Below are positions 1 to 64,000 of a stretch of DNA of 64,000 nt, piece after piece (the stretch's first letter is position 1; every line of letters begins with the position of its first letter). The notes beneath the pieces are model-generated. The model ran no database searches. It worked only from the letters and a program-made list of their open reading frames with translations, and was not told the DNA's origin. The stretch lies in NCBI GenBank assembly GCA_026002875.1, contig BPGE01000001.1, forward strand, positions 1,364,001 through 1,428,000, in the 5' to 3' direction. Made by a program: the position numbers and the translations under genes. The DNA is from Bryobacteraceae bacterium (GTDB lineage Bacteria; Acidobacteriota; Terriglobia; Bryobacterales; Bryobacteraceae).

Positions 1-473
1 GACCATGTCCCCGATTCCTCCGGGCTGCCCTTCTTCAGCGGCTTGCCGTTGATGCGGATATTGCGGTATTCCTCCTTGCCCTTCGTATAGGCCAGCTCGA
101 GCTGCACGCGGTCCTGCAGCTTCCACTGCGGCTTCAGGGTTTTGCTCTCATACCGGTTCACAAACTGGTCGCAGATGAAGCTCGGCAGCTTTTCGTTGAA
201 CTCGGACGCCGCCGCCTCCGCACGCTCCAGCAGATCGTCCCGCGTCGCCTCGCCCTCGCCTTCGACGACTTTCTCCGTCCGCCCTTGTTCGTCCACAACC
301 ACTTCGCGGTATGCGCCCTGCGCCGGACGCCGGTCTTCCGGTTCAGCCACCGGCTCGCGCTTCTGCGCCGCGCCGCCGCGCTTCAGCACCGGTCTGCCCG
401 GGTCCGCGGGCGGCTCGGGCGCCTGTTGCGCCGCCAGCGGCAGAAGGATCAGAACTGCAAACCACGCCCGCAT
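1..473 (-). CDS. Secreted hypothetical protein (N-terminal part, runs off left edge)
   Basis: Open minus-strand frame from ATG at 473 to the left edge (about 157 codons), so the C-terminus is missing. Residues 1-15 form a short hydrophobic signal peptide ending near LAAQ. A proline/charged low-complexity stretch (about 16-60) follows, then a more conserved-looking part with LPSFICDQFVNRYES at about residue 94. A single Cys follows the export signal. Acidobacterial exported proteins of unknown function often carry a similar xFxCxQ segment; that link is from memory and weak. Stop codons are absent across the partial frame and codon use matches neighbours. The next gene upstream on the same strand (hydrolase) ends only 40 bp before it, so they may be co-transcribed. 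Confidence 0.6.
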   Translation of the reverse strand, partial: MRAWFAVLILLPLAAQQAPEPPADPGRPVLKRGGAAQKREPVAEPEDRRPAQGAYREVVVDEQGRTEKVVEGEGEATRDDLLERAEAAASEFNEKLPSFICDQFVNRYESKTLKPQWKLQDRVQLELAYTKGKEEYRNIRINGKPLKKGSPEESGTW

Positions 474-513
474 TCTCTTCGCCGCCTGTGAGACGCGCCC
501 CTCCGCGCGCCGG

Positions 514-1338
514 TTACTGCGCCGGAATGATGCCGCGCACCATCAGCCAGTCCTTCAGCCTGCCGGGCCATGTCGAAAGGACGGGGTCCTTCGGCGCCAG
601 CCCCACGCCGTGCCGCCCCTCCTGATAAATGTGCATCTCCGCCGGCACGCCCGCGCGCCGCAGCGCCAGATAGTAAAGCACGCTGTTTTCCGGCGGCACC
701 CCCGCATCGGCGTTCGTGTGGAAGAGGAATGTCGGCGGAGTCTGCGAGGTCACCCGCAGCTCGTTCGACAGCTCCCACGCCAGCGCCGGATCCGGCGGAT
801 CGCCCAGCAGCGCGCGCATGGAGCCGCTGTGCGTGTAGCGCGTCGTGAAACTGATCACCGGATAGCAGAGAATGGCGAAATCCGGGCGCTCGCCTTCCTG
901 GAAGTGATTGGACAGCGTCGACGCCAGATGCCCGCCTGCGCTGAAACCCATCACGCCCACGCGCGCCGGATCGATGCCGAACTCCTTCGCCCGGGACCGG
1001 ATGATGCGCATCGCCCGCCGCGCGTCTTCGAGCATCGCCGGGTGCCGGTAGCGCGGTCCCAGCCGGTACTTCAGCACGAACGCCGTCACGCCGAACGAGT
1101 TGAACCATTCGGCCACCTGCTTTCCTTCGTGGTCCATCGCATGAGTCACATATCCGCCGCCAGGACACACGAGCACCGCCGCGCCGTTCGGCTGCGCCGC
1201 CGGATAGATCGTCAGCGCAGGCTTGTCGGCATCTTCCGTGCCGACCGCGCCCGGCGCGCCTTCCGGCCACAGCAACTCCGTCCTCGGCGTCTGTCCGAAC
1301 AGAGCGGGCATCAGAAGAACAAAAAGCAGAATTCGCAT
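514..1338 (-). CDS. Secreted alpha/beta hydrolase (esterase/acetyl-xylan esterase-like)
   Basis: 274 residues. Residues 1-15 are a signal peptide (LLFVLLMPALFGQ), so the enzyme is exported. The alpha/beta-hydrolase fold is shown by the oxyanion segment CPGGGY (58-63), the nucleophile elbow GFSAGG with Ser133, a likely acid Asp211 in HTNADAG, and His243 in GRHGVG. This arrangement is typical of the BD-FAE/acetyl-xylan-esterase-like families, which deacylate carbohydrates or small esters; the real substrate cannot be read from sequence. It starts 6 bp after the LD-carboxypeptidase stop, so the two form an operon. A GH10 xylanase is present 21 kb away, compatible with a plant-polymer role but not proof. 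Confidence 0.85.
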   Translation of the reverse strand: MRILLFVLLMPALFGQTPRTELLWPEGAPGAVGTEDADKPALTIYPAAQPNGAAVLVCPGGGYVTHAMDHEGKQVAEWFNSFGVTAFVLKYRLGPRYRHPAMLEDARRAMRIIRSRAKEFGIDPARVGVMGFSAGGHLASTLSNHFQEGERPDFAILCYPVISFTTRYTHSGSMRALLGDPPDPALAWELSNELRVTSQTPPTFLFHTNADAGVPPENSVLYYLALRRAGVPAEMHIYQEGRHGVGLAPKDPVLSTWPGRLKDWLMVRGIIPAQ

Positions 1339-1344
1339 CGCATT

Positions 1345-2367
1345 TCACTCCGTCAGAGCGGACTCGGGAATCGTCAGCGTCCCCGCATCGGCGTCCAGCT
1401 CGGCTTCCACTCCCAGAGGCAGCGTCAGTTGATCGTCCGTATGCCCGATCACCAGTCCGGTGAGCACCGGCACGTCCAGCGCGCCGAGAATGTTCTGCAC
1501 TACCTCGCCCGTGGAAAACGTCGACTCGAACCCCGGCTGAAACTCGCGCGGGCGGCATGCGGCGCACTCGCCCCACACCAGCCCCCGGATGCCGCGGAAC
1601 TTTCCGGCCAACCGCAGGTGCGTCAGCATCCGGTCAATCGAGTAGGGCTCTTCGCCGACGTCCTCGAGAAACAGGATCTTGCCCTCGGTCTGGATCTCGT
1701 ACGGCGTGCCCAGCGTGGTCGAAATGAGCGTCAGGTTTCCGCCAATCAGCGGCCCCCGCGCCTTGCCCGGCCGCACCGTCCGCCATGGATGGCGCGGGCG
1801 GATGGGACGCGGCTCGGGCGGGTTCGACAGCCGTCCCAACGGTTTTGTTTCAAACAGCGCCCGCCGGAAATGTTCCAGCGTCCAGTCGCTCAGCCCGCTC
1901 AGTACCACGGGGCCGTGGAACGTCACCAATCCCGTCATCCTGTGGATGCCGAGATGCAGCGCCGTGATGTCGGAGTAGCCGAGGAACACTTTCGGATTCC
2001 TCCGGATCAACCCGTAGTCGAGCGAGTCGAGCAGCATCGCCGTCCCGTAGCCGCCCCGCACGCAGAATACGCCCTTCACCTCCGGATCGGCGAACATCGC
2101 GTGCAGGTCCTCCACCCGCTCGCGGATCGTCCCGCCCAGATACCCTTCGCGCCGCCCTACAAAGCGGCCCATCTTGCAGCGCAGCCCCAGCGCCTCCACC
2201 GTCTTCTGCGCCAGCCACAGCCGGTCCGGATCGGAGACGTAGGTGGACGGCGTCACCAGCCCCACCGTATCGCCCGGTCTCAGCACCCGCGGCTTGATCA
2301 GCCCCGGCTGCGCCTGCGCCATCGCCGCGCCCGCCGGGACCGCCGCCAGAAAGCTCCTGCGGTTCAT
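1345..2367 (-). CDS. LD-carboxypeptidase, peptidase family S66
   Basis: 340 residues. S66 enzymes cut the L,D bond before the terminal D-Ala of muropeptide tetrapeptides during murein recycling. The family signatures are all present: RGGYG (104-108), the nucleophile Ser132 in GYSDIT, Glu235 in LFLEDVGE and His309 in VIGHTDD, in the order and spacing of the Ser-Glu-His triad. Unlike the cytoplasmic E. coli LdcA, it begins MNRRSFLAAVPAGAAMAQAQ, a Tat-like signal, so it probably acts in the periplasm. Length is usual for S66. First gene of a minus-strand unit with the hydrolase. Alternative family members cut microcin-type substrates (MccF); the export signal argues for wall turnover. Confidence 0.88.
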   Translation of the reverse strand: MNRRSFLAAVPAGAAMAQAQPGLIKPRVLRPGDTVGLVTPSTYVSDPDRLWLAQKTVEALGLRCKMGRFVGRREGYLGGTIRERVEDLHAMFADPEVKGVFCVRGGYGTAMLLDSLDYGLIRRNPKVFLGYSDITALHLGIHRMTGLVTFHGPVVLSGLSDWTLEHFRRALFETKPLGRLSNPPEPRPIRPRHPWRTVRPGKARGPLIGGNLTLISTTLGTPYEIQTEGKILFLEDVGEEPYSIDRMLTHLRLAGKFRGIRGLVWGECAACRPREFQPGFESTFSTGEVVQNILGALDVPVLTGLVIGHTDDQLTLPLGVEAELDADAGTLTIPESALTE

Positions 2368-2422
2368 ACGGACAAGTCTTCCGCAATCCCGCCTGCGGCG
2401 GCAACTCTGGCACGCTGGACGT

Positions 2423-2677
2423 ATGCCGCAGGATTCGCCCAGGCCGCCTCAATCGCTCGACGAACTCCGCCGGATGCTCACTCCTGAGATGTGGGCCGAT
2501 CTCCGCCGCGCCGCTCCGCTCGCCCGCCAGGCGCGCGCCAGTGACTTTCCGGACCGTCTCATTCTGCCCCGATCGTTCTGTCTTGGCTTCGCCGGGCAGT
2601 GGAACCTGCCGGACGATCCCGAGACGATCTCCGGCCTTGTGCATCTCTTCCTCGAGACGGCGGACGAGTCAGACTGA
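2423..2677 (+). CDS. Small hypothetical protein
   Basis: 84 residues from ATG at 2423 to TGA at 2677. Acidic with a Pro-rich N-terminus, a helical middle (LDELRRMLTPEMWADLRR), then DRLILPRSFCLGFAGQWNLPDD and an acidic tail. No signal peptide, membrane segment or metal motif. It diverges from the LD-carboxypeptidase, the two starts being 55 bp apart. No clear Shine-Dalgarno site. I do not recognise a family. Composition and the clean end before the next promoter favour a real gene, but a longer frame from 2243 cannot be excluded; that start would overlap the LD-carboxypeptidase by 125 bp and is less likely. Confidence 0.5.
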   Translation: MPQDSPRPPQSLDELRRMLTPEMWADLRRAAPLARQARASDFPDRLILPRSFCLGFAGQWNLPDDPETISGLVHLFLETADESD

Positions 2678-2735
2678 TTCCCGCCCCCCCCGCACGCCTT
2701 CCGCCTGCCGTTAAAGTCCGTTCACAATCTTGCAC

Positions 2736-2764
2736 TTAGCAAATGACCAGCAGTGGAGTAGACT
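2736..2764 (+). promoter_or_regulatory. Putative promoter of the molybdenum hydroxylase operon
   Basis: TTAGCA (2736-2741), 17-bp spacer, TAGACT (2759-2764), in an AT-richer island upstream of the GTG start at 2829. It would give a leader of about 58 nt. Sequence-based guess only. Confidence 0.35.
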
Positions 2765-2828
2765 AGAAAAGATCCGACGGGCGAGGCAGATCCCGGCGCT
2801 GGCCCGCGGAGAGGGAAGGGGAATTGCT

Positions 2829-3476
2829 GTGAGTCGAAATCCAGATTCCGAACTGAAACCCACTCATGAAAACCGGCGCGGAGTCTCGCGCCGCGGACTT
2901 CTGCAAAGCATCGGCGTCACCGGCGCCGTTGCGCCGGCGCTTCTCGAGCAGTCCGCCCAGGCACAGACGCCGGCGGGCGTCGTGGGGCCCGGCGCCGTTC
3001 CGGTCACGCTGACCATCAATGGCAAGCCCATGAAGGTCTCCGTCGAGCCCCGCGAGACTCTGCTCGACGTCCTTCGCAACAAGCTCGACCTCACTGGCGC
3101 CAAGCGCGTCTGCGACCGCGGCACCTGCGGCGCCTGCTCGGTGCTCGTCAACGGCAAGGTCATGTACGCCTGCACGATTCTGGCCATCGACGCGCAGGGC
3201 AGGCAGATCACCACGATCGAGGGCTTCGCCCTTTCAGGCGGCCGCCCGCATCCGGTCGTCTCGGCTTTCGTCAACAACGACGCGCAGCAGTGCGGCTACT
3301 GCACGCCGGGTTTCGTGGTCGCCGCCAAAGCGTTTCTCGATGCCAATCCCAATCCCACCTACGAGCAGGTGAAGGATGGCCTGGGCGGCAACCTCTGCCG
3401 CTGCGGCACTTACGTCGGCGTCCGCCAGGCTGTTCTGGAAGCCGCAAAGGCGATGAAAGGAGGTCGCAATGCCTGA
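2829..3476 (+). CDS. Molybdenum hydroxylase, [2Fe-2S] subunit (Tat-exported)
   Basis: 215 residues from a GTG start at 2829, chosen because GAGAGGGAAGGGG sits just upstream; an in-frame ATG at 2730 lacks one. The N-terminus carries a twin-arginine signal (SRRGLLQSIGVTGAVAP), so the assembled complex is carried folded to the periplasm, as in the PaoABC/YagTSR aldehyde oxidoreductases. Two ferredoxin domains follow: a plant-type [2Fe-2S] set (CDRGTCGAC and a later C near YACT) and the helical second cluster set (CGYCTPG and CRCGTY). It passes electrons from the Mo site to FAD. First gene of a four-gene operon; its stop overlaps the Mo-subunit start by 8 bp. Confidence 0.92.
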   Translation: MSRNPDSELKPTHENRRGVSRRGLLQSIGVTGAVAPALLEQSAQAQTPAGVVGPGAVPVTLTINGKPMKVSVEPRETLLDVLRNKLDLTGAKRVCDRGTCGACSVLVNGKVMYACTILAIDAQGRQITTIEGFALSGGRPHPVVSAFVNNDAQQCGYCTPGFVVAAKAFLDANPNPTYEQVKDGLGGNLCRCGTYVGVRQAVLEAAKAMKGGRNA

Positions 3477-5613
3477 GTACCGCTGGCCTGAAATGTCGAA
3501 GCGGAAGGTGATGGGCAAGCGCCTGAACCGCCTCGACGGCATTGAAAAAGCCTCCGGGCGCGCCAAGTATTGCTCGGACCTCAACAAGCCCGGCATGCTC
3601 CACGGCGCCACGCTCGTCTGCCCCTACGCCCATGCGCGCGTCAAGTCGATTGATACGAGCGCTGCGGAGAAGCATCCCGGCGTCGTCGGCGTGCGCGTCG
3701 TCGCTCCTGCGGGCACGGAAATTCAGTGGGCCCACTGGGAAGTGGCCTTTGTCGCCGCAGAAACTGAGCTGGCTGCCAAAGACGCCCTGAAGAAAATCAA
3801 GGTCGAGTACGAGGTGCTCCCGCACGTCGTCCACGAAGCCGACCTGAATAAAGTCCAGTCCCGCGCCAAGGCCGCCGGCGAACAGATCGAAGGCGACCCC
3901 GATCAGGCGCTGAAGGAAGCCGCCGTGGTGAGCGAAGGCCTGTACGGCATCCCGGTGCTCGAGCACTGCTGCCTTGAGCCGCACGGCCAGGTTGTTTCCT
4001 GGACGCCTGACAACAAGGTCGAATACAACCCGTCCACCCAGGCCGTTACGAGCATCCGCGGCGACATGGCCCGCGCTCTCAATGTGCCCGCCGCCAACGT
4101 GCATGTCCATCAGGACCACATCGGCGGCGGCTTCGGGTCGAAGTTCCAGCCCGACCGCTGGGGCGTGGAAGCGGCGCACCTGTCGAAGATGGCCGGCGGC
4201 CGTCCGGTGAAGCTCTTCCTCGAGCGCAATGTCGAGCAGGTGATCGCCGGCTGCCGTCCCTCGGCCTTCGCGCGCATCAAGCTCGCTGCCAACAAGGAGG
4301 GCAAGATCACGCTGTGGGAGAGCAACAGCTGGGCCACCGGCGGATTCACCGGCGGCGGAAGCCCGCCCATCCCGTACGTGTATACCCGCATCCCCAACCA
4401 GCGAAAGAACCACAGCGCGGTCAGCACCAACACGGCTCCCATCCGCGCGTGGCGCGCGCCTAACCACCAGCAGGCGTCCTATCTCACCTGCGCGGCCATG
4501 GAAGACCTGGCCGCGAAGATGAAGATGGATCCGCTGGAGCTGTTCCTCAAGAACGTCGATCTCACCGCGCGCCCGGACACCTATGAGCGGCAACTGAAGA
4601 AGGCCGCCGAGATGGCCGAGTGGAAGAAGCTCTGGCACCCGCGCGGAGATTCCGGCCGCGGACCGCTGAAGCGGGGCCTCGGCATCGGCGTCAACACCTG
4701 GGGCGGCGCCGGCCACGACTCAACCGCCCGCTGCAACATCCACCCGGACGGCACCGTGGAAGTCGAGCTCGGCTCTCAGGACCTCGGCACCGGCACGCGC
4801 ACCATCATCGCGCAGGTCGCCGCCGAGAGCCTCGGCCTTCAGGTGAATGACATCCGTGTCAAGATCGGCGACACCAACTACCCGCCCTCCGGCACCTCCG
4901 GCGGCTCCACCACCGTCGGCGGCGTCAGCACGTCCACGCGCAAGGCCACGTTGAATGCTCTGGAGAAGCTCTTCGAGGAAGTGGCCCCCGCGCTCGGCGC
5001 GCCCGCCTCGGAACTCGAAGCGGTCGACGGCAAGATCCAGGTGAAGGGAAACCCGGCCAAGAGCCTCGCCTGGAAAGCCGCCTGCGCCAAGCTCGGCGTC
5101 AAGACCATCAGCGAGACTGGCCAGAACATCCCGCGCGATGCGCCGAAGGAGGGCCTCAACACCGGCGGCGTCGGCGGCGTCCAGATCGCCGACGTGACCG
5201 TCGACGTGGAAACCGGCATCGTGAGGATGAACCGCATCGTCGCCGTTCAGGACTGCGGCACGGTCATCAACCCCAAGACCGCCGAGAGCCAGATTTACGG
5301 CGCCATCATCATGTCCATCTGCGGCGCGTTGATGGAAGAGCGCATCATGGATGCCGTCACCGGCCGCATGCTCAACAACGAGATGGAGTTCTACAAGCTC
5401 GCCGGCATCAAGGACATCGGTGAGATCCTGGTCCATCTCGAACTCGATGAGGCCAACGACAGGCGCGGCGTCATCGGCCTGGGCGAACCGCCCGCCGTCG
5501 GCGGCATCGCCGCCATCGCCAACGCCGTGGCCAACGCCATCGGCGTGCGCGTGCCGTATGTGCCGATGACTCCGATGAACGTGCTCAATGCTCTGAGCGG
5601 GAGGATGAGCTGA
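3469..5613 (+). CDS. Molybdenum hydroxylase, Mo-pterin catalytic subunit
   Basis: 714 residues, xanthine dehydrogenase/aldehyde oxidase large-subunit family, YagR-like. Strong Shine-Dalgarno AAAGGAGG before ATG 3469. Domain order: short aldehyde oxidase a/b hammerhead (about 14-125), then the molybdopterin-binding domains. GGGFGSK near residue 219 contacts the cofactor, RAWRAPNHQQA is the substrate-channel Arg segment, and IGLGEPP has the catalytic-base Glu673. It oxidises an aldehyde or N-heterocycle using water; the substrate is not predictable. Gene order here is FeS-Mo-FAD, unlike E. coli paoABC (FeS-FAD-Mo). No PaoD/XdhC-type maturation chaperone is encoded in the operon. It relies on exported partners for its own Tat transport, as it has no signal itself. 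Confidence 0.93.
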   Translation: MPEYRWPEMSKRKVMGKRLNRLDGIEKASGRAKYCSDLNKPGMLHGATLVCPYAHARVKSIDTSAAEKHPGVVGVRVVAPAGTEIQWAHWEVAFVAAETELAAKDALKKIKVEYEVLPHVVHEADLNKVQSRAKAAGEQIEGDPDQALKEAAVVSEGLYGIPVLEHCCLEPHGQVVSWTPDNKVEYNPSTQAVTSIRGDMARALNVPAANVHVHQDHIGGGFGSKFQPDRWGVEAAHLSKMAGGRPVKLFLERNVEQVIAGCRPSAFARIKLAANKEGKITLWESNSWATGGFTGGGSPPIPYVYTRIPNQRKNHSAVSTNTAPIRAWRAPNHQQASYLTCAAMEDLAAKMKMDPLELFLKNVDLTARPDTYERQLKKAAEMAEWKKLWHPRGDSGRGPLKRGLGIGVNTWGGAGHDSTARCNIHPDGTVEVELGSQDLGTGTRTIIAQVAAESLGLQVNDIRVKIGDTNYPPSGTSGGSTTVGGVSTSTRKATLNALEKLFEEVAPALGAPASELEAVDGKIQVKGNPAKSLAWKAACAKLGVKTISETGQNIPRDAPKEGLNTGGVGGVQIADVTVDVETGIVRMNRIVAVQDCGTVINPKTAESQIYGAIIMSICGALMEERIMDAVTGRMLNNEMEFYKLAGIKDIGEILVHLELDEANDRRGVIGLGEPPAVGGIAAIANAVANAIGVRVPYVPMTPMNVLNALSGRMS

Positions 5614-6590
5614 TGCAACCCTTCGAATACGCGAGCCCCAAGACCCTGAAGGAAGCACTCGCCCTTCTCGGCAACGGCTGGAGCGATGCGGCCGTGCTGG
5701 CCGGCGGCACAGACCTCATCAGTCTGATGAAGGACGAGGTCATGAGCCCGAAGCGCGTGGTCAACATCAAGGACATCGCCGAACTGAAGGGCATCTCGAA
5801 GACCGCCGCCGGCATCCGCATCGGCGCGCTGGCCACGGTCGACGAGGTCATGACCAATCCTCTCGTCCGCGCTTCCTTCCCCGCACTGACCGAAGCCGCC
5901 CGCGGCGTCTCGAGCCCGCAGATCCGCAATATGGGCACCTTCGGCGGCGACCTCTGCCAGCGGCCGCGCTGCTGGTACTTCCGCGCGGGCTTCGGCCTCA
6001 TCGCCCGCCACGAGGGCAAGGACCTTGTGGCCGAAGGCGACAACCGCTACCACGCCATCTTCGGCAACGGTCCGGCGCGCTTCGTCTCGGCCTCGAGCTT
6101 CGGCCCCGCGCTCGTCGCTCTGGGCGCGAAGATCAAACTGGCTTCGCCCTCAGGCACGCGTGAAGTCGACGCCGGGAAGTTCTTCGTGGCGCCCACCTCG
6201 AGCGACATGCGCGAGGTGGACCTCAAGCCGAACGAGATCCTCACCGAGGTGATCATCCCGGCCACCGCGGCGAAGAACGCCACCTATGAGGTGCGCCAGA
6301 AAGACGCGCTCGACTGGCCTCTGGCTACGGCCTCCGTGGCGCTGACCATGAAGGGCAACACCGTGGCCTCGGCCCGCGTCGTCCTCGGCCATGTGGCGCC
6401 CACGCCGTGGGTCTCGGCCGAGGCCGCACGGGCCATTGAAGGCAAGACCGTGACCGCCGAAACCGCCGAGGCCGCCGGCAAGGCCGCTGTGGCCCCAGCC
6501 CGGCCCCTCAGCATGAACGCCTACAAGGTCCAGATCGCCGCCGCCGCCGTCAAGCGCGCCCTGATGGCTGCTGCGGGCGTCACGGCCTGA
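5613..6590 (+). CDS. Molybdenum hydroxylase, FAD subunit
   Basis: 325 residues; TGATG overlap with the Mo subunit gene shows translational coupling. FAD-binding motif AGGTDL (30-35) and the second flavin segment SSPQIRNMGTFGGDLCQRPRCWYFR (read in two pieces, 100-112 and 113-124) mark the CO-dehydrogenase-flavoprotein fold. Members of this YagS/PaoB branch normally have extra cysteines in the insert after the second motif, binding a [4Fe-4S] cluster. Here only Cys115 and Cys120 remain; the later positions read GFGLIARHEG, KDLVAEG and GNGPARF, without Cys. So the cluster is probably lost or altered. The subunit hands electrons from the 2Fe-2S clusters to an external acceptor. Confidence 0.9.
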   Translation: MQPFEYASPKTLKEALALLGNGWSDAAVLAGGTDLISLMKDEVMSPKRVVNIKDIAELKGISKTAAGIRIGALATVDEVMTNPLVRASFPALTEAARGVSSPQIRNMGTFGGDLCQRPRCWYFRAGFGLIARHEGKDLVAEGDNRYHAIFGNGPARFVSASSFGPALVALGAKIKLASPSGTREVDAGKFFVAPTSSDMREVDLKPNEILTEVIIPATAAKNATYEVRQKDALDWPLATASVALTMKGNTVASARVVLGHVAPTPWVSAEAARAIEGKTVTAETAEAAGKAAVAPARPLSMNAYKVQIAAAAVKRALMAAAGVTA

Positions 6591-6601
6591 GGAGGCGCGC
6601 C

Positions 6602-6832
6602 ATGGCCATCCGCAACCGCGAACGCGCCGGCCTGACCCGTATCACGGAAGACCGGTGCGAGAACCTGCGCTGGAAGGGGCTCTACATCGAAGCCGAGTGG
6701 GACCCTACTGTCCCGCACAGCAACGACCGCGCCTTCTGGTGCGACAAGACCCACATTCCCATCGGCCCCGACGGCAAGCCCGTCGATGAGTACGAGTGCA
6801 ACGAGACGCGGAGCTGCTACAAGCCGCTCTGA
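6602..6832 (+). CDS. Four-cysteine 76-residue protein of the molybdenum hydroxylase operon
   Basis: Small protein of unknown function, last gene of the operon, 11 bp after the FAD subunit and with a good GGAGGCGCGCC ribosome site. Cysteines at 19, 47, 66 and 72; aromatic and acidic centre (LYIEAEWDPTVPHSND) and C-terminal ECNETRSC. Four cysteines could bind Zn or an Fe-S cluster, or form disulfides if exported, but it has no signal peptide. It could be a chaperone, an extra redox subunit or a cofactor-insertion factor; nothing in the sequence decides. A strong terminator follows directly, so it is clearly part of this transcription unit. I do not recognise a named family. Confidence 0.82.
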   Translation: MAIRNRERAGLTRITEDRCENLRWKGLYIEAEWDPTVPHSNDRAFWCDKTHIPIGPDGKPVDEYECNETRSCYKPL

Positions 6833-6854
6833 CGTTTCTGGCTGAAAATGTTCT

Positions 6855-6896
6855 GGCGCGGGGGAAGCCGCCGCTTCCTCCGCGCCTGTTTTTTTC
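6855..6896 (+). terminator. Rho-independent terminator of the molybdenum hydroxylase operon
   Basis: 14-bp stem GGCGCGGGGGAAGC / GCTTCCTCCGCGCC (6855-6868 with 6873-6886, one G-T pair), CGCC loop, then TGTTTTTTTC. Stands 22 bp after the stop of the 76-residue gene. Confidence 0.9.
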
Positions 6897-6958
6897 GTTG
6901 AGCCCCCATGGCCCTCCGGGCCATCAGCATGGATGAAAATCGCCGCGGGTTCGGAGCC

Positions 6959-7090
6959 GCGCGGGAGCAGCCCGAAGGGCTGCGACCAAGCGGTTGCCCT
7001 CCGTCAGCGCGGGAGCAGCCCGAAGGGTTGCGACCAAGCGGTTGCCCTCCGTCAGCGCGGGAGCAGCCCGAAGGGTTGCGACCAAGCGGT
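6959..7090. repeat. 48-bp tandem repeat, 2.75 copies
   Basis: Units at 6959-7006, 7007-7054 and a partial 7055-7090. Each has the core GCAGCCCGAAGGGCTGC, a perfect 7-bp-arm hairpin around GAA in copy 1; copies 2 and 3 carry GGGTTGC, which pairs with one G-T. Copies are otherwise identical, so the expansion is recent. Lies between convergent genes, after the terminator. The 361-bp gap 6833-7193 holds only this and the terminator. The repeat is a multiple of three and gives an open frame (16-residue period), but with no start signal I regard it as non-coding. Confidence 0.85.
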
Positions 7091-7193
7091 CAACAACAAT
7101 CCCCAACTCTCCGACACCTCTCCATTGCGCCAAAGGCGCGGCCGGGCGCCGCACGCCCGGCCCCTCGCGGAACGGCGATTTTCGAGGGAGCGG

Positions 7194-8066
7194 CTACGCC
7201 CGCGCCGCCCGCTGCCGCGCCCGGCTCACCGCCTGCTTCTGATACTCGAGAAACGCCGCCCCCAGCCGCTCCGCCACGCTCCAGTCCGTGCGGATGCTGA
7301 GCCCCTCCACCGCCGCCACCGGCAGAACATCGCGCGTCGTGGAGGTGATGAACAGCCCGTCGGCTTTTTCCAGATCTTCCAGCGTCAGCGTGCGCTCGGA
7401 GACGCGGATGCCCGGAACCTCGATCACTTCCAGCAGCAACTCCCGCGTGATGCCCGGCAGGCAGCCGGAACTCAGGGGTGGAGTCACTGCTTCATTGCCA
7501 TAGACGGCGAACACGTTGGCCGACGTGCACTCGCTCACCTCGCCGCGCTCGTTGAGCAGGATCATCTCGTCCAGTCCCTGCACGTGCGCTTCTTCATGCC
7601 ACACGAGGTTCATGGCCCAGGAAGCTGACTTCACGCCGGAGAACGGCCCTTCTGCGTGCCTGGCCTGCGGGACGATGCCGAGCCGCGCCGATGCGCCCCA
7701 CCGGGTCCGCGGCGCCGTAAACGCCACCAGATCGAAATCCCGGTCGAACCCCGGTCCCTCCCACAGCGTGCCGCGGTTGCGCATCACCAGCACGCGCAGA
7801 GCGGCATCGTAGGCCTGGTTCGCTTCGACCAGCCGCAGCAGCTCGGCCTCCAGCTCCTCGGGCGCCCAGGGGAAGGGAACCCGCAGCAGATCGGCGTCTT
7901 TCCGCATGCGCGCCCAGTGCCGCTCGAACGCGAACAGCACTCCGTCCATCACGCGGATCGTCGAAAACACGCCCCAACCCGCGAACAGACCCACCTGGCC
8001 CGCACGGAACAGCGCCTCATCCGCGCGGCGGATCTGACCGGAAAGCAGGAAGTACGGATGAATCAC
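7194..8066 (-). CDS. Aminotransferase class IV (branched-chain aminotransferase / aminodeoxychorismate lyase-like)
   Basis: 290 residues from GTG at 8066. PLP-fold type IV enzymes: the group includes IlvE, PabC and D-amino-acid transaminase. The Schiff-base Lys lies in GVKSASWAMNLVWHEEA; LSSGCLPGITRELLLE is the conserved PLP-phosphate region. EVSECTSANVFAVYGNEAVTPPL is also typical. IlvE-type versus PabC-type cannot be told apart safely; the short, rather divergent N-terminus (IHPYFLLSGQI...) and the lone genomic position leave both open. The GTG start has no Shine-Dalgarno site but has TACACT six bases upstream, suggesting a leaderless transcript. Diverges from the Gfo/Idh/MocA gene. Confidence 0.85.
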   Translation of the reverse strand: MIHPYFLLSGQIRRADEALFRAGQVGLFAGWGVFSTIRVMDGVLFAFERHWARMRKDADLLRVPFPWAPEELEAELLRLVEANQAYDAALRVLVMRNRGTLWEGPGFDRDFDLVAFTAPRTRWGASARLGIVPQARHAEGPFSGVKSASWAMNLVWHEEAHVQGLDEMILLNERGEVSECTSANVFAVYGNEAVTPPLSSGCLPGITRELLLEVIEVPGIRVSERTLTLEDLEKADGLFITSTTRDVLPVAAVEGLSIRTDWSVAERLGAAFLEYQKQAVSRARQRAARA

Positions 8067-8072
8067 ACAACC

Positions 8073-8078
8073 AGTGTA
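8073..8078 (-). promoter_or_regulatory. -10-like hexamer TACACT, leaderless start of the aminotransferase gene
   Basis: On the minus strand TACACT (8078 to 8073) is followed by 6 nt and the GTG start at 8066. No Shine-Dalgarno sequence between them. Confidence 0.45.
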
Positions 8079-8225
8079 AACAGCGCGGTCCGCGCAACGC
8101 TGAATGCACCACAGCAGAGTCGCGAATGATGGCGGGCGGTTCCGTCTGTCCCCAGGGACGCGTCCCGGCCCCTGCCCGGCGCGGCCCCAAAGTCCTGAGC
8201 CCCGCGGGCCGATTCGCTGCTCGCA

Positions 8226-8231
8226 TAGAAT
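8226..8231 (+). promoter_or_regulatory. -10-like hexamer TAGAAT before the Gfo/Idh/MocA gene
   Basis: TAGAAT at 8226-8231, 9 nt before ATG 8241, no Shine-Dalgarno; expected RNA start at about 8238-8241. The divergent gap also has a 12-bp palindrome GGGACGCGTCCC at 8155-8166. Confidence 0.45.
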
Positions 8232-8240
8232 GACGGCGTC

Positions 8241-9260
8241 ATGATGCGCAGGCGCGAATTTCTCACTTTGCCCGCACTGGCCGCGCAGCCGCGCCGCCTG
8301 CGGGCGGCGTTCCTCGGCGCGGCTCATTCGCACGCTTTCGACAAACTGCGGCTGGTGAAAGCGTCGCCGGACTACGAGCTGGCTGGCGTCTGGGAAGAGT
8401 CTCCGCCGGCGCGGAAGACGCTCGAGAAACTCGGCCCGCTCCCCTGGCGGCCGAAGAGCGAGATTCTGGCTGACCGCTCCATCGAAGTGATCTTCATTGA
8501 AAGCGATGTGCCGCAGATTCCGCTGCTGGCCATCGAAGCCCTGGAAGCTGGCAGGCACTGCCACATTGAGAAACCGATCGCCTACACGCGGGAGCGCCTG
8601 CGCCGCATCATCGAGCTGGCCCGGCAGAAACGGCTCATCATCCAGGGCGGCTACATGTGGCGCCACAACCCCGCCGTCGAGAAAGCTCTGGAAGCCGCTC
8701 GGCAGGGTTGGCTGGGCGACGTTTACCTCATTCACGCGCGCATGAACACGCTCATCGGCCCCGACCGGCGGCCGGAGTGGAACCGTTTCCCGGGCGGCCA
8801 GATGTTCGAGCAGGGCGCGCACCTCGTCGACATCGTGGTGCGGCTTCTGGGACGCCCGCAGCGCATCACAAGCTTTCTGCGCCATGACGGTCCGTTCGAG
8901 GACACTCTGAAGGACAACACGGCGGCGGTACTCGAGTACAGCCGCGCCATGGCCATCATCACATCCAGCGTGCTCCAGCCGAACGCCGGCCAGCACCGCG
9001 TGCTGGAAATCTTCGGTTCGAATGGCAATGCCGCGGTCCGGCCGATCGAGCCGCCACAGCTGGAAATCGATCTCGCGAAACCCGCCGGTCCCTACCGCGC
9101 GGGCCGACAGAAGGTGGATTTGCCGCCGTACGAGCGCTATGTCGGCGACATCGCCGCGCTGGCGCGCGCCGTGCGCGGCGAGCGCGCTCTGGAAACGACG
9201 GCGGAGACCGAACTGGCCGTCCACGAAACGCTGCTTGAAGCTTCCGGCATGGCTGGGTGA
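8241..9260 (+). CDS. Gfo/Idh/MocA family NAD(P)-dependent oxidoreductase
   Basis: 339 residues. N-terminal Rossmann domain (RRLRAAFLGAAHSHAFDK), slightly degenerate in the GxGxxG region (LGAAHS), then the family hallmark HIEKPIA (EKP motif, Lys contacts the substrate/nicotinamide) near residue 110, and C-terminal alpha/beta domain with GGQMFEQGAHLVDIVVRLLG, where the His is the catalytic base. Members oxidise or reduce sugars and related polyols, often secreted in acidobacteria. The start MMRRREFLTLPALAAQP resembles a truncated Tat leader, so export is possible. Downstream MFS gene begins at the stop codon, suggesting an operon and perhaps a shared substrate. Confidence 0.87.
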   Translation: MMRRREFLTLPALAAQPRRLRAAFLGAAHSHAFDKLRLVKASPDYELAGVWEESPPARKTLEKLGPLPWRPKSEILADRSIEVIFIESDVPQIPLLAIEALEAGRHCHIEKPIAYTRERLRRIIELARQKRLIIQGGYMWRHNPAVEKALEAARQGWLGDVYLIHARMNTLIGPDRRPEWNRFPGGQMFEQGAHLVDIVVRLLGRPQRITSFLRHDGPFEDTLKDNTAAVLEYSRAMAIITSSVLQPNAGQHRVLEIFGSNGNAAVRPIEPPQLEIDLAKPAGPYRAGRQKVDLPPYERYVGDIAALARAVRGERALETTAETELAVHETLLEASGMAG

Positions 9261-9301
9261 TCGCCCCTGCCAGAGCGCCGCCTTCATGCGACGATGGAGA
9301 T

Positions 9302-10525
9302 GTGCAGGCAAGCCGGCCGGCGCCGCGCGGAGCGCTGGGAGCGATCTTCCTCATTGTTTTCCTCGACCTGATGGGCGCGGGCATTCTCGTGCCTGTCATC
9401 CCGTTTGTCGTCCAGCCTTACCGCAGCGACGCGCTCACCGTGGGCCTGCTGGCGCTGGCCTTTTCCGCCGCCCAGTTCGCCGCGGCCCCGCTGCTGGGCG
9501 CCTGGTCGGACCGCCGCGGGCGCAGGCCCGTTCTGCTGGCCTGCCTGCTGGGCACAGCGGCCAGCTATTTCCTGTTCGGCGCGGCATGGTCTCTCGCCGT
9601 GCTGTTCGCCGCGCGCCTGCTGTCGGGGTTCGCCGGCGGTTCGATCACAACGGCGCAAGCCTACATCGCTGACATCAGCGAACCGCGGGACCGCGCCAGG
9701 AACTTCGGCCTCATCGGAGCGGCGTTCGGTCTCGGCTTTATTCTCGGCCCCGCTATGGGCGGCGCGTTGAGCAGGATCAGCCTGTCTGCGCCGGCATACG
9801 CTTCCGGCGTGCTGTCGCTGGTGACGTTTGCGGTGGCGGCGGTCACGCTGAAGGAGACGCTTCCTCCCGAGCACAGAAAAGCCCACGAGATCCGCTGGCG
9901 CGACCTCGACCCCATGCAGCAGATCGGCGGCGCGCTGCGGCGGGCTGAGTTCCGCGAGCTGATGCTGGCGACCTTCGCGCTCAACTTCGCGATGGCAGGG
10001 CTGCAGACGAACTTTCCCGTGTTCACCCATGCGCGCTTCGGGCTGGACGCTTCGGGCAACGCCATTCTGTTCGCGTTTCTCGGCCTGATGGCGGCGTTCA
10101 CGCAGGGCTATCTGCTCCGCCGGCTGACGCGGCGCGTGAGCGAGGCGGCGCTGGCCGTCTGGGGCGCGTGCCTGTTCGCGGGCGGCTTCGCCGCGGCTGC
10201 AGTGGCGCACGCCGTCTGGCTGCTGTACGCGGCTGTGGCGCTGACCGCTCTGGGGTTCGGGCTGGCGAACCCCGCTCTCACAGGGCTCATCTCGCGCCGC
10301 GCCGGCGCCGGCGAGCAGGGCGCGCTGCTCGGCACGGCGCAGTCCGCCTCCAGCCTGACGCGCGTCGTGGGCCCCGTCTGGGCGGGCGCCGTTTTCGACC
10401 ACCTCAGCAACGGCGCTCCCTATTGGAGCGGCGTGCTGTTCTCGCTGGTGGCGGCGTACTGGGCGTACCACGCGACGCACAGCGGCGCCCGGCCGGCGCG
10501 CGAGGAGACTCCTGTGCCCAGATAG
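9302..10525 (+). CDS. MFS transporter, TetA/Bcr-like drug or metabolite exporter
   Basis: 407 residues from GTG 9302, preferred because ATGGAGAT precedes it; a GTG at 9257 overlapping the previous stop would add 15 residues. About twelve membrane segments begin with GAIFLIVFLDLMGAGILVPVIPF. The loop 2-3 motif GAWSDRRGRRPVLL is the MFS signature A and GLIGAAFGLGFILGPAMGG is the antiporter motif C of the 12-14 TM proton-drug exporters such as TetA. It probably exports a small molecule in exchange for protons at the inner membrane. Substrate unknown. Convergent with dinB, whose stop is 2 bp away. Confidence 0.87.
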   Translation: MQASRPAPRGALGAIFLIVFLDLMGAGILVPVIPFVVQPYRSDALTVGLLALAFSAAQFAAAPLLGAWSDRRGRRPVLLACLLGTAASYFLFGAAWSLAVLFAARLLSGFAGGSITTAQAYIADISEPRDRARNFGLIGAAFGLGFILGPAMGGALSRISLSAPAYASGVLSLVTFAVAAVTLKETLPPEHRKAHEIRWRDLDPMQQIGGALRRAEFRELMLATFALNFAMAGLQTNFPVFTHARFGLDASGNAILFAFLGLMAAFTQGYLLRRLTRRVSEAALAVWGACLFAGGFAAAAVAHAVWLLYAAVALTALGFGLANPALTGLISRRAGAGEQGALLGTAQSASSLTRVVGPVWAGAVFDHLSNGAPYWSGVLFSLVAAYWAYHATHSGARPAREETPVPR

Positions 10526-10526
10526 A

Positions 10527-11774
10527 TCACGCGGGTTTGCGCGGCGCGCGCGGGCCCTTGCCCGGAAGCCCGGCGGGGTTTTCGTGCACCTTCTCGCGGT
10601 CCTCGGAGGTCATGCCCGCGGCCAGCTGAACGCTCTTTTCCCCAAAGCGGTCCCGGATGCGGTCTGCCGCGGCCAGCGCCTGCCGCGCGCGCTCTCTGCG
10701 CTCCGCCTCCAGCAGCGACACCTGGCCCTGGGCCTCATCCAGCCCCGAGACGCCCATGCCGATCAGCCGCACGGGCGCGCCGCTCTTCCACGTCCGGCGG
10801 AACAGCTCCCGCGAAACGGCGATCAGATCCGCGTCCACATCCGTGGCTTCGGGCAGAGTCTTCGAACGGCTGAGCGTCGTGAAGTCGGAATAGCGCAGCT
10901 TCAGCTCGACGGTGCGCGCGAACAGGCGGTGCTCGCGCAGACGGCGCCCGACTTTCTCGGCCTGCCGCGCCAGCGTGGCTTCCAGCAGCGCCGGATCACG
11001 CACGTCTTCAGAGAACGTGTGTTCGTGCGAGATGCTCTTCGGATCCTCGTATGCGCCGATTTCGCCCTCGAACCAAGCGCCCGCGTCCGCGCCGCGCGCC
11101 TTGCCCGCCAGCGCCAGGCCCCACTGCCCGAATCGGCGCAGCAGGAAGTCCTCGTCGAGCCGCGCCAGATCGCCGATCCGGCGCACGCCGATCTCCCGCA
11201 GCCGCTCCGCGGTCACACGCCCCACGCCGGGGATGCGGCTGACGTCGAGCGGCGCCAGAAACGCGGCTTCCATGCCCGGCGGCACCCACGCGATGCCGTT
11301 CGGCTTGGCGAAGTCCGAGCAGATCTTGGCCAGCATCTTCGACGTGGCCGCACCGATCGAGCAGTTGAGTCCCGTGCGCTGGCCGATGCGGTCGTGCAGC
11401 AGCGTGGCGGCGCGCAGCGGCGGACCCCACAGCCGTTCCGTTCCGGTCATGTCCAGATAGGCTTCGTCGATGCTCGCCATCGAAACCTGCGGCGTGAACT
11501 CCAGCAGGATCTCGTGCACCCGGTGCGAATACTCGCGGTAGCGTTCCGGGTGGCCGTCCAGGAAGATGGCGTGCGGGCAGAGCTTCGCTGCCGTCCGCAG
11601 CGGCATGGCCGAGTGCACGCCGTACTTGCGGGCTTCGTAGGATGCGGCTGCCACGACGCCGCGCTCGTCTTTCTGCCCGCCGACGACGACAGGCTTGCCC
11701 TTCAGGCCGGGGTCGAAGAGTTCTTCGACCGAGACGAAGAAAGCGTCCATGTCGACGTGGAAGATGGTTTTCAC
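10527..11774 (-). CDS. dinB: DNA polymerase IV (Y-family translesion polymerase)
   Basis: 415 residues from GTG at 11774 ([17 protein letters not shown]), which overlaps the prmC stop as GTGA; a longer ATG start at 11807 would overlap prmC by 37 bp and does not fit the family N-terminus. Metal-binding Asp8, Asp103 and Glu104 (SMASIDEAYLDMT) are present, as are the Y-family palm, HhH thumb region (SRIPGVGRVTAERLREIGV) and little-finger domain. Error-prone bypass of damaged DNA, but here last in an operon with prfA and prmC rather than in an obvious SOS unit; I see no LexA-like box upstream of the operon. C-terminus has a basic Pro-rich tail, without a clear beta-clamp motif; QVSLLE near residue 358 may serve. 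Confidence 0.93.
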   Translation of the reverse strand: MKTIFHVDMDAFFVSVEELFDPGLKGKPVVVGGQKDERGVVAAASYEARKYGVHSAMPLRTAAKLCPHAIFLDGHPERYREYSHRVHEILLEFTPQVSMASIDEAYLDMTGTERLWGPPLRAATLLHDRIGQRTGLNCSIGAATSKMLAKICSDFAKPNGIAWVPPGMEAAFLAPLDVSRIPGVGRVTAERLREIGVRRIGDLARLDEDFLLRRFGQWGLALAGKARGADAGAWFEGEIGAYEDPKSISHEHTFSEDVRDPALLEATLARQAEKVGRRLREHRLFARTVELKLRYSDFTTLSRSKTLPEATDVDADLIAVSRELFRRTWKSGAPVRLIGMGVSGLDEAQGQVSLLEAERRERARQALAAADRIRDRFGEKSVQLAAGMTSEDREKVHENPAGLPGKGPRAPRKPA

Positions 11775-12598
11775 GGCGTGAAACGCGCGCGGACGACGCG
11801 CGGCCATCCAGCCAGATCATACTCCGTGGCGAGATTGGACCAGGCCGCGGTGAAAGCGGCGCGCACGCCCGGCTCGCCCTGATAGCCGATTTCAACGATC
11901 AGCCAGCCGCCGGGCTTGAGCAGCCGTTCGGCTTCAGGCACGATGCGGCGGTAGTATTCGACGCCTGTCTCGCCGCCGGCCAGGGCGATGTGCGGCTCGT
12001 GATCGCGCACTTCGCGTTGCAACGAAGGGATTTCATGCAATGGAATGTAGGGCGGGTTGGCGACGATCAGATCGAAGCGCGCCGAGATGGCGGACGCGAG
12101 GTCGCACTGCACGAGATCGACGCGCGCGGCATGACGCCGCACGTTGCGCCGGGCCACCTGCAGGGCTTCCATGCTGATGTCGGTGGCAGCCGCCCAGGCG
12201 TTCAATTCCAGAGCGAGCGTGACGGCGAGATTGCCCGAGCCCGTGCACAGATCGAGCACCCGGCGGGCGTCCGGGGCGGCACGGAGCGCCTGTTCCACCA
12301 CGTGCTCCGTTTCGGGGCGGGGAATCAGGACGGCGGGCGAAACCTCGAACTCGCGGCCATAGAACTCCTGCCGGCGCGTAATGTGCTGGAGCGGTTTGCC
12401 CTGGAGCCGCTCGTGCAGGTAACGCCCGTAGTGGATCCACTCGATGGTCGTCAGTTCGTGCTCCGGATGCGAGTAAAGATAGCTGCGCCCGCGCCGGAGA
12501 GCGTGGCAGAGGAGGACTTCGGCGGTGAGCCGTGGCTCGGGGGTGCCAGCCGCGGCGAGGATCTCAGACCCTTGCCGGAGCGCCGTCCGCAGATTCAT
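11771..12598 (-). CDS. prmC: Peptide chain release factor N5-glutamine methyltransferase
   Basis: 275 residues. Methylates the Gln of the GGQ motif of RF1/RF2. N-terminal helical domain (1-80) and SAM-dependent Rossmann domain with [13 protein letters not shown] (114-126) and the substrate-Gln-binding NPPY at 181-184; LIPRPETE is the conserved N6/N5-MTase motif. Overlaps prfA (its substrate gene) by 35 bp and dinB by 4 bp, the usual prfA-prmC pairing. Complete and of usual length. Confidence 0.95.
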
Positions 12599-13688
12599 GC
12601 TGGGCCGCCTGGGCGGCTTCGGCCTGCTCGCGCAGCTTCTGGGCGTTGTAGAAGGTGGTGCAGGCGTCGATCAGGGGGTCGAGCTCGCCCTCCATGATGC
12701 GGTCGAGCTGATAGAGCGTCAGGCCGATGCGGTGGTCGGTGACGCGGTTCTCCTTGAAGTTGTACGTGCGGATCTTCTCGGAGCGGTCGCCGGTGCCGAC
12801 CTGTGAGCGGCGGTCGGCCCCGATCGCCTGGCGCTGCTTCTCAAGCTCCATCTCGTAGAGGCGGGAGCGCAGCACGCGCTCGGCCTTCGCTCGGTTTTTG
12901 ATCTGCGATTTTTCGTCCTGGCAGGTCACCACCAGCCCTGTGGGCAGGTGCGTGATGCGCACGGCAGAGTATGTCGTGTTGACGCTCTGGCCGCCCGGGC
13001 CGGAGGAGCAGTAGGTGTCGATGCGGATGTCCTTCGGATCGATCTTCACCTCGACTTCGTCGGCTTCCGGCAGCACGGCGACGGTGATCGTGGAAGTGTG
13101 GATGCGGCCCTGCTGTTCGGTGACGGGAACACGCTGGACCCGGTGGACGCCGCTTTCGTACTTCAGCTTCGAGTAGACGCGGTCGCCGCTGACAAGGGCG
13201 ATGATTTCCTTGAACCCGCCGGCTTCGGATTCGCTGACCGACGTGACCTCGACCTTCCATCCCTGGCTTTCCGCATAGCGCGAGTACATGCGGAAAACCT
13301 CGGCGGCGAACAGGCTGGCTTCGTCGCCTCCGGCGCCGGCGCGGATCTCGAGCAGAACGTCCTTGTCGTCGTTGGGGTCTTTCGGCAGCAGCAGAATCTT
13401 GAGACGCTCGGCCAGCTCCCGCTCGCGCGGTTCGAGCCGCGCGATCTCTTCTTCGGCCATCTCGCGCAGCGCGGGATCTTTTTCTTCGAGCATGAGGCGC
13501 GCGCCGGCCAGGTCGTCGAGCACCTTGCGGTACTCGCGCCAGACGCTGACGATCTCCTCCAGGTCGCGGTGGGCCTTGGCCGTTTTGCGGTACAGCGCGG
13601 CGTCCTGAATGACGGCCGGATCGGCCATCTGCGCGGCGAGCGCTTCGAACTTGCGCTCCACTTCTTCCAGTTGGCGGGTGAAATCCAT
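12564..13688 (-). CDS. prfA: Peptide chain release factor 1
   Basis: 374 residues, slightly longer than E. coli RF1 (360). Recognises UAA/UAG: the codon-reading tripeptide PVT stands in [13 protein letters not shown], distinguishing RF1 from RF2. The catalytic GGQ is at 232-234 ([12 protein letters not shown]), the site modified by PrmC. C-terminal basic region ends ...ADGAPARV. Starts with ATG at 13688 whose A overlaps the DUF1385 stop (TGATG), so translation is coupled. Confidence 0.96.
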
Positions 13689-14683
13689 CAGGCGATGACC
13701 AGCTCTCCGCCCTGCTGCTTCTCGATCTCCATGGCGCGGTCCAGGGCGATGATGGCGATCTCCGTCTGCGCGTCGGAGGGCGGCTGCGTGGTGATGCGCT
13801 GCAGCCAGAGTCCGGGAGCGGTGAACAGCGCCAGAAGGCTGCCGCGGCGCCGCGCGGCGAAGCGGATCACCTCGTAGCTGAGGCCGGCGATCAGCGGCAG
13901 GGCCGCAACGCGGACCGCCATCTTCTCCACGAAGCCGTGCGCGGGGATGACGGCGTATACGGCGATGGACACCATCATCACCACCAGCAGAAAACTGGTG
14001 CCGCAGCGCGGATGGAACGTCGGAAACTGGCGGGCGTTCTCGACGCTGACCGGTTGGCCGCTCTCAAAGTTGAAGACGACGCGGTGCTCGGCGCCATGGT
14101 ATTCAAACACGCGGCGGATGTCCGCCCAGCGGGAGATCAGCCACAGAAAACCGAGGAAGATCAGGAGCCGCACAACGCCGTCCACCAGATTGAACAGGAT
14201 CTGGTTGTGCAGCTCGGGGTAGACATCCTCGAGCCGGGTTGTGATCCACAGCGGGACGAACTTGTACAGCGTGATGAAGAAGACGAACGAGAAGGCCAGG
14301 TTCAGCGCCATCAGCCAGCCGGGGATTTCGCCGGCTTTCTTGCCTCCCTCTCCCGAAGCCGCGCCCGTTTCAGCCTGCATGGCGACGTCGGCGGAGAAGC
14401 GCAGGGCCTTGACGCCAAGCGCCATGGCCTGGCCCAGCGTCCCCACGCCCCGCAGAATGGGCAGTCTGAACGCAGGGTACTTTTCGGAGAGCTTCGGGCA
14501 GGGGCGCTCGTCGATCACCACCTCGCCGTCCGGCCTCCGCACGGCCACCGCGTAGCTGTGCGGCGCCCGCATCATGACGCCTTCCATCACCGCCTGCCCG
14601 CCGACGAGGGTTTCTTCCCCGCTCTCCAGCACGGGCAGCATCTGCGTATGGGCAGCCAGACGGAAAAAGTCACGCAGGGTCAA
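13688..14683 (-). CDS. DUF1385 (YqhQ-like) membrane protein
   Basis: 331 residues from TTG at 14683, chosen for GAGAGG 8 nt upstream; an ATG at 14641 is an alternative. DUF1385 signature [27 protein letters not shown] near the N-terminus, about four membrane helices ([35 protein letters not shown] and two more after 215), and the conserved [15 protein letters not shown] His/Glu motif between them, which may bind a metal. Function unknown, though the family commonly precedes prfA in many Firmicutes and acidobacteria. A -10-like TATACT at 14712-14707 gives an RNA start about 17 nt before the TTG. Confidence 0.88.
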
Positions 14684-14706
14684 TCGATCTCAGCCTCTCT
14701 TCTTTG

Positions 14707-14712
14707 AGTATA
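14707..14712 (-). promoter_or_regulatory. -10 element for the DUF1385-prfA-prmC-dinB operon
   Basis: TATACT on the minus strand; a weak TTGCGC lies 19 bp upstream. It leaves a short leader with the GAGAGG ribosome site. Confidence 0.4.
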
Positions 14713-14784
14713 GCCGCCGGGGTATGGATTCGCGCAAAAAAGGCGGCGGCTGCCCCCGCAGCGGCTCGGAGCCAGCCCGGCTGC

Positions 14785-15156
14785 TCAGGCCGCGGCCATG
14801 GAGCGGCGCAGCCCCGCGTGGGTCTCCAGAAGCCAGCGGATCTGGATCGTCTCGAAGGGTGGCGCGCAGTAATCAGCCGCGCCCTCTTCCAGAGCATCGA
14901 GCCAGCCATCCACCTCGGGAAGGCGGCTGACAACGACGACCGGCGTGCTGGCGAACAGACTGAGCGCCTGCCTGAGAACCGGGCGCGCCGACGGGCAAAA
15001 CACAATGTCGGGCTGTTCCGGAGTCGCTCCAGTGGCATGCTCTGTCTGGCATCCGCACCTCGCCAGCTCCCTCTCGAGGCTGGAAGCCAGGCTCGGATCG
15101 AGAGCAAAGAGAACCGCCCGTTTGGCTGCGGGCCTGGAGTCAGATGCACCTGTCAT
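14785..15156 (-). CDS. Degenerate response-regulator receiver domain protein
   Basis: 123 residues from ATG 15156, with GGAGGGGAAGAG upstream. Fold looks like a CheY receiver: strand AVLFALD, helix, [35 protein letters not shown]. However the phosphoacceptor Asp that normally ends beta-3 (DxxxP) is replaced (FCPSARP has no Asp), and the conserved Lys before the final Pro-Phe is Pro (APPF). So it is a pseudo-receiver, unlikely to be phosphorylated in the usual way. No output domain. It stands alone, divergent from ispG. A partner kinase or binding target is not evident nearby. Confidence 0.7.
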
Positions 15157-15342
15157 CGCTCTCTTCCCCTCCACTTGCCGTCGCGGCCAGTGTCGCCAAT
15201 CTCGGGCGCCCCACGGGAGAGACGCCAACAAGGACGTTCCCAGCGTCCCGCGTACACTCCCATTTTAGGGCGAAACGTCCGCAATTCCAATTCAAATTTT
15301 TTATCGCGGGCATCGGATTCCGGCCATCGTGGAGATGTTACT

Positions 15343-15350
15343 GCTAAAAT
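15343..15350 (+). promoter_or_regulatory. Extended -10 for ispG
   Basis: TGCTAAAAT (15342-15350). RNA start would be near 15357, leaving a 13-nt leader that holds GGAGGTG (15361-15367). It overlaps an upstream ATG at 15349, so that ATG cannot be the start on this transcript. Confidence 0.4.
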
Positions 15351-15369
15351 GAAGGTTCCCGGAGGTGAA

Positions 15370-16599
15370 ATGGCGAAGATCGAGCGCAGGAAGACCGTTT
15401 GCGTCAACGTGGGCGGTGTCAAAGTAGGCGGCGGGCATCCGATCGTCGTGCAGTCGATGACAAACACGGATACCGCCGATGTCACTGCCACGGTCAACCA
15501 GGTAATGGAACTGGCGCGCGCCGGTTCCGAAGTCGTCCGGATCACCGTTAACACCGAGGAAGCCGCCCGTGCCGTGCCCCGCGTCGTCGAGACGCTGGAC
15601 AAGTTCGGGTTCCGAACGCCGATCGTAGGGGATTTCCATTATAACGGCCACATCCTTCTGAAAAAGTACCCGGATTGCGCGAAAAGTCTCGCCAAATATC
15701 GAATTAACCCGGGAAATGTGAATATCGGCCGAAAAACGGATGAAAATTTCCGCACAATGATTGAATGCGCCCTCGACTACGGCAAGCCCGTGCGGATCGG
15801 CGTCAACTGGGGCTCGCTGGACTCGGCGCTGCTGACACGCATGATGGACGAGAACGCCCGCCTGCCGGAGCCTCTGGACGCGGCCGAAGTGACGAAAAGG
15901 GCCATCGTCGCCAGCGCGCTCGAGTCGGCGCGGATGGCGGAGAGCTATGGGCTCCCTCATGACCGCATCATCCTCAGCGCAAAAGTGTCCGGCGTGCAGG
16001 ACCTGATCGACGTGAACCGGATGCTGGCGGCGCAGTGCGATTACCCCCTGCACATCGGCCTCACCGAGGCTGGCATGGGCGCCAAGGGCATCGTCGCGAC
16101 CACGGCGGCGCTGGCCGTGCTCCTGCAGGAAGGCATCGGGGACACGATCCGCGCGTCGCTGACTCCCGCGCCGAACGGCGACCGCACCGAGGAGGTGCTC
16201 GTCTGCCAGCAGATCCTGCAATCTCTCGGCATCCGCAGCTTCACCCCGCAGGTGACGGCATGCCCGGGTTGCGGGCGCACCACCAGCACGTTCTTCCAGG
16301 AGATGGCGGAGCAGATCCAGACCTACCTGCGCGAGCAGATGCCTCTCTGGAAGGAGCGCTACCCGGGCGTCGAAGAGATGAAAGTGGCCGTGATGGGCTG
16401 CATTGTGAACGGTCCCGGCGAATCGAAGCACGCCAACATCGGCATCTCGCTTCCGGGCACCTTCGAGGAGCCCAAGGCGCCCGTGTTCGTCGACGGTCAG
16501 CTCGTCAAGACGCTGCGCGGCGAGGGAATCGTGGCCGAATTCATCGCCATGCTGAACGACTACGTCGAGCGGAAGTACGGCGCGGCGGCCGTGCGCTGA
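15370..16599 (+). CDS. ispG: 4-hydroxy-3-methylbut-2-en-1-yl diphosphate synthase (flavodoxin/ferredoxin)
   Basis: 409 residues. Penultimate step of the MEP isoprenoid pathway: MEcPP to HMBPP by a [4Fe-4S] reductase. The cluster ligands Cys298 and Cys301 (ACPGCGRTT), Cys344 ([10 protein letters not shown]) and Glu351 are in place. N-terminal TIM barrel with [13 protein letters not shown]. Start at ATG 15370 (MAKIERRKT) preferred over 15349 because of its position after the promoter and GGAGGTG, although spacing is short. Two-domain bacterial type without the plant/Chlamydia insert. Monocistronic. Confidence 0.96.
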
Positions 16600-16737
16600 G
16601 CGCGCAGTCCCGCAGCTCGCGCGGATGGCTGAGCGCCGCGAGCGGAGCGGCGGCAGACCCCGCAGACCACTCCCCTGGCGGCGCCATTCAGGGGCCCGCC
16701 AGAGCCGCTGGCCGTTCGCCCGGCCTGTCTTTGCGGC

Positions 16738-19008
16738 TCAGAACACCCGGATCGTGTACGCGAAGCGGATGCCGCGCCCCAGCTCCGGCGCGATGTCTTT
16801 GACGAAGTTCAGGTGGTTCCGGTACAGGCGGTTCCCGAGGTTGAACGAGCTCACGTTGAACGTGTGCAGGACGTGGCCGCGCGTGAATGAATACGACGCA
16901 TTGACGTGGAACACGGTGTAGCCGGCCGTGGGATCCTCGTTCGGGGCCACCTGCCACTGGCGGTTCGCCATCACCAGCTCGGGCCGCAAGCTGAGGCCTT
17001 TCCAGAAATAGTCCAGCCCGAGGCGCCCTCGCGCAGGCGGGATGCGCGGCAGGTTCATGCGGTCTGCGGCGGTCAGGTTCGCGTCGACATAATCGAACCC
17101 GGCCAGCGCCCACAGAGGCCCCTTCACGCGCGCCTGCACGCGCGCTTCGGCGCCCGTGAATCGCGAGTCCGCCTGCGCGAACAGGTTGACCGGCAGCCCG
17201 TCGTCAAACTCGCCCGTGGGCAGGAAGTACACGAAATCGTGCATCTGATAGCGGAACAGGTTCGCCTCGGCGCGAAGATTGCGGCCCTGGTGGCGCAGAC
17301 TCATTTCGACGCCGTCGCCGCGCTCGCGCCTCAGATCCGGGTTGCCGATCTCGAAGGCCAGGTTGCCCGGATGCGGGCCGTAGTTGTAGAGCTCCTCCAG
17401 CGCCGGTGCGCGGTAAGAATGAATGTAGTTCGACACCAGCGAGCCGTTGTTCCACAGCGGCAGCATCAGGCCGGCTGAAGCGGAAAGGCCGGAAAACGTC
17501 CGCTCCCGCAGCCCGTCCGGCGTATAGCGGTTGCGCTCCCACCGGCCGCCGAACTGCAGCCGCGCGCGCTCCCAGCTGAACTCTTCGAGTCCGAACAGCG
17601 CGATCGCCGCATGATCCACCGGCGGCGCCAGCGCCTCCGCTCCGCGCGTCTTGTAGTCCCGCTGAAGACCCCAGAAGCCGAATCGCCCCGACCATGGCCC
17701 GCGCCTGCGCTGATCGAAGATGCCCATGTAGGTGAACTGTTTGTTGAAGAACTCCGTGCCCACCTTGCCTTCTTCAATCTCGCGGTGCGAGTAGTCCGAA
17801 TAGCCGAGATCGAACTGGAACTGCTCAAAAGCCGGGCCGGCCTGTTTCAGGGCTCCGTTGAACCGGAAGTTCGTGCGGACCATGTTCAGGACCGGATTTT
17901 CGTGCTGGCCGTGATCGTCGTCATCGCCGCCGAAGGGCCGAAGCAGTGCGAGGCGAGACAGGGCGTGCTTCTCGTCGTGTTCCTCGTGATGGCCGTGGCC
18001 GCCGGGCACTCCGTAAGTGGTCTCGATGCGGTGGAGCGTCGCGTTCCAGCTGAGCCGCCCGCCATAGCGTCCCAGGCCCGCCTTGGCGTTCGTCATTTCG
18101 GTGAAAGAATTCTCGATTCGGCCAATCGGCGTATTGTAATCGCCCGTCCGCATGCCGCCGCCGGAGCCGTACACCAGCCAGTTTTTATACCCGTACTCGA
18201 ACGAGCCGCTGCCGCCGCCCTGCGCGTTGGCCGTGCCGCCCACGCCCGTCAGAGCCATGTGCAGGCCCTGGTGCGGATGCTGGTTGATCACATGGTGGTC
18301 GGTGAGCACGTTGACCACGCCGCCGATGGCGTTGGAGCCGTACAGCAGCGTGGCCGGGCCTTTCACCACCTCCACGCGCTCGATGTTGAGCGGATCCACC
18401 GGCTCGCCATGGTCGCCCGATTGCGACGAAATCGTCCCCGTGCGCATGCCGTCCTGCAGGATAAGCACGCGGTCGCCGTCGAAGCCGCGGATCACCGGCC
18501 GCGTCGAGCCCGGACCGTAGCTGCGCCGCGCCACGCCCGCCTCCTCGCCCACCAGGTCGCCCAGGGACGTCGAAGAGCTGCGCGCCGTCAGCTGGTAGCC
18601 GTCGAGCGAAACGACGCTGAGGAAAGCGTCCGCCGTGCTCTCCTCGCGCCCGGACGCGGTGACCGTGAGCGACTCCCGCAGCGGACTGACGGTCAGCGCG
18701 AAATCGGCGCGCGCCGTTTCGCCTGCCTGCACGCGCACCGTCTTGCGCTCGTCCACCAGTGCGTGGACGTGGGCCAGCAGCGAGTACTCGCCCGGCGCCA
18801 GTCCGGCGAACCGGTAATTGCCCTCGGCGTCGCTCTCGACGATCCGTCCTCCCGGCGTCAGCAGCACCGAGGCTCCGCGCAGAGGCTCGCCGCTGCCGGC
18901 GAAGGTCACCTTCCCCTCGATGACTGCTCCGCCCTGAGTTTGTGCGGCCAGCACTTGCCAGAAAAGAAACTGCATGGCCAGGAAATGCGAAATACTTCTC
19001 AGAAACAT
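16738..19008 (-). CDS. TonB-dependent outer-membrane receptor, His-rich (ZnuD-like, zinc candidate)
   Basis: 756 residues. Signal peptide (1-23), a carboxypeptidase-regulatory Ig-like domain (about 27-105, VIEGKVTFAGSGEPLRGASV), plug domain (about 120-230, with RPVIRGFDGDRVLIL and VEVVKGPATLLYGSNAIGGVVN) and a 22-stranded-type barrel ending in ...RFAYTIRVF with C-terminal Phe. His/Asp-rich loops stand near 240 (HHVINQHPHQG), 336-350 (GGHGHHEEHDEKHA) and 360-370 (GDDDDHGQHE). Such loops mark ZnuD-type zinc receptors; this is inference, and copper or nickel are possible. Convergent with ispG. At 19002-19019 GAAACATAATCCTATTTC is a weak dyad over the start codon, unlike a certain Zur box. Confidence 0.88.
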   Translation of the reverse strand: MFLRSISHFLAMQFLFWQVLAAQTQGGAVIEGKVTFAGSGEPLRGASVLLTPGGRIVESDAEGNYRFAGLAPGEYSLLAHVHALVDERKTVRVQAGETARADFALTVSPLRESLTVTASGREESTADAFLSVVSLDGYQLTARSSSTSLGDLVGEEAGVARRSYGPGSTRPVIRGFDGDRVLILQDGMRTGTISSQSGDHGEPVDPLNIERVEVVKGPATLLYGSNAIGGVVNVLTDHHVINQHPHQGLHMALTGVGGTANAQGGGSGSFEYGYKNWLVYGSGGGMRTGDYNTPIGRIENSFTEMTNAKAGLGRYGGRLSWNATLHRIETTYGVPGGHGHHEEHDEKHALSRLALLRPFGGDDDDHGQHENPVLNMVRTNFRFNGALKQAGPAFEQFQFDLGYSDYSHREIEEGKVGTEFFNKQFTYMGIFDQRRRGPWSGRFGFWGLQRDYKTRGAEALAPPVDHAAIALFGLEEFSWERARLQFGGRWERNRYTPDGLRERTFSGLSASAGLMLPLWNNGSLVSNYIHSYRAPALEELYNYGPHPGNLAFEIGNPDLRRERGDGVEMSLRHQGRNLRAEANLFRYQMHDFVYFLPTGEFDDGLPVNLFAQADSRFTGAEARVQARVKGPLWALAGFDYVDANLTAADRMNLPRIPPARGRLGLDYFWKGLSLRPELVMANRQWQVAPNEDPTAGYTVFHVNASYSFTRGHVLHTFNVSSFNLGNRLYRNHLNFVKDIAPELGRGIRFAYTIRVF

Positions 19009-19206
19009 AATCCTATTTCATTGTCGTTTCGCCCGCTGCCAGGACCCCCAGTGATTCCAGCGTGCGGGACGGCAACCGGGATGAGCGGGACCTTTTCGGA
19101 AATGAGCGGGACATCGGAGAAACCGGAGGCTCGTTACGACTCAGGACTGAAGAGATTTTGGCTGTGGCGTGCCGTCGTGGCACTCTGTTGGAAAGAGGGG
19201 CCTCGA

Positions 19207-19653
19207 ATGGGTGAACTGTTTACGCTGAACTCCGCCAGGGGGATCCTGCCCACTGTGCGGTCGCTGATGGAAAAGGCGAAACAGGCGCATACGGAAATGG
19301 AGCTGGCGCTGGAGCAGATCCGCGAGTTTGCGGCCCGGGTGCAGATGGCAGGTGGAATGGAACTGCGTCCCGATTTGGCTGGCCGCTGGAACGGGGAGGC
19401 CGCGCGGGCGAGGGCGAAGATGAACTACGCCCTCGGCATGCTGAGAGCGCTGGGCGTGGAAGTGAAGGACCTGAATCCGGGCCTGGTGGACTTCCCCACT
19501 CTGTATCGCGGCCGCGAGGTGATGCTTTGCTGGCAATACGGCGAACCGGACATCGCCTGGTGGCACGGCGCCGAGGAGGGCTTCCGCGGCAGGAAACCCA
19601 TCGACGCCGACTTCGAACTCAACCACGGACCCGGCGGGCATCCGGCGCCCTGA
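19207..19653 (+). CDS. DUF2203 family protein
   Basis: 148 residues from ATG 19207, preceded by AAAGAGGGG; an upstream in-frame ATG at 19081 is less supported. Starts FTLNSARGILPTVRSLMEKAKQ, a helical N-terminal half, then the conserved end GLVDFPTLYRGREVMLCWQYGEPDIAWWHGAEEGFRGRKPID, typical for DUF2203. Cytoplasmic, no known activity. Followed 56 bp later by the sensor kinase on the same strand, but that has its own putative promoter. Confidence 0.85.
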   Translation: MGELFTLNSARGILPTVRSLMEKAKQAHTEMELALEQIREFAARVQMAGGMELRPDLAGRWNGEAARARAKMNYALGMLRALGVEVKDLNPGLVDFPTLYRGREVMLCWQYGEPDIAWWHGAEEGFRGRKPIDADFELNHGPGGHPAP

Positions 19654-19695
19654 ATTTCCCGCGGCCGGGGCGGTCGAACCGTTCGAAATCGCCCG

Positions 19696-19701
19696 TATGA
19701 T
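19696..19701 (+). promoter_or_regulatory. -10-like TATGAT, leaderless start of the hybrid kinase gene
   Basis: TATGAT at 19696-19701, 8 nt before the GTG start at 19710. No Shine-Dalgarno. Confidence 0.4.
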
Positions 19702-19709
19702 GGTAGTAC

Positions 19710-22403
19710 GTGCGGAAAGCCAGGCAGCCACGCGACTTCGGCGGCCGGAAAGCTGGGGCCTCACTTCTGCTGCCGCTGCTGATGGCAACGGCGGTGTTGC
19801 ACGCACAGCGGCCCCCTTCGGTGCGGAGCGCAGAAGTCCTGATCCTCCATTCGTACGATCCGGCCTACGACTGGTCCTCCGAGGTCACGCTCGGGTTGAA
19901 AGCGGCTCTTGAGGAACAGCCGCTTCAGATCTCCATCTGGACCGAGTATCTGGACTCGCGGCGCTCGAAGCCGGCCCAATCGTGGGCCTGGATGAACCGC
20001 GTTCTGACGGAGCGTCACGCCGGACGGCGTTTCGACGTCATCATCGCGTGCGACGACGCTGCAGTCGAGTACCTGCTCCATGGCGCGCCCGCCGGATTGC
20101 AGGGCGTGCCGGTGGTTTTCTGCGGCGTCGGATCGCAGCAACTGTTCGACCGTCTGCCGCGGGAGCGGTTCACGGGTGTCAGGGAGATTTCGTCTGCCTC
20201 GGATTTCCTGGATGCCTGTCTCCGCTTTCTGCCCGGGACGCGCACGGTGGCGGTGATCACCGACAATTCGCCGACCGGCGCCGAACACCACGCCTTTTAC
20301 CGGGAGATCAGCCGCGCGCGTCCCCGCCTCGAATTCCGGTTCCTGGAAGGGGCGCATCTGCCCGTCGAGCAGATCCTGCAACAGGTGCGCGCGCTTCCGC
20401 CGGACTCCCTGGTCGTGCTCACCCACTTCACAAGAGACGCCCGGGGCGAGTACGTGAGCCCGCGCTGGATGGCCCAGAAGGTGGCGGAGGCGAGCGCAGC
20501 GCCGGTGATCAGCCCGCACCTCCGGCTGCTGGGGCAGGGAATTCTGGCCGGCAATACAAGCGCCGGTTTCATGCACGGGGAGATTGCGGGGAGGATGGCC
20601 GTCGAGGTTCTGCATGGCGTTGCGCCCTCCGCCATCCCTCTGCGCGAGCATGGCAACATCCGGCTGATCATCGACGACAGCGTGGCCGATCGATGGAACA
20701 TCCCGCGCTCTCTTCTGCCGGCGGATGCCGAGATCATCGGGGAAACCGGCGGCTGGCGCGCGCTGCGGTCTGCCGACCGCCGCCTGCTGTGGGCGGGCGG
20801 CATCCTCGTCGTGTTGCAGATGTTGACGATTCTCGTCCTGATCATCAACATCCTGCTGCGTCGCCGGGCGGAGCGCGAACTGAAGGAAAGCCGCGAGATG
20901 CTGGACCGCGCCCAGCGCACCGCGCACATCGGCCTCTGGAGCCGGGATCCAGCCTCCGGAAAGCTGGTCTGGTCTGAGGAAGTGTACCGGATGCTCGGCG
21001 CCGATCCGGCCTCGTTACGGCCCTCCTTCGAAGCTTTCCTTTCCTTCGTCCATCCAGCGGACCGCCAGCGCGTGGAGGCCATCGTCCGGGCCGGCGACGC
21101 CCGGCGCCAGAGCCGTCTGCTCGAGTTCCGCGTCCTTCTTCCCGGAGGCGTAGAGCGCCATATCCGGAGCACAGGAGAGTGGGTCACCGGTCCGGACGGA
21201 AAGCCGCGGGTCGTGGGAATGGTGCAGGACATCACCGAGCTGAAGCAGACCGAAGAACTGCTGCAGCAGATGCAGCGGATGGAATCCGTGGGGACGCTGG
21301 CCGGCGGCGTAGCCCACGATTTCAACAATCTGTTGACCGTAATCAACGGCTACAGCCAGATGCTCGCGGCCTCGCTGGCGCCCGGCGATCCGCGTTCGCA
21401 GCAGGTGCGCGAGATCCAGCGCGCCGGCGAGCGCGCCGCGGAGCTGACGCGGCAGCTGCTTGCCTTCAGCCGCAAACAGATCCTCTCGCCCCGCCTGTTC
21501 GATCTGAACGAACTGCTGCGAGAAAGCGAGGGGCTGCTGAAGCCCGTCGTGGGAGACCGCGTGCAGCTCGAGTTCGATCTGTCCGCGCAGTTCTGCCTCG
21601 TGCATGCCGACCCGTGGCAGATCGAACAGGTTCTGATCAACCTGGCGGCCAACGCCCGCGATGCGATGCCCCGCGGCGGCTGGCTCCGCATCCGCACCGC
21701 CGCGCTGCTCATGAAGGAGTTCTCCGGCATTGCGGACGAGATGATCGTTCCGGGCCGCTACGTCGAACTCACGGTCTCCGACAATGGCTGCGGCATGGAC
21801 GAAACCACGCGGCGGCGCGTCTTCGAGCCGTTCTTCACGACCAAACCCGAAGGCAAGGGCACCGGCCTCGGCCTGGCGACCGTGTACGGCATCGTGCGCC
21901 AGAGCGGCGGCTGGATCACGGTAAGCAGCGAGCCCGGCGCCGGGACGACTTTCCGTATCCTGCTGCCTTCGGCCGAAGGCGCCTTGCCCAAGGGTGATCC
22001 CGGCGGTCCTCAGGCGGCCGCGGAAGGGGGGCGCGTGGTTGTGCTGGAGCATCACCCCCAGACCGGTGAACTCATCAACCTGGCTCTCCGCCAGGCCGGC
22101 TACGAAGTGGAATTCGCACCGGACGAGCAGGGGCTCTCGACGATGATCGAGACAGCGCCGCAAGACAATCCTGTCCGGGTGCTCCTCGTGGATCTTCGGA
22201 TGCCGCACATTTCCGGCTTCGACCTCGTGAGGCGCCTGCGACGCCAGCATCCTCATTTGCGGGCCCTGCTGCTGTTCAATGAATCCGGCGGAGTGCGCGA
22301 TGCAGCGCTGGAAGAAGGCGAGGCTGTTCTGGGTGCCCCGGTCACTCCTTCCTCGCTCGCTGCAGCGGTTCGATCGCTGATGGCGCAACCCGCGGCCGGC
22401 TGA
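19710..22403 (+). CDS. Hybrid sensor histidine kinase (periplasmic binding domain, PAS, kinase, receiver)
   Basis: 897 residues, GTG start. Signal/anchor helix at the N-terminus, then a periplasmic domain resembling ABC-type substrate-binding proteins (VRSAEVLILHSYDPAYDWSSE; about 40-345), one membrane helix (about 358-385, GGILVVLQMLTILVLIINILL), PAS (about 400-510, IGLWSRDPASGKLVWSEEVYRMLG), HisKA with phosphoacceptor H in GGVAHDFNNLL (about 535), HATPase_c (N box NLAANARDAM, G1 DNGCGMD, G2 GKGTGLGLA), and C-terminal REC with Asp828 (LLVDLRMPHISG). It senses a periplasmic ligand. No cognate response regulator is adjacent, so it is an orphan. Confidence 0.92.
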   Translation: MRKARQPRDFGGRKAGASLLLPLLMATAVLHAQRPPSVRSAEVLILHSYDPAYDWSSEVTLGLKAALEEQPLQISIWTEYLDSRRSKPAQSWAWMNRVLTERHAGRRFDVIIACDDAAVEYLLHGAPAGLQGVPVVFCGVGSQQLFDRLPRERFTGVREISSASDFLDACLRFLPGTRTVAVITDNSPTGAEHHAFYREISRARPRLEFRFLEGAHLPVEQILQQVRALPPDSLVVLTHFTRDARGEYVSPRWMAQKVAEASAAPVISPHLRLLGQGILAGNTSAGFMHGEIAGRMAVEVLHGVAPSAIPLREHGNIRLIIDDSVADRWNIPRSLLPADAEIIGETGGWRALRSADRRLLWAGGILVVLQMLTILVLIINILLRRRAERELKESREMLDRAQRTAHIGLWSRDPASGKLVWSEEVYRMLGADPASLRPSFEAFLSFVHPADRQRVEAIVRAGDARRQSRLLEFRVLLPGGVERHIRSTGEWVTGPDGKPRVVGMVQDITELKQTEELLQQMQRMESVGTLAGGVAHDFNNLLTVINGYSQMLAASLAPGDPRSQQVREIQRAGERAAELTRQLLAFSRKQILSPRLFDLNELLRESEGLLKPVVGDRVQLEFDLSAQFCLVHADPWQIEQVLINLAANARDAMPRGGWLRIRTAALLMKEFSGIADEMIVPGRYVELTVSDNGCGMDETTRRRVFEPFFTTKPEGKGTGLGLATVYGIVRQSGGWITVSSEPGAGTTFRILLPSAEGALPKGDPGGPQAAAEGGRVVVLEHHPQTGELINLALRQAGYEVEFAPDEQGLSTMIETAPQDNPVRVLLVDLRMPHISGFDLVRRLRRQHPHLRALLLFNESGGVRDAALEEGEAVLGAPVTPSSLAAAVRSLMAQPAAG

Positions 22404-22596
22404 GCGCAGGCCGCTCTGCGGAATTCGTCCCTGGACGCGGCCGTGCAGGCGGCCGCTCACCCCGGCCGCTGACGCCGTGTTCGTTCCCGGCGCAGAGCCT
22501 CACCCGATCGTGCAGGGGAAAAAACCCGCGGCCAGCGGCGATGAATCTGCGCGCTGATGTTCCGCGGAGTCTCGCAGCCTCCCCGCCGGGGCGCCA

Positions 22597-23802
22597 TCAG
22601 GGCAGCACGATTCTGACCAGGCCTGGGCAGGCTGCCCGCACCGTGCGGCCGCCCGCCGAAATCTCGTACTCGCCACGGAAAGCGCGCACGCTGTAGCCGC
22701 CCCGGGCGTCCGTCACGCCCTGCGCTTGCGTCCGCCAGCGGCCGTAGACGAGCTCGCGCCAGACCTCGTAATTGGGCTTCGGCGTCCAGTCTTTCCGGAG
22801 CATTGCGCCCTTGGGGCGCCAGTGCCTTCCTTCCCAGAATCCCCACATCAGGAACGCATCCACCCGCGGATGGCTGAAGCAGAGCGTGAGAAAGTCCCGC
22901 GTGAACTCCGCCTGCAATTTCTCGTCGTCCGTCTCGAAATCGAATTCCGTGATGCGGATGGGCAGATTGAATTCCGAGAAGCGGTCCAGAATTTCCAGCA
23001 TCTTTTCCGGCGGCGTCACTTCCCGGAAATGGCCCTGGATCCCGATGCCGCCCACCGGCGCGCCGCGGTCGATCAGATAGCGGAGCGTGTCGTAGAAATG
23101 CTGCTGATGGGCCGTATCACGCCCTCCGGCTTCGAGAATGTTGAAGTCATTCAGGTACAGAACCGGCGCAGGATCCAGCCCGCGGGCGGCATGAAACCAG
23201 GCCGCCATCTCCTCGCGCCCGAGAAGATCGATCAGGTCGTGGTTCGTGTACGGCTCGTTGACCACATCCCAGTCCTCGAGCAGCCCGCGCGTGGCGGAGA
23301 CTTCGTCGCGGATATGGTCGAGCACGCGGCGGCGCAGCGCTTCCGGATCCCCAGCCAGCTCCTTCAGGTCTTTTGGCAGCCAGCGCCAGCCCGGCCAGAC
23401 AAGCGTGTGCCCGCGGACGCGGATGCCATTCGCCCGGAACCATCTCAGGGCGGCCAGGGGCGTGTCGCAGTCCCGCTCCCACTGCGGCCATTTCAGATCG
23501 TTTTCCAGCACGGCCATGTTGAAGTTGTCGAGAATGGCCCTGCGGTATTTTTCCGAATCCGCGCCATCTCCGAGCAGAAAACGGCCGGCGGCGGCCGTGC
23601 CCCATCCGAAGGCGTGTTTCGTCATCCGCACTTCCACGGGCACGCCCTCCGCCGGTTTGCCATCGGCGCGAACTACCTTCACCGTCAGTTCCGCCTTGCG
23701 AATCCTTTCGATCCGCGCCTCGGCCGCTTCGCGCCATGTCTGTGCGGGTGCGGTTATGGCGGACAGGCACACGGCGAAGGCCGGAACAACAACCATCCTC
23801 AT
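22597..23802 (-). CDS. Secreted endo-1,4-beta-xylanase, GH10
   Basis: 401 residues from ATG 23802 (MRMVVVPAFAVCLSAITAPAQ), with AGGGAGG 8 nt upstream; a 35-residue longer frame has no ribosome site. Signal peptide 1-21. N-terminal beta-rich segment (VKVVRADGKPAEGVPVEVRM) before the GH10 TIM barrel. Acid/base Glu183 in DWDVVNEPY and nucleophile Glu286 in RITEFDFE match GH10. The usual WDVVNE motif and VWPGW/RGHTLVW are present. C-terminal Ig/CBM-like tail (about 370-401). Length is short of multi-domain xylanases. Hydrolyses xylan or related beta-glycans in the periplasm or outside. Confidence 0.92.
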   Translation of the reverse strand: MRMVVVPAFAVCLSAITAPAQTWREAAEARIERIRKAELTVKVVRADGKPAEGVPVEVRMTKHAFGWGTAAAGRFLLGDGADSEKYRRAILDNFNMAVLENDLKWPQWERDCDTPLAALRWFRANGIRVRGHTLVWPGWRWLPKDLKELAGDPEALRRRVLDHIRDEVSATRGLLEDWDVVNEPYTNHDLIDLLGREEMAAWFHAARGLDPAPVLYLNDFNILEAGGRDTAHQQHFYDTLRYLIDRGAPVGGIGIQGHFREVTPPEKMLEILDRFSEFNLPIRITEFDFETDDEKLQAEFTRDFLTLCFSHPRVDAFLMWGFWEGRHWRPKGAMLRKDWTPKPNYEVWRELVYGRWRTQAQGVTDARGGYSVRAFRGEYEISAGGRTVRAACPGLVRIVLP

Positions 23803-23840
23803 CTCAACTGCCTCCCTGAGGGAATGAAGCGACCCGCGGG

Positions 23841-24737
23841 TTACGTCGCGTGGATCTTTCTGACGATATCGCAATTCTCGGCGATTTCGTCCTTGAACTT
23901 CGGCCACATGCCCACGATGACTGCGTCGCCCGGCTTGATGTTCGCGAACGCGAACCGGAATGCGGCCTCGATCTGCTCGCGGCTGCCGCCCGCGCGCCCC
24001 GCGGCAAGGATCTTGAAGCCAAGGCAGGGCTTCGCGGTCTGGCGGATGACACGCGTCATCCGCTCCGGGTCCTTCTCGAGGAAAGGTTCACCAAGAGGGC
24101 GCTCGCCGTTCATCAGCGCGCGCGTCTGCTCCGGCGTGCGAGTGACGTGATAGAAGCAGGCCATGTAGTAGTCGACGGGCCAGCCCTTCTCCTCGATCCA
24201 CTCGATCACCGCCGGGTTGTGCGTGGACACGCCCGCCATCACACCCGCGTCCCTGACCCTCTGCACGAACTCGAGCACGCGCTCCATGCGTCCTTCGCGG
24301 AACGCCTCGTCGGTGCGGTTGCCGTGATGCGCCATGCCCAGGAAGCCCAGGCGCGCCGCGTCGGGAATCATCGAGAAGTCCATGTGCAGTTCGAAGTCGC
24401 TCAGCAGGAATGCCTTGATCTTCGAGCCGCGCTCGCGCACGCCCTTCAGCGTCTCGATCGTTTCCTTCTGGTAGTGGAGCTGCCATGTGGTGATGCCCGC
24501 GCGCTCGGCGGCGAGGATGGTTTCGATGCGGCGCTCCGGGGTCATCCACTCGCGCATGCACTGGTCGAGGATCCGGTTGAAGTGCGAGTAGCCCATCAGC
24601 GGGTTGGTGCCGATGATCAGGCGAGTGATCTCGTGCCTGCCGCCGAACTTGACCGTGGGCAGCGGCGGCGCGCTCTGAGAGGCGGCAACCGGAACGGCGG
24701 CGGCGGCGTGCAGGAAGGCTCTCCGGGTCGTGGGCAT
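23841..24737 (-). CDS. Tat-exported TIM-barrel protein (aldo/keto reductase-like)
   Basis: 298 residues. Starts MPTTRRAFLHAAAAVPVAAS, a Tat signal. AAGGAG precedes ATG 24737, with a -10-like TATAAA at 24776-24771. The mature part (VKFGGRHEITRLIIGTNPLMGYSHF) resembles aldo/keto reductase barrels, with repeated strand/helix units and AKPCLGFKILAAGRAGG near the end. But the canonical catalytic Tyr-Lys-His tetrad is not evident (HHGNR and FYHV are candidates), so it may not bind NADPH. Related proteins occur in planctomycetes and acidobacteria without known function. Transcribed with the xylanase (38-bp gap between them). Confidence 0.7.
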   Translation of the reverse strand: MPTTRRAFLHAAAAVPVAASQSAPPLPTVKFGGRHEITRLIIGTNPLMGYSHFNRILDQCMREWMTPERRIETILAAERAGITTWQLHYQKETIETLKGVRERGSKIKAFLLSDFELHMDFSMIPDAARLGFLGMAHHGNRTDEAFREGRMERVLEFVQRVRDAGVMAGVSTHNPAVIEWIEEKGWPVDYYMACFYHVTRTPEQTRALMNGERPLGEPFLEKDPERMTRVIRQTAKPCLGFKILAAGRAGGSREQIEAAFRFAFANIKPGDAVIVGMWPKFKDEIAENCDIVRKIHAT

Positions 24738-24809
24738 GAATGCTCCTTGAAATCAGAGAATGCTGTCCTGTTTATATGTCATTGCGGCATCAGGATCAAG
24801 CGGCGCGGG

Positions 24810-24815
24810 TATCAT
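24810..24815 (+). promoter_or_regulatory. -10-like TATCAT, leaderless start of pgm
   Basis: TATCAT at 24810-24815, exactly 7 nt before ATG 24823. No ribosome site. It supports 24823 over the ATG at 24814, which lies inside the hexamer. Confidence 0.45.
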
Positions 24816-24822
24816 GATCGGT

Positions 24823-26460
24823 ATGGCACTGCACCCCCTGGCCGGCCAGCCCGCTCCGCCGGAGTTCCTTGTCGATATCGACAAGCTCGTCGCTGCTTAT
24901 TACGAGAACGCGCCGGACATGAGCGACCCGCATCAGCGGGTCAGCTTCGGCACCAGCGGCCACCGCGGGACATCGCTGCAGGCGACGTTCACGGAGGCGC
25001 ACATTCTGGCCATCGCTCAGGCGATCTGCGAGTACCGCCGCGGGCGCGGCTACACGGGCACGCTGTTCATGGGCAAGGACACGCACGCATTGTCTGGACC
25101 GGCAGAGCGGACGGCCATCGAGGTGTTCGCCGCCAACGGCGTGGACGTGGCCATCGAGCAGGACGGAGGCTGCACGCCGACTCCGGTGATCTCGCACGCC
25201 ATCCTGCAGGCCAACCGCGGCGGCGGCGCGGTGTGCGATGGCGTCGTCATCACTCCAAGCCACAATCCGCCCGCGGACGGAGGCTTCAAGTACAACCCGC
25301 CGGATGGCGGACCGGCGGGCTCGGACGTCACGTCGTGGATTGAGCGGCGCGCCAACGAGCTGCTGCTGGAAGGGAACCGGGGCGTGCGGCGCATGCCCTG
25401 CGAGGAAGCTCTGCGCTCCGGCCACGTCCGCCGGATCGATTTCGCGCAAAGCTACATTGACGAGCTGGCGACGGTGATCGACATGGACGCGATCCGCGCC
25501 GCGGGGCTGCGCATCGGCGTCGATCCGCTGGGCGGCGCAGCCGTGCACTACTGGGCGCGGATCGCGGAGCGCTATGGGCTGAACCTGACGGTGGTGAATC
25601 CGCGCGTGGATCCGGCGTTCGCGTTCATGACGCTGGATCACGATGGCAAAATCCGCATGGACTGCTCGAGTCCTTACGCGATGGCGGGCCTCGTGAGCCT
25701 GAAGGACCAGTTCGACGTGGCGTTCGGCAATGATCCCGACACGGACCGCCATGGCATCGTCACTCCCAGCGGCGGCCTCCTGAATCCGAATCATTACCTG
25801 TGCGCGGCCATCCGCTATCTCTGCACGCACCGTGATGGATGGCCGAAGGCGGCGCGAATCGGCAAGACGCTTGTGTCGAGCGGCATCATCGACCGCGTGG
25901 CCGCGGCTGTGGGGCGCGACGTGTGCGAGGTTCCCGTGGGCTTCAAGTGGTTCGCGCCGGGGCTGTTCGATGGCTCGCTGTGTTTCGGCGGGGAAGAGAG
26001 CGCGGGAGCGAGCTTCGTGCGGCGCGACGGCACGGTGTGGACCACCGACAAGGACGGCATCATTCTGGGATTGCTCGCCTGCGAGATCACGGCCGTCACT
26101 GGCCGCGACCCGGCCCTGCATTACCGCGAGATCGAGAACGAACTGGGCCGCTCCTTCTACACGCGCATCGACACGCCGGCAGAACCGGAGCAGAAGGCGA
26201 AGCTCGCAAAACTGGATGCCAGCGCCGTCACGGACTCCGAGCTGGCCGGCGATCCGATCACCGCGAAACTGACGGCGGCGCCGGGCAACGGCGCGCCCAT
26301 CGGCGGGCTGAAGGTGGTGACGGCGGGCGGCTGGTTCGCGGCGCGCCCGTCAGGCACCGAGAACATCTACAAGCTCTACGCCGAAAGCTTCCGCAGCCAG
26401 GAGCATCTGCAGAAGCTGGTGGAAGAGGCGCGGGCGCTGGTGCTGCGCGCGCTGCGGTGA
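24823..26460 (+). CDS. pgm: Phosphoglucomutase (alpha-D-glucose-phosphate specific)
   Basis: 545 residues, four-domain phosphohexomutase interconverting glucose-1-P and glucose-6-P. Start ATG 24823 ([11 protein letters not shown]) aligns with the E. coli start MAIHNRAGQPA and puts the phosphoserine at Ser146 (TPSHNPP) as in the E. coli enzyme. Mg-binding loop [11 protein letters not shown], sugar-binding loop [11 protein letters not shown] and phosphate-binding RPSGTEN are intact. Links glycogen and nucleotide-sugar pools to glycolysis. Monocistronic; convergent with the membrane protein 5 bp away. Confidence 0.96.
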
Positions 26461-26464
26461 AGCT

Positions 26465-27175
26465 TCAATCCAGCGCGGCGATCTCGCCGGGCACGATCTT
26501 GCGCGTGCGCGGCAGGTAGCCGCGGTAGCTCAGATAGCCGACACCCGCCAGAAGCCCGGTGAAGACCACCAGCTTGAGAATGTCCGTCGCACGGTTGAGC
26601 GGCAGCGTCTTCCAGAGAATGCCGAGCACGGGCTGCGCGATGCACATGGCCCACACGGTTCCGTAGAAGTAGCGGCGCTCGTCGCCTTCTCCTGCCGTGG
26701 AGGGTTTGACGCGCGGCAGCTTGCCCGTCAGCCCGAGAATCCAGATGGGCACGGCGATGGGGAAGTAGCCGTACCAGTAGATCTGCTTCAGCATCCACTT
26801 GCCCGTGACGACCGCCACGGCAAGCCCGATCAGGTTCAGCAGTCCGTAGGAGATGGCTGCGCTCCAGGCGAACGTGTAGCAGATGCGCCGGTACAGGGGA
26901 TTGGGCTTGTCTTCGGTAAAGCGGATGATGTACGGAGCGGGCTCGCAGCCCGGCAGTTTGCCGCGCAGCCCGGCAATGCCTGTTCCCGCAAGCACCGCCG
27001 CCAGCCACCATGTCATGCTGCCGCCGAATCCCTGTTCGAACAGCCGGAACACCATCGGTCCGGGGATCAGGAAGAACACGAAGATCCAGATGGGCCAGTG
27101 GTTGAAGCGGTAGTACAGCTTGTTCCGCGTGCGGATTTTGCGCTGGCTGGCCAGCTCGATCTTGACGTCACCCAT
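26465..27175 (-). CDS. Six-helix membrane protein of unknown function
   Basis: 236 residues from ATG 27175 with GGAAGG 5 nt upstream; a longer frame (27196) is less likely. Helices start near PIWIFVFFLIPGPMVFRLF, TWWLAAVLAGTGIAGL, AWSAAISYGLLNLIGLAVAVV, YFPIAVPIWILGLTG, FYGTVWAMCIAQPVLGILW and ILKLVVFTGLLAGVGYLSY, with a basic N-terminus (QRKIRTRNKLYYRFNHW) inside. Not a recognised transporter. Divergent from the SDR gene; no metabolic clue. Confidence 0.75.
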   Translation of the reverse strand: MGDVKIELASQRKIRTRNKLYYRFNHWPIWIFVFFLIPGPMVFRLFEQGFGGSMTWWLAAVLAGTGIAGLRGKLPGCEPAPYIIRFTEDKPNPLYRRICYTFAWSAAISYGLLNLIGLAVAVVTGKWMLKQIYWYGYFPIAVPIWILGLTGKLPRVKPSTAGEGDERRYFYGTVWAMCIAQPVLGILWKTLPLNRATDILKLVVFTGLLAGVGYLSYRGYLPRTRKIVPGEIAALD

Positions 27176-27218
27176 ACAAACCTTCCAGTGTGCCACAGCC
27201 GGGCGGCGCAGCTGGCGG

Positions 27219-27224
27219 TAGAAT
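27219..27224 (+). promoter_or_regulatory. -10-like TAGAAT, leaderless start of the SDR gene
   Basis: TAGAAT at 27219-27224, exactly 7 nt before ATG 27232; no Shine-Dalgarno. It excludes the ATG at 27223, which lies in the hexamer. Confidence 0.45.
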
Positions 27225-27231
27225 GCGGCTC

Positions 27232-28002
27232 ATGCGGATCGATCTGACGGGGCAGAGAGCGCTGGTGACGGGCGGCGCGCGCGGCATTGGAGCCGCCGCC
27301 GCAGAGGCGTTGCGCGCTTGCGGCGCAGAGGTGATCGTGGCGGACCTGCTTTCCGATCCGCCGGTGGATGTCAGCGACCTGCAGTCTCTGGAAGGCGCCT
27401 TTGCGCGCGCCGGCGAGCTGGACATCGTGGTGGCAAACGCGGGCACGGCCGTGTTTCACCGGCTCGATGAGACCGACGATGCCGCCTGGCGCCGCCTGAT
27501 CGGGATCAACCTGACGGGCGCGTTCCATACGGTCAGGCTGGCGGCGCGCGGAATGAAGCCGCGGCGGAGGGGAGCGATCGTGCTCACTGCGAGCACCAAC
27601 TCGTTCGACGGCGAAGCCGACCTGATCGCTTACAACGCCACCAAAGCCGGCCTGCTGGGCGTTCTCCGCACGGCCGCGAACGAGCTGGGCCCGTGGGGCA
27701 TCCGGGTGAACGCCGTCTGCCCGGGGCTGATCCGCACGGATCTGACCGCGGCCCATTTCGCGCAGCCAGAGCTCTTGAAGGAGTACTTCCGCCACATTCC
27801 GCTCGGCCGCGGCGGCGCGCCGGAGGAGGTGGCGCAGGCCATCGTGTTTCTCGCCTCGCCTCTGGCGTCCTACATCACCGGCGCCACGCTGCTGGTGGAT
27901 GGCGGGCAGATGGCGGCCAAGTTCGGCATCTGGGACGAGCGCATGGGCCGCTTTGCGGGCGATCACTGGGAGCTGCCGGATTCGCCCTCCACCACCGCCT
28001 GA
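27232..28002 (+). CDS. Short-chain dehydrogenase/reductase (SDR)
   Basis: 256 residues, classical SDR. Cofactor motif TGGARGIG (12-19), NAG (NAGTA), catalytic Ser in LTASTNS and YxxxK as YNATK, and the PG motif CPGLIRTDL. The Asp at the end of beta-2 (VADLLSD) suggests NAD(H) preference. Substrate unknown. Its 3' end overlaps the DUF72 gene by 40 bp, convergently. Confidence 0.9.
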   Translation: MRIDLTGQRALVTGGARGIGAAAAEALRACGAEVIVADLLSDPPVDVSDLQSLEGAFARAGELDIVVANAGTAVFHRLDETDDAAWRRLIGINLTGAFHTVRLAARGMKPRRRGAIVLTASTNSFDGEADLIAYNATKAGLLGVLRTAANELGPWGIRVNAVCPGLIRTDLTAAHFAQPELLKEYFRHIPLGRGGAPEEVAQAIVFLASPLASYITGATLLVDGGQMAAKFGIWDERMGRFAGDHWELPDSPSTTA

Positions 28003-28931
28003 ATCGTGCCGGGCGCATTGCCCTCCAGCCGGTTGTTCACGAACAGGAACGCCATCTGCCGGCGCTGGCGCGCGCGTTCAATCAGCGCCCGCAGAGCGGA
28101 GCGCGCGCCCTCGTTCACTTCCTGCACGCGCTCGTAGGGTTCGAACTGCGCCACCGCCTGTTCGTAGGTGCGCCCGTGGCGCAGCAACGCGCGCGCCACG
28201 AGAAAGTCCGCCGTGTACGCGGCCTCGATCCGCACCTGTTCCTCCAGCGGAGGCATGCGCGTCCAGGCGTTGAACACGTGCGCCGCGCCGCGTGCGCGCA
28301 GCGCATCGAAATACGGCTCGTCGAGATACTCTCTGTTGCGGACCTCTACGGCGTAACGCCAGCCTGATGGCAGGGCGGAGAGGAATCGCTGCAGGTCCGC
28401 GGCGAACGGTCCGGCGCCCTCGTAGTGCCGTTTGCCCATCGTGCCGAACTCGAAGATCAGCACGCCGATCTGCGCAGCCCAGGGCTCCAGGGGCTCGAGA
28501 AACGCGCGCCGGAACAGATCGGCGTCGAGGAAGTGCTCGTTCGCCTTTCCTGCCCTGGCGCCGTAACGCGCATGGCCGGGCCATTCCTTCACAGTGATTT
28601 CTTCGGGAACCTTGAGGCCGAACTTCAGCCGCGGAGCCAGGCTGAAGAGCCGGCGCCAGTAGTCTCGCGAAGGGAACTGATAGAACGAAAAATCGCCGCC
28701 CGCGGCGGGGAAGACCTCCGCGTATTCGGCCAGGCACTCCGCCTCGAATTTCTTCTGCGAGAAGCGCCCGCGCGTCATGTAACGCTCGCGCGTGTAGATC
28801 TGGCCGATCCAGCCCTCGTATTTCCACGAGCTGGTCCCGATGTAGATGCCCTGGGCGGCAAGCTCTGCCAGCCGCGCCGCGAGGCGCTCGCGCGGCGAAG
28901 CGGGCTCAGCGAAAAGGGGAAGAGACTCCAT
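27963..28931 (-). CDS. DUF72 (YecE-like) protein
   Basis: 322 residues. Hallmarks: YIGTSSWKYEGWIGQIYTRER at the start of the barrel, SFYQFPS, GLKVPEEITVKEW, FEFGTMGK, AVEVRNREYLDEP and the C-terminal FLFVNNRLEGNAPGT. A TIM-barrel family of unknown activity, cytoplasmic. No catalytic site is described that I could check. Divergent from lexA; the two share the region 28932-29004. Confidence 0.9.
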   Translation of the reverse strand: MESLPLFAEPASPRERLAARLAELAAQGIYIGTSSWKYEGWIGQIYTRERYMTRGRFSQKKFEAECLAEYAEVFPAAGGDFSFYQFPSRDYWRRLFSLAPRLKFGLKVPEEITVKEWPGHARYGARAGKANEHFLDADLFRRAFLEPLEPWAAQIGVLIFEFGTMGKRHYEGAGPFAADLQRFLSALPSGWRYAVEVRNREYLDEPYFDALRARGAAHVFNAWTRMPPLEEQVRIEAAYTADFLVARALLRHGRTYEQAVAQFEPYERVQEVNEGARSALRALIERARQRRQMAFLFVNNRLEGNAPGTIQAVVEGESGSSQ

Positions 28932-28969
28932 GCGCGGCCTGCTTCCCTATTGTCGCTCTGGCGCGGGGG

Positions 28970-29003
28970 TTGACATCTGGCTCTGAAGTGTAAACAATTA
29001 CAG
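28970..29003 (+). promoter_or_regulatory. lexA promoter with SOS-box-like operator
   Basis: TTGACA at 28970-28975, 17-bp spacer, AACAAT at 28993-28998, then 6 nt to the lexA ATG. The operator GTGTAAACAATTACAG (28988-29003) matches the E. coli pattern CTGT-N8-ACAG except for its first base and contains a dyad TGTAA-N4-TTACA. It covers the -10, as expected for autorepression. Could also affect the divergent DUF72 gene. Confidence 0.65.
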
Positions 29004-29004
29004 T

Positions 29005-29619
29005 ATGGAGTTGACAGCGCGCCAGCAGGAAATCTACGACTTCATCCTGGCCTACCGGCGCGAGAACGGGTGTTCGCCCTCGATTCCCGAGATTCAGAGG
29101 CATTTCGGCATCCGCAGTCCGAACGGCGTGGCCGGGCACCTGCACGCGCTGGAGGCCAAGGGCGCGATCCGGCTGTCGAGCCGCGGCTCGCGGCGGATCG
29201 ACGTGCCGTCAGACCCCGCGCCCGGAGGCCGCATGACGGCGCTGCCGGTGTTCGGGGCGATCCCCGCGGGACTGCCGCAGGCGGTGCAGGCTGCCTCGGA
29301 AGGCGACGCATGGCTCGATGAGACGCTGCTCGGCTTCCGCCCGAAGCCGGGGTCGTTCCTGCTGAAGGTGCGGGGCGACTCGATGAAAGACGCGGGCATT
29401 CTGGACGGCGACCTGGTGCTGGTGGAGCCAAACCCGGCGCCGCGCGCCGGACAGATCGTGGCGGCGCTGATCGACGGCGAATCGACGCTGAAGCGGCTGG
29501 TGCGCGTGCGCGGCGCGTGGTTTCTGAAAGCCGAAAATCCGGCTTACCCGGAGCTGCACCCGCGCGCCGACCTGGTAATCCAGGGGGTGGTGCGCACGGT
29601 GATCCGGCGGATGAGCTGA
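29005..29619 (+). CDS. lexA: LexA repressor/autoprotease
   Basis: 204 residues. Winged-helix DNA-binding domain at 1-65 (recognition helix region around SIPEIQRHFGIRSPNGVAGHLHALEAKGAI) and S24 peptidase domain. Autocleavage Ala88-Gly89 in FGAIPAGLPQ; Ser126 (GDSMKDAGI) and Lys163 (LKRL) are 37 apart, as in E. coli Ser119-Lys156. SOS regulator cleaved on RecA filaments. No ribosome site upstream, so it is probably leaderless. The operator upstream suggests autoregulation. Other members of its regulon are not visible here: dinB (10.5 kb) has no similar box. Confidence 0.96.
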   Translation: MELTARQQEIYDFILAYRRENGCSPSIPEIQRHFGIRSPNGVAGHLHALEAKGAIRLSSRGSRRIDVPSDPAPGGRMTALPVFGAIPAGLPQAVQAASEGDAWLDETLLGFRPKPGSFLLKVRGDSMKDAGILDGDLVLVEPNPAPRAGQIVAALIDGESTLKRLVRVRGAWFLKAENPAYPELHPRADLVIQGVVRTVIRRMS

Positions 29620-29629
29620 GCGGCCGGGC

Positions 29630-29635
29630 TATACT
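29630..29635 (+). promoter_or_regulatory. -10-like TATACT before the zinc-ribbon gene
   Basis: TATACT at 29630-29635, 6 nt before ATG 29642; no Shine-Dalgarno. So the small gene probably has its own leaderless promoter after lexA. Confidence 0.45.
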
Positions 29636-29641
29636 GACGGC

Positions 29642-29803
29642 ATGGCGCAGGACGAACGGATCGAAGAGGCTGCGGCGCCCCGCCCGGAAGAGAATGAACC
29701 GATGCTCTGGTGCCCGGTCTGTTCGGAGCGGCTGCAGCAGAGGAAGTGCAAACTGTTCTGCCCCCGCTGCGGCTATTACATGAGCTGCGCGGATTATTAC
29801 TGA
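29642..29803 (+). CDS. 53-residue zinc-ribbon protein
   Basis: Too short for most gene finders. Acidic N-terminus (about 1-20) followed by CPVC (24-27), Cys36, CPRC (40-43) and Cys49, ending CADYY. CxxC-N12-CxxC is a zinc-ribbon pattern; the extra Cys36 and Cys49 could be a second site. It may bind nucleic acid or protein. Lies between lexA and prmA on the same strand. I cannot name a family. Confidence 0.7.
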   Translation: MAQDERIEEAAAPRPEENEPMLWCPVCSERLQQRKCKLFCPRCGYYMSCADYY

Positions 29804-29875
29804 GGCCGCGCGGCTGTTGCGCTTCGTTCCTTTGTCTGATACACAGAAACGCGGATCAGGAGAAATCAGCGCCTG

Positions 29876-30685
29876 ATGTTTTCGCTCGTCCTGACCTGCC
29901 CGGAAAACGAAGCGGAACTGCTGTCCGCCGAGCTGTGGGAGCGCGGCGCCGCCGGGATCGAGGAAATCGCCCTGCCCGGCAGCCGTTGTCAGCTCAAAGC
30001 CTACTTTGAAAGCCCGGAAGGACTCGCGGAGGCGTTTGCCGGCTTCGGCGCGCACCTGGAGCCCGTGCCGGAGGTGGACTGGGAGCTCCTGTCCCGGCAG
30101 GCATGGCCGGCGTTTCCGCTGGGCAGCCGGCTCTATCTCGCGCCGGAGTGGGACGAGAGTGCGGTGCCTGAAGGCCGCATGCGGCTGGTGGTGCATCCGG
30201 GCCAGGCTCTGGGCACGGGCGCGCATCCGGCCACGCAGCTGTGTCTGGAAGCGCTGGACGCCTGGTTGCAGCCCGGCCGGAGCGTCCTCGATGTCGGAAC
30301 AGGATCGGGCATTCTTGTTTCGGCCGCCCTGCTGCTGGGCGCGCGGACAGCCATCGGATGCGACATCGATTTCGCAGCGCTGGATGAGGCGCGGCGGAAC
30401 CTGCGGTCGGACGGCCGCACGGCGGCTCTCTTCTGCGGTTCGGCTCGGGCTGTGCGGGCGGGCGCATTCGATGTGGTCGTGGCGAACATCAACGCCGCCG
30501 CGCATGAATCCCTGGCGGGCGAATACGCGCGGCTCGCGCCCGTCCTGCTCATCCTCAGCGGATTTCCGGAGCGCGACAGGCAGCGCGTGGAGGCGGCGGC
30601 GCGCGCATCGGGATTCCGCGTCCAGACGGCTCTCGAAAAAGAAGAATGGAGGTGCCTGGTCCTGTGCAACGGCGATCGTTCCTGA
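29876..30685 (+). CDS. prmA: Ribosomal protein L11 methyltransferase-like
   Basis: 269 residues. SAM-dependent methyltransferase that trimethylates L11 in the model species. Signature GQALGTGAHPATQLCLEAL (variant of GxAFGTGxHxTT), VLDVGTGSGIL as motif I, IGCDID and VANINAAAH (in place of NIL). N-terminal ferredoxin-like L11-recognition domain is shorter than in E. coli (293). AGGAG lies 15 nt upstream of the ATG, rather far. Its 3' end overlaps the next gene by 40 bp. Confidence 0.88.
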   Translation: MFSLVLTCPENEAELLSAELWERGAAGIEEIALPGSRCQLKAYFESPEGLAEAFAGFGAHLEPVPEVDWELLSRQAWPAFPLGSRLYLAPEWDESAVPEGRMRLVVHPGQALGTGAHPATQLCLEALDAWLQPGRSVLDVGTGSGILVSAALLLGARTAIGCDIDFAALDEARRNLRSDGRTAALFCGSARAVRAGAFDVVVANINAAAHESLAGEYARLAPVLLILSGFPERDRQRVEAAARASGFRVQTALEKEEWRCLVLCNGDRS

Positions 30686-31914
30686 ACCTGCTGGCTTCCC
30701 TGCCCGCCTTTGCCGCGCCGCCCGCGCCGCACCGCATCGCCTCGGTCGAGCTGTTCCGGCTGCACGGGCGCCGCACGGTGACTCCGGGCGCAGACGGCCA
30801 ATATCAGGTCCAGCCGCTGCACGTCTACCCCGAATACCGCCCGAAGCCGTATCGCGACGAGCCGCAGCCGCCGCGCGAGGCGCCCGTGTCCGCCATCTAC
30901 CTGTCCATCCGCACGGACCGCGGCAGCGAGGGGCTCTACGGCCCCATCGACCGGGAAGCGGCCGTTCTGATTGAAACGCAGCTCAGGAATTTTGTTCTGG
31001 GCAAGGACGCCATGGCGGTGGAGACCGTATGGGATCTGCTCTACCGCTCCAACCGCCACTACCGCACGTCGCACCCCATGATGGCGATTTCGGCCATCGA
31101 CAACTGCCTGTGGGATCTGCGCGGGCGCGTGCTCAACGCCCCCGTCTACCGCCTGCTGGGCGGTCCCGCGCGCGATTCGGTGGAAGCTTACGGCTCCGCG
31201 CTCGGCTATTCCGTGGAGCCCGACGCCGCGGGCAGGCGCGCCGTGGAGCTCAAGGATCAGGGGTTCCGCCACCAGAAATGGTTCTTCGCCCACGGTCCCG
31301 GCGACGGACCGGAGGGCGTGCGGCGGTGCGCGGATCTGGTCTTCGCCCTGCGGCTCGCCGTCGGGCAGGACGTCGATCTGATGTTCGACGCCTTCATGGG
31401 CTGGACGCTCGACTTCGCCATCGCCTGGGCCAAACGCGCCGAGCCGCAGAATCCGCGGTGGATCGAGGAGGCCTTCCCCCCGGATCAGCTGGATTCATTC
31501 GCCGCCCTGCGAAAAGCCACCTCCATTCCGGTCGCCTCCGGCGAGCATCTCTACAACCGTTGGGAAGTGAAACGCTACCTGGACGCGCAGGCCATCAGCG
31601 TCGTGCAGGCCGATCCCGAGTGGTGCGGCGGCGTGAGCGAACTTGTCAAGATCTGCCACCTGGCCGCCGCCGCGGGCGTGCAGGTGATCCCGCACGGGCA
31701 TTCGCTGCACGCGGCGCTTCATGTGGTGGCGGCGCAGTCTCCAGCCGTGTGTCCGCTGGTGGAGTATCTGATCCTGAAAATGCGCAGCTACTACCACTTC
31801 GAAAAGCGTCAGCTGACGCCGGTGCGCGGGCGGATCGAGCTGCCGGACGCTCCGGGCTTCGGCATCGAGCTCGATCCGGCGAAGATCGAGAAACGCGAGC
31901 CCTTCAGCCCGTAG
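30646..31914 (+). CDS. Enolase-superfamily dehydratase/racemase (mandelate racemase-like, rhamnonate-dehydratase-type)
   Basis: 422 residues; start ATG 30646 overlaps prmA; GTG at 30664 (MQRRSFLNLLASLPAFA) is an alternative that would begin with a compact Tat-like signal. N-terminal capping domain, then (beta/alpha)7 barrel. Metal ligands fit: Asp in DLMFDAF, Glu in RWIEEAFPP, Glu in VASGEHLY; IPHGHS with the catalytic His is like acid-sugar dehydratases. Acts on an aldonic or uronic acid; exact substrate unknown. Export is unusual for this superfamily, but common in acidobacterial sugar acid enzymes. Convergent with the M16 gene. Confidence 0.85.
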   Translation: MEVPGPVQRRSFLNLLASLPAFAAPPAPHRIASVELFRLHGRRTVTPGADGQYQVQPLHVYPEYRPKPYRDEPQPPREAPVSAIYLSIRTDRGSEGLYGPIDREAAVLIETQLRNFVLGKDAMAVETVWDLLYRSNRHYRTSHPMMAISAIDNCLWDLRGRVLNAPVYRLLGGPARDSVEAYGSALGYSVEPDAAGRRAVELKDQGFRHQKWFFAHGPGDGPEGVRRCADLVFALRLAVGQDVDLMFDAFMGWTLDFAIAWAKRAEPQNPRWIEEAFPPDQLDSFAALRKATSIPVASGEHLYNRWEVKRYLDAQAISVVQADPEWCGGVSELVKICHLAAAAGVQVIPHGHSLHAALHVVAAQSPAVCPLVEYLILKMRSYYHFEKRQLTPVRGRIELPDAPGFGIELDPAKIEKREPFSP

Positions 31915-31920
31915 CCTCCG

Positions 31921-33339
31921 CTATTCGAACATCTCCTCCGCCGGAACGGCGCGCGCCGCGGACTCCTCCACGGGGACGGGACGCACGGATACGATTTCGT
32001 CCTCCTGCAGCAGCCAGTCCGGTTTGGCCGAGTTGTACTGGATGCGTGAGGGCGCGTTGTCGAGAATGGCCTTCCGGAGCGCCTCCATGTCCGGCCCGGC
32101 GAAAGCCGCGGCAATGGCCTCCGGACGCAGGTGGCGCTCAACAGCCCGCTTCACGTCGGACGGCGTCAGCTCCGGCAGGGTCCGCTTCAGATACTGCGAC
32201 TGCAGCCCCGTTCCGTAAAACAGCCCGTCGATTTCGTGGCCCAGCTGCGCGCTGCGGGCCTCTTCGAGCAGCGCCTGGTGGCGCAGGAGGAAGGACCGCG
32301 CCGCCTCGAATTCCCCGTCGTCGAGACCCTTCCCCGCGAGCTTCTCCATCTCGTGCAGGGCCAGCCGCAGGGCGAAGTGCGCGTGCCCCGGCGCCACGGG
32401 GCGCACCCACAGCTCGAAGATCTGCCGCTGCCGCGCGTGGTTCGGTTCCGGCTCCAGCGTGAACATCGGAGCGGGGAAGTATTCGATGTAGGCGTAATCG
32501 CCATAATTGAGCCCGCGGTGCTGGCGGAGGCTCTGGAACAGCCGCCCGCTGCTCATCCGGTGCTGCCCGAGAGCGGAGACGGCCACGAGCAGCGCCGGAT
32601 AGTCCTCGTGCCCGCGGCGGACCTCGACGGGGAAGCCGAGCGAAAGAGCCGTGCCCTGCGACGGCTTCTCCACAAAGATCATGCTGGTGCGCCGCAGAGG
32701 CGGCGCGGCGGGAACAGAACCGTCGCTTCTTGTGCGCGCGGGCAGCGTGGAGAGCCGTTCCCGCAACCGCGCCGCCGCGCTTTCCGCATGCGCGCCGCCG
32801 CAGGCCGCAACGACCCGGTTGCGGCCGTATTCCGCCGTGTAGAACTCCCGGACCGCGCTCAGCTCCATCCGGCGCAGCGAAGAGATCCGCCCCTGGCAGG
32901 GATGGCCGTACGGATGGCCCTCGAACAGAAGTCCGTACAGGGCTTCGCGGCCCAGCTCTTCATCGTTTTCGCCGCGCAGGTCGGCTTCAAGGGAATGAAT
33001 GGCGTCGTCCCGCAGGCGCCGGAAGTCCTCCTCGCGCCAGCCGGGGTCGCAAAGCATCTCCGCCAGCAGCTCCGTCATCTCCGCCGCGTGCGCCGCGTGG
33101 CAGTCGAAGTGGAAACAGGTCATCTCCTTGTCCACGGAGACATCCACAGACGCGCCGCGCGGAAACAGAAAGTCCAGGATCTGTTTGTAGCTCCGGCGGC
33201 GCGTGCCGCCGTGCGCCAGCATCTGCCCGGCCAGCCACGCCGCTCCTTCGCTTCCAGGCGGGTCCATGGCCGAGCCGGCGGGAAACGCAACGCGGACCGA
33301 CAGCAGGGGCGAGCCGTCCTGGTGCACCAGCAGTTTCAT
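31921..33339 (-). CDS. M16 peptidase, non-catalytic partner subunit
   Basis: 472 residues from ATG 33339, overlapping the previous gene's TGA as ATGA. M16 fold with two halves, but the zinc motif is missing: the stretch that should hold HxxEH reads LAGQMLAHGG. Such a subunit usually pairs with an active one to close the chamber, as in processing-peptidase and Sphingomonas M16 heterodimers. The C-terminal FxxSFxxGxxRR-type motif is only weakly present (YAYIEYFPAPMF...). No signal peptide is seen. A longer upstream frame is a shadow of the partner gene. Confidence 0.85.
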   Translation of the reverse strand: MKLLVHQDGSPLLSVRVAFPAGSAMDPPGSEGAAWLAGQMLAHGGTRRRSYKQILDFLFPRGASVDVSVDKEMTCFHFDCHAAHAAEMTELLAEMLCDPGWREEDFRRLRDDAIHSLEADLRGENDEELGREALYGLLFEGHPYGHPCQGRISSLRRMELSAVREFYTAEYGRNRVVAACGGAHAESAAARLRERLSTLPARTRSDGSVPAAPPLRRTSMIFVEKPSQGTALSLGFPVEVRRGHEDYPALLVAVSALGQHRMSSGRLFQSLRQHRGLNYGDYAYIEYFPAPMFTLEPEPNHARQRQIFELWVRPVAPGHAHFALRLALHEMEKLAGKGLDDGEFEAARSFLLRHQALLEEARSAQLGHEIDGLFYGTGLQSQYLKRTLPELTPSDVKRAVERHLRPEAIAAAFAGPDMEALRKAILDNAPSRIQYNSAKPDWLLQEDEIVSVRPVPVEESAARAVPAEEMFE

Positions 33340-34613
33340 TGCGGCTTCTCCTCGAGCGTCACCACGGTTCGGCCCTCGGGGCGGAACCAGGCGGCGGCAG
33401 CGGCGGCCAGGTTCTGCGGCGTGACACGATGGTAGGTCTCGAACAGCCGCCTCACCGTCTCCGGCGTGCGCCGCAGCGCCAGAAACGGCGCCAGCTGCGC
33501 GGCCACCGAGTCGCTGCGGTTCAGGCTCAGCACGAACCGGTAAAACAGATGCGACTGAACCTGTTCCAGCCGCTCCTGCGGCGGCGGCGCGCTCACGAGC
33601 CGGTCCAGTTCGTCTTCGATGGCGCGCCGCACGTCCGGCAGCCGTTCCGGCTGCTTCACCCGCGCCACCACCGTGAAAAGGTAGGGATCGAGATGATCCG
33701 CCTGATTCGCCCACAGTTCATCCGCCCACTGCTCTTCAATCACCAGGCGGCGGTAGAGGTCAGAGCCCGGGCTGAAACAGAGCGCGGAAATCAGATCGAG
33801 AGCGGCGCAGTCCGGATCGCTGTCGTCGTAGGCAGGCGCGCGCTGCGCCACGGCCACGTAGGGCAGCGTGTGGGTCTCCCACTCGATCCGCGCCTCGCGC
33901 GGCGCCTTCTGGGGCGGCTCCTGCGGCGCTTCCAGCCGGTATGAGCCGCGCCGCCAGCCGCCCCAGTGGCGCTCCACGAGCGCCCGCGCCTCCGCGGGCG
34001 CCAGGTCTCCGGCGATGAGGATCGTCGTGTTTTCGGGCCGGTAGAAGCGGTCGAAGAACGCCAGGCTGTAGCCGTACATCCCGGGCATCCGCTCGATGTC
34101 GCGCAGGAACCCCATCGTCGTGTGCTTGTAGGGATGGACGTCGAATGCCGTGTCGCGCAGCACCTCGTGCAGCCGGTTCAGGGGCTCGGCGCTGTCCTTC
34201 CAGTATTCGCCCAGCACCGCCAGAGCCTCGGTGCGGAAGTCCTCTTCGCTGTATTCCAGGTGCTGGAAACGGTCGGCCTCCATCGCGAGCAGGGCGTCGA
34301 GCTCCTCCACGGCAAGGGTCGTGTGATAGACGGTGCGGTCGTCGTCGGTGTAGGCGTTGGAGGAAGCGCCCATGCGCTGCAGTTCCCTCTCATAGCGCTC
34401 CGGCGGAAAGGCGCGCGTGCCGCGGAACATCATGTGCTCGAAGAAATGCGCAAAGCCGCTGCAGCCCGGCTCGACCTCGTTGCGCGAGCCGGCGTGCACG
34501 ACGATGTAGACGCTGGCCGTGCCGCGCCAGGGCAGCGGAACGGCCACGAGCCTCAGGCCGTTGGGGAAGTCGAAGAGTTCGTAGTCGAAGGGGAAAGCGT
34601 TTCGCTCGGCCAT
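33336..34613 (-). CDS. M16 zinc metalloprotease, catalytic subunit
   Basis: 425 residues. The inverted zinc motif HFFEH (His56, Glu59, His60) lies in GCSGFAHFFEHMMFRGT, and the distal Glu ligand (Glu136, GEYW, or Glu129) is at the right distance. Belongs to the pitrilysin/PqqL/YmxG group that degrades peptides of limited size. No signal peptide. Overlaps the amidase 3' end by 61 bp, an unusually long overlap, but the start is needed for the typical NGLRLVAVP beginning. Confidence 0.9.
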   Translation of the reverse strand: MAERNAFPFDYELFDFPNGLRLVAVPLPWRGTASVYIVVHAGSRNEVEPGCSGFAHFFEHMMFRGTRAFPPERYERELQRMGASSNAYTDDDRTVYHTTLAVEELDALLAMEADRFQHLEYSEEDFRTEALAVLGEYWKDSAEPLNRLHEVLRDTAFDVHPYKHTTMGFLRDIERMPGMYGYSLAFFDRFYRPENTTILIAGDLAPAEARALVERHWGGWRRGSYRLEAPQEPPQKAPREARIEWETHTLPYVAVAQRAPAYDDSDPDCAALDLISALCFSPGSDLYRRLVIEEQWADELWANQADHLDPYLFTVVARVKQPERLPDVRRAIEDELDRLVSAPPPQERLEQVQSHLFYRFVLSLNRSDSVAAQLAPFLALRRTPETVRRLFETYHRVTPQNLAAAAAAWFRPEGRTVVTLEEKPQ

Positions 34614-35932
34614 GCATCACCGCGGAGTTCTTCAAAGATTTCGGCCACCCCGATCAGCCGTTCGTCCTCGTAGGGCGCGCCGATGAACTGCACGCCCACG
34701 GGCATCCCTTCGCCGTTGACTCCGGCGGGCGCCACCATGGCGGGCAGGCCCAGCAGATTGGCGGGCGTGAGCGGACGCGCCGCATCCAGGACCGGAATGG
34801 GGGGCTGCCTGTGCGGGAAGGCCGCCGTGCCAAAGGCGGGCGCCACCACCACCGTTTCTGCATCGAGATGCTCGAGCAGGCGGGCGCGCATCACGTCGCG
34901 CTCGGCCAGCACGGCCAGCAGGCGCTCCGTGCTGACGGTTTCGCGCGCTTCCTGCATCAGAGCCACGCCCGTCCACGCGCACTCGTGTTCGCGCCCGGCG
35001 ATCATCGCGCGGAGGCTCTGCGTGATCAGGTCCACGAAAAGCACGCGCCACAGCTCGTGCGCCCCTTCGATCAGCCGCTTGTCGAAATCCGCTTTGCCGA
35101 AGCCGCCCTGCCAGAGCCGCTCCGCCGTGCGGACCGCCGCCGCGGCGCACTCCGGGCGCACGCCGTCGGGCAGCCAGAGGGCGATCTTCGAGCGCCGGAC
35201 ATCGGGGCTCTGCAGGGCCAGGGGAGCGCTGAACGGGTCGCGAACATCCCAGCCGGCCAGTGTTTCAAACAGAAGACGGACGTCGCGTGCAGTGCGGGCC
35301 ATGGGCCCGCCGGCGCCCATGAAGCCGGCTGGGTGGCCGAGCACCGGCCAATGGCCGCCCCCGCCCACGCGGCCGGGCGTCGGCTTGAGGCCGCAGATGC
35401 CGCAGAAATGGGCCGGTTCGCGGATGGAGCCGCCGCCGTCGCTGCCGATGCCGCCTGCGCTCATGAAGGCTGCAATGGCCGCCGCCTCGCCGCCGCTGGA
35501 GCCTCCGGCCGTGTACCCGGAATTCCAGGGATGGCACGTGCGTCCGATGATGCGGTTGTCGGTCTCGTAGTAGTACAGAAACTCGGGCGTGGACGTCTTG
35601 CCAATGACGATGGCGCCGGCCGCTTTCAGCCGCGCCGCGGCTGTGGAATCCCGCGCCGCCCGCTCCCCGCGCCGCAGCAGGCTGCCGCAATACGTCACTC
35701 GGCCCTCGAGGTCGAAACTGTCCTTGACGGTGACCGGAATGCCTGCCAGAGGGCCGCGTACGTGCCGCCGCGCCGCAAGACGGGCTTCATCTGCGTAGAC
35801 CTCGATAAAAGCATTCACGCGCGGATTTGTTTCGGCGATCGCGGCCAGGTGCGCCTCCACGAGTTCCTGTGCGCTGACGCCGCCCCTTTCCAGCGCCTCC
35901 CGCATCCGCCACAGCGGCAGCCGGTTCCACAT
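34553..35932 (-). CDS. Amidase-signature family amidase
   Basis: 459 residues. Ser-cisSer-Lys triad: Lys70 (VTVKDSF), cis-Ser145 ([11 protein letters not shown]) and nucleophile Ser169 ([10 protein letters not shown]). Hydrolyses an amide; could be a generic amidase or a GatA-like paralogue, but no GatB/GatC are near, so not tRNA amidation. The C-terminal part (about 440-459) is encoded in the overlap with the protease gene. -10-like TAGGCT (35944-35939) is 6 nt before the ATG, suggesting a leaderless mRNA and a divergent arrangement with moeA. Confidence 0.88.
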
Positions 35933-35938
35933 GCTTCC

Positions 35939-35970
35939 AGCCTAGCAATGCGGAACCCCGCTGCTACAAT
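35939..35970. promoter_or_regulatory. Back-to-back -10 elements, amidase (minus) and moeA (plus)
   Basis: Minus strand: TGCTAGGCT, hexamer TAGGCT at 35944-35939, 6 nt before the amidase ATG. Plus strand: TGCTACAAT, hexamer TACAAT at 35965-35970, 7 nt before a GTG at 35978. Both have the extended TGC. The two -10s are 20 bp apart, so the promoters must overlap. Confidence 0.45.
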
Positions 35971-35977
35971 GGCGCAT

Positions 35978-37171
35978 GTGGCGGCGTTGACGTTCGAACA
36001 GGCGCGCGCGGAGGTGCTGAAACGCGTGTCGGCGCGCGCGGCGCGGCCGGCGGTGGCGACGGTTCCTCTGGACGAGGCGTGCGGAAGGGTGCTGGCCGAG
36101 ACGGTGCCGGCGGATCGCGATTACCCGCCGGAGCCGCGGTCAATGCGCGACGGCTTCGCGCTGCAGGCGGCGTCGGCGCCCGGAGAATTGCGGGTTCTCG
36201 GCGAGGTCCGGGCGGGGGAACCGTGCCGCTTCCGTGTCGGTCCTGGCGAGGCTGTGGAGATCATGACCGGCGCAACGGTGCCCGAAGGCGCCGATGCCGT
36301 CGTCATGGTCGAGCACGTTTCCGTCTCCGATGGCCGTCTGCGTGTTCCCCAGCCGGTCGAGCCCGGCGCCAACATCAGCCCGCGAGGATCAAGCCTCCGC
36401 GCCGGCGCCTGCGCGGTGGAGGGCGGTACGCGGTTGACGCCCGCGTCCACGGCGCTGCTGGCCGCGGTCGGAGCGGCGCAGGTTCCCGTCTTCGCGCGCC
36501 CCCGCGTGGCCATCCTGCCCACGGGCGACGAGCTCGTCGACATCGGACAGCGGCCCGAGCCCTGGCAGATCCGCAACTCCAACTCGCATGCGCTGGCGGC
36601 GCAGGTGCGGCGGGCGGGCGGAGAGCCGGTCGTCCTGCCGCCGGTGAGGGACCGGCTGGAAGATACGGTGGAAGCGCTCGAAGAGGCGCTGAAACAGGAT
36701 CTGGTTCTTTTGTCGGGCGGCGTTTCGGCGGGCAAGTACGATCTGGTGGAGCAGGCGCTGGAGCGGTTCGGCGCGGTCTTCTATTTCGACCGGGTGCTGA
36801 TCCAGCCAGGGCAGCCCTGCGTGTTCGGACGCGCAGGGGAGACGTTCTTCTTCGGGCTGCCCGGCAATCCGGCCTCCACGTTTGTCTGCTTCGAAATCTT
36901 TGCGCGGGCGGCTCTGGATCTGCTGGGGGGCGTGGCAAGGCCGCAGCTGCCCTTCGCGCTGGCCGTTCTCGGCGAGCCTTTCCGGCACAAGCCGGGACTG
37001 ACGCGCTTCCTTCCGGCGCGGCTGGAAGACGGCGCGCGGCTCCATCCGATCGCGTGGGGCGGCTCGGGCGACGTGCGCGCGCTGGCGGGGGCGAACTGCT
37101 TTCTGGTGGCCGATCCGGACCGGCCGCAATACGAGGCCGGCGAACTGATCCGCGTGCTGATGGCCGTATGA
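35978..37171 (+). CDS. moeA: Molybdopterin molybdenumtransferase
   Basis: 397 residues from GTG 35978; ATG 35969 would add 3 residues but falls in the -10 hexamer TACAAT. MoeA inserts molybdate into MPT-AMP to give Moco. MoeA-N domain, MoCF-biosynthesis domain with [29 protein letters not shown] and LPGNPAST, and a C-terminal domain. Not fused to MoaE or MoaC. First of moeA-moaC-mogA with 4-bp overlaps, serving the molybdenum hydroxylase at 2.8 kb among other enzymes. The protein is close to standard MoeA length (411 in E. coli). Confidence 0.92.
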
Positions 37172-37638
37172 AGAAGTTGTCCCATTACGATGAGGCAGGC
37201 CGCGCCCGGATGGTCGATGTCAGCGCGAAGACCCCGACGGCGAGAACCGCGCGCGCCGAGGCGTTCGTGCGGATGAAGCCCGAAGTGTTGAAAGCCCTGC
37301 CGCGCAACCCGAAGGGCGATCCGCTGGAAGTGGCGCGGATCGCGGGCATTCAGGCGGCCAAACAGACCGCCGCGCTGATCCCCATGTGCCACCCGCTGCC
37401 GCTGACGCATGCTGATGTGGAATTGACGCTGGAAGCGCGCGGCGTCCGCATCGAGAGCAGCGTGTCCACCAATGCGCAGACCGGCGTCGAGATGGAGGCG
37501 CTGACCGCCGCCGCCGTGGCTGCGCTCGCCGTCTACGACATGACGAAGGCGCTGGACAAGTCGATCACGATCGAAAAGCTCAGGCTGCTCGAAAAGACCG
37601 GGGGCAAGTCCGGCCATTACCGGCGCGGGAAGTCATGA
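37168..37638 (+). CDS. moaC: Cyclic pyranopterin monophosphate synthase
   Basis: 156 residues, overlaps moeA by ATGA. Second step of cPMP formation after MoaA. Conserved motifs [58 protein letters not shown] and active-site Lys in GGKSGHY near the end. Complete. Confidence 0.95.
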
Positions 37639-38126
37639 TCCGGATTGCGGTGCTGACCATTTCGGATTCAGGCGCTGCGGGGCGGCGCGCCGACGCATCA
37701 GGGCCCGCGGTCGCCCGGCGCTGCCTGTCGCAGGGCTGGCAAATATGCCATCAGGAGATTCTGCCGGATGAAGCGCCAGCGATCACTGCGAAACTTCAGG
37801 AGCTGGCCGACAGCGGAACTGTAGACGTGATCCTGACGGCCGGCGGCACGGGCATCGCCGCAAGGGACTCGACGCCGGAAGCCACCCGGGCTGTGCTGGA
37901 GAAGGAATTGCCCGGACTCGGAGAGCTGATGCGCGCCGAGGGGCTGCGGCACACGCGCCGCGCGGTGCTGAGCCGGTCTGTCGCCGGCACCCGCGCCCGG
38001 TGCCTCATCGTCAACCTGCCCGGCTCGCCCAGGGGTGCCGTCGAATCGCTGGATGCTATCTTGGATCTCGTGCCGCACATTGTCGAGCTGCTGCAGGGCA
38101 GGACTGCGCACACCCGGGAGACGTAA
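37635..38126 (+). CDS. mogA: Molybdopterin adenylyltransferase (MogA/MoaB type)
   Basis: 163 residues, overlapping moaC by ATGA. MoCF domain: [10 protein letters not shown], then [21 protein letters not shown] and [20 protein letters not shown], active-site Asp in GTGIAARD. It adenylylates molybdopterin before MoeA acts. MoaB and MogA are sequence-similar and both adenylylate, so the symbol is by context. Genes moaA, moaD, moaE and moeB are not in this window. Confidence 0.85.
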
Positions 38127-38134
38127 CTGAGCCG

Positions 38135-39310
38135 ATGATTCACGCATCTCACCCAATGATGAGAATCCTGTGCGCGGCCGTTCTGGCGTGCCTCGCCTGG
38201 CCTGCCTTCGGGCAGTTGACCCTGCCGGGCACCCCGGCGCCAAAACCGCAGTCCCCGGCGAAGAAAGCTCCCCAGATGCCGGGGCAACCCGCCCCGCAGC
38301 TGCCTCCGGAACTCGCCGAGGGGCCTGTCATCCGCGCCACGGTGAACGTGGTGCTGGTGCCGACCACGGTCACGGACGAGAAAGGCCGGTTCGTGCAGGG
38401 CCTGGAGCCGCACGATTTTCTGCTCTACGACAACGACAAGCTGCAGACCATCAACCGGGACATCGCCTCGCTGCCGCTGTCGCTCGTGGTCTGCATCCAG
38501 CGCAGCAGCAACGTGGATTCCGTCCTGCCGAAGATCCGCCGCATCGGAAACGTGCTGAACGACCTGCTCGTGGGCCAGGACGGAGAGGCGGCGATCCTCG
38601 CCTTCCACCACGAAATCGACCTGCTGCAGGATTTCACCCGCGATCCGGACGAGATCAACGCGGCTGTGGCGAAGATCAAGCCGGGCAGCCGGAGTTCCCG
38701 GCTGAACGACGCCGTGCAGACGGCCATCCGCATGCTCCGCTACAAGAAGGACCGCCGCAAGGTGATCCTTCTGATCGCCGAGACGCTGGACCGCTCTTCC
38801 GAAGCCAGCGTGCGGGAGGTGGCGACCGAGCTGCAGCTGCACAACGTCGACGTCTACACGCTGAACATCAACCGTCTGGTGACGCGGCTGCAGGAAAAGC
38901 CGGATCTGCCCCGGCCGGATCCCTTCCCGCCTGGGGCGCGGCCCCGTCCCGGAGTGGCGCCCGGCGATCCGACGACACAGGCGCAGATCTCGGGCGCGCC
39001 CGGCTACGCCGCGGAATTCATCCCTGTTGTGGAGGAGATTTTCCGCGCTGCCAAGGCGATTTTCGTCAGGAATCCTGCTGAAGTCTACACGAAATTCACC
39101 GGCGGCCGGGAGTTCGGTTTCACGACGCAGGACGGGCTGGAGCGGGCGATTGCGGCCATCGGCGCGGAGATCCGCAGCCAGTACATCCTCAGCTACTCGC
39201 CCAACAACAAGATGGAGGGCGGCTTCCACCGGATCCGGGTGGAGGTGAACCGTCCGCGCCTGAAGGTGCGCACGCGTCCCGGCTACTGGATGGCGGCCGT
39301 GCCTGAATAA
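38135..39310 (+). CDS. Secreted VWFA-related acidobacterial domain protein
   Basis: 391 residues from ATG 38135 (38156 is an alternative). Signal peptide MRILCAAVLACLAWPAFGQ, Pro/Ala-rich linker (about 28-65), then a VWA-like domain: VNVVLVPTTVTDEKGRFVQGLEPHDFLLYDN, LSLVVCIQRSSNVDSVLPKIR (MIDAS region degenerate: QRSS instead of DxSxS), and YILSYSPNN...RIRVEV near the C-terminus. This matches the VWFA-related family (TIGR03436) abundant in acidobacteria such as Solibacter, and is a strong taxonomic hint. Function unknown; probably protein-protein binding in the periplasm or outside. Transcribed after mogA. Convergent with MEMO gene, stops touching. Confidence 0.88.
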   Translation: MIHASHPMMRILCAAVLACLAWPAFGQLTLPGTPAPKPQSPAKKAPQMPGQPAPQLPPELAEGPVIRATVNVVLVPTTVTDEKGRFVQGLEPHDFLLYDNDKLQTINRDIASLPLSLVVCIQRSSNVDSVLPKIRRIGNVLNDLLVGQDGEAAILAFHHEIDLLQDFTRDPDEINAAVAKIKPGSRSSRLNDAVQTAIRMLRYKKDRRKVILLIAETLDRSSEASVREVATELQLHNVDVYTLNINRLVTRLQEKPDLPRPDPFPPGARPRPGVAPGDPTTQAQISGAPGYAAEFIPVVEEIFRAAKAIFVRNPAEVYTKFTGGREFGFTTQDGLERAIAAIGAEIRSQYILSYSPNNKMEGGFHRIRVEVNRPRLKVRTRPGYWMAAVPE

Positions 39311-40528
39311 TCAGGCGGCCCGGCGGAACTCCATCGCTGCGAAGCTGACGACGCTCTGCGGATCGATGTTCCACTGTTCATACAGCCGCAGCGCGCCGCG
39401 CGCTCCGGGGACGGCCTTCAGAAATGTATAAAAGGGCGCGCTGCCGCACCACTTCAGGTCGTCGTGATTGGGCCTGACCAGCTCCCAGAAGCCCTCGGCG
39501 TCTCCCTCTTCGAGCCGCCGGATCCGTTCCCGGTCGCGTTCGGCCACTTCGACCATTTCGCCGCGTTGCGCCTCCGCCTGGATCGGATCGCCATAGCGGC
39601 GCCCCATGTGGGCCATGTCCACCCCCAGCACCCAGCACAGGCGCGACCCTTCGGCGGCGTTCAGCTCGCCAAGGGCGTCGAAGAACTCCCGCACCCCGTC
39701 GTCTTCTTCCGGCAGACCGCCCTGGTAGAGGCTCCGGGCGAACGGACCTGTCAGAATCGGCAGAATCCGGATTTCCGGGCCGAGGATGGCCTGCAGGAAC
39801 AGCACCTGGAATTCAATGGAGTGTTCCACGGCGTGGCAGTAGTCTTCCATCTTCGAAGCGCGCGGCGCCTTCGCCGCCAGCCGGTCCACGAGCGCGCGCT
39901 CCGTCCGCGCCGTGCCGAACGGCGTGACGAAATCTTTTCTCGTCAGCCCGAACTTCTCCGGCTCGCCATAGTGCGACGTGCCCAGCACGACGAACACCCG
40001 GTCTGCCAGCGCAGGACCGAGCGTCCGGTAAGCCTCGCGGTAGCAGCTCCAGCCGCCCTCAGGGCTCACATGGGGCGCAGCGATGCCGAGAATGTCCTCA
40101 CGGCTCGTGCCGGGTTCGAGCCCCTGCTGCTCCATCCACGCCCGCAGCATTCCGGGCTCGTCCGGATAGGCGGCGCCGGCGTGGGCGGGCGGGCGCGCTT
40201 CCGCCTCCGCGAAGGCCCTGTGCCGCGCCGCCTTCAGTTCCTCGAACACCGGTCCTTCCAGGAACCCCGCCTTCTCCAGAGCCTCCTTCAGATGGTTCAT
40301 GATCTCGCCGCTGCGCAGATCGTTGGTCATGCGGTAGATGGCCTCGCGCAGCTCGTCCTCGCTCTGCTCGCCGTCGAACATCGCCAGCAGCGGCACCAGC
40401 GGCGGCGGCACGATCAGCGTCACGTCGGAGTAACCGAACGGATCGCGCATCATCAGCCCCGGACGGTCTTCCAGGGGAGAGGGCAGGAAGTCCAGGTCCA
40501 TCCGCAGGCGAGGTAGTGGTTTCGGCAT
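39311..40528 (-). CDS. MEMO1-family protein with N-terminal PqqD-like domain (AmmeMemoRadiSam system B-like)
   Basis: 405 residues from ATG 40528 (MPKPLPRLRMDLDFLPSP). The first about 110 residues (YSDVTLIVPPPLVPLLAMFDGEQSEDELREAIY...) look like a PqqD/winged-helix peptide-binding domain. The MEMO domain follows (HAGAAYPDEPGMLRAWM, IAAPHVSPEGGWSC, VVLGTSHYGEPEKF, AVEHSIEFQVLFLQ, GVDMAHMGRRYGDP and WCGSAPFYTF), with His/Asp/Cys residues able to hold a metal, as in human MEMO1. In many genomes this protein comes with AMMECR1 and a radical SAM enzyme, neither of which is here. TATGAT is 6 nt upstream, so likely leaderless. Confidence 0.85.
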   Translation of the reverse strand: MPKPLPRLRMDLDFLPSPLEDRPGLMMRDPFGYSDVTLIVPPPLVPLLAMFDGEQSEDELREAIYRMTNDLRSGEIMNHLKEALEKAGFLEGPVFEELKAARHRAFAEAEARPPAHAGAAYPDEPGMLRAWMEQQGLEPGTSREDILGIAAPHVSPEGGWSCYREAYRTLGPALADRVFVVLGTSHYGEPEKFGLTRKDFVTPFGTARTERALVDRLAAKAPRASKMEDYCHAVEHSIEFQVLFLQAILGPEIRILPILTGPFARSLYQGGLPEEDDGVREFFDALGELNAAEGSRLCWVLGVDMAHMGRRYGDPIQAEAQRGEMVEVAERDRERIRRLEEGDAEGFWELVRPNHDDLKWCGSAPFYTFLKAVPGARGALRLYEQWNIDPQSVVSFAAMEFRRAA

Positions 40529-40550
40529 CACTTCATCATAATGTGAAGTG
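40529..40550. promoter_or_regulatory. Dyad CACTTCA-N8-TGAAGTG over the MEMO gene promoter
   Basis: Perfect 7-bp arms (40529-40535 and 40544-40550). The minus-strand -10 TATGAT (40540-40535) lies between and partly in the arm, 6 nt before the ATG. Could be a repressor operator, and also serve phhB on the other strand (54 bp away). Confidence 0.45.
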
Positions 40551-40603
40551 CGGCCGAAAGCCCGCAGCAGATCCGCGGGCGGAACTCGCTGAGGACAGAA
40601 ACC

Positions 40604-40894
40604 ATGCAGAAACTGGAACCGCAGCAGATCCTGGATGCGCTGCAGGCGCTGCCGGGATGGACCTACGAAGGCGGCGAGCTGCGCCGCCGGTATGCCTTTC
40701 CCTCGTTCACGCACGCCATGGCGTTTCTTGGCGGCGCGGCGACCGTCATCGAGAGGATGAACCACCACCCGGACTGGTCGAACGTCTACAACCGCGTCGA
40801 GGTGCGGCTGTCGACGCACGATGCCGGCGGCGTCACGCAGCTGGATCTCGACCTGGCCGCGCAGATGGAAGCGCTGGCAAAGAGGCTGTTATGA
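40604..40894 (+). CDS. phhB: Pterin-4a-carbinolamine dehydratase
   Basis: 96 residues. Small alpha/beta protein; conserved MNHHPDWSNVYNRVEVRLSTHDAGGVTQLD with the three active-site His (H53, H54 and H72 region). Regenerates tetrahydropterin after aromatic amino acid hydroxylation, or acts in pterin/Moco chemistry. No phenylalanine hydroxylase in the window; a pterin role for the nearby Moco genes is only a guess. Its stop overlaps the next gene by ATGA. Gene-end coupling with a muropeptide enzyme is odd. Confidence 0.92.
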   Translation: MQKLEPQQILDALQALPGWTYEGGELRRRYAFPSFTHAMAFLGGAATVIERMNHHPDWSNVYNRVEVRLSTHDAGGVTQLDLDLAAQMEALAKRLL

Positions 40895-43221
40895 GGAAGA
40901 CCGTCCTTTCCGCAATCCTCGCTCTGGCTGTCTCTGCGCAGACCAATTTCCCGGGCTCTCCGCACCTGGATGCGGCGATCGAGGAGGCGATCGCCAGGGA
41001 CCAGATTCCCGGGGCTGTCTGCCTCGCGGCGAAAGTCGAAAAGGACGGCCGCACGACGGCTCTCCACTACAAGGCCTACGGCAGCCGCGCTCTCGTCCCG
41101 GAGCGTGAAGCGATGACAACGGACACCATCTTTGACGCGGCGTCGCTCACGAAGGTGGTGGCCACTTCAGCCTCCCTCATGAAGCTCTTCGAGCAGGGCA
41201 AAGTGCGGCTGAACGACCGCGTGACCGAGTACCTGCCCGGCTTCCAGGGCGGCAAGAGCGAGATCACGGTCCGGCAGCTGCTGACGCATTTTTCCGGGCT
41301 GCGTCCGGATCTGGACCTGGAGCCGGAGTGGTCCGGTTACGAGACCGGCGTGGCAAAAGCTCTCGTCGATCAGCCGGTGGCCGAGCCGGGACAGCGGTTC
41401 ATTTATTCCGACATCAATTTCATCCTGCTGGGCGAAATCATCCGCGTGGTCAGCGGCCGTCCTCTGGACCAGTTCGCGCGCGAAGAGGTCTTTCTGCCGC
41501 TGGGAATGACCGAGACGACGTTCAATCCGCCGGAGGCATGGCGGCCGCGGATCGCACCGACAGAGATCGTCAAGGGGCGGCTGCTGCGGGGCACGGTGCA
41601 CGATCTTACAACCCGGTACATGGGCGGCGTGGCGGGCCACGCCGGGATGTTCACGACCGCCGAGGACCTGGCGAAATTCGCGTCGATGATCCTCAACCTG
41701 GGCCGCCTGCCGGACGGACGGCAGTTCCTGAGTCCGCTGACGATCCGCAAGTTCTCAGAGCCGCAGACGCCGCCTATCCAGCCCACGCTGCGCGGGCTCG
41801 GCTGGGACATCGACTCGCCCTATTCGGGCAACCGCGGCGAGCTGTATCCGCTGGGCTCCTTCGGGCATACGGGGTTCACGGGCACCTCGCTGTGGATCGA
41901 CCCGGAAACGCGGAGCTTCGTCATCCTGCTGGCCAACAGCGTTCATCCGAAGCTCCGTCCCGCGATCACGCCGCTGCGGTCGAAGGTGGCGACGATCGTC
42001 GCCGCCGCGCTGGGCGTCGATGCCCCGGGCGTCTCGCTGACAGGCTTCCATGAATTGCAGCCTCTGCGCGCCCTCGGGCGCAACGTCGAGGTGCTCACCG
42101 GCCTCGACGTCTGGGACGCCGAGGGGTTCGCGAAACTGAAGGGCAAACGCGTCGGGCTGATCACCAACCACACTGGCCTGACGCGGGACGGAAGGCGCAA
42201 CATCGATGCCATGCTGGCAGCCGGCGTCCGGCTGACGGCGCTGTTTTCGCCTGAACACGGCATCGCCGGAACGGAAGACCACGAAAATATCGAGCACGGA
42301 AAGGACCCGGCCACAGGCTTGCCCGTCTACAGCCTCTACCGCGGCAAGGACCGCAAACCCTCGGCGGAAATGCTGAGGCGCGTCGACGTCCTCGTATTCG
42401 ACATCCAGGACATCGGCGCGCGGTTTTACACCTACCTTTCCACGATGAAAAACGCCATGCAGGCTGCTGCCGAAGCAAAGATTCCTTTCATCGTGCTCGA
42501 CCGTCCCAACCCCATTACCGGGGTTCATGTCGAAGGGCCGATGCTCGATCCGGAGGCGATTTCCTTTGTCGGCTGCTCGATTCTGCCGCTGCGGCACGGA
42601 ATGACGCTGGGCGAGCTGGCGCGCATGATCAACGCGGAGGAGAAAATCGGCGCGCAACTGGACGTGGTGGCGATGAAAAACTGGCGGAGGAGGGACTGGT
42701 TCGATTCCACCAACCTGACTTGGGTGGACCCGTCTCCCAACATGCGCTCGCTGATGGCGGCGCTGCTCTATCCGGGGGTCGCCATGCTGGAATACGCGCG
42801 GAATTATTCTGTAGGCCGCGGCACGCCGGCGCCGTTCGAACAGATCGGCGCAGACTGGATCGACGGGCGGCAATTAGCCGCCTACCTGAACCGGCGCATG
42901 GTGCCTGGCGTGCGGTTTTACCCGGCCAGGTTCACGCCGAATGATTCGAACTTCAAGGGGACGACGATCGAAGGAGTGCGGTTTGTCATCGTAGACCGCG
43001 AGGGATTCTCATCGCTGCGGCTGGGGCTGGAGCTGGCGGCTGCCCTCCACAAACTGTATCCGGGGAAGCTGGATTTTGAGGCGAATTACCGGCTGATCGG
43101 CAACCGCAGCCTGCTGCAGGCGATCGCAGCCGGGGAGGATCCCCGGACGCTGGAGCCGCGGGTTCAGGAGACGGTCCGCGATTTTCTCGCCCTCCGCGCC
43201 CGCTACCTGTTGTATCCCTGA
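40891..43221 (+). CDS. AmiE-NamZ-like fusion: beta-lactamase-fold amidase plus exo-N-acetylmuramidase (DUF1343/GH171)
   Basis: 776 residues from ATG 40891; signal peptide MRKTVLSAILALAVSAQ. Domain 1 (about 25-390) is a serine beta-lactamase-like hydrolase: S85-L-T-K88 as SxxK, Y172-S-D as YxN-type, H326-T-G as KTG-type. Domain 2 (about 398-776) is full-length DUF1343: GLDVWDAEGFAKLKGKRVGLITNHTGL, LFSPEHGIAGTED, FDIQDIGARFYTYL, LDRPNPITG, VEGPML, YARNYSVGRGTPAPFEQIGADWIDG. In B. subtilis ybbE (AmiE, MurNAc-L-Ala amidase) and ybbC (NamZ, exo-beta-N-acetylmuramidase) are separate genes of one operon. Here both activities seem joined in one exported protein. Substrates inferred from these relatives. 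Confidence 0.87.
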   Translation: MRKTVLSAILALAVSAQTNFPGSPHLDAAIEEAIARDQIPGAVCLAAKVEKDGRTTALHYKAYGSRALVPEREAMTTDTIFDAASLTKVVATSASLMKLFEQGKVRLNDRVTEYLPGFQGGKSEITVRQLLTHFSGLRPDLDLEPEWSGYETGVAKALVDQPVAEPGQRFIYSDINFILLGEIIRVVSGRPLDQFAREEVFLPLGMTETTFNPPEAWRPRIAPTEIVKGRLLRGTVHDLTTRYMGGVAGHAGMFTTAEDLAKFASMILNLGRLPDGRQFLSPLTIRKFSEPQTPPIQPTLRGLGWDIDSPYSGNRGELYPLGSFGHTGFTGTSLWIDPETRSFVILLANSVHPKLRPAITPLRSKVATIVAAALGVDAPGVSLTGFHELQPLRALGRNVEVLTGLDVWDAEGFAKLKGKRVGLITNHTGLTRDGRRNIDAMLAAGVRLTALFSPEHGIAGTEDHENIEHGKDPATGLPVYSLYRGKDRKPSAEMLRRVDVLVFDIQDIGARFYTYLSTMKNAMQAAAEAKIPFIVLDRPNPITGVHVEGPMLDPEAISFVGCSILPLRHGMTLGELARMINAEEKIGAQLDVVAMKNWRRRDWFDSTNLTWVDPSPNMRSLMAALLYPGVAMLEYARNYSVGRGTPAPFEQIGADWIDGRQLAAYLNRRMVPGVRFYPARFTPNDSNFKGTTIEGVRFVIVDREGFSSLRLGLELAAALHKLYPGKLDFEANYRLIGNRSLLQAIAAGEDPRTLEPRVQETVRDFLALRARYLLYP

Positions 43222-43248
43222 CGCGGCGGACAGCGCCGGGACAAAAGG

Positions 43249-43283
43249 AAAAGGGGCGGCGCAAAACATGCGCAGCCCCTTTT
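43249..43283. terminator. Bidirectional terminator
   Basis: AAAAGGGGC-G-GCGC, 7-nt loop, GCGC-A-GCCCCTTTT: a 13-bp stem with a single internal mismatch and A/T tracts on both sides. Serves the fusion gene (plus) and the AT-hook gene (minus). Confidence 0.85.
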
Positions 43284-43302
43284 CAGGGTAAACAGCCGCC
43301 GC

Positions 43303-43530
43303 TTACTGCTGAGGCTGAGGGTTCTTGGGCGGACGGCCCCGGCGCTTCCCTGTTGGCGAGGGCGCCGCAGCCTTCTTGGCGGCTTTCTTCTGCTGCAAGG
43401 CCATCATCCAGGCTGGCGGGCGGCCCCGGCGCTTGCCCTGGCCCCGGGCCAGCCTTTCCAGCGCCACGAGCACCTCCTCGATCTTCTCCCGCTCCTGGCG
43501 CAACTCGGCGATTACCTTCAAAATATCCAT
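43303..43530 (-). CDS. Small AT-hook-type basic protein
   Basis: 75 residues. N-terminal helix (1-30, MDILKVIAELRQEREKIEEVLVALERL) likely a coiled-coil or dimer, then two KRRGRPP motifs (about 33-39 and 62-68) separated by an Ala/Lys-rich linker. GRP cores flanked by basic residues are AT-hook-like and bind the minor groove of AT-rich DNA. Could be a nucleoid or silencing protein; in a GC-rich genome it might mark AT islands. Ends before the bidirectional terminator. The palindrome at 43582-43601 is upstream. Not a family I can name. Confidence 0.75.
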   Translation of the reverse strand: MDILKVIAELRQEREKIEEVLVALERLARGQGKRRGRPPAWMMALQQKKAAKKAAAPSPTGKRRGRPPKNPQPQQ

Positions 43531-43581
43531 GGGTTATCTCTAGCTCCCTGCTTGGGCCGGCCTTCTCGACTCCGAAACCCC

Positions 43582-43601
43582 CTGTTCCGGTTTCGGAACA
43601 G
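43582..43601. promoter_or_regulatory. Palindrome CTGTTCCG-GTTT-CGGAACAG
   Basis: Perfect 8-bp arms, 52 bp upstream of the AT-hook ATG, and a second CTGTTCC at 43667-43673. It may be an operator or an RNA hairpin in the leader or at the end of the transporter transcript; no T-tract follows. Confidence 0.45.
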
Positions 43602-43707
43602 AGAGGCAAACCATGGCCGCGCCTCTTTTCTATTCATACTCCACAATCAGACGGATTACAAGACCTCTGTTCCAAAAACGTAACAAGAATTGAGTTTCGG
43701 AGGCTGT

Positions 43708-45078
43708 TTAGACCGTCTCGCCGGGAGTTTCGACCCGTTTTTTCCAGCGGACGTAGAACGGGAGGCCGCACAGAATGAGGCCAAGACCAAGGAGCGATTC
43801 CCGGGTCGAATGCAGCAGGGTCTGGATGGTGAGAAACGCCGCAACCAGAACAAACAGAATGGGAACCACAGGATATCCGAGGGTCCGGTAGGGCCTCTGT
43901 GCGCCGGGCATTTTGCGGCGGAGAACAATCACGGCCGCAGTGGCCATTCCGTACAGAATCCAGCTGGGGAAAATCACCAGCGTCACCAGCTGGTCGTACC
44001 GTCCGCTCAGCACCAGCACAGCCGACCAGGCGCTCAGGGCAAGGATGGAAAAGCCCGGCGTGGCGTGCCTGTCATGAACCGCACCGAATGGACGGAAAAA
44101 ATACCCGTCGCGTGCAAGCGCATAGGGGACCCGGGAGCCGCTGAGAATGGAGCCATTGAGAGCGGCAAAGATGGAAATCATGGCGGCCACGCTGACCAGA
44201 TCCGCTCCCCAGCTCCCCAGCACGCGTTGCATCATCACGGCGGCGATGCGGTCCGAGGAAGCGGCCTCCCCGGGGCTCAGGACGCGAAAGTAGGCGAAAT
44301 TGGTCAGCAGATAGGTGGCCATGACCAGCGCTGTGCCGAAAATGAGGGCGCGGGGCAGCGTCTTCTGCGGGGATTTCACCTCGCTGGCGACCATGCTGAG
44401 GTTGTTCCAGCCGTCGTAGGCCCATAACGCCGCCACAAGGGCGGCGAAAAAGCCTGCCACGCCGCCGCGCGCCTGCGCGAGCGGGGCCGCGTCCTGTGCA
44501 GGTTCCCCAGTCAGTCCCGCCGAGATGATCCAGGCGATCAGGAGTAGCTTGCAGGCGGTGACGGCCACCTGGACGCCTCCCCCGACGCGGATTCCGAACC
44601 AGTTCAGCCATCCCAGGGCCAGAATGACGCCCATGGCCAGCAGCTGCCCCGCGCTCACCTCCAGCGGGCCGCCTCCGGAGCCCAGGGGAACGGGAATCCG
44701 GAACAGAACGTCGTCCAGCTCCGGCCGGAAATTGGCCAGGTAGTAAAAAAAGCCCGTGGCGAGTGTGGCGATGGAGCCGCTCTTGGCCACCCACATCTGC
44801 GTCCAGCCGTACAGAAAGCCCCAGAAAGGGCCGTAGGCGGCCCGCAGGTAATTGTATTCGCCGCCCGCCTCGGGCATCAGCGTGGCCAGCTCGGCATAGG
44901 TGAGGGCGCCGGCCATCGACAGAAGCCCGCCGAAAATCCACACCGCAAAAACCAGCTCGACGCTGCCCGTCTCGAGCAGCATTTTTCGCGGAACAAGAAA
45001 AATGCCGCTCCCGATGACGGTGCCGACGACAATGGAAGAGGCGCCCCAGACGCCCAGTTCCCGGCGCAGCTTCGTCAA
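43708..45078 (-). CDS. APC-superfamily amino acid permease
   Basis: 456 residues, about 12 helices. Begins RRELGVWGASSIVVGTVIGSGIFLVPRKML, the APC motif in TM1, and ALTYAELATLMPEAGGEYNYLRAAYGP in TM3, like LAT/SteT exchangers. TM6 AALVAALWAYDGWNNLSMVASEVKSPQ is also typical. Amino acid uptake or exchange; substrate not set. Overlaps the SSS symporter by 4 bp, so the pair is co-expressed. Confidence 0.93.
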   Translation of the reverse strand: MTKLRRELGVWGASSIVVGTVIGSGIFLVPRKMLLETGSVELVFAVWIFGGLLSMAGALTYAELATLMPEAGGEYNYLRAAYGPFWGFLYGWTQMWVAKSGSIATLATGFFYYLANFRPELDDVLFRIPVPLGSGGGPLEVSAGQLLAMGVILALGWLNWFGIRVGGGVQVAVTACKLLLIAWIISAGLTGEPAQDAAPLAQARGGVAGFFAALVAALWAYDGWNNLSMVASEVKSPQKTLPRALIFGTALVMATYLLTNFAYFRVLSPGEAASSDRIAAVMMQRVLGSWGADLVSVAAMISIFAALNGSILSGSRVPYALARDGYFFRPFGAVHDRHATPGFSILALSAWSAVLVLSGRYDQLVTLVIFPSWILYGMATAAVIVLRRKMPGAQRPYRTLGYPVVPILFVLVAAFLTIQTLLHSTRESLLGLGLILCGLPFYVRWKKRVETPGETV

Positions 45079-46520
45079 TTCGCCTCCTCCCGGTCCAGCA
45101 CCGCCGATGCGGCCAGAGCCACCCCCGCGGTGGTCACCGTGCCGATCAGGACGTACCAGGTCCAGGCCACCGGCGTGGCGAAACGCAGGTAAAGGTTGAC
45201 GCCGAGGCCGGCCAGCATGCCGGCCATGGCCGATTTTTCGCCCACGCGCCGGGTCAACACGCCCAGAACGAAGACCCCCAGCAGCGCGCCATACAGAATG
45301 GAAGCGATGCCGAGCCCCGCTTCCAGAACGCTCTTCACGTGCCGCGACAGCACGCCGATGACGAACAGCACGGCGCCCCAGAACAGCGTCGCCATCCTCG
45401 CCAGACCCAGGTAGTGCGACTCGCTATGGTGGCTGAACCGCAGCTTGTAAAAATCCATCACCGTCGTCGAGGCCAGCGAATTCAGGGCGGCGCTCAGGTT
45501 CGACATGGCGGCGGCGAGGATGGCCGCGATGACCAGTCCTCGCGCGCCCGTCGGAAGCGAATTCCAGATGAATTCCGGATAAATGCGGTCGGCAGGCTGC
45601 GGGGGCGCCGCCCCCGTGTCCAGATAGTGCTTCCACAGGATCAGGCCGATGACGAGGAACAGCGTGAACTGGAAAAAGATGACCGCCCAGCTCCCGAACA
45701 GCGCCTTCCGGGCGTCGCTGATGTTGCGGGAAGCCAGCAGCCGCTGCACCATCAGCTGCTCGGTCCCGTGGCTGGCGGTTGTCAGGAAGCAGCCGCCCAG
45801 CACGCCCGCCCAGAAAGAGTATTGCCTCGACAGGAATTCGAGCGTCGGCTCGAAGCGGAAGTCGAACACCTGCAGCTTGCCGGCGGCGGCGGCAGCCGAC
45901 ATCACCGCCTGCCAGCCTCCGTCGATCTGGCCGAGCATGATGAACAGGCTCAGAATCGCCCCGCCGACATACAGAAACATCTGTACGACATCGGTCCAGA
46001 TCACGGCCGTCATTCCGCCTTCGAAGGTGTAAAACAGCGTCAGGCAGACGATGACGACGATGGAAGCGATTTCGCCGGTGCCGAGCACGATGGACACGAC
46101 GATCGAGATGGCGAAGACGCGAACCCCTTCGGCCAGCGCTCTCAGCAGCAGGAACGTGCCCGCCGTGACGCGCCGCAGGCGCAGCCCGAAGCGGCGCTGC
46201 ATGAGCTCGTATGCGGTGAACAGTTCGCCGCGGAAGTAATGCGGCATGAACAGAAACGAAATGACGATCCGCGCCAGCAGATAGCCGATGACCACCTGAA
46301 GGAATCCGAAATTGCCCTGGAAGCTGAGCGCTGGAGTTCCAATGACAGTGAGCGTGGACGTCTCGGCCGAAACGATGGAGAACCCGATGGCCCACCAGGG
46401 CGTCGTCTTGCCTCCCAGGAAGTAGTCCTTCAGGCTCTTCTGGTGCTTGCGGAAATGGGCGCCGAACCAGGTAATGCCGATCAGGTACAGGACGATAAGA
46501 CCGAGATCGAAAGAATGCAT
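45075..46520 (-). CDS. Sodium:solute symporter (SSS family)
   Basis: 481 residues, about 13 helices. Starts FDLGLIVLYLIGITWFGAHFRKHQKSLKDYFLGGKTTPWWAIGFSIVSAETSTLTVIGTPALSF, the SSS N-terminal region; the later LARMATLFWGAVLFVIGVLSRH is also family-typical. Na+-driven uptake of a sugar, amino acid or similar solute. First gene of the unit with the APC permease. -10-like TAGAAT (46535-46530) is 9 nt before the ATG, with a dyad further upstream. Confidence 0.93.
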   Translation of the reverse strand: MHSFDLGLIVLYLIGITWFGAHFRKHQKSLKDYFLGGKTTPWWAIGFSIVSAETSTLTVIGTPALSFQGNFGFLQVVIGYLLARIVISFLFMPHYFRGELFTAYELMQRRFGLRLRRVTAGTFLLLRALAEGVRVFAISIVVSIVLGTGEIASIVVIVCLTLFYTFEGGMTAVIWTDVVQMFLYVGGAILSLFIMLGQIDGGWQAVMSAAAAAGKLQVFDFRFEPTLEFLSRQYSFWAGVLGGCFLTTASHGTEQLMVQRLLASRNISDARKALFGSWAVIFFQFTLFLVIGLILWKHYLDTGAAPPQPADRIYPEFIWNSLPTGARGLVIAAILAAAMSNLSAALNSLASTTVMDFYKLRFSHHSESHYLGLARMATLFWGAVLFVIGVLSRHVKSVLEAGLGIASILYGALLGVFVLGVLTRRVGEKSAMAGMLAGLGVNLYLRFATPVAWTWYVLIGTVTTAGVALAASAVLDREEAN

Positions 46521-46529
46521 GGATTCCAG

Positions 46530-46535
46530 ATTCTA
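46530..46535 (-). promoter_or_regulatory. -10-like TAGAAT before the symporter gene
   Basis: Hexamer 9 nt before ATG 46520; a short or leaderless mRNA. Confidence 0.4.
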
Positions 46536-46564
46536 CCATCGGCCCGCGCGGCGGCTGGCGGCGT

Positions 46565-46580
46565 GTTGCAAGTCTGCAAC
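46565..46580. promoter_or_regulatory. Dyad GTTGCA-AGTC-TGCAAC
   Basis: Perfect 6-bp arms, 45-60 bp upstream of the symporter ATG, with a further GTTGCAG half at 46618-46624. Candidate binding site of a regulator for the transport operon, or for the divergent TPR gene. Confidence 0.4.
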
Positions 46581-46655
46581 TGGATGGGCCGCCGCCGCGT
46601 CCAAGCGGGCAGAAACAGTTGCAGTTCCGGCAGGGGCGGGTTGCGCCGGTGCCGC

Positions 46656-46685
46656 TTGCGGGCTGCGGACGGGTTCCGTTATACT
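46656..46685 (+). promoter_or_regulatory. Promoter of the TPR gene
   Basis: TTGCGG (46656-46661), 18-bp spacer, TATACT (46680-46685). Leader of about 85 nt with AGGAGG at 46767-46772. Confidence 0.5.
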
Positions 46686-46778
46686 CCGCAAGTGTTTGGT
46701 TGATGGAACCCTGAGCGGTTCCGCCCGCCCCTCCCGGTCAACCGGCGGGCATGGATCTGGACTATCAGGAGGCTCGTG

Positions 46779-48110
46779 GTGCTGAAGATCATCATGAAAA
46801 AGACGACCGCAGGAATCGCCCTGCTGTGCCTCGGCGGCGCCTTTCTGTGGGGCCAGGCGGCGCAGCCGCAGTGGAAAGACCGCGCTGAATTCGATCTCTT
46901 TGAGCTCATCCGCAAGGAACAGAATCCGCAGGCGCGGCTTCAGCTGCTGCAGCAGTGGGAGCAGAAGTACCCCGAGACCGATTTCAAGGACGGCCGGTTT
47001 GAACTGATGGTTCAGACCTATCAGCAGCTCGGTCGCGCCAAGGAGATGATGGAAACGGCCAAGTCCTGGGTGGCCGCCAACCCCAAGGCGATCACTGGCT
47101 GGTACTGGATCAACCTGCTCACCGTGAGCATGAACGACAACTCGCCCGCGGCGCTTGAATTCGGCGAGAAAGCCGCCAAGGCGCTGCTCGAGCAGATCGA
47201 GGACGCCCTGAGCCCGGCCAAGAAACCTGCCCAGGTCACCGACGAGCAGTGGAAGCAGCAGCGGGACACCATGGAATACGTGGCCTACCGGACGCTCGGC
47301 TGGGTCGCGCTGGAGAAGCAGCAATACCTCGACGCCGACAAGTATTTCATTGAAGCCCTCAAACGCAACCCGAACGACGCCCAGGTTTCCGCCTGGGCCG
47401 GCCGCGCCAACGTGCGCACCAAGATGCTCGAGCGGCAGGGCATCGCTCTGTTCCACTTCGCCCGCGCAGCCGTTCACGCCGGTGCTGGCTCGTTCCCTGA
47501 GCAGGCGCGGCAGCAGCTGATGTCCAGTTTCGAAAAGAACTACATCAACTTCCACGGCAGCAAGGAAGGCATGGATGAGGTTCTCAAGCTGGCCCAGTCC
47601 ACGGCGGTGCCTCCGGAGGGCTTCAAGATCGAGTCCCAGGACGAGATCATGGCCAAGCAGGAGGAAGAGCTGAAGAAGACCAACCCCGTGCTTGCCCTGT
47701 GGGTGGGCATCAAGCGCGAACTGACCGGTCCAAACGGCCCCGCATATTTCGAGAATTCGCTGAAAAACGCCCACATCCCCGGACCTGACGGCATCCCCGT
47801 GGGCGACACCAAGGTGACGAAGCTCAAGGGAACGGTCGTCAGCATCGATCCGCCCAAGCGCCCGAAGAAGTTGGTTCTCGGACTCAGCTCGCCGAACATG
47901 AGCGAAGTGACGCTCGTGTTCGACAATCCTCTGGCGGTGGCGCCCGAGCCGGGAACCGTACTCGAATTCGCGGGCGTCGTGACGGAATACTCGCTCGATC
48001 CGTTCAACGTCACCTTCGAAGTCGAGCCTTCGGACGTTTCCGGCCTTCCCGCGCAGAAGAAGGCCCCGGCCGCTGTCAAGAAAGCGCCTGCGGCCGTAAA
48101 GAAGAAATAA
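46779..48110 (+). CDS. Secreted TPR-containing protein
   Basis: 443 residues from GTG 46779, six bases after AGGAGG; GTG 46776 or ATG 46794 are alternatives. Signal peptide around KKTTAGIALLCLGGAFLWGQA. TPR-like helices at about 35-70 (ARLQLLQQWEQKYPETDF) and 165-215 (AYRTLGWVALEKQQYLDADKYFIEALKRNPNDAQV). C-terminal domain (about 340-425) is beta-rich (VTKLKGTVVSIDPPKRPKKLVLGL), then a repeated APAAVKK tail. An acidobacterial type seen with no known function; probably a periplasmic scaffold. A terminator follows. Confidence 0.85.
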   Translation: MLKIIMKKTTAGIALLCLGGAFLWGQAAQPQWKDRAEFDLFELIRKEQNPQARLQLLQQWEQKYPETDFKDGRFELMVQTYQQLGRAKEMMETAKSWVAANPKAITGWYWINLLTVSMNDNSPAALEFGEKAAKALLEQIEDALSPAKKPAQVTDEQWKQQRDTMEYVAYRTLGWVALEKQQYLDADKYFIEALKRNPNDAQVSAWAGRANVRTKMLERQGIALFHFARAAVHAGAGSFPEQARQQLMSSFEKNYINFHGSKEGMDEVLKLAQSTAVPPEGFKIESQDEIMAKQEEELKKTNPVLALWVGIKRELTGPNGPAYFENSLKNAHIPGPDGIPVGDTKVTKLKGTVVSIDPPKRPKKLVLGLSSPNMSEVTLVFDNPLAVAPEPGTVLEFAGVVTEYSLDPFNVTFEVEPSDVSGLPAQKKAPAAVKKAPAAVKKK

Positions 48111-48144
48111 GGCGGAACTCCGGCACCCAGCCTCGATTCCTCTC

Positions 48145-48172
48145 GAGCCGGCCTCCGAGCCGGCTCTTTTTC
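48145..48172 (+). terminator. Rho-independent terminator of the TPR gene
   Basis: Stem GAGCCGGC / GCCGGCTC, loop CTCCGA, then T5. Stands 34 bp after the stop. Confidence 0.85.
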
Positions 48173-48175
48173 TTG

Positions 48176-48424
48176 TCAGCCCAGCGGGCGTCCGTTGCTG
48201 CCGTCCCGTTCGTCCCGCCCTGCCAGAACAAGGCTGATGGCAAGCCGGTCCCACACGCTCAGCCCGGAGCCGGTCCGCTCCAGCTCAGAGAAATAGCAGA
48301 CGAACCGGTGGGTCGTCGACGGAAGGCGGCGCACCGGTCCGGGCGCTGCGGCGAACATCCACAACGCTGCGGCGGCGCTCAGCAGCGCCACGCCCAACGT
48401 CTTTTCTGCTCCAGCAGGCCTCAC
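48176..48424 (-). CDS. Small exported/membrane hypothetical protein
   Basis: 82 residues. Hydrophobic N-terminus (LGVALLSAAAALWMFAAAP) as a signal or anchor, then RFVCYFSELERTGSGLSVWDRLAISLVLAGRD. A Ser-x-Trp-[ED]-R...SLVLA segment recurs in acidobacterial small proteins, as I recall; function unknown. 6 bp after the 111-residue gene, so last in the miaB operon. Confidence 0.6.
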   Translation of the reverse strand: MRPAGAEKTLGVALLSAAAALWMFAAAPGPVRRLPSTTHRFVCYFSELERTGSGLSVWDRLAISLVLAGRDERDGSNGRPLG

Positions 48425-48429
48425 ACCTG

Positions 48430-48765
48430 CTATGACGTTTCAGCTGCCGGTTGGCTTTCCAGGATCGTTTTAAGCTCTGTAAAAAGTTGCCGGGCGCAGG
48501 CGGATTCTTCTGCAGAAGCGCGCCACTGTCCGCCCTTTGCGACGAACCAGTCCTCTTCGTCCCGCCGCACGAGCGCGGCGAAGCCGTGGCCTTCGATCAG
48601 TTTCCCCGGCGATCCCACCCGCCCGAAGCCGTCCCCCCGGCGCTCGACGAGCACGACATAGCCCGCCCTTTCGAACAGGAAATGACTGGTGACGCCCGCG
48701 GCGGGAATGAGTCCGATGCCCAGCTCCGCAATGCGCTCCAGGCGCCACAGCGTTTCCGGACTCAT
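48430..48765 (-). CDS. Conserved hypothetical protein, 111 residues
   Basis: Cytoplasmic. ETLWRLERIAELGIGLIPAAGVTSHFLFERAGYVVLVERR, GSPGKLIEGHGFAALVRRDEEDWFVAKGG, then a helix. Compact alpha/beta pattern without known motifs. GTG 48774 would overlap the DUF151 stop as GTGA and could be the coupled start; ATG 48765 is used here. Appears conserved with DUF151 in acidobacteria, as I recall. No function can be given. Confidence 0.72.
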   Translation of the reverse strand: MSPETLWRLERIAELGIGLIPAAGVTSHFLFERAGYVVLVERRGDGFGRVGSPGKLIEGHGFAALVRRDEEDWFVAKGGQWRASAEESACARQLFTELKTILESQPAAETS

Positions 48766-48770
48766 GACGG

Positions 48771-49256
48771 TCACATCTTGTAGCGGCCGAAATCCTCGTC
48801 GTTCAGGCCTTCCAGCCAGCGCTTGAGTTCTTCGTTGCCGCTCTTCTCCGCCATGCTTGCGGCGCTCTTGCTGCTCTTCAGCACTTCTTCGTCGACGTAG
48901 ATCGGGCAATCGACGCGCAGCGCCAGCGCCAGGGCGTCTGAAGGACGGGAATCGATCGAGATCAGCTCGCCGTTGCGCTCCAGCCAGATCACGGCGTAAA
49001 ACGTGTCTTCTTTCAGCTCGCTGACCACCACCTTCCGGACCCCTGTTTCCAGCCCCAGCAGGACGTTCTTGATCAGGTCGTGCGTCATCGGGCGCGGCGT
49101 GGCGACTTTCTCGATCTCGAGCGCGATGGCGTTGGCTTCGTAGATCCCCACCCAGATCGGCAGCACCTGCGTGCCGGCCAGGTCCTTCAGGATCACGATG
49201 GGCATGTTGGTCACCGGGTCCATCATCAGGCCCCGGATCTTCATTTCGATTTCCAT
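48771..49256 (-). CDS. DUF151 (bifunctional nuclease domain) protein
   Basis: 161 residues. MKIRGLMMDPVTNMPIVILKD...LPIWVGIYEANAIALEIEKVATPRPMTHDLIKNVL and FYAVIWLERNGELISIDSRPSDALALALRVDCPIYVDEEVL are signatures of the BFN domain (plant BBD1 and bacterial relatives with reported RNase/DNase activity). Helical C-terminus (about 130-161) is an extension. Cytoplasmic. 15 bp downstream of miaB. Confidence 0.92.
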   Translation of the reverse strand: MEIEMKIRGLMMDPVTNMPIVILKDLAGTQVLPIWVGIYEANAIALEIEKVATPRPMTHDLIKNVLLGLETGVRKVVVSELKEDTFYAVIWLERNGELISIDSRPSDALALALRVDCPIYVDEEVLKSSKSAASMAEKSGNEELKRWLEGLNDEDFGRYKM

Positions 49257-49271
49257 CTGGCGCCGCCTTCC

Positions 49272-50606
49272 TTACACCGCTATAGCACACTCGCCAGCCA
49301 GCGAGTTCGGGCCCGCCCGCGTCACCCGCACGGGCAGGTAGCGGCCGAACATCTCCTCTTTCGCCGGCGCGCTGCCGTCCGGACGCGGCCGCGTGACGAA
49401 GTTCAGCACGCGGTTCTGCGTCGTGCGGCCGATCCACTGCCCCGTCGAGCTGTTGAAGCCTTCCACCAGCACTTCCTGCACCGTGCCCACCTGCGCCGAG
49501 TTCCGGCGCAGCTGGATCTGCCGCTGCTTCTCCTGCAGCTCGGCGAGCCTGCGCGATTTCTCCTCTTCCGGAATCTGGTCGCCCATCTTCCGGGCGGGCG
49601 TGTTCGGCCGGACCGAGTATTTGAAGCTGAACACCTGGTCGTATTCGACTTCCTCGAGCAGCCGCATCGTCTGGCGGAAGTCTTCTTCCGTCTCCCCAGG
49701 AAAGCCGACGATGATGTCCGTCGAAAGCGAGATGTTGCGCGGCGAGGCCTTCAGCCATTCAATCCGCCGCATGTACTCCTCTCGCGTGTACTGCCGCTGC
49801 ATGGCTGCGAGCACGCGGGTCGAGCCGCTCTGCACCGGCAGATGGACCATGTTGCAGACCGTCTCGTTGCGGTCGATCACTTCCACGATGTCGCGGCCGA
49901 AATCGCGCGGGTGGGACGTCGTGAACCGCACGCGCCGGATGCCCGGCGTCTGCGCCACGGCTTCCAGCAGCGGCGCAAACGTGCGCTGCGGGTCCTGCGG
50001 GTCGCGGTAGCTGTTCACATTCTGCCCGAGAAGCTGGATCTCGGTGTAGCCCATGCCCGCCAGCGTGCGCGCTTCTTCCAGCACCGATTCCCACCGCCGG
50101 CTGCGCTCGCGCCCGCGCGTGAACGGCACCACGCAATAGGCGCAGTCCTTGTCGCAGCCCTCGATGATCGTGATGTAGGCGCGGTAAGGGTTGTCGCGGC
50201 GCGTCACGGGCGTTTCGAACGTTGCGTCCGTGTCCAGGCTGAGCCCGGCGGCGCGCCCGCCGCCCTGCTCGATCTGCACCAGCAGCTCGCCCAGCCGCGG
50301 ATAGCTGGCCGAGCCCACCACGAGCCGCACGTGCGGGGCCTTCTCGAAAATCTTTTCCCCTTCCTGCTGCGCCACGCAGCCCAAAACGCCAAAGATCTTG
50401 TCCTTTGCGCGGCGGTTTTCGTTCAGCCGCTGAAACACCTTCTGCTCGGCCTTGTCGCGGATGCTGCACGTGTTGTACAGCACCAGGTCGGCCTCTTCCG
50501 GCGTGTGCACCTGCACATAGCCCCTCTGCTCGAGCGTGCCGATCACTTTCTCGGAATCGTGCACGTTCATCTGGCAGCCGAAAGTCTCGATATAGAAACG
50601 CTTCAT
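49272..50606 (-). CDS. miaB: tRNA-2-methylthio-N6-dimethylallyladenosine37 synthase
   Basis: 444 residues. Radical SAM methylthiotransferase. N-terminal MTTase cluster Cys11, Cys47 and Cys77 (FGCQMN, YNTCS, LGCVAQ), radical SAM Cys151, Cys155 and Cys158 (CDKDCAYC), C-terminal TRAM domain (about 375-440). MiaB rather than RimO by ETFGCQMNVHDSE and LGQNVNSY. First gene of a minus-strand unit: miaB, DUF151, 111-residue protein, 82-residue protein. Confidence 0.95.
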   Translation of the reverse strand: MKRFYIETFGCQMNVHDSEKVIGTLEQRGYVQVHTPEEADLVLYNTCSIRDKAEQKVFQRLNENRRAKDKIFGVLGCVAQQEGEKIFEKAPHVRLVVGSASYPRLGELLVQIEQGGGRAAGLSLDTDATFETPVTRRDNPYRAYITIIEGCDKDCAYCVVPFTRGRERSRRWESVLEEARTLAGMGYTEIQLLGQNVNSYRDPQDPQRTFAPLLEAVAQTPGIRRVRFTTSHPRDFGRDIVEVIDRNETVCNMVHLPVQSGSTRVLAAMQRQYTREEYMRRIEWLKASPRNISLSTDIIVGFPGETEEDFRQTMRLLEEVEYDQVFSFKYSVRPNTPARKMGDQIPEEEKSRRLAELQEKQRQIQLRRNSAQVGTVQEVLVEGFNSSTGQWIGRTTQNRVLNFVTRPRPDGSAPAKEEMFGRYLPVRVTRAGPNSLAGECAIAV

Positions 50607-50700
50607 AGCCCAGCGGGGAGTGTCACTTCCATTCTAGCGTGAAGGCGCGCGCCGTCCCGTCGCAGGGAAGATGACAACAATCCGGGCTTTCTTCGGAGGC

Positions 50701-51567
50701 TCAGGCGTCGTTACCGGAAGGCGGGACGCCGCTGCGCTTCCTTCGCCGCCGCCACCACGCGGCCGCGATCAGCCCCACGCCTGCGGGGATCCAGACACTC
50801 GGTTCGGGCACGGCGCTGACCTGATACTGCGTCAGCAGAACCGTGCTGCCGGGAATCGTGAACGCGCCAGACCGGACCTGGAAGTTGTCGAACTCGAAAC
50901 CCGTGGACGTCGTGCCAGAGTTGTCCAGCACCACGCGGTTGAATGCCAGCTCGCTTGCCCGGAACATGACGTAGGCATAGTATTCGCCGGAGTTCGGCCG
51001 GGGCGTCGTGCCCGGCTTTCCCAGGTATGCGCTGGTCTGGTACACGGTGTTGTTCTGCGCCGTCAGCGTGGGCGATGCGCTGAACAGGGCAATCATGTCA
51101 GCCCCGCTGATGCGCATCAGAAACCTGCTGTCATCGTACAGGCTGACGCCATTGTACTGGTCGATCGCCGACCACCACATCCCGAAAAACGTCGTCGGGC
51201 TCGTCAGGTTCAGCGTGATGGCGCCAGACGTTCCGCTCTGCGCCCCGATCGCACCGTATCGTCCGCTGTTGCCCGCGCCGCCGTACTGATTCGAGGAAAC
51301 GATGCTCAGAGCGCTCTGCGGGGAGAGGTCGAACGTGCCGATGATCCGCGTCTGGTCAGTCGTGTAGGTGCCCGTGCGCCAATTCGGGCTGGAGCTGAAG
51401 TTTTCGTTCACTGCTGTCCCGCCCGTCGCCGGACTGCTGACCACGCCCGGCGCCGCCACGTAGACTGAAATGCTGATGGCGCTGCACGGGAGAGCGCCCG
51501 CCAGCAGCACGACGAGGGCTGCTGCCGCCCCACACGATTGAAAACCCCGAAGCAGGTGAAAATTCAT
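50701..51567 (-). CDS. PEP-CTERM sorting-domain protein
   Basis: 288 residues. N-terminal signal (AAAALVVLLAGALPCSA), a Ser/Thr/Gly-rich beta-sandwich-like body (about 35-255), and the C-terminal sorting signal VPEPSVWIPAGVGLIAAAWWRRRRKR: PEP motif, hydrophobic helix, Arg cluster. So exported and processed by an exosortase (none here). Body is likely exopolysaccharide or surface-associated. TAGAAT lies 9 nt before the ATG. Confidence 0.92.
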   Translation of the reverse strand: MNFHLLRGFQSCGAAAALVVLLAGALPCSAISISVYVAAPGVVSSPATGGTAVNENFSSSPNWRTGTYTTDQTRIIGTFDLSPQSALSIVSSNQYGGAGNSGRYGAIGAQSGTSGAITLNLTSPTTFFGMWWSAIDQYNGVSLYDDSRFLMRISGADMIALFSASPTLTAQNNTVYQTSAYLGKPGTTPRPNSGEYYAYVMFRASELAFNRVVLDNSGTTSTGFEFDNFQVRSGAFTIPGSTVLLTQYQVSAVPEPSVWIPAGVGLIAAAWWRRRRKRSGVPPSGNDA

Positions 51568-51576
51568 TCGTCTTTC

Positions 51577-51582
51577 ATTCTA
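51577..51582 (-). promoter_or_regulatory. -10-like TAGAAT before the PEP-CTERM gene
   Basis: Hexamer 9 nt before ATG 51567, no Shine-Dalgarno. Confidence 0.4.
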
Positions 51583-51698
51583 CCCTTGTTCGCCCCCAGC
51601 AGGTGAGCAAAGAAAAAACGAAAAAATACTAACCCCCTGTGCGAGTCAGGCATAACCCTGTAGGCAGATGCCATGCCGCCGGAACCATCCGGCCAGTG

Positions 51699-51707
51699 TG
51701 TTATATT
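51699..51707 (+). promoter_or_regulatory. Extended -10 of the rpmI-rplT transcript
   Basis: TGTTATATT (hexamer TATATT at 51702-51707), RNA start near 51714; 47-nt leader to ATG 51761. infC is not upstream. Confidence 0.45.
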
Positions 51708-51760
51708 GAAAGGGTTAACCTGCTGCCCGCACGCCGCAGGCAGTTCCCCAGGACAAATCC

Positions 51761-51961
51761 ATGGCCAAGCTGAAGCTGAAAACGCACAAGGGCGCCGCCA
51801 AGCGCTTCAAGAAGACCGCCACGGGCAAGATCAAACGGAGCCGCGCGTTCGCGCGCCACATCTTCACCACGAAGAGCCCGGCTCGCAAACGCCGCCTGCA
51901 CCAGGCGACGCTGGTGGACCCCGCCGACGCCGCCCGCGTGCTGGAAATGCTGCCCTATTGA
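51761..51961 (+). CDS. rpmI: 50S ribosomal protein L35
   Basis: 66 residues. [44 protein letters not shown] is unmistakable L35. Highly basic. Typical operon is infC-rpmI-rplT; here it is promoter-rpmI-rplT, with infC elsewhere. Confidence 0.97.
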
Positions 51962-52024
51962 TGCAGACCGGGCGTGCGCGCCGGCGCCATGGCATGTGCC
52001 CGAGCCGCCGCCCCTGAGCCTGCA

Positions 52025-52041
52025 GCCCTTCCCTGAAGGGC
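52025..52041 (+). other. Hairpin between rpmI and rplT
   Basis: GCCCTTC-CCT-GAAGGGC (7-bp stem). Could be the L20 autoregulatory target, an attenuator or a processing site; no T-tract. Confidence 0.4.
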
Positions 52042-52072
52042 GCGGCTCCGAGAAGAAAGAAGGAGATCAAAC

Positions 52073-52429
52073 GTGCCACGAGTCAAACGATCCACCAACC
52101 GCCGGGACTACCGGCGCAAGACCCTCAAGCTCGCCAAGGGCTACTTCCTCACCAAGAGCAAGCTGTATCGCGCCGCGCAGGAAGCCGTCGAAAAGGCCCT
52201 GCGCTACGCCTACGTGGGCCGCAGGCGCAAGAAGCGCGACTTCCGCGCGCTCTGGATTCTGCGCATCAACGCCGCCTGCCGCACGCACGGCATCTCGTAC
52301 TCGAAGTTCATCGGCGCGCTGAAGAAAGCCGGCGTCGAGCTGAACCGGAAGATCCTCGCCGATCTCGCCGTCAATCAGCCCGCTGCTTTCGCCGCGCTGG
52401 TGGAGAAGGCAAAGTCCGCGCAGGCCTGA
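52073..52429 (+). CDS. rplT: 50S ribosomal protein L20
   Basis: 118 residues. [24 protein letters not shown] and the C-terminal half [23 protein letters not shown]...[25 protein letters not shown] match L20. Usual length. AAGAAAGAAGGAG upstream. Can act as its own translational repressor in other bacteria. Followed 19 bp later by the coiled-coil gene. Confidence 0.97.
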
Positions 52430-52448
52430 TCGACCGGAGGATTCTCCC

Positions 52449-52742
52449 ATGACCGGCTTCGCCGCAGAAGAAGAGGACGTGCTGGCCCGGCTGGAGGCGC
52501 GCATCGAAGCCGTCGTCCAGAGGATGGCGCTGCTGACCAGGGAGAAAGAGGAGTTCGACCGCCGCCTCGAGGCCGTCGCCGCCGAGCGCGACCGCGCCGT
52601 GGAAGAAGCCCGCGCGGCGCGTCAGGAGGCCGAGCGGCTGCGCGAGGAGAACGATCATCTCCGCACCCGCCAGAAGGAGGCTGTCGCCCGCGTCCGCGCC
52701 CTGTTGGAACAGGTCGAACGGATGGAGCTGCCCGAAGCCTGA
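52449..52742 (+). CDS. Coiled-coil protein, ZapB-like, next to zapA
   Basis: 97 residues, predicted to be one long coiled coil from about residue 5 to 95 (heptads in LARLEARIEAVVQRM and EFDRRLEAVAAERDRAVEEARAARQEAERLREENDHLR). No membrane segment. Position just before zapA and after rplT suggests a cell-division role like ZapB (which is coiled-coil and binds ZapA), but sequence identity cannot be claimed. CCGGAGG precedes the ATG. Confidence 0.68.
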   Translation: MTGFAAEEEDVLARLEARIEAVVQRMALLTREKEEFDRRLEAVAAERDRAVEEARAARQEAERLREENDHLRTRQKEAVARVRALLEQVERMELPEA

Positions 52743-52756
52743 GAAAGGAGACAGGC

Positions 52757-53062
52757 GTGGACGACTCCGCCGCCGACAAAAAAGTGGTGCGCGTCACCAT
52801 CTTCCAGCAGCCCTACGCGCTGCGCACGTCCGGCGACCCGGCTGAGACCGAAGCCCTCGCGGAAGCCGTCGATACGTTGATGCACCGCATCGCCGCCCGG
52901 ACCTCCGGCGCGGATCCTGCGCGTGTGGCTGTCCTCGCCTGCCTCCACCTTGCCGACCAGGTCCGGCAGCTGGAGCGCGCCCGCGACCAGGTCCTCGAGC
53001 GCATCGAGGCGATCGAACGGCGGCTCGCCTCCGTCTCGGACGATTCCCCGGGCGCTGCCTGA
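52757..53062 (+). CDS. zapA: Cell division protein ZapA
   Basis: 101 residues from GTG 52757 with AAAGGAGA upstream. VRVTIFQQPYALRTSGDPAETEALAEAVDTLMHRIA is the ZapA globular head, then helix (RVAVLACLHLADQVRQLERARDQVLERIEAIERRL) for dimerisation. Crosslinks FtsZ filaments. 14 bp after the coiled-coil gene. Confidence 0.88.
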   Translation: MDDSAADKKVVRVTIFQQPYALRTSGDPAETEALAEAVDTLMHRIAARTSGADPARVAVLACLHLADQVRQLERARDQVLERIEAIERRLASVSDDSPGAA

Positions 53063-53076
53063 TCCCCGGGCGCCGG

Positions 53077-55563
53077 CTAGAACAGCCTTTCCTGGCGCTT
53101 CAGCGTCCCGAAGCTGCCAATGTTGGCGATCACCATCGCCAGCCGGAACTGGTTCTCGCCGCTCCGCGCGCCGAAGTTGAACCTCCGGTATTGCCCGCTG
53201 AACGCGCAGCACTCGGTGTTGTACGTCAGCTGCATATTCACGTACTGCAGCACGCCGATCGCGTAGTCGTAGACCCCGTAAACGCCCGCATTCCAGCCGC
53301 GGCGGTTCTCGTTTCCGATTCCCAGCGTGCCTCGGAACTGATTCGACGGCGGCGAAAGGATCTGACCGGAAGGCGCGCTGCGGCAGAACGCCTCCCGCTC
53401 GAACGCTTCCACAGCGCTCAGAGGCACGCAGGAGACCTTCGTGTGCCCGAAAGAGAGGAAGTAGTTGGTCGCACGCGTGTCCACCGTCAGGCTCGTGTTG
53501 GTGATCCTTCCGCGCATCGGGTCGTAATCGGCGCGCCACTCCAGCGCGAAGGCGTCGCGCGGCTGCGCCCGCAGCACGCTCACCACCGGCGACGTCCGCC
53601 GCGGACGGTCCAGGAATGCGAAGCCCGTCAGCTCCGCCGCGCTCGCCACCACGTTGCGCTGGCCTGCAACGACCGCCCCGCCGAAATCTGGATCAAAAAA
53701 CCGTTTCTGCCTCAACTCCCAGCTCATCAGGTCCCGCACCACGTTGTTGCGCCCCTTGCGCCACAGCCGCTGCGTCAGCGAATACTCGATCTCCGTCGTG
53801 TCGGAGATCAGTTCCAGCTCGTCGAACCGGATCAGCCGGTCGAACCGGTTGGCGCCCGCCACCGTGCGGAACGACGCCCGCGGCTCGATCGAGTGTTTCA
53901 CGCGCCCGCCCATCCACCGCGGGGCGTCGAAGATGCGCACGAGCGTGGGAAGCATCAGCTCCGCGCCCGCCTCGCGCGTGAACCGGTTCATCCCCTCGCC
54001 CGTCACTTCCTTGCCCATCTCCCTCTCCATCGCCGTGCGGAAGGAAGACCCGTAATAGGTGTCCCGCAGCGAGACGTACGGCGTCAGATGGAACTCCTTC
54101 CAGCGCAACGCGGTCATCAGGCGCGGCGCCAGGTCGAACCGCTCCACGAACTGCCGCGTCTGGAACAGCGGCTGGTTCCGCTGCAGCAGTCCAGCCGCAG
54201 CCGACCAGCTCACCCAGACCGGCACCGGTCCGCGCGCGATCTCCCGGTCCTGGCTGTCCCACTCGATCTGCGGCAGCTTCCGCAGCATGATCGTGTCGCC
54301 CGGCGTGGCGCTCTGGAAGTTCTCCTGGCGCGTGAAGACGGCGTTCAGCGACTGGCCCGCCCAGTCGCGCGAGGCGTGAATCACCGTGTTCACCTCGCTG
54401 AAAACGGCTTCGTTGAAGCTTTCCGTGAAGGCCTGGCGGAAAGCGAAATTGCTTAGATAGTTCACCGTTCCCCGGGCGTAAAACCCGGCCGGCAGCAGCG
54501 CCCGCCCCTGCGCGCTCACCAGGTATCCGCCCTCCTTCACCCGGCTCCCGACATCCAGCAGCCGCCCGCGGTCGCGGATGCCGTAAATGAAGACGCTGAA
54601 CTCGGAGTCCTGCGTCGGCCGCCCGCGCAGATCCACCGTATGCGCCAGCCCGCGCTGCGTGAAATATTGCGGCCTGTAACTGAGATCGTAGCTGCGGTTG
54701 ATGGCCCAGAAATATCCAAGCCCGTACATCAATCCCCGGCGGTTGCTGTTGCCGATGCTGGGAGAGAGAAACCCGCTTTTCCGGGCCCCTTCCCGCAGAT
54801 CCTTGTAAAACGCCGGCGCATAGAAAATCGGCACGCCCCGCAGCTTGAACCAGCTCCGCTGCGCGATGGCCCTCTGTCCGGGAATGACATCGATGACCGG
54901 AGCCTGCAGCTTCCACCACGGGTTGATGCCCGCGCAGTTCGTGATGGTAGCGTTGTGCAGGATGTAGCGCTGCTGGATTTTTTCCGCCCAATCCCCCTGA
55001 AGAAAAAACGGGTTTTCCGTGCGCAGAATGCCCGGCCGGTAGTCGATTTTCCCGAACGCGGCGCCGCTCACCTTGTAAAAGGCTCCGCTGGAATCATTCA
55101 GGTTGTAGTCGATCCTTTCCGCCTGAAGCTGTTCCCCGCTGACGAAGTTGACGTAGCGGACCCGCCCGCGCGCCTCGGCTATGCCCGTCTCCTGGTCGTA
55201 GTCGATCTCTTCCGCCCGGAGCCACATGTCGCTCGTCTCGATTTCGGCGTTGCCCCGAAGCCGGTAACGGCTGCCTTCCCGTTCCTGCTGCAACGCCCGG
55301 ACGACCACGATCCCTTCCGGCGGCGGATCCCTGCGTTCGATCACCGAAGCTTTCTCGTAGGAGGGGAACAGAGGCTGGGAGAGCGCCAGCGGCAGCAGGC
55401 AGGCGCCCGAAGCCGCCAGACGCAGCAGTCCGCTCCATGTTCCCGCCGCCGGCGCTGGATGAAAAAAGACGTGACAAATCCGCCCGATTATGTTATTTAC
55501 TGAGTGATACGCACGGCGCAGACGTGCCTCGGAACGCCGTCGTCGGAACAAGGGATCGCTCAA
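53077..55563 (-). CDS. lptD: LPS-assembly outer-membrane protein LptD
   Basis: 828 codons if the TTG at 55563 is used; a TTG at 55551 is another option. No ATG/GTG stands between there and the hydrophobic stretch GLLRLAASGACLLPLALSQP (about 45-64), so the start is uncertain. N-terminal OstA/LptA-like beta-jellyroll (about 80-200: RLRGNAEIETSDMWLRAEEIDYDQETGIAEARG), then the LptD barrel (about 230-828) containing NATITNCAGINPWWKL. Barrel ends ...GSFGTLKRQERLF. Completes LPS transport to the outer leaflet. Length is in the usual range. Convergent with zapA. Confidence 0.85.
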   Translation of the reverse strand: MSDPLFRRRRSEARLRRAYHSVNNIIGRICHVFFHPAPAAGTWSGLLRLAASGACLLPLALSQPLFPSYEKASVIERRDPPPEGIVVVRALQQEREGSRYRLRGNAEIETSDMWLRAEEIDYDQETGIAEARGRVRYVNFVSGEQLQAERIDYNLNDSSGAFYKVSGAAFGKIDYRPGILRTENPFFLQGDWAEKIQQRYILHNATITNCAGINPWWKLQAPVIDVIPGQRAIAQRSWFKLRGVPIFYAPAFYKDLREGARKSGFLSPSIGNSNRRGLMYGLGYFWAINRSYDLSYRPQYFTQRGLAHTVDLRGRPTQDSEFSVFIYGIRDRGRLLDVGSRVKEGGYLVSAQGRALLPAGFYARGTVNYLSNFAFRQAFTESFNEAVFSEVNTVIHASRDWAGQSLNAVFTRQENFQSATPGDTIMLRKLPQIEWDSQDREIARGPVPVWVSWSAAAGLLQRNQPLFQTRQFVERFDLAPRLMTALRWKEFHLTPYVSLRDTYYGSSFRTAMEREMGKEVTGEGMNRFTREAGAELMLPTLVRIFDAPRWMGGRVKHSIEPRASFRTVAGANRFDRLIRFDELELISDTTEIEYSLTQRLWRKGRNNVVRDLMSWELRQKRFFDPDFGGAVVAGQRNVVASAAELTGFAFLDRPRRTSPVVSVLRAQPRDAFALEWRADYDPMRGRITNTSLTVDTRATNYFLSFGHTKVSCVPLSAVEAFEREAFCRSAPSGQILSPPSNQFRGTLGIGNENRRGWNAGVYGVYDYAIGVLQYVNMQLTYNTECCAFSGQYRRFNFGARSGENQFRLAMVIANIGSFGTLKRQERLF

Positions 55564-55686
55564 GGCTCAAACCTAGCACGAGCAGAAAGAAGCCCGCAAG
55601 ACGGGCTCGGAAGACTGGGGGAGCCGCGGGCCGCAGTAACAGGGCAGGACGCCAGACCGGCGTCTCCGGCGTTTCGGAGGCATGGC

Positions 55687-56511
55687 ATGACGTGCAGATA
55701 CTGCGGGGCGCAGATTTCCGAAGACCAGGTTCGTTGCGGGCGTTGTCAGAGGCGGTTGGGCGGGGGGCCGGACCCCAGGCCCGGAACTGCGGCGCAATAT
55801 GTGGCCGCCGCCGTCGCCCCGGAGGTGGCTGAAGATCCCATCGCCAAAGCCCGCGCCCGGTTTTATGTCGCCGAAGGCGGATCTTCTGTCCGTACCACGG
55901 CGCCTGTCCAGCCGCCGCTGTTCGCCGCGCCGGGCAAGCTTGTCGGCCTTGAGGAATACCTGCCGGCTCCGCCCCGCAGGCGCGCGCCGGCCCGGAGAAG
56001 CGGCAGGACTGCTCCACAGCCCTCCGCCGTGCAGGCCGCTTTCGACTTCGACGCTCCGCCGCCGGGCGCGCACGAGTTCGCCGCGGCGCAGATGCGGATG
56101 CCCGTGGCGCCGCCTGCCCGCCGCGCCTTCGCGTTCCTGGTCGACTTCTCCTTCGTCCTTGCCGGCTTTGCGCTGTTCCTCGCGCTCGTGCGCGCCATTC
56201 TCGGCCATTGGCCCGCCAGCATGGAGTTCTACGCCGCCCTGTCGGTCTGCCTGTGGTTCGTCGCTTCCATCTATCACTTCCTGCACGCAGCCGTCGGGCG
56301 CCGAACGCCAGGCCAATATGCCGCCGGCCTGAGGCTTGTCACCCGCGAGGGCCGGCCCGGCGAGCCCATCCATCGCGTCAAGCGCGTCATCTCCAACACT
56401 GTGCCCGTCGTCAGCCTGATGGGCGCCGCCTGGGCTGCGTTCACGGAGGAGCACCTGACCTTCGCCGACCTCATCACGGGCACCTATCTCACGACGACCC
56501 AGAGCCGCTGA
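55687..56511 (+). CDS. RDD-family membrane protein with N-terminal zinc ribbon
   Basis: 274 residues. MTCRYCGAQISEDQVRCGRCQRRL is a CxxC...CxxC zinc ribbon (1-24). Low-complexity linker rich in Pro/Ala/Arg (25-135). RDD domain (about 137-274) with ARRAFAFLVDFSFVLAGFALFLALVR, LWFVASIYHFLHAAVGRRTPGQYAAGLRLVTREG and NTVPVVSLMGAAWAAFTEEHLTFADLITGT. Probably an inner-membrane protein; function unknown. Divergent from lptD (123-bp gap). Confidence 0.85.
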   Translation: MTCRYCGAQISEDQVRCGRCQRRLGGGPDPRPGTAAQYVAAAVAPEVAEDPIAKARARFYVAEGGSSVRTTAPVQPPLFAAPGKLVGLEEYLPAPPRRRAPARRSGRTAPQPSAVQAAFDFDAPPPGAHEFAAAQMRMPVAPPARRAFAFLVDFSFVLAGFALFLALVRAILGHWPASMEFYAALSVCLWFVASIYHFLHAAVGRRTPGQYAAGLRLVTREGRPGEPIHRVKRVISNTVPVVSLMGAAWAAFTEEHLTFADLITGTYLTTTQSR

Positions 56512-56824
56512 GCATCAGAGCCGCTCTTCGGGAATCGCGCCGGTCCTTCTTCCGTGCAACCTCCACGTCCGGGCAACACGGATCCGCCAGCACACCGCTG
56601 GGCGAATCCGCCCTCATCGGCCCCGTCCCTCTCGAAACGGCCGAGTTCTGGCCCCTGCTCGCGCACTCGCATCGGGAAGCCAGCCGCGGGTCATGAGCCG
56701 CGGGCACAGCGGGCGGTCCCAGCATGGCTTGCCTGCGGCCTTGGCCGAGGGCTGCCGGACAGAGGCCACATCGAGGCCACCGCTCTGCTGGAGCCACACC
56801 CCCCTAGATTCAGACCTGAAACTC
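56512..56824. other. Non-coding gap upstream of the hydrogenase operon
   Basis: 350 bp between the RDD gene and the hydrogenase. No convincing gene, tRNA or hairpin terminator. Ends with the putative promoter. Confidence 0.6.
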
Positions 56825-56833
56825 TGATATAGA
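56825..56833 (+). promoter_or_regulatory. Extended -10 of the hydrogenase operon
   Basis: TGATATAGA (hexamer TATAGA at 56828-56833); the -35 (TAGATT) is weak. Short leader with GGAG near 56851. Confidence 0.35.
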
Positions 56834-56861
56834 GGATAGCCGGAGAGTTTCTGGCGGCCTC

Positions 56862-58004
56862 ATGCGGAGAAAGTCATACCGGCTGGACGAGAAGGGACTG
56901 GAGGCGCTCATCGCGCGCCTCCGCGAGCAGGGCTACACGGTCTACGGCCCGAAAGCCGACGACTCGGCCCTGCACTGGCGGCCCATCGCGGGCTGCGCGG
57001 ATCTGCCGCGCGGCTGGACGCAGGAACTCGCGCCCGGCCGGGCGAGGCTCGTGCCCGACAGCAGCAGCGCGATGTTCCATCACTGGACTTGCGCGGAAGG
57101 GCTGAAAGCCGTCCTTCATTTGCCGATCGTGCGCGTGCTGGCCGCGCGGCGAGACAACGGCGCATTCCGCATTCTCGACAATCCCCCGCCGGCGGAGAAG
57201 TGCGCGTTCCTCGGCGTGCGCCCGTGCGATCTGGCGGCGCTGGCGATCCTGGACCGCGTTCTGCTCGGCGACCGCTACGCCGACGACATCTACCAGGCGC
57301 GCAGGCAGGGCGCGTTTCTCGCGGCGATCCATTGCCAGCAGTCCGCGCCCACCTGCTTCTGCGCCTCCATGGGCAGTGGTCCCCGCGCGCGCTCGGGATT
57401 CGACATCGCTCTGGCCGAGTTTGTGGAAACTGACGCGCCCGAGTATTTCGCGGAAGCCGGCACGCCAGCCGGGCTCGACATGCTCGAAGCCTGCGGCGCC
57501 ACGCCTGCCCCTCCGGAGTGGGCGCGCTCCGTCGAAGAAGGCTGCGCCCGAGCCGCCGCCGCGCAGACGCGGCGCGTCGATGTCCACGCTGCGCCGCAAC
57601 TGATCGACGCCCTGTTCGAAAGCCCGCACTGGGAGCAGGTGGCGCGCCGCTGCCTCGCCTGCGGCAACTGCACTTCCGTCTGCCCCACCTGCTTCTGCGT
57701 CAATTATGAAGACCGCACCTCGGTCGATGGCCTCGAAGCCGAGCGGTGGCGGTTGTGGGATTCCTGCTTCACGCAAAGCTTCACTTACATCCACGGCGGC
57801 AGCGTGCGCTCCAGCGTGAAAGCGCGCTACCGGCAGTGGCTCAGCCACAAGCTGGCCCGCTGGCAGGCGCAGTTCGGCACGCCCGGCTGCGTCGGCTGCG
57901 GCCGCTGCATTGCATGGTGCCCCGTGGGGATCGATCTCACCGAAGAATTCCGGCAGCTCCAGCTTAGCGCTGCGGCGGCCGCTTCATTCCCGATGAAGGA
58001 TTAG
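56862..58004 (+). CDS. hydB: [NiFe] hydrogenase group 3b, beta subunit (4Fe-4S)
   Basis: 380 residues. Family with [14 protein letters not shown], near residue 120, and two C-terminal [4Fe-4S] motifs: [14 protein letters not shown] and [14 protein letters not shown]. Carries electrons between the small subunit and the flavoprotein. Part of the four-subunit HydBGDA/sulfhydrogenase-type enzyme that couples H2 to NADP(H). Gene order here: beta, cNMP protein, gamma, delta, alpha. Cytoplasmic, no signal peptide. Confidence 0.93.
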
Positions 58005-58007
58005 ACC

Positions 58008-58484
58008 ATGGCTCCCGCTGAAATGAAGAACGTGCTCGCTTCGCACCCCTTCCTCGAGGGGCTGCCCGAGAAGTACATTGACATGCTTTCGAAGCTCGCC
58101 TTCGAAGTGCGCTTCGAGCAGGACGAGGTGATCTTCCGCGAGGGCGATCCGTCGAGCCTGTTCTACCTGATTCTCGAAGGCAAGGTCGCGCTCGAGATGG
58201 GCGCGCCCGGCCGGCAGATCATCATCCAGACGCTCGAGGCGGGCGATGAGCTCGGCTGGTCGTCGCTGCTCGAAAACACGACCAAGCAGTTCCGCGCCCG
58301 CTGCATGGAGCCCGTCCGGGCGCTCGCCTTCGATGGCGCGCGCGTGGTCAACCTCTGCGAGGAGGATCACGAGTTCGGCTACCAAATCATGCGCCGCGCC
58401 CTCGCCCTGGTCGCCGAACGGCTCCGCGCCACCCGCTTCCAGGCGCTCGATGTGTACTCGCCCAAGGGGGTGCGCGCCCAATGA
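58008..58484 (+). CDS. Cyclic-nucleotide-binding domain protein in the hydrogenase operon
   Basis: 158 residues. cNMP-binding beta-roll (about 15-135): HPFLEGLPEKYIDMLSKLAFEVRFEQDEVIFREGDPSSLFYLILEGKVALEMG, IIIQTLEAGDELGWSSLL and TTKQFRARCMEPVRALAFDG, with a partially conserved phosphate-binding cassette (GDELGWSSLL...RARC). Lacks an HTH, so it is not a Crp-type transcription factor. Its 3' end overlaps hydG by 4 bp (ATGA). It may switch the enzyme or act as an adaptor in response to cAMP or another ligand; unproved. Confidence 0.88.
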   Translation: MAPAEMKNVLASHPFLEGLPEKYIDMLSKLAFEVRFEQDEVIFREGDPSSLFYLILEGKVALEMGAPGRQIIIQTLEAGDELGWSSLLENTTKQFRARCMEPVRALAFDGARVVNLCEEDHEFGYQIMRRALALVAERLRATRFQALDVYSPKGVRAQ

Positions 58485-59330
58485 GCGCCGCTGCCTCTCC
58501 CGCCGCTCCGCCCTTGCGCCCAGTGATGGAGCCGGTGCCGTGCCGCGTCGCCTCGGTCGCCAAAGAAACGCACGACACCTTCACTCTCGCCGTGGCCCCG
58601 CCGCCCGGAGATCCGATCTCGGCTTTCGAGCCCGGCCAGTTCTCCATGCTTTACGTCTATGGCGTCGGCGAACTGCCCATCTCGATTTCCGGCGATCCGG
58701 CTGTGCGCGAATCGCTCACCTACACCATCCGCTCCGTCGGCCAGGTCACCTATCAATTGGTCACACGCCAGCCGGGCGATTTCATCGGCGTGCGCGGCCC
58801 CTTCGGCTCCAGCTGGCCGCTGAAAGAAGCCCGCGGCAAGAGCGTGCTCATCGTCGCCGGCGGCATCGGCCTCGCGCCGCTCCGGCCGGCCATCTATTCC
58901 ATCCTCCGCCACCGCGGCGATTACAACCGGCTGGTCATCCTCTACGGCAGCCGCAGCCCGCGCGACCTTCTCTATAAGAAGGAATTCGCCGCCTGGGGGC
59001 TGCTCCCGGACACGCAGGCGCTCTGCACGGTCGACTATGGCGGCGTCACCTGGCGCGGCCATGTCGGCGTCGTCACCACGCTGTTCCGCCACGTCCGCAT
59101 GCAACCGAAAGAGACCGTCGCCATGATCTGCGGCCCCGAGATCATGATGCGCTACGCCGCCCGCGAGCTCGAAGCCCGCGGCCTGCCGCCAGAACAGATC
59201 TATCTGTCGATGGAGCGCAACATGAAATGCGGCGCCGGCTTCTGCGGCCACTGCCAGATGGGCCCGTACTTCGTCTGCAAGCACGGCCCGGTGTTCTCCT
59301 ATCCCCAGATCAAACCCTACTTGGACCTCT

Positions 59331-59341
<11 letters not shown>
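58481..59341 (+). CDS. hydG: [NiFe] hydrogenase group 3b, gamma subunit (FAD/NAD(P) reductase)
   Basis: 286 residues. Ferredoxin-NADP reductase fold: FAD-binding [23 protein letters not shown] and NAD(P)-binding [20 protein letters not shown], then CGPEIMM and a C-terminal [2Fe-2S] motif ([17 protein letters not shown]). Transfers electrons to NADP+. Overlaps the next gene by 11 bp. Confidence 0.93.
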
Positions 59342-60112
<771 letters not shown>

Positions 60113-60116
<4 letters not shown>

Positions 60117-61420
60117 CCACCGCATCCGCCTCGAAATCGGGTGTCAACAAGATCGAAGTCCCCGTGCTTGCCCGCGTCGAGGGCGAGGGCGAGCTGCACA
60201 TCAAGGTCAAAGCGGGCAAGATCCTTGATCTCAAGCTCCGCATCCCCGAGCCGCCGCGCCTGTTCGAAGGCTTCCTCCGCGGCCGGCACTTCATGGAGGT
60301 GGCCGACATCACCGCGCGCATCTGCGGCATCTGCCCCATCGCGTATCAGATGAGCGCCACGCACGCGCTTGAACGCGCTCTCGGCATCCAGATCCACCCT
60401 GCCATCCGCGCCTTGCGCCGGCTCTTCTACTGCGGCGAGTGGATCGAGTCGCACGCCCTGCACATCTACTTTCTGCACCTGCCCGATTTCCTCGGCTGCC
60501 AGGACGCGTTTGAAGTGGCCGGCATCAACCCCGATGCCGTCAAAATGGCTCTGCGCCTCAAAAAAATCGGCAATGAGCTCGTGCGCGTCATGGGCGGCCG
60601 CGAAATCCACCCCGTGAGCGCCTGCGTCGGCGGCTTCTACCGAGTCCCGAAAAAAGCCGAGCTCGACGCGCTGCTGCCCGCCCTGCGCTGGGCGCTGGAG
60701 GCGTCGCTCAAAACCGTCACGCTCACTGCCTCGCTCGAGTTCCCGGACTTCGAGCAGGACTACGAGTACGTCGCCCTCTCGCACCCGGACGAATACGCCC
60801 TCAACGAAGGCCGCATCGTCTCCAACCGCGGCCTCGATATCGACGCGGCGCAGTTCGAAGAGCACAGCGTTGAACAGCACGTCAAGCATTCCAACGCGCT
60901 GCACTCGGTGATGCGCGAGCGCGGCTCTTACCACGTGGGCCCGCTGGCGCGCTTCAACCTGAACTACGCGCAGTTGACGCCCGAGGCCCGCCGCGCCGCG
61001 GAAGTAGTGGGACTCAGGCCCCCCGTGCTGAACCCCTTCCGCAGCATCATCGCCCGCGCCGTCGAACTCGTCTTCGCATGCGAGGAGGCCATCCGCATCA
61101 TTGAATCCTACGAGCCCCCGCCCGCCCCGCGCGTGGAGGCGCGCCCCCGCGCCGGCACGGGCATGGCCGCCACCGAAGCCCCCCGCGGCCTGCTCTACCA
61201 CCGCTATTCAGTGGACGAGAACGGCCTGATCACCGCCGCGCGCATCGTCCCTCCCACGGCGCAGAACTTCCGCCGCATGGAAGAGGACCTCTGGAGCTAC
61301 CTCCCGCGCCTGCTCGATCTCGACAACAACCAGATTGCCTGGCGCGCCGAACAGGCCGTGCGCAACTACGACCCCTGCATCTCCTGCGCCACCCACTTCC
61401 TCAAACTGCGCCGCGATTGA
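60113..61420 (+). CDS. hydA: [NiFe] hydrogenase group 3b, large (alpha) subunit
   Basis: 435 residues. Nickel ligands Cys71 and Cys74 (RICGIC) and Cys422 and Cys425 (DPCISCATH). The endopeptidase would cut after His428, removing FLKLRRD (7 residues). [12 protein letters not shown] is the N-terminal Arg-Glu motif. H2 oxidation or formation with NADP(H) as partner. Maturation genes hypA-F and the specific protease are not in this window. Confidence 0.95.
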
Positions 61421-61710
61421 CTGCCGGCGGCCGGATCGTGACGCCTGTCCTGCCGCCGACGCGGAGTCGTCGTTCCCGATCTGCTGGCAGCCCGGCCTCT
61501 CCCGCTGCCGGAAGATCCCCCGCAGGCGAAGGACGAAGATTGCCCAGGCGGCCCTGACGGCACGCACAGAGCTTCCCGCGCAGAACCGCGGCTCGCCGGC
61601 CTGGACCTGCAGCGCCATCAGCATCCGCGTCCAGCAGCACCGCTCTCCGTCTGAAGTCGCCTTTTCCTGCCGTCGTCCACCCGCCTTTTGTAACCGCCTG
61701 TTAACAAGCC
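61421..61710. other. Non-coding gap downstream of the hydrogenase
   Basis: I see no gene, tRNA, repeat or clear terminator in this stretch. The promoter of the next gene follows. Confidence 0.6.
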
Positions 61711-61739
61711 TTGCTCTCGTCAGAAGGGAATGCTAAGCT
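61711..61739 (+). promoter_or_regulatory. Promoter of the Oar-like transporter gene
   Basis: TTGCTC (61711-61716), 17-bp spacer, TAAGCT (61734-61739) with TGC before it. Leader about 20 nt with AGGGG. Confidence 0.45.
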
Positions 61740-61766
61740 TCCTTCATGCAGGGGTAGGTCTCAACT

Positions 61767-64000
61767 ATGACACCAAAACAACTTTTTACCACCTTGTTTG
61801 TGACTCTCAGCCTTCTGGCCATGTCAGCCAGCGGGCAAACCATTACTGGCGCCATTACGGGCACCGTCACGGATCCTTCGGGGGCGATCGTTCCCGCAGT
61901 CCGCGTGACGGCGACCAATACGGCGACAAACCTGTCCTATGACACCCAGACCAACGAGGCAGGCGTTTACAACCTTCTTTTTCTCCCGGTCGGCGACTAC
62001 ACGCTGACTGTGACGGCGCAAGGGTTCAAGCGCTCTACGCTGGGACCTTTCCGGCTGGAAGTGAACCAGACGGCCCGCGTCGACGTGAAGCTGGAAGTCG
62101 GCGACACCACGCAGACGGTCGAGGTGCGCGACATCGCGCCGATCCTGCAGACGGAGTCGACGCAGACGGGCGACACGCTGACGTCGCAGAAGCTGACTTC
62201 GCTGCCGCTCAAAGGACGCAACTTCGTGTCGATGACGCTGCTGATCCCCGGCGCGATCTCGCCCAACCCGGAGGCGACGAACAACCGCTTCGGCGCGCGT
62301 CCCTACGTCAACGGCAATCGCGAGCAGACCAACAACTTCATGCTCGACGGCATTGATGTGAACGACTCGATCGACAACCGCGTCGGCTACTCGCCCAACG
62401 TGGATGCGCTGGAAGAAGTGAAGGTGCTCACCGGCAACATGGGCGCCGACTACGGCAACGCCGGCGGCGCCACTGTGATGCTCACCATGAAGAGTGGCAC
62501 CAACCAGTTCCGCGGCAACGTCTTCGAGTTCCTGCGCAACGAGAAGCTCGACGCCAACGGCTTCTTCCGCAACCGGAACGTGAACACGGCCAAGCGCCTC
62601 GGCTACAAGCGCAACATCTTTGGCGGCACCCTCGGCGGGCCCATCCGGCGCGACAAGGCGTTTTTCTTCATCAACTACGAGGGAACCGAGCAGCGCACCA
62701 GCGGGCCGGCGTCGGCCAGCGTCGCGCCTCAGGCCTGGCGCCAGGGCGATCTGAGCCAGTTCCCCAATGTCGTCCGCGACCCGGCCGCCGGCGGCGCGCC
62801 GTTCCCCAACAAGCAGATTCCCCAATCGAGAATCGTCAACCCCGTGGCGCAGAAGCTGTTCTCCAGCCCCGACCTCTACCCGCTGCCGAACCAGGCCGGC
62901 GCAGGCGCTCTCGGCGTCAGCGGCAATTACGCCTCTTCCACGGCCAGCAAGCTGATGAACCACCAGGGCGACGCCAAACTCGACTACCGGCTCAGCGACA
63001 AAGACAATCTGTCCGGCCGCATCAGTTGGGGCGAATACGAAAGCATCGGCAGCCGCACGGCGCTGCCGGTGAATATGACCAGCGGCCAGCTCGGTCCCAC
63101 GCGCTCCGGCGTCATCAACTGGGTGCGCACCTTCAGCCCCACCATCGTCAACGAAGCGCGCGTCGGCTTCTCGCGCATCATCATCAAGGACACCACCATC
63201 GACTGGTCGGGCAAGCTCGGCATGAACGGCAACCAGACCTTCGGCATTCCCGGCGGCCAGTCGGTCGCAGGGTTGAGCTCGGTCAGTCTCGGCAGCGGCT
63301 TGACGTCGGTGGGCGCCAGCGGCATCTTCTCCAACACCGCTGACAACAAGTACACTTACTACAACAACCTGACCTGGCAAAAGGGCCGCCAGCTGATCAA
63401 GATGGGCGGCCAGTTCATGCGCTACCAGCAGAATCGCTATTACTCGGGCAACAACGGCGTGCTCGGCCTGTTCACCTACAATGGCACGTACACCGGACTC
63501 GATTACGCGGACTTCCTGCTGGACCAGCTCGCTGCGAAGGGCCGCGGTTCGGCCACCGGCACCTGGGGCCACCGCTTCTGGCGCTCGGCCTTCTTCATCC
63601 AGGACGACTGGAAGTTGCGGCCCAACTTCACCCTGAACCTCGGCCTCCGCTACGAGTACATGCAGCCCATTTACGAAGTTGCAGACCGTCAGGTCAACGT
63701 GAATACTTACACGGGCGAGCTCCTTTACGCCGGCAAGAACGGCAACAGCCGCGCGTTGTACCGGCCGTACAAGAACCAGTGGATGCCGCGCATCGGCTTC
63801 GCCTGGACGCCGGGAATCCTGAACAACAAGCTGGTGATGCGCGCCGGCTGGGCCTACATGAGCTTCATGGAAGGCACCGGCGCCAACCTGCGCCTGCCGC
63901 TCAACCCGCCGTTCTTCATCGAGACCAACTTCTCTTACGACGTCAACGCTCCGGGCTCCATCCGCACCGGCTTCGCCGATGTCGTGACGGCGGATCTGAG
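61767..64000 (+). CDS. Oar-like TonB-dependent transporter with carboxypeptidase-regulatory N-terminus (partial, runs off right edge)
   Basis: 744 codons visible, no stop. Signal peptide MTPKQLFTTLFVTLSLLAMSASGQ. Carboxypeptidase-regulatory (Ig-like) domain about 27-110 (TGAITGTVTDPSGAIVPAVRVTATNTATN and FLPVGDYTLTVTAQGFKR), plug domain about 125-235 (LKGRNFVSMTLLIPG, NGNREQTNNFMLDGIDVND, NVDALEEVKVLTGNMGADYGNAGGATVMLTMKSGTN), then the barrel, with GGTLGGPIRRDKAFFFINYEG. This type is greatly expanded in acidobacteria and usually imports glycans or oligomers. The last part lies beyond the window. Confidence 0.92.
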   Translation, partial: MTPKQLFTTLFVTLSLLAMSASGQTITGAITGTVTDPSGAIVPAVRVTATNTATNLSYDTQTNEAGVYNLLFLPVGDYTLTVTAQGFKRSTLGPFRLEVNQTARVDVKLEVGDTTQTVEVRDIAPILQTESTQTGDTLTSQKLTSLPLKGRNFVSMTLLIPGAISPNPEATNNRFGARPYVNGNREQTNNFMLDGIDVNDSIDNRVGYSPNVDALEEVKVLTGNMGADYGNAGGATVMLTMKSGTNQFRGNVFEFLRNEKLDANGFFRNRNVNTAKRLGYKRNIFGGTLGGPIRRDKAFFFINYEGTEQRTSGPASASVAPQAWRQGDLSQFPNVVRDPAAGGAPFPNKQIPQSRIVNPVAQKLFSSPDLYPLPNQAGAGALGVSGNYASSTASKLMNHQGDAKLDYRLSDKDNLSGRISWGEYESIGSRTALPVNMTSGQLGPTRSGVINWVRTFSPTIVNEARVGFSRIIIKDTTIDWSGKLGMNGNQTFGIPGGQSVAGLSSVSLGSGLTSVGASGIFSNTADNKYTYYNNLTWQKGRQLIKMGGQFMRYQQNRYYSGNNGVLGLFTYNGTYTGLDYADFLLDQLAAKGRGSATGTWGHRFWRSAFFIQDDWKLRPNFTLNLGLRYEYMQPIYEVADRQVNVNTYTGELLYAGKNGNSRALYRPYKNQWMPRIGFAWTPGILNNKLVMRAGWAYMSFMEGTGANLRLPLNPPFFIETNFSYDVNAPGSIRTGFADVVTADL

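Follow-up and report, generated by a model that had tools for sequence, protein, structure and literature searches.

Twelve genes in the window, the 64,000-nucleotide stretch of Bryobacteraceae genome analyzed here, have a hexamer resembling a -10 element 6 to 9 nt before an ATG or GTG (Table 1). All twelve, with the spacings and start codons given in the original prediction, were located in the sequence, which confirms the observation as such. Eleven match TANNNT; the twelfth, AACAAT before lexA, is treated at the end.

Table 1. Hexamers and associated features in the window
Feature	Position	Strand	Location relative to start codon	Gene or remark
TACACT, -10-like	8073..8078	-	6 nt 5' of GTG 8066	Aminotransferase class IV (Pfam PF01063)
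TAGAAT, -10-like	8226..8231	+	9 nt 5' of ATG 8241	Gfo/Idh/MocA (Pfam)
TATGAT, -10-like	19696..19701	+	8 nt 5' of GTG 19710	Hybrid histidine kinase
TATCAT, -10-like	24810..24815	+	7 nt 5' of ATG 24823	pgm
TAGAAT, -10-like	27219..27224	+	7 nt 5' of ATG 27232	SDR
-35 TTGACA	28970..28975	+		lexA; 17 nt before AACAAT
Palindrome GTGTAAACAATTACA	28988..29002	+	2 nt before ATG 29005	Over the lexA -10; probable LexA operator
AACAAT	28993..28998	+	6 nt before ATG 29005	lexA; AATAAT in four relatives
TATACT, -10-like	29630..29635	+	6 nt 5' of ATG 29642	53-aa zinc-ribbon protein
TAGGCT, -10-like	35939..35944	-	6 nt 5' of ATG 35932	Amidase
TACAAT, -10-like	35965..35970	+	7 nt 5' of GTG 35978	moeA
TATGAT, -10-like	40535..40540	-	6 nt 5' of ATG 40528	MEMO
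TAGAAT, -10-like	46530..46535	-	9 nt 5' of ATG 46520	Sodium:solute symporter
TAGAAT, -10-like	51577..51582	-	9 nt 5' of ATG 51567	PEP-CTERM protein

Enrichment of the hexamer before first genes

Transcription units were guessed from gene spacing: a gene was taken as first when it diverged from its neighbor or lay more than 50 nt behind it, and as internal when the gap was 50 nt or less. Genes at the edge of a stretch, genes with no neighbor on the stretch, and genes shorter than 240 nt were dropped from the counts. In the window, a candidate ATG or GTG with TANNNT at a spacing of 6 to 9 was present in 11 of the 29 first genes, and eight other 4-nt spacing windows yielded 1, 1, 0, 1, 1, 2, 2, and 1 matches. 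Among internal genes, 1 of 22 had such a candidate. When only the start picked blindly by a gene caller was admitted, the hexamer stood at this spacing in 5 of 30 first genes.

We then counted in held-out DNA of the same genome, 20 stretches of 20 kb (400 kb) lying outside the window, with starts picked blindly by coding potential alone and 281 of the 305 called genes kept. TANNNT preceded 28 of the 172 first genes, compared with 5.8 expected (4.8-fold; Poisson p = 3e-11), so that, with the strict hexamer, blind starts, and held-out DNA, the excess amounts to 12.9% of first genes. The spacing between hexamer and start peaked sharply at 6 to 7, and the reverse hexamer ANNNTA was flat. The statement in the original prediction that genes inside operons use a ribosome site instead held in part: the bias toward first genes is strong, but internal genes were enriched too, both in the held-out DNA (8/109 versus 1.7 expected) and in the genus relative G002 (10/134 versus 1.1), so the statement describes a tendency and not an absolute rule.

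Shine-Dalgarno sites, -35 elements, and flanking bases

The hexamer genes were also said to lack a Shine-Dalgarno (SD) site and, mostly, a recognizable -35 element, and both features were seen in the counts. An SD run of at least 4 was rare in the held-out hexamer genes (3/28, versus 68/175 other first genes; Fisher p = 0.003), and likewise in G002 (3/21 versus 69/164; p = 0.016). The anti-SD CACCTCCTTT is intact in the genome under study. The mean match to TTGACA at 16 to 18 bp was 2.21 of 6 bases, within the range of 1.96 to 2.36 obtained at six shifted positions, and a -35 with at least 5 matching bases preceded a single gene of the 28. The start codons of these 28 genes were 25 ATG, 3 GTG, and no TTG; this preference for ATG did not recur in G002 (15/21 hexamer genes versus 122/164 others, with one TTG).

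In promoters of the -10/GGGA (discriminator) kind, described from work on Thermus, a G-rich element lies just after the hexamer. A G directly followed the hexamer in 19 of the 28 held-out cases and in 6 of 7 in the 226-kb-class stretches of G001, G003, and G004, which are partly the same genes, but in only 7 of 21 in G002, and we regard a discriminator here as unproven.

De novo motif search and control genomes

An expectation-maximization (EM) motif search was run from four random seeds per genome, with 160 to 400 kb of DNA sampled from each. In the held-out DNA, TAtaaT at spacing 6 to 7 was recovered from three seeds, and in G002 TAcAaT from two; the remaining seeds (one and two, respectively) gave other motifs that scored lower. 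A weak tAggaT emerged in G016, and the best of four seeds gave no TANNNT-like motif in G012, G064, G073, G097, F-183, or G030. The mixture weight of 0.40 of first genes was set aside as an estimate of the leaderless fraction, since three shuffles of the genome's own upstream regions gave arbitrary motifs weights of 0.20 to 0.36.

Streptomyces coeruleorubidus, the positive control, had the hexamer before 11 of 107 first genes (1.4 expected), with a similar motif and spacing, and Escherichia coli, the negative control, showed no enrichment (4/112 versus 7.9 expected). The excess of first genes was 8.0% in G002 and 8.9% in Streptomyces; in seven other Acidobacteriota samples it ranged from 2.1 to 9.2%, with G030 alone overlapping the range of the genus.

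Conservation in genus relatives

The hexamer was retained in 16 of 18 comparable site-by-relative pairs among genus relatives. Before pgm it is TATCAT or TATGCT at unchanged spacing in 4/4 relatives, and the SDR TAGAAT is identical in 4/4. The amidase TAGGCT and moeA TACAAT were each kept in both relatives compared, the symporter and PEP-CTERM TAGAAT in G004 (one relative compared), and the zinc-ribbon TATACT in two of four relatives, being lost in the other two. The MEMO gene starts with GTG in G004 and with ATG here, with hexamer and spacing unchanged. Intergenic TANNNT sites elsewhere in the window were often kept in relatives as well (24/34), so retention by itself is not specific to the 6-to-9 spacing. 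The gene at 50606 has a leadered -10-like element, TAGAAT 24 nt upstream, kept in 3/3 genomes compared.

Effect on start codons and N termini

The blind caller chose the proposed start in five of the eleven TANNNT cases (8066, 8241, 24823, 35932, and 46520) and another in-frame start in five, and it left the 53-aa zinc-ribbon gene uncalled. Its later picks were 19821, 51411, and 40501. The proposed starts at 19710 (hybrid kinase) and 51567 (PEP-CTERM protein) give, judged by eye, signal-peptide-like N termini, so a leaderless signal in practice shifts start codons and N termini. In the SDR gene, the last two bases of TAGAAT and the following G form ATG 27223, which the caller picked; in moeA, too, a -10 ending in AT and followed by G makes the ATG picked. 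Such false ATGs were rejected as a genome-wide pattern, the counts being 0/172 first genes in the held-out DNA, 9/185 in G002, and 6/112 in E. coli, and we treat them as an anecdote of these two genes.

Probable leaderless promoters and competing explanations

The sharp spacing peak, the TATAAT-like motif found de novo, the scarcity of SD sites, the missing -35, conservation in the genus, and the signal-peptide-like N termini all favor the reading originally offered, and we consider it very probable from the sequence that the hexamers act as -10 elements in promoters that are leaderless and mostly lack a -35. They would serve the housekeeping sigma factor. With the -10 at 6 to 9 nt before the start, RNA would begin at the ATG or GTG or no more than about 3 bases from it, giving an mRNA devoid of a 5' leader and of an SD site, which 70S ribosomes or IF2-loaded 30S subunits would probably translate by binding its 5'-terminal start codon. 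Most promoters of this kind have no -35, and many other genes of the same genome initiate through SD sites.

The position of the hexamer is also one of ribosome contacts, AT-rich patches before starts have been considered potential S1 sites for some phyla (PMC5397173), and internal genes are somewhat enriched; instead of being a promoter, the hexamer could accordingly act in translation, as a patch in leadered mRNAs that is A/U-rich or binds S1. We find this very improbable: the hexamer is -10-like, with T1, A2, and T6 fixed, its spacing peak is sharp, ANNNTA is not enriched, Streptomyces has a like motif and spacing, and in Deinococcus radiodurans the motif could not be replaced by a ribosome-binding site (PMC12340547).

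Slightly less probable still is that the starts are misplaced, with the real ones lying downstream behind SD sites and the hexamers being -10 elements of ordinary leadered promoters. Leadered elements do occur here, as before the gene at 50606, and the caller disagrees with several proposed starts. Misplacement, however, would yield no peak at 6 to 7; the caller, using coding potential alone, agrees on 5 of 11; and at two of its three later picks the proposed start adds a signal-peptide-like N terminus. Least credible of all is chance. TANNNT is a short motif, random matches should account for about 6 of the 28 held-out cases, and in the window a reader was free to choose among starts, but the held-out enrichment was obtained with blind starts, the 11 of 29 matches fell to between 0 and 2 at other spacings, and the motif was rediscovered from random seeds.

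Relation to known leaderless systems

Leaderless initiation of the kind favored here is not new: Zheng et al. (2011; PMC3160421) predicted leaderless genes computationally in all three Acidobacteria genomes they covered, at a mean of 13.3% of genes (range, 9.7 to 19.4%; their Table 2), and argued that leaderless status is limited to the proximal gene of a transcript. The architecture had thereby been predicted for this phylum, a point that the original prediction left open. Their consensus and distance agree with ours, TANNNT with its first T lying some 12 bp ahead of the start, and the signal is most marked in high-GC groups; theirs were three other genomes, with percentages of genes, whereas our 12.9% is an excess of first genes.

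The original prediction drew a comparison with Deinococcus and actinobacteria. In Deinococcus-Thermus, TANNNT lies about 6 to 7 bp before the open reading frame (ORF), acts alone as a promoter that a -35 enhances, is followed by a rise in RNA, and corrects start codons (PMC12340547). That work differs in being experimental, in concerning about 30% of ORFs, and in dealing with another phylum; it scans the whole bacterial domain, and its main text does not name Acidobacteria. Mycobacterium and Streptomyces, too, are mixed genomes with leaderless genes and TANNNT, documented by start sites and, for some, ribosome data (PMC3898074, PMC4633059, PMC4895711), whereas our evidence is from sequence. 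No transcription-start map for Acidobacteriota was found in the open-access literature searched. What the present counts add is held-out, controlled sequence evidence for a mixture of leaderless and SD genes in one complete acidobacterial genome.

Absence of bS21 is a correlate of leaderless use in Actinobacteria. We rejected it as one for Acidobacteriota: bS21 is present in 79 of 80 genomes, the one studied here included, in contrast to the Streptomyces control, where our search did not find it. It is conceivable, though we think it rather doubtful, that -35-less leaderless promoters expanded in this Bryobacteraceae-like genus to a Streptomyces-like share with the anti-SD intact and bS21 present; if so, gain and loss of leaderless expression could be traced among close relatives.

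The lexA promoter

Before lexA, AACAAT stands 6 nt upstream of a start that the blind caller also chose. The case is of a different kind, with a good -35 and a palindrome over the -10, and is better read as a promoter overlapped by a predicted LexA operator. The palindrome, TGTAA-N4-TTACA, encloses AACAAT and occurs upstream of recA too, so it is probably the LexA operator.

Signature in the window and in held-out DNA

Genes were called with a purpose-written caller that chooses starts solely by coding potential and by the type of codon, blind to upstream motifs; first genes were those divergent from their neighbor or more than 50 nt behind it. The original prediction had read a -10-like TANNNT hexamer 6 to 9 nt before an ATG or GTG as a leaderless promoter, and all 12 of its hexamers were located at the spacing given. 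In the window, a candidate ATG or GTG carried TANNNT at this distance in 11 of 29 first genes, with 0 to 2 in eight alternative spacing windows; with a single blind start per gene, the count was 5 of 30. A held-out sample from outside the window (20 stretches, 20 kb each, same genome) gave 28 of 172 first genes against an expected 5.8 (Poisson P = 3e-11), the expectation being the mean of nine alternative spacing windows (1, 6, 11, 6, 6, 7, 5, 3, and 7). When any plausible start was permitted, the count was 40 of 172, and seven alternative windows gave 7 to 14. The reversed hexamer showed no enrichment, its profile being flat. A mixture model with one SD (Shine-Dalgarno)-seeded and one random-seeded motif returned TAtaaT at a spacing of 6 to 7 in three of four seeds.

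The same pipeline was run on 200 kb each of two control genomes. Streptomyces coeruleorubidus (positive control) gave 11 of 107 first genes versus 1.4 expected, with the motif TAcggT at a spacing of 6 to 7 (best of four random seeds), while Escherichia coli K-12 (negative control) gave 4 of 112 versus 7.9 expected, and its mixture model produced a second SD-like motif in place of TANNNT.

Features of the genes carrying the signature

With a retrained model, the window and held-out DNA together yielded 28 signature genes among 203 first genes. An SD run of at least 4 was found in 3 of these 28 versus 68 of the remaining 175 (and in 71 of 128 internal genes), and TTGACA matches in the -35 region were not in excess, in line with the missing SD site and, for most genes, the missing -35 element of the original prediction. 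The start codons ATG, GTG, and TTG numbered 25, 3, and 0 versus 118, 45, and 12 in the remaining first genes. In G002, a relative of the same genus, the SD deficit recurred (3 of 21 versus 69 of 164), and the ATG bias did not (15 of 21 versus 122 of 164, with one TTG). For the hybrid kinase and the PEP-CTERM protein, the predicted starts give N termini that look signal-peptide-like by eye and are truncated by the blind starts.

The window spans positions 1,364,001-1,428,000 of the source genome (4.86 Mb, one contig, completeness rated 100%), in which a single 16S gene was detected. This gene matches its counterpart in Bryobacterales bacterium F-183 at 93% identity over 1,495 bases and that of a Streptomyces at 80%. 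The gene terminates in CACCTCCTTT, and the anti-Shine-Dalgarno sequence is therefore intact. Among 80 loci listed, the pgm protein matched a Bryobacterales MAG best (76%), and the next records carried mixed labels. We assign the genome to Bryobacterales, phylum Acidobacteriota. Since bS21 was found in 79 of 80 Acidobacteriota genomes, leaderless use in the phylum is not coupled to its loss; a search for bS21 in the control Streptomyces did not find it.

Conservation in genus relatives

Coordinates of the features and retention of the hexamers in aligning genus relatives
Feature	Coordinates	Hexamer	Kept in
pgm	24823	TATCAT or TATGCT, spacing 7	4/4
SDR	27232	TAGAAT, spacing 7	4/4
Zinc ribbon	29642		2/4
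Amidase	35932		2/2 (G003, G004)
moeA	35978		2/2 (G003, G004)
MEMO	40528		1/1 (start codon GTG there)
Symporter	46520		1/1
PEP-CTERM	51567		1/1
Hybrid kinase	19710
Divergent promoters, amidase/moeA	35932-35978
Block of divergent gene pair	27175-27223
Radical-SAM/TRAM protein	50606 (minus strand)	TAGAAT, 24 nt before start	3/3 genomes (own, G004, G002)
TGTAA-N4-TTACA palindrome	28988-29002; stretch L230, 1501-1515; stretch L039, 4065-4078
Palindrome pairs, stretch L179	16208-18339 (16208/16311; 18242/18326)

The window is partly common to four genus relatives, at about 77 to 86% identity; the sites at 8066, 8241, and 19710 lay outside all alignment blocks longer than 300 nt in the stretches fetched and did not enter the comparison. 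In pairwise alignments, T, A, and T were retained in 16 of 18 site-relative pairs, a count that leaves out PEP-CTERM because its site falls between two alignment blocks, versus 36 to 49% for any intergenic triple. Other intergenic TANNNT hexamers were retained in 24 of 34, and the retention of the predicted sites therefore partly reflects general conservation of such hexamers.

Between the divergent genes for amidase and moeA lie 45 bp with two -10 elements back to back; the -35 position of each promoter (17-bp spacer) coincides there with the -10 of the other. A block common to another divergent gene pair, CGGCTGTGGCACACTGGAAGGTTTGTATGG in minus-strand reading, has for the most part stayed the same across five genus members, its conservation apparently exceeding what the two starts need. 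The radical-SAM/TRAM gene, with no evident SD between hexamer and start, looks like a case of a short-leader rather than a leaderless promoter.

The lexA site

The AACAAT proposed as a leaderless example at lexA stands at the spacing predicted, but this case had to be corrected: TTGACA lies 17 nt upstream, and the hexamer falls inside the palindrome-bearing GTGTAAACAATTACA. Exact matches to the 15-mer pattern GTGTAAN4TTACA number three in this genome, all at distinct sites: one is at lexA, and a second ends 14 nt upstream of the recA ATG (Pfam RecA, E value 1e-129). TGTAA-N4-TTACA occurs at four places in this genome and three in each of the four relatives; the lexA copy is present in all five genus members, and in G002 another lies at a recA-like gene (same N terminus, by eye). 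Standing before lexA and recA, the palindrome is probably a LexA operator (SOS box). The lexA of Acidobacterium capsulatum was reportedly assigned to the alphaproteobacterial type (Mazon, 2006); that type, as the title has it, and the palindrome of this genus are apparently different. Among the 15 of 50 papers listed on LexA motifs in Acidobacteria, none names TGTAA-N4-TTACA in its title or the opening of its abstract. In stretch L179 of G064, a same-class relative, four copies form two pairs within 2.1 kb.

Spread across Acidobacteriota and relation to known signals

First genes with TANNNT at 6 to 9 nt in other Acidobacteriota
Genome	Relation	Observed	Expected
G002	Same genus	21/185	6.1
G016	Order	12/184	7.1
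G012	Family	8/94	4.4
G064	Class	7/96	5.0
G073		8/83	2.2
G097		5/89	2.2
F-183	Bryobacterales	7/78	2.7
G030		9/70	2.6

The seven genomes outside the genus, when pooled, carry the signal (56 of 694 versus 26.2 expected; P = 3e-7), and most of them carry it more weakly than the genus; G016, G012, G064, and G097 taken singly were not significant at 0.05. Among the sampled genomes, the motif was recovered de novo only in the genus and Streptomyces, and weakly in G016. That the genus uses the signature more than its relatives is a doubtful hint, weakened by G030, whose excess (9.2%) overlaps that of G002 (8.0%).

The signature is real, genome-wide, and of an already known kind, and on the sequence evidence we judge the leaderless-promoter reading to be very probably correct. 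The same signal was described by Zheng et al. 2011 (PMC3160421), whose Table 2 gives 3/3 genomes and a mean of 13.3% leaderless genes for Acidobacteria. The same -10-next-to-ORF design was tested experimentally in Deinococcus-Thermus, according to passages of a 2025 paper (PMC12340547); GeneMarkS-2 results, as quoted in PMC9581028, predict leaderless transcription in 21.6% of bacterial species, and PMC10783764, going by its excerpts, deals with SD pairing in acidobacterial classes. A search of mostly open-access literature found no transcription start-site maps for Acidobacteria; for A. capsulatum it gave one riboswitch paper. Most useful among what is added here are the controls, the footprints within the genus, the corrected reading of lexA, and the hint of heavier use in the genus.
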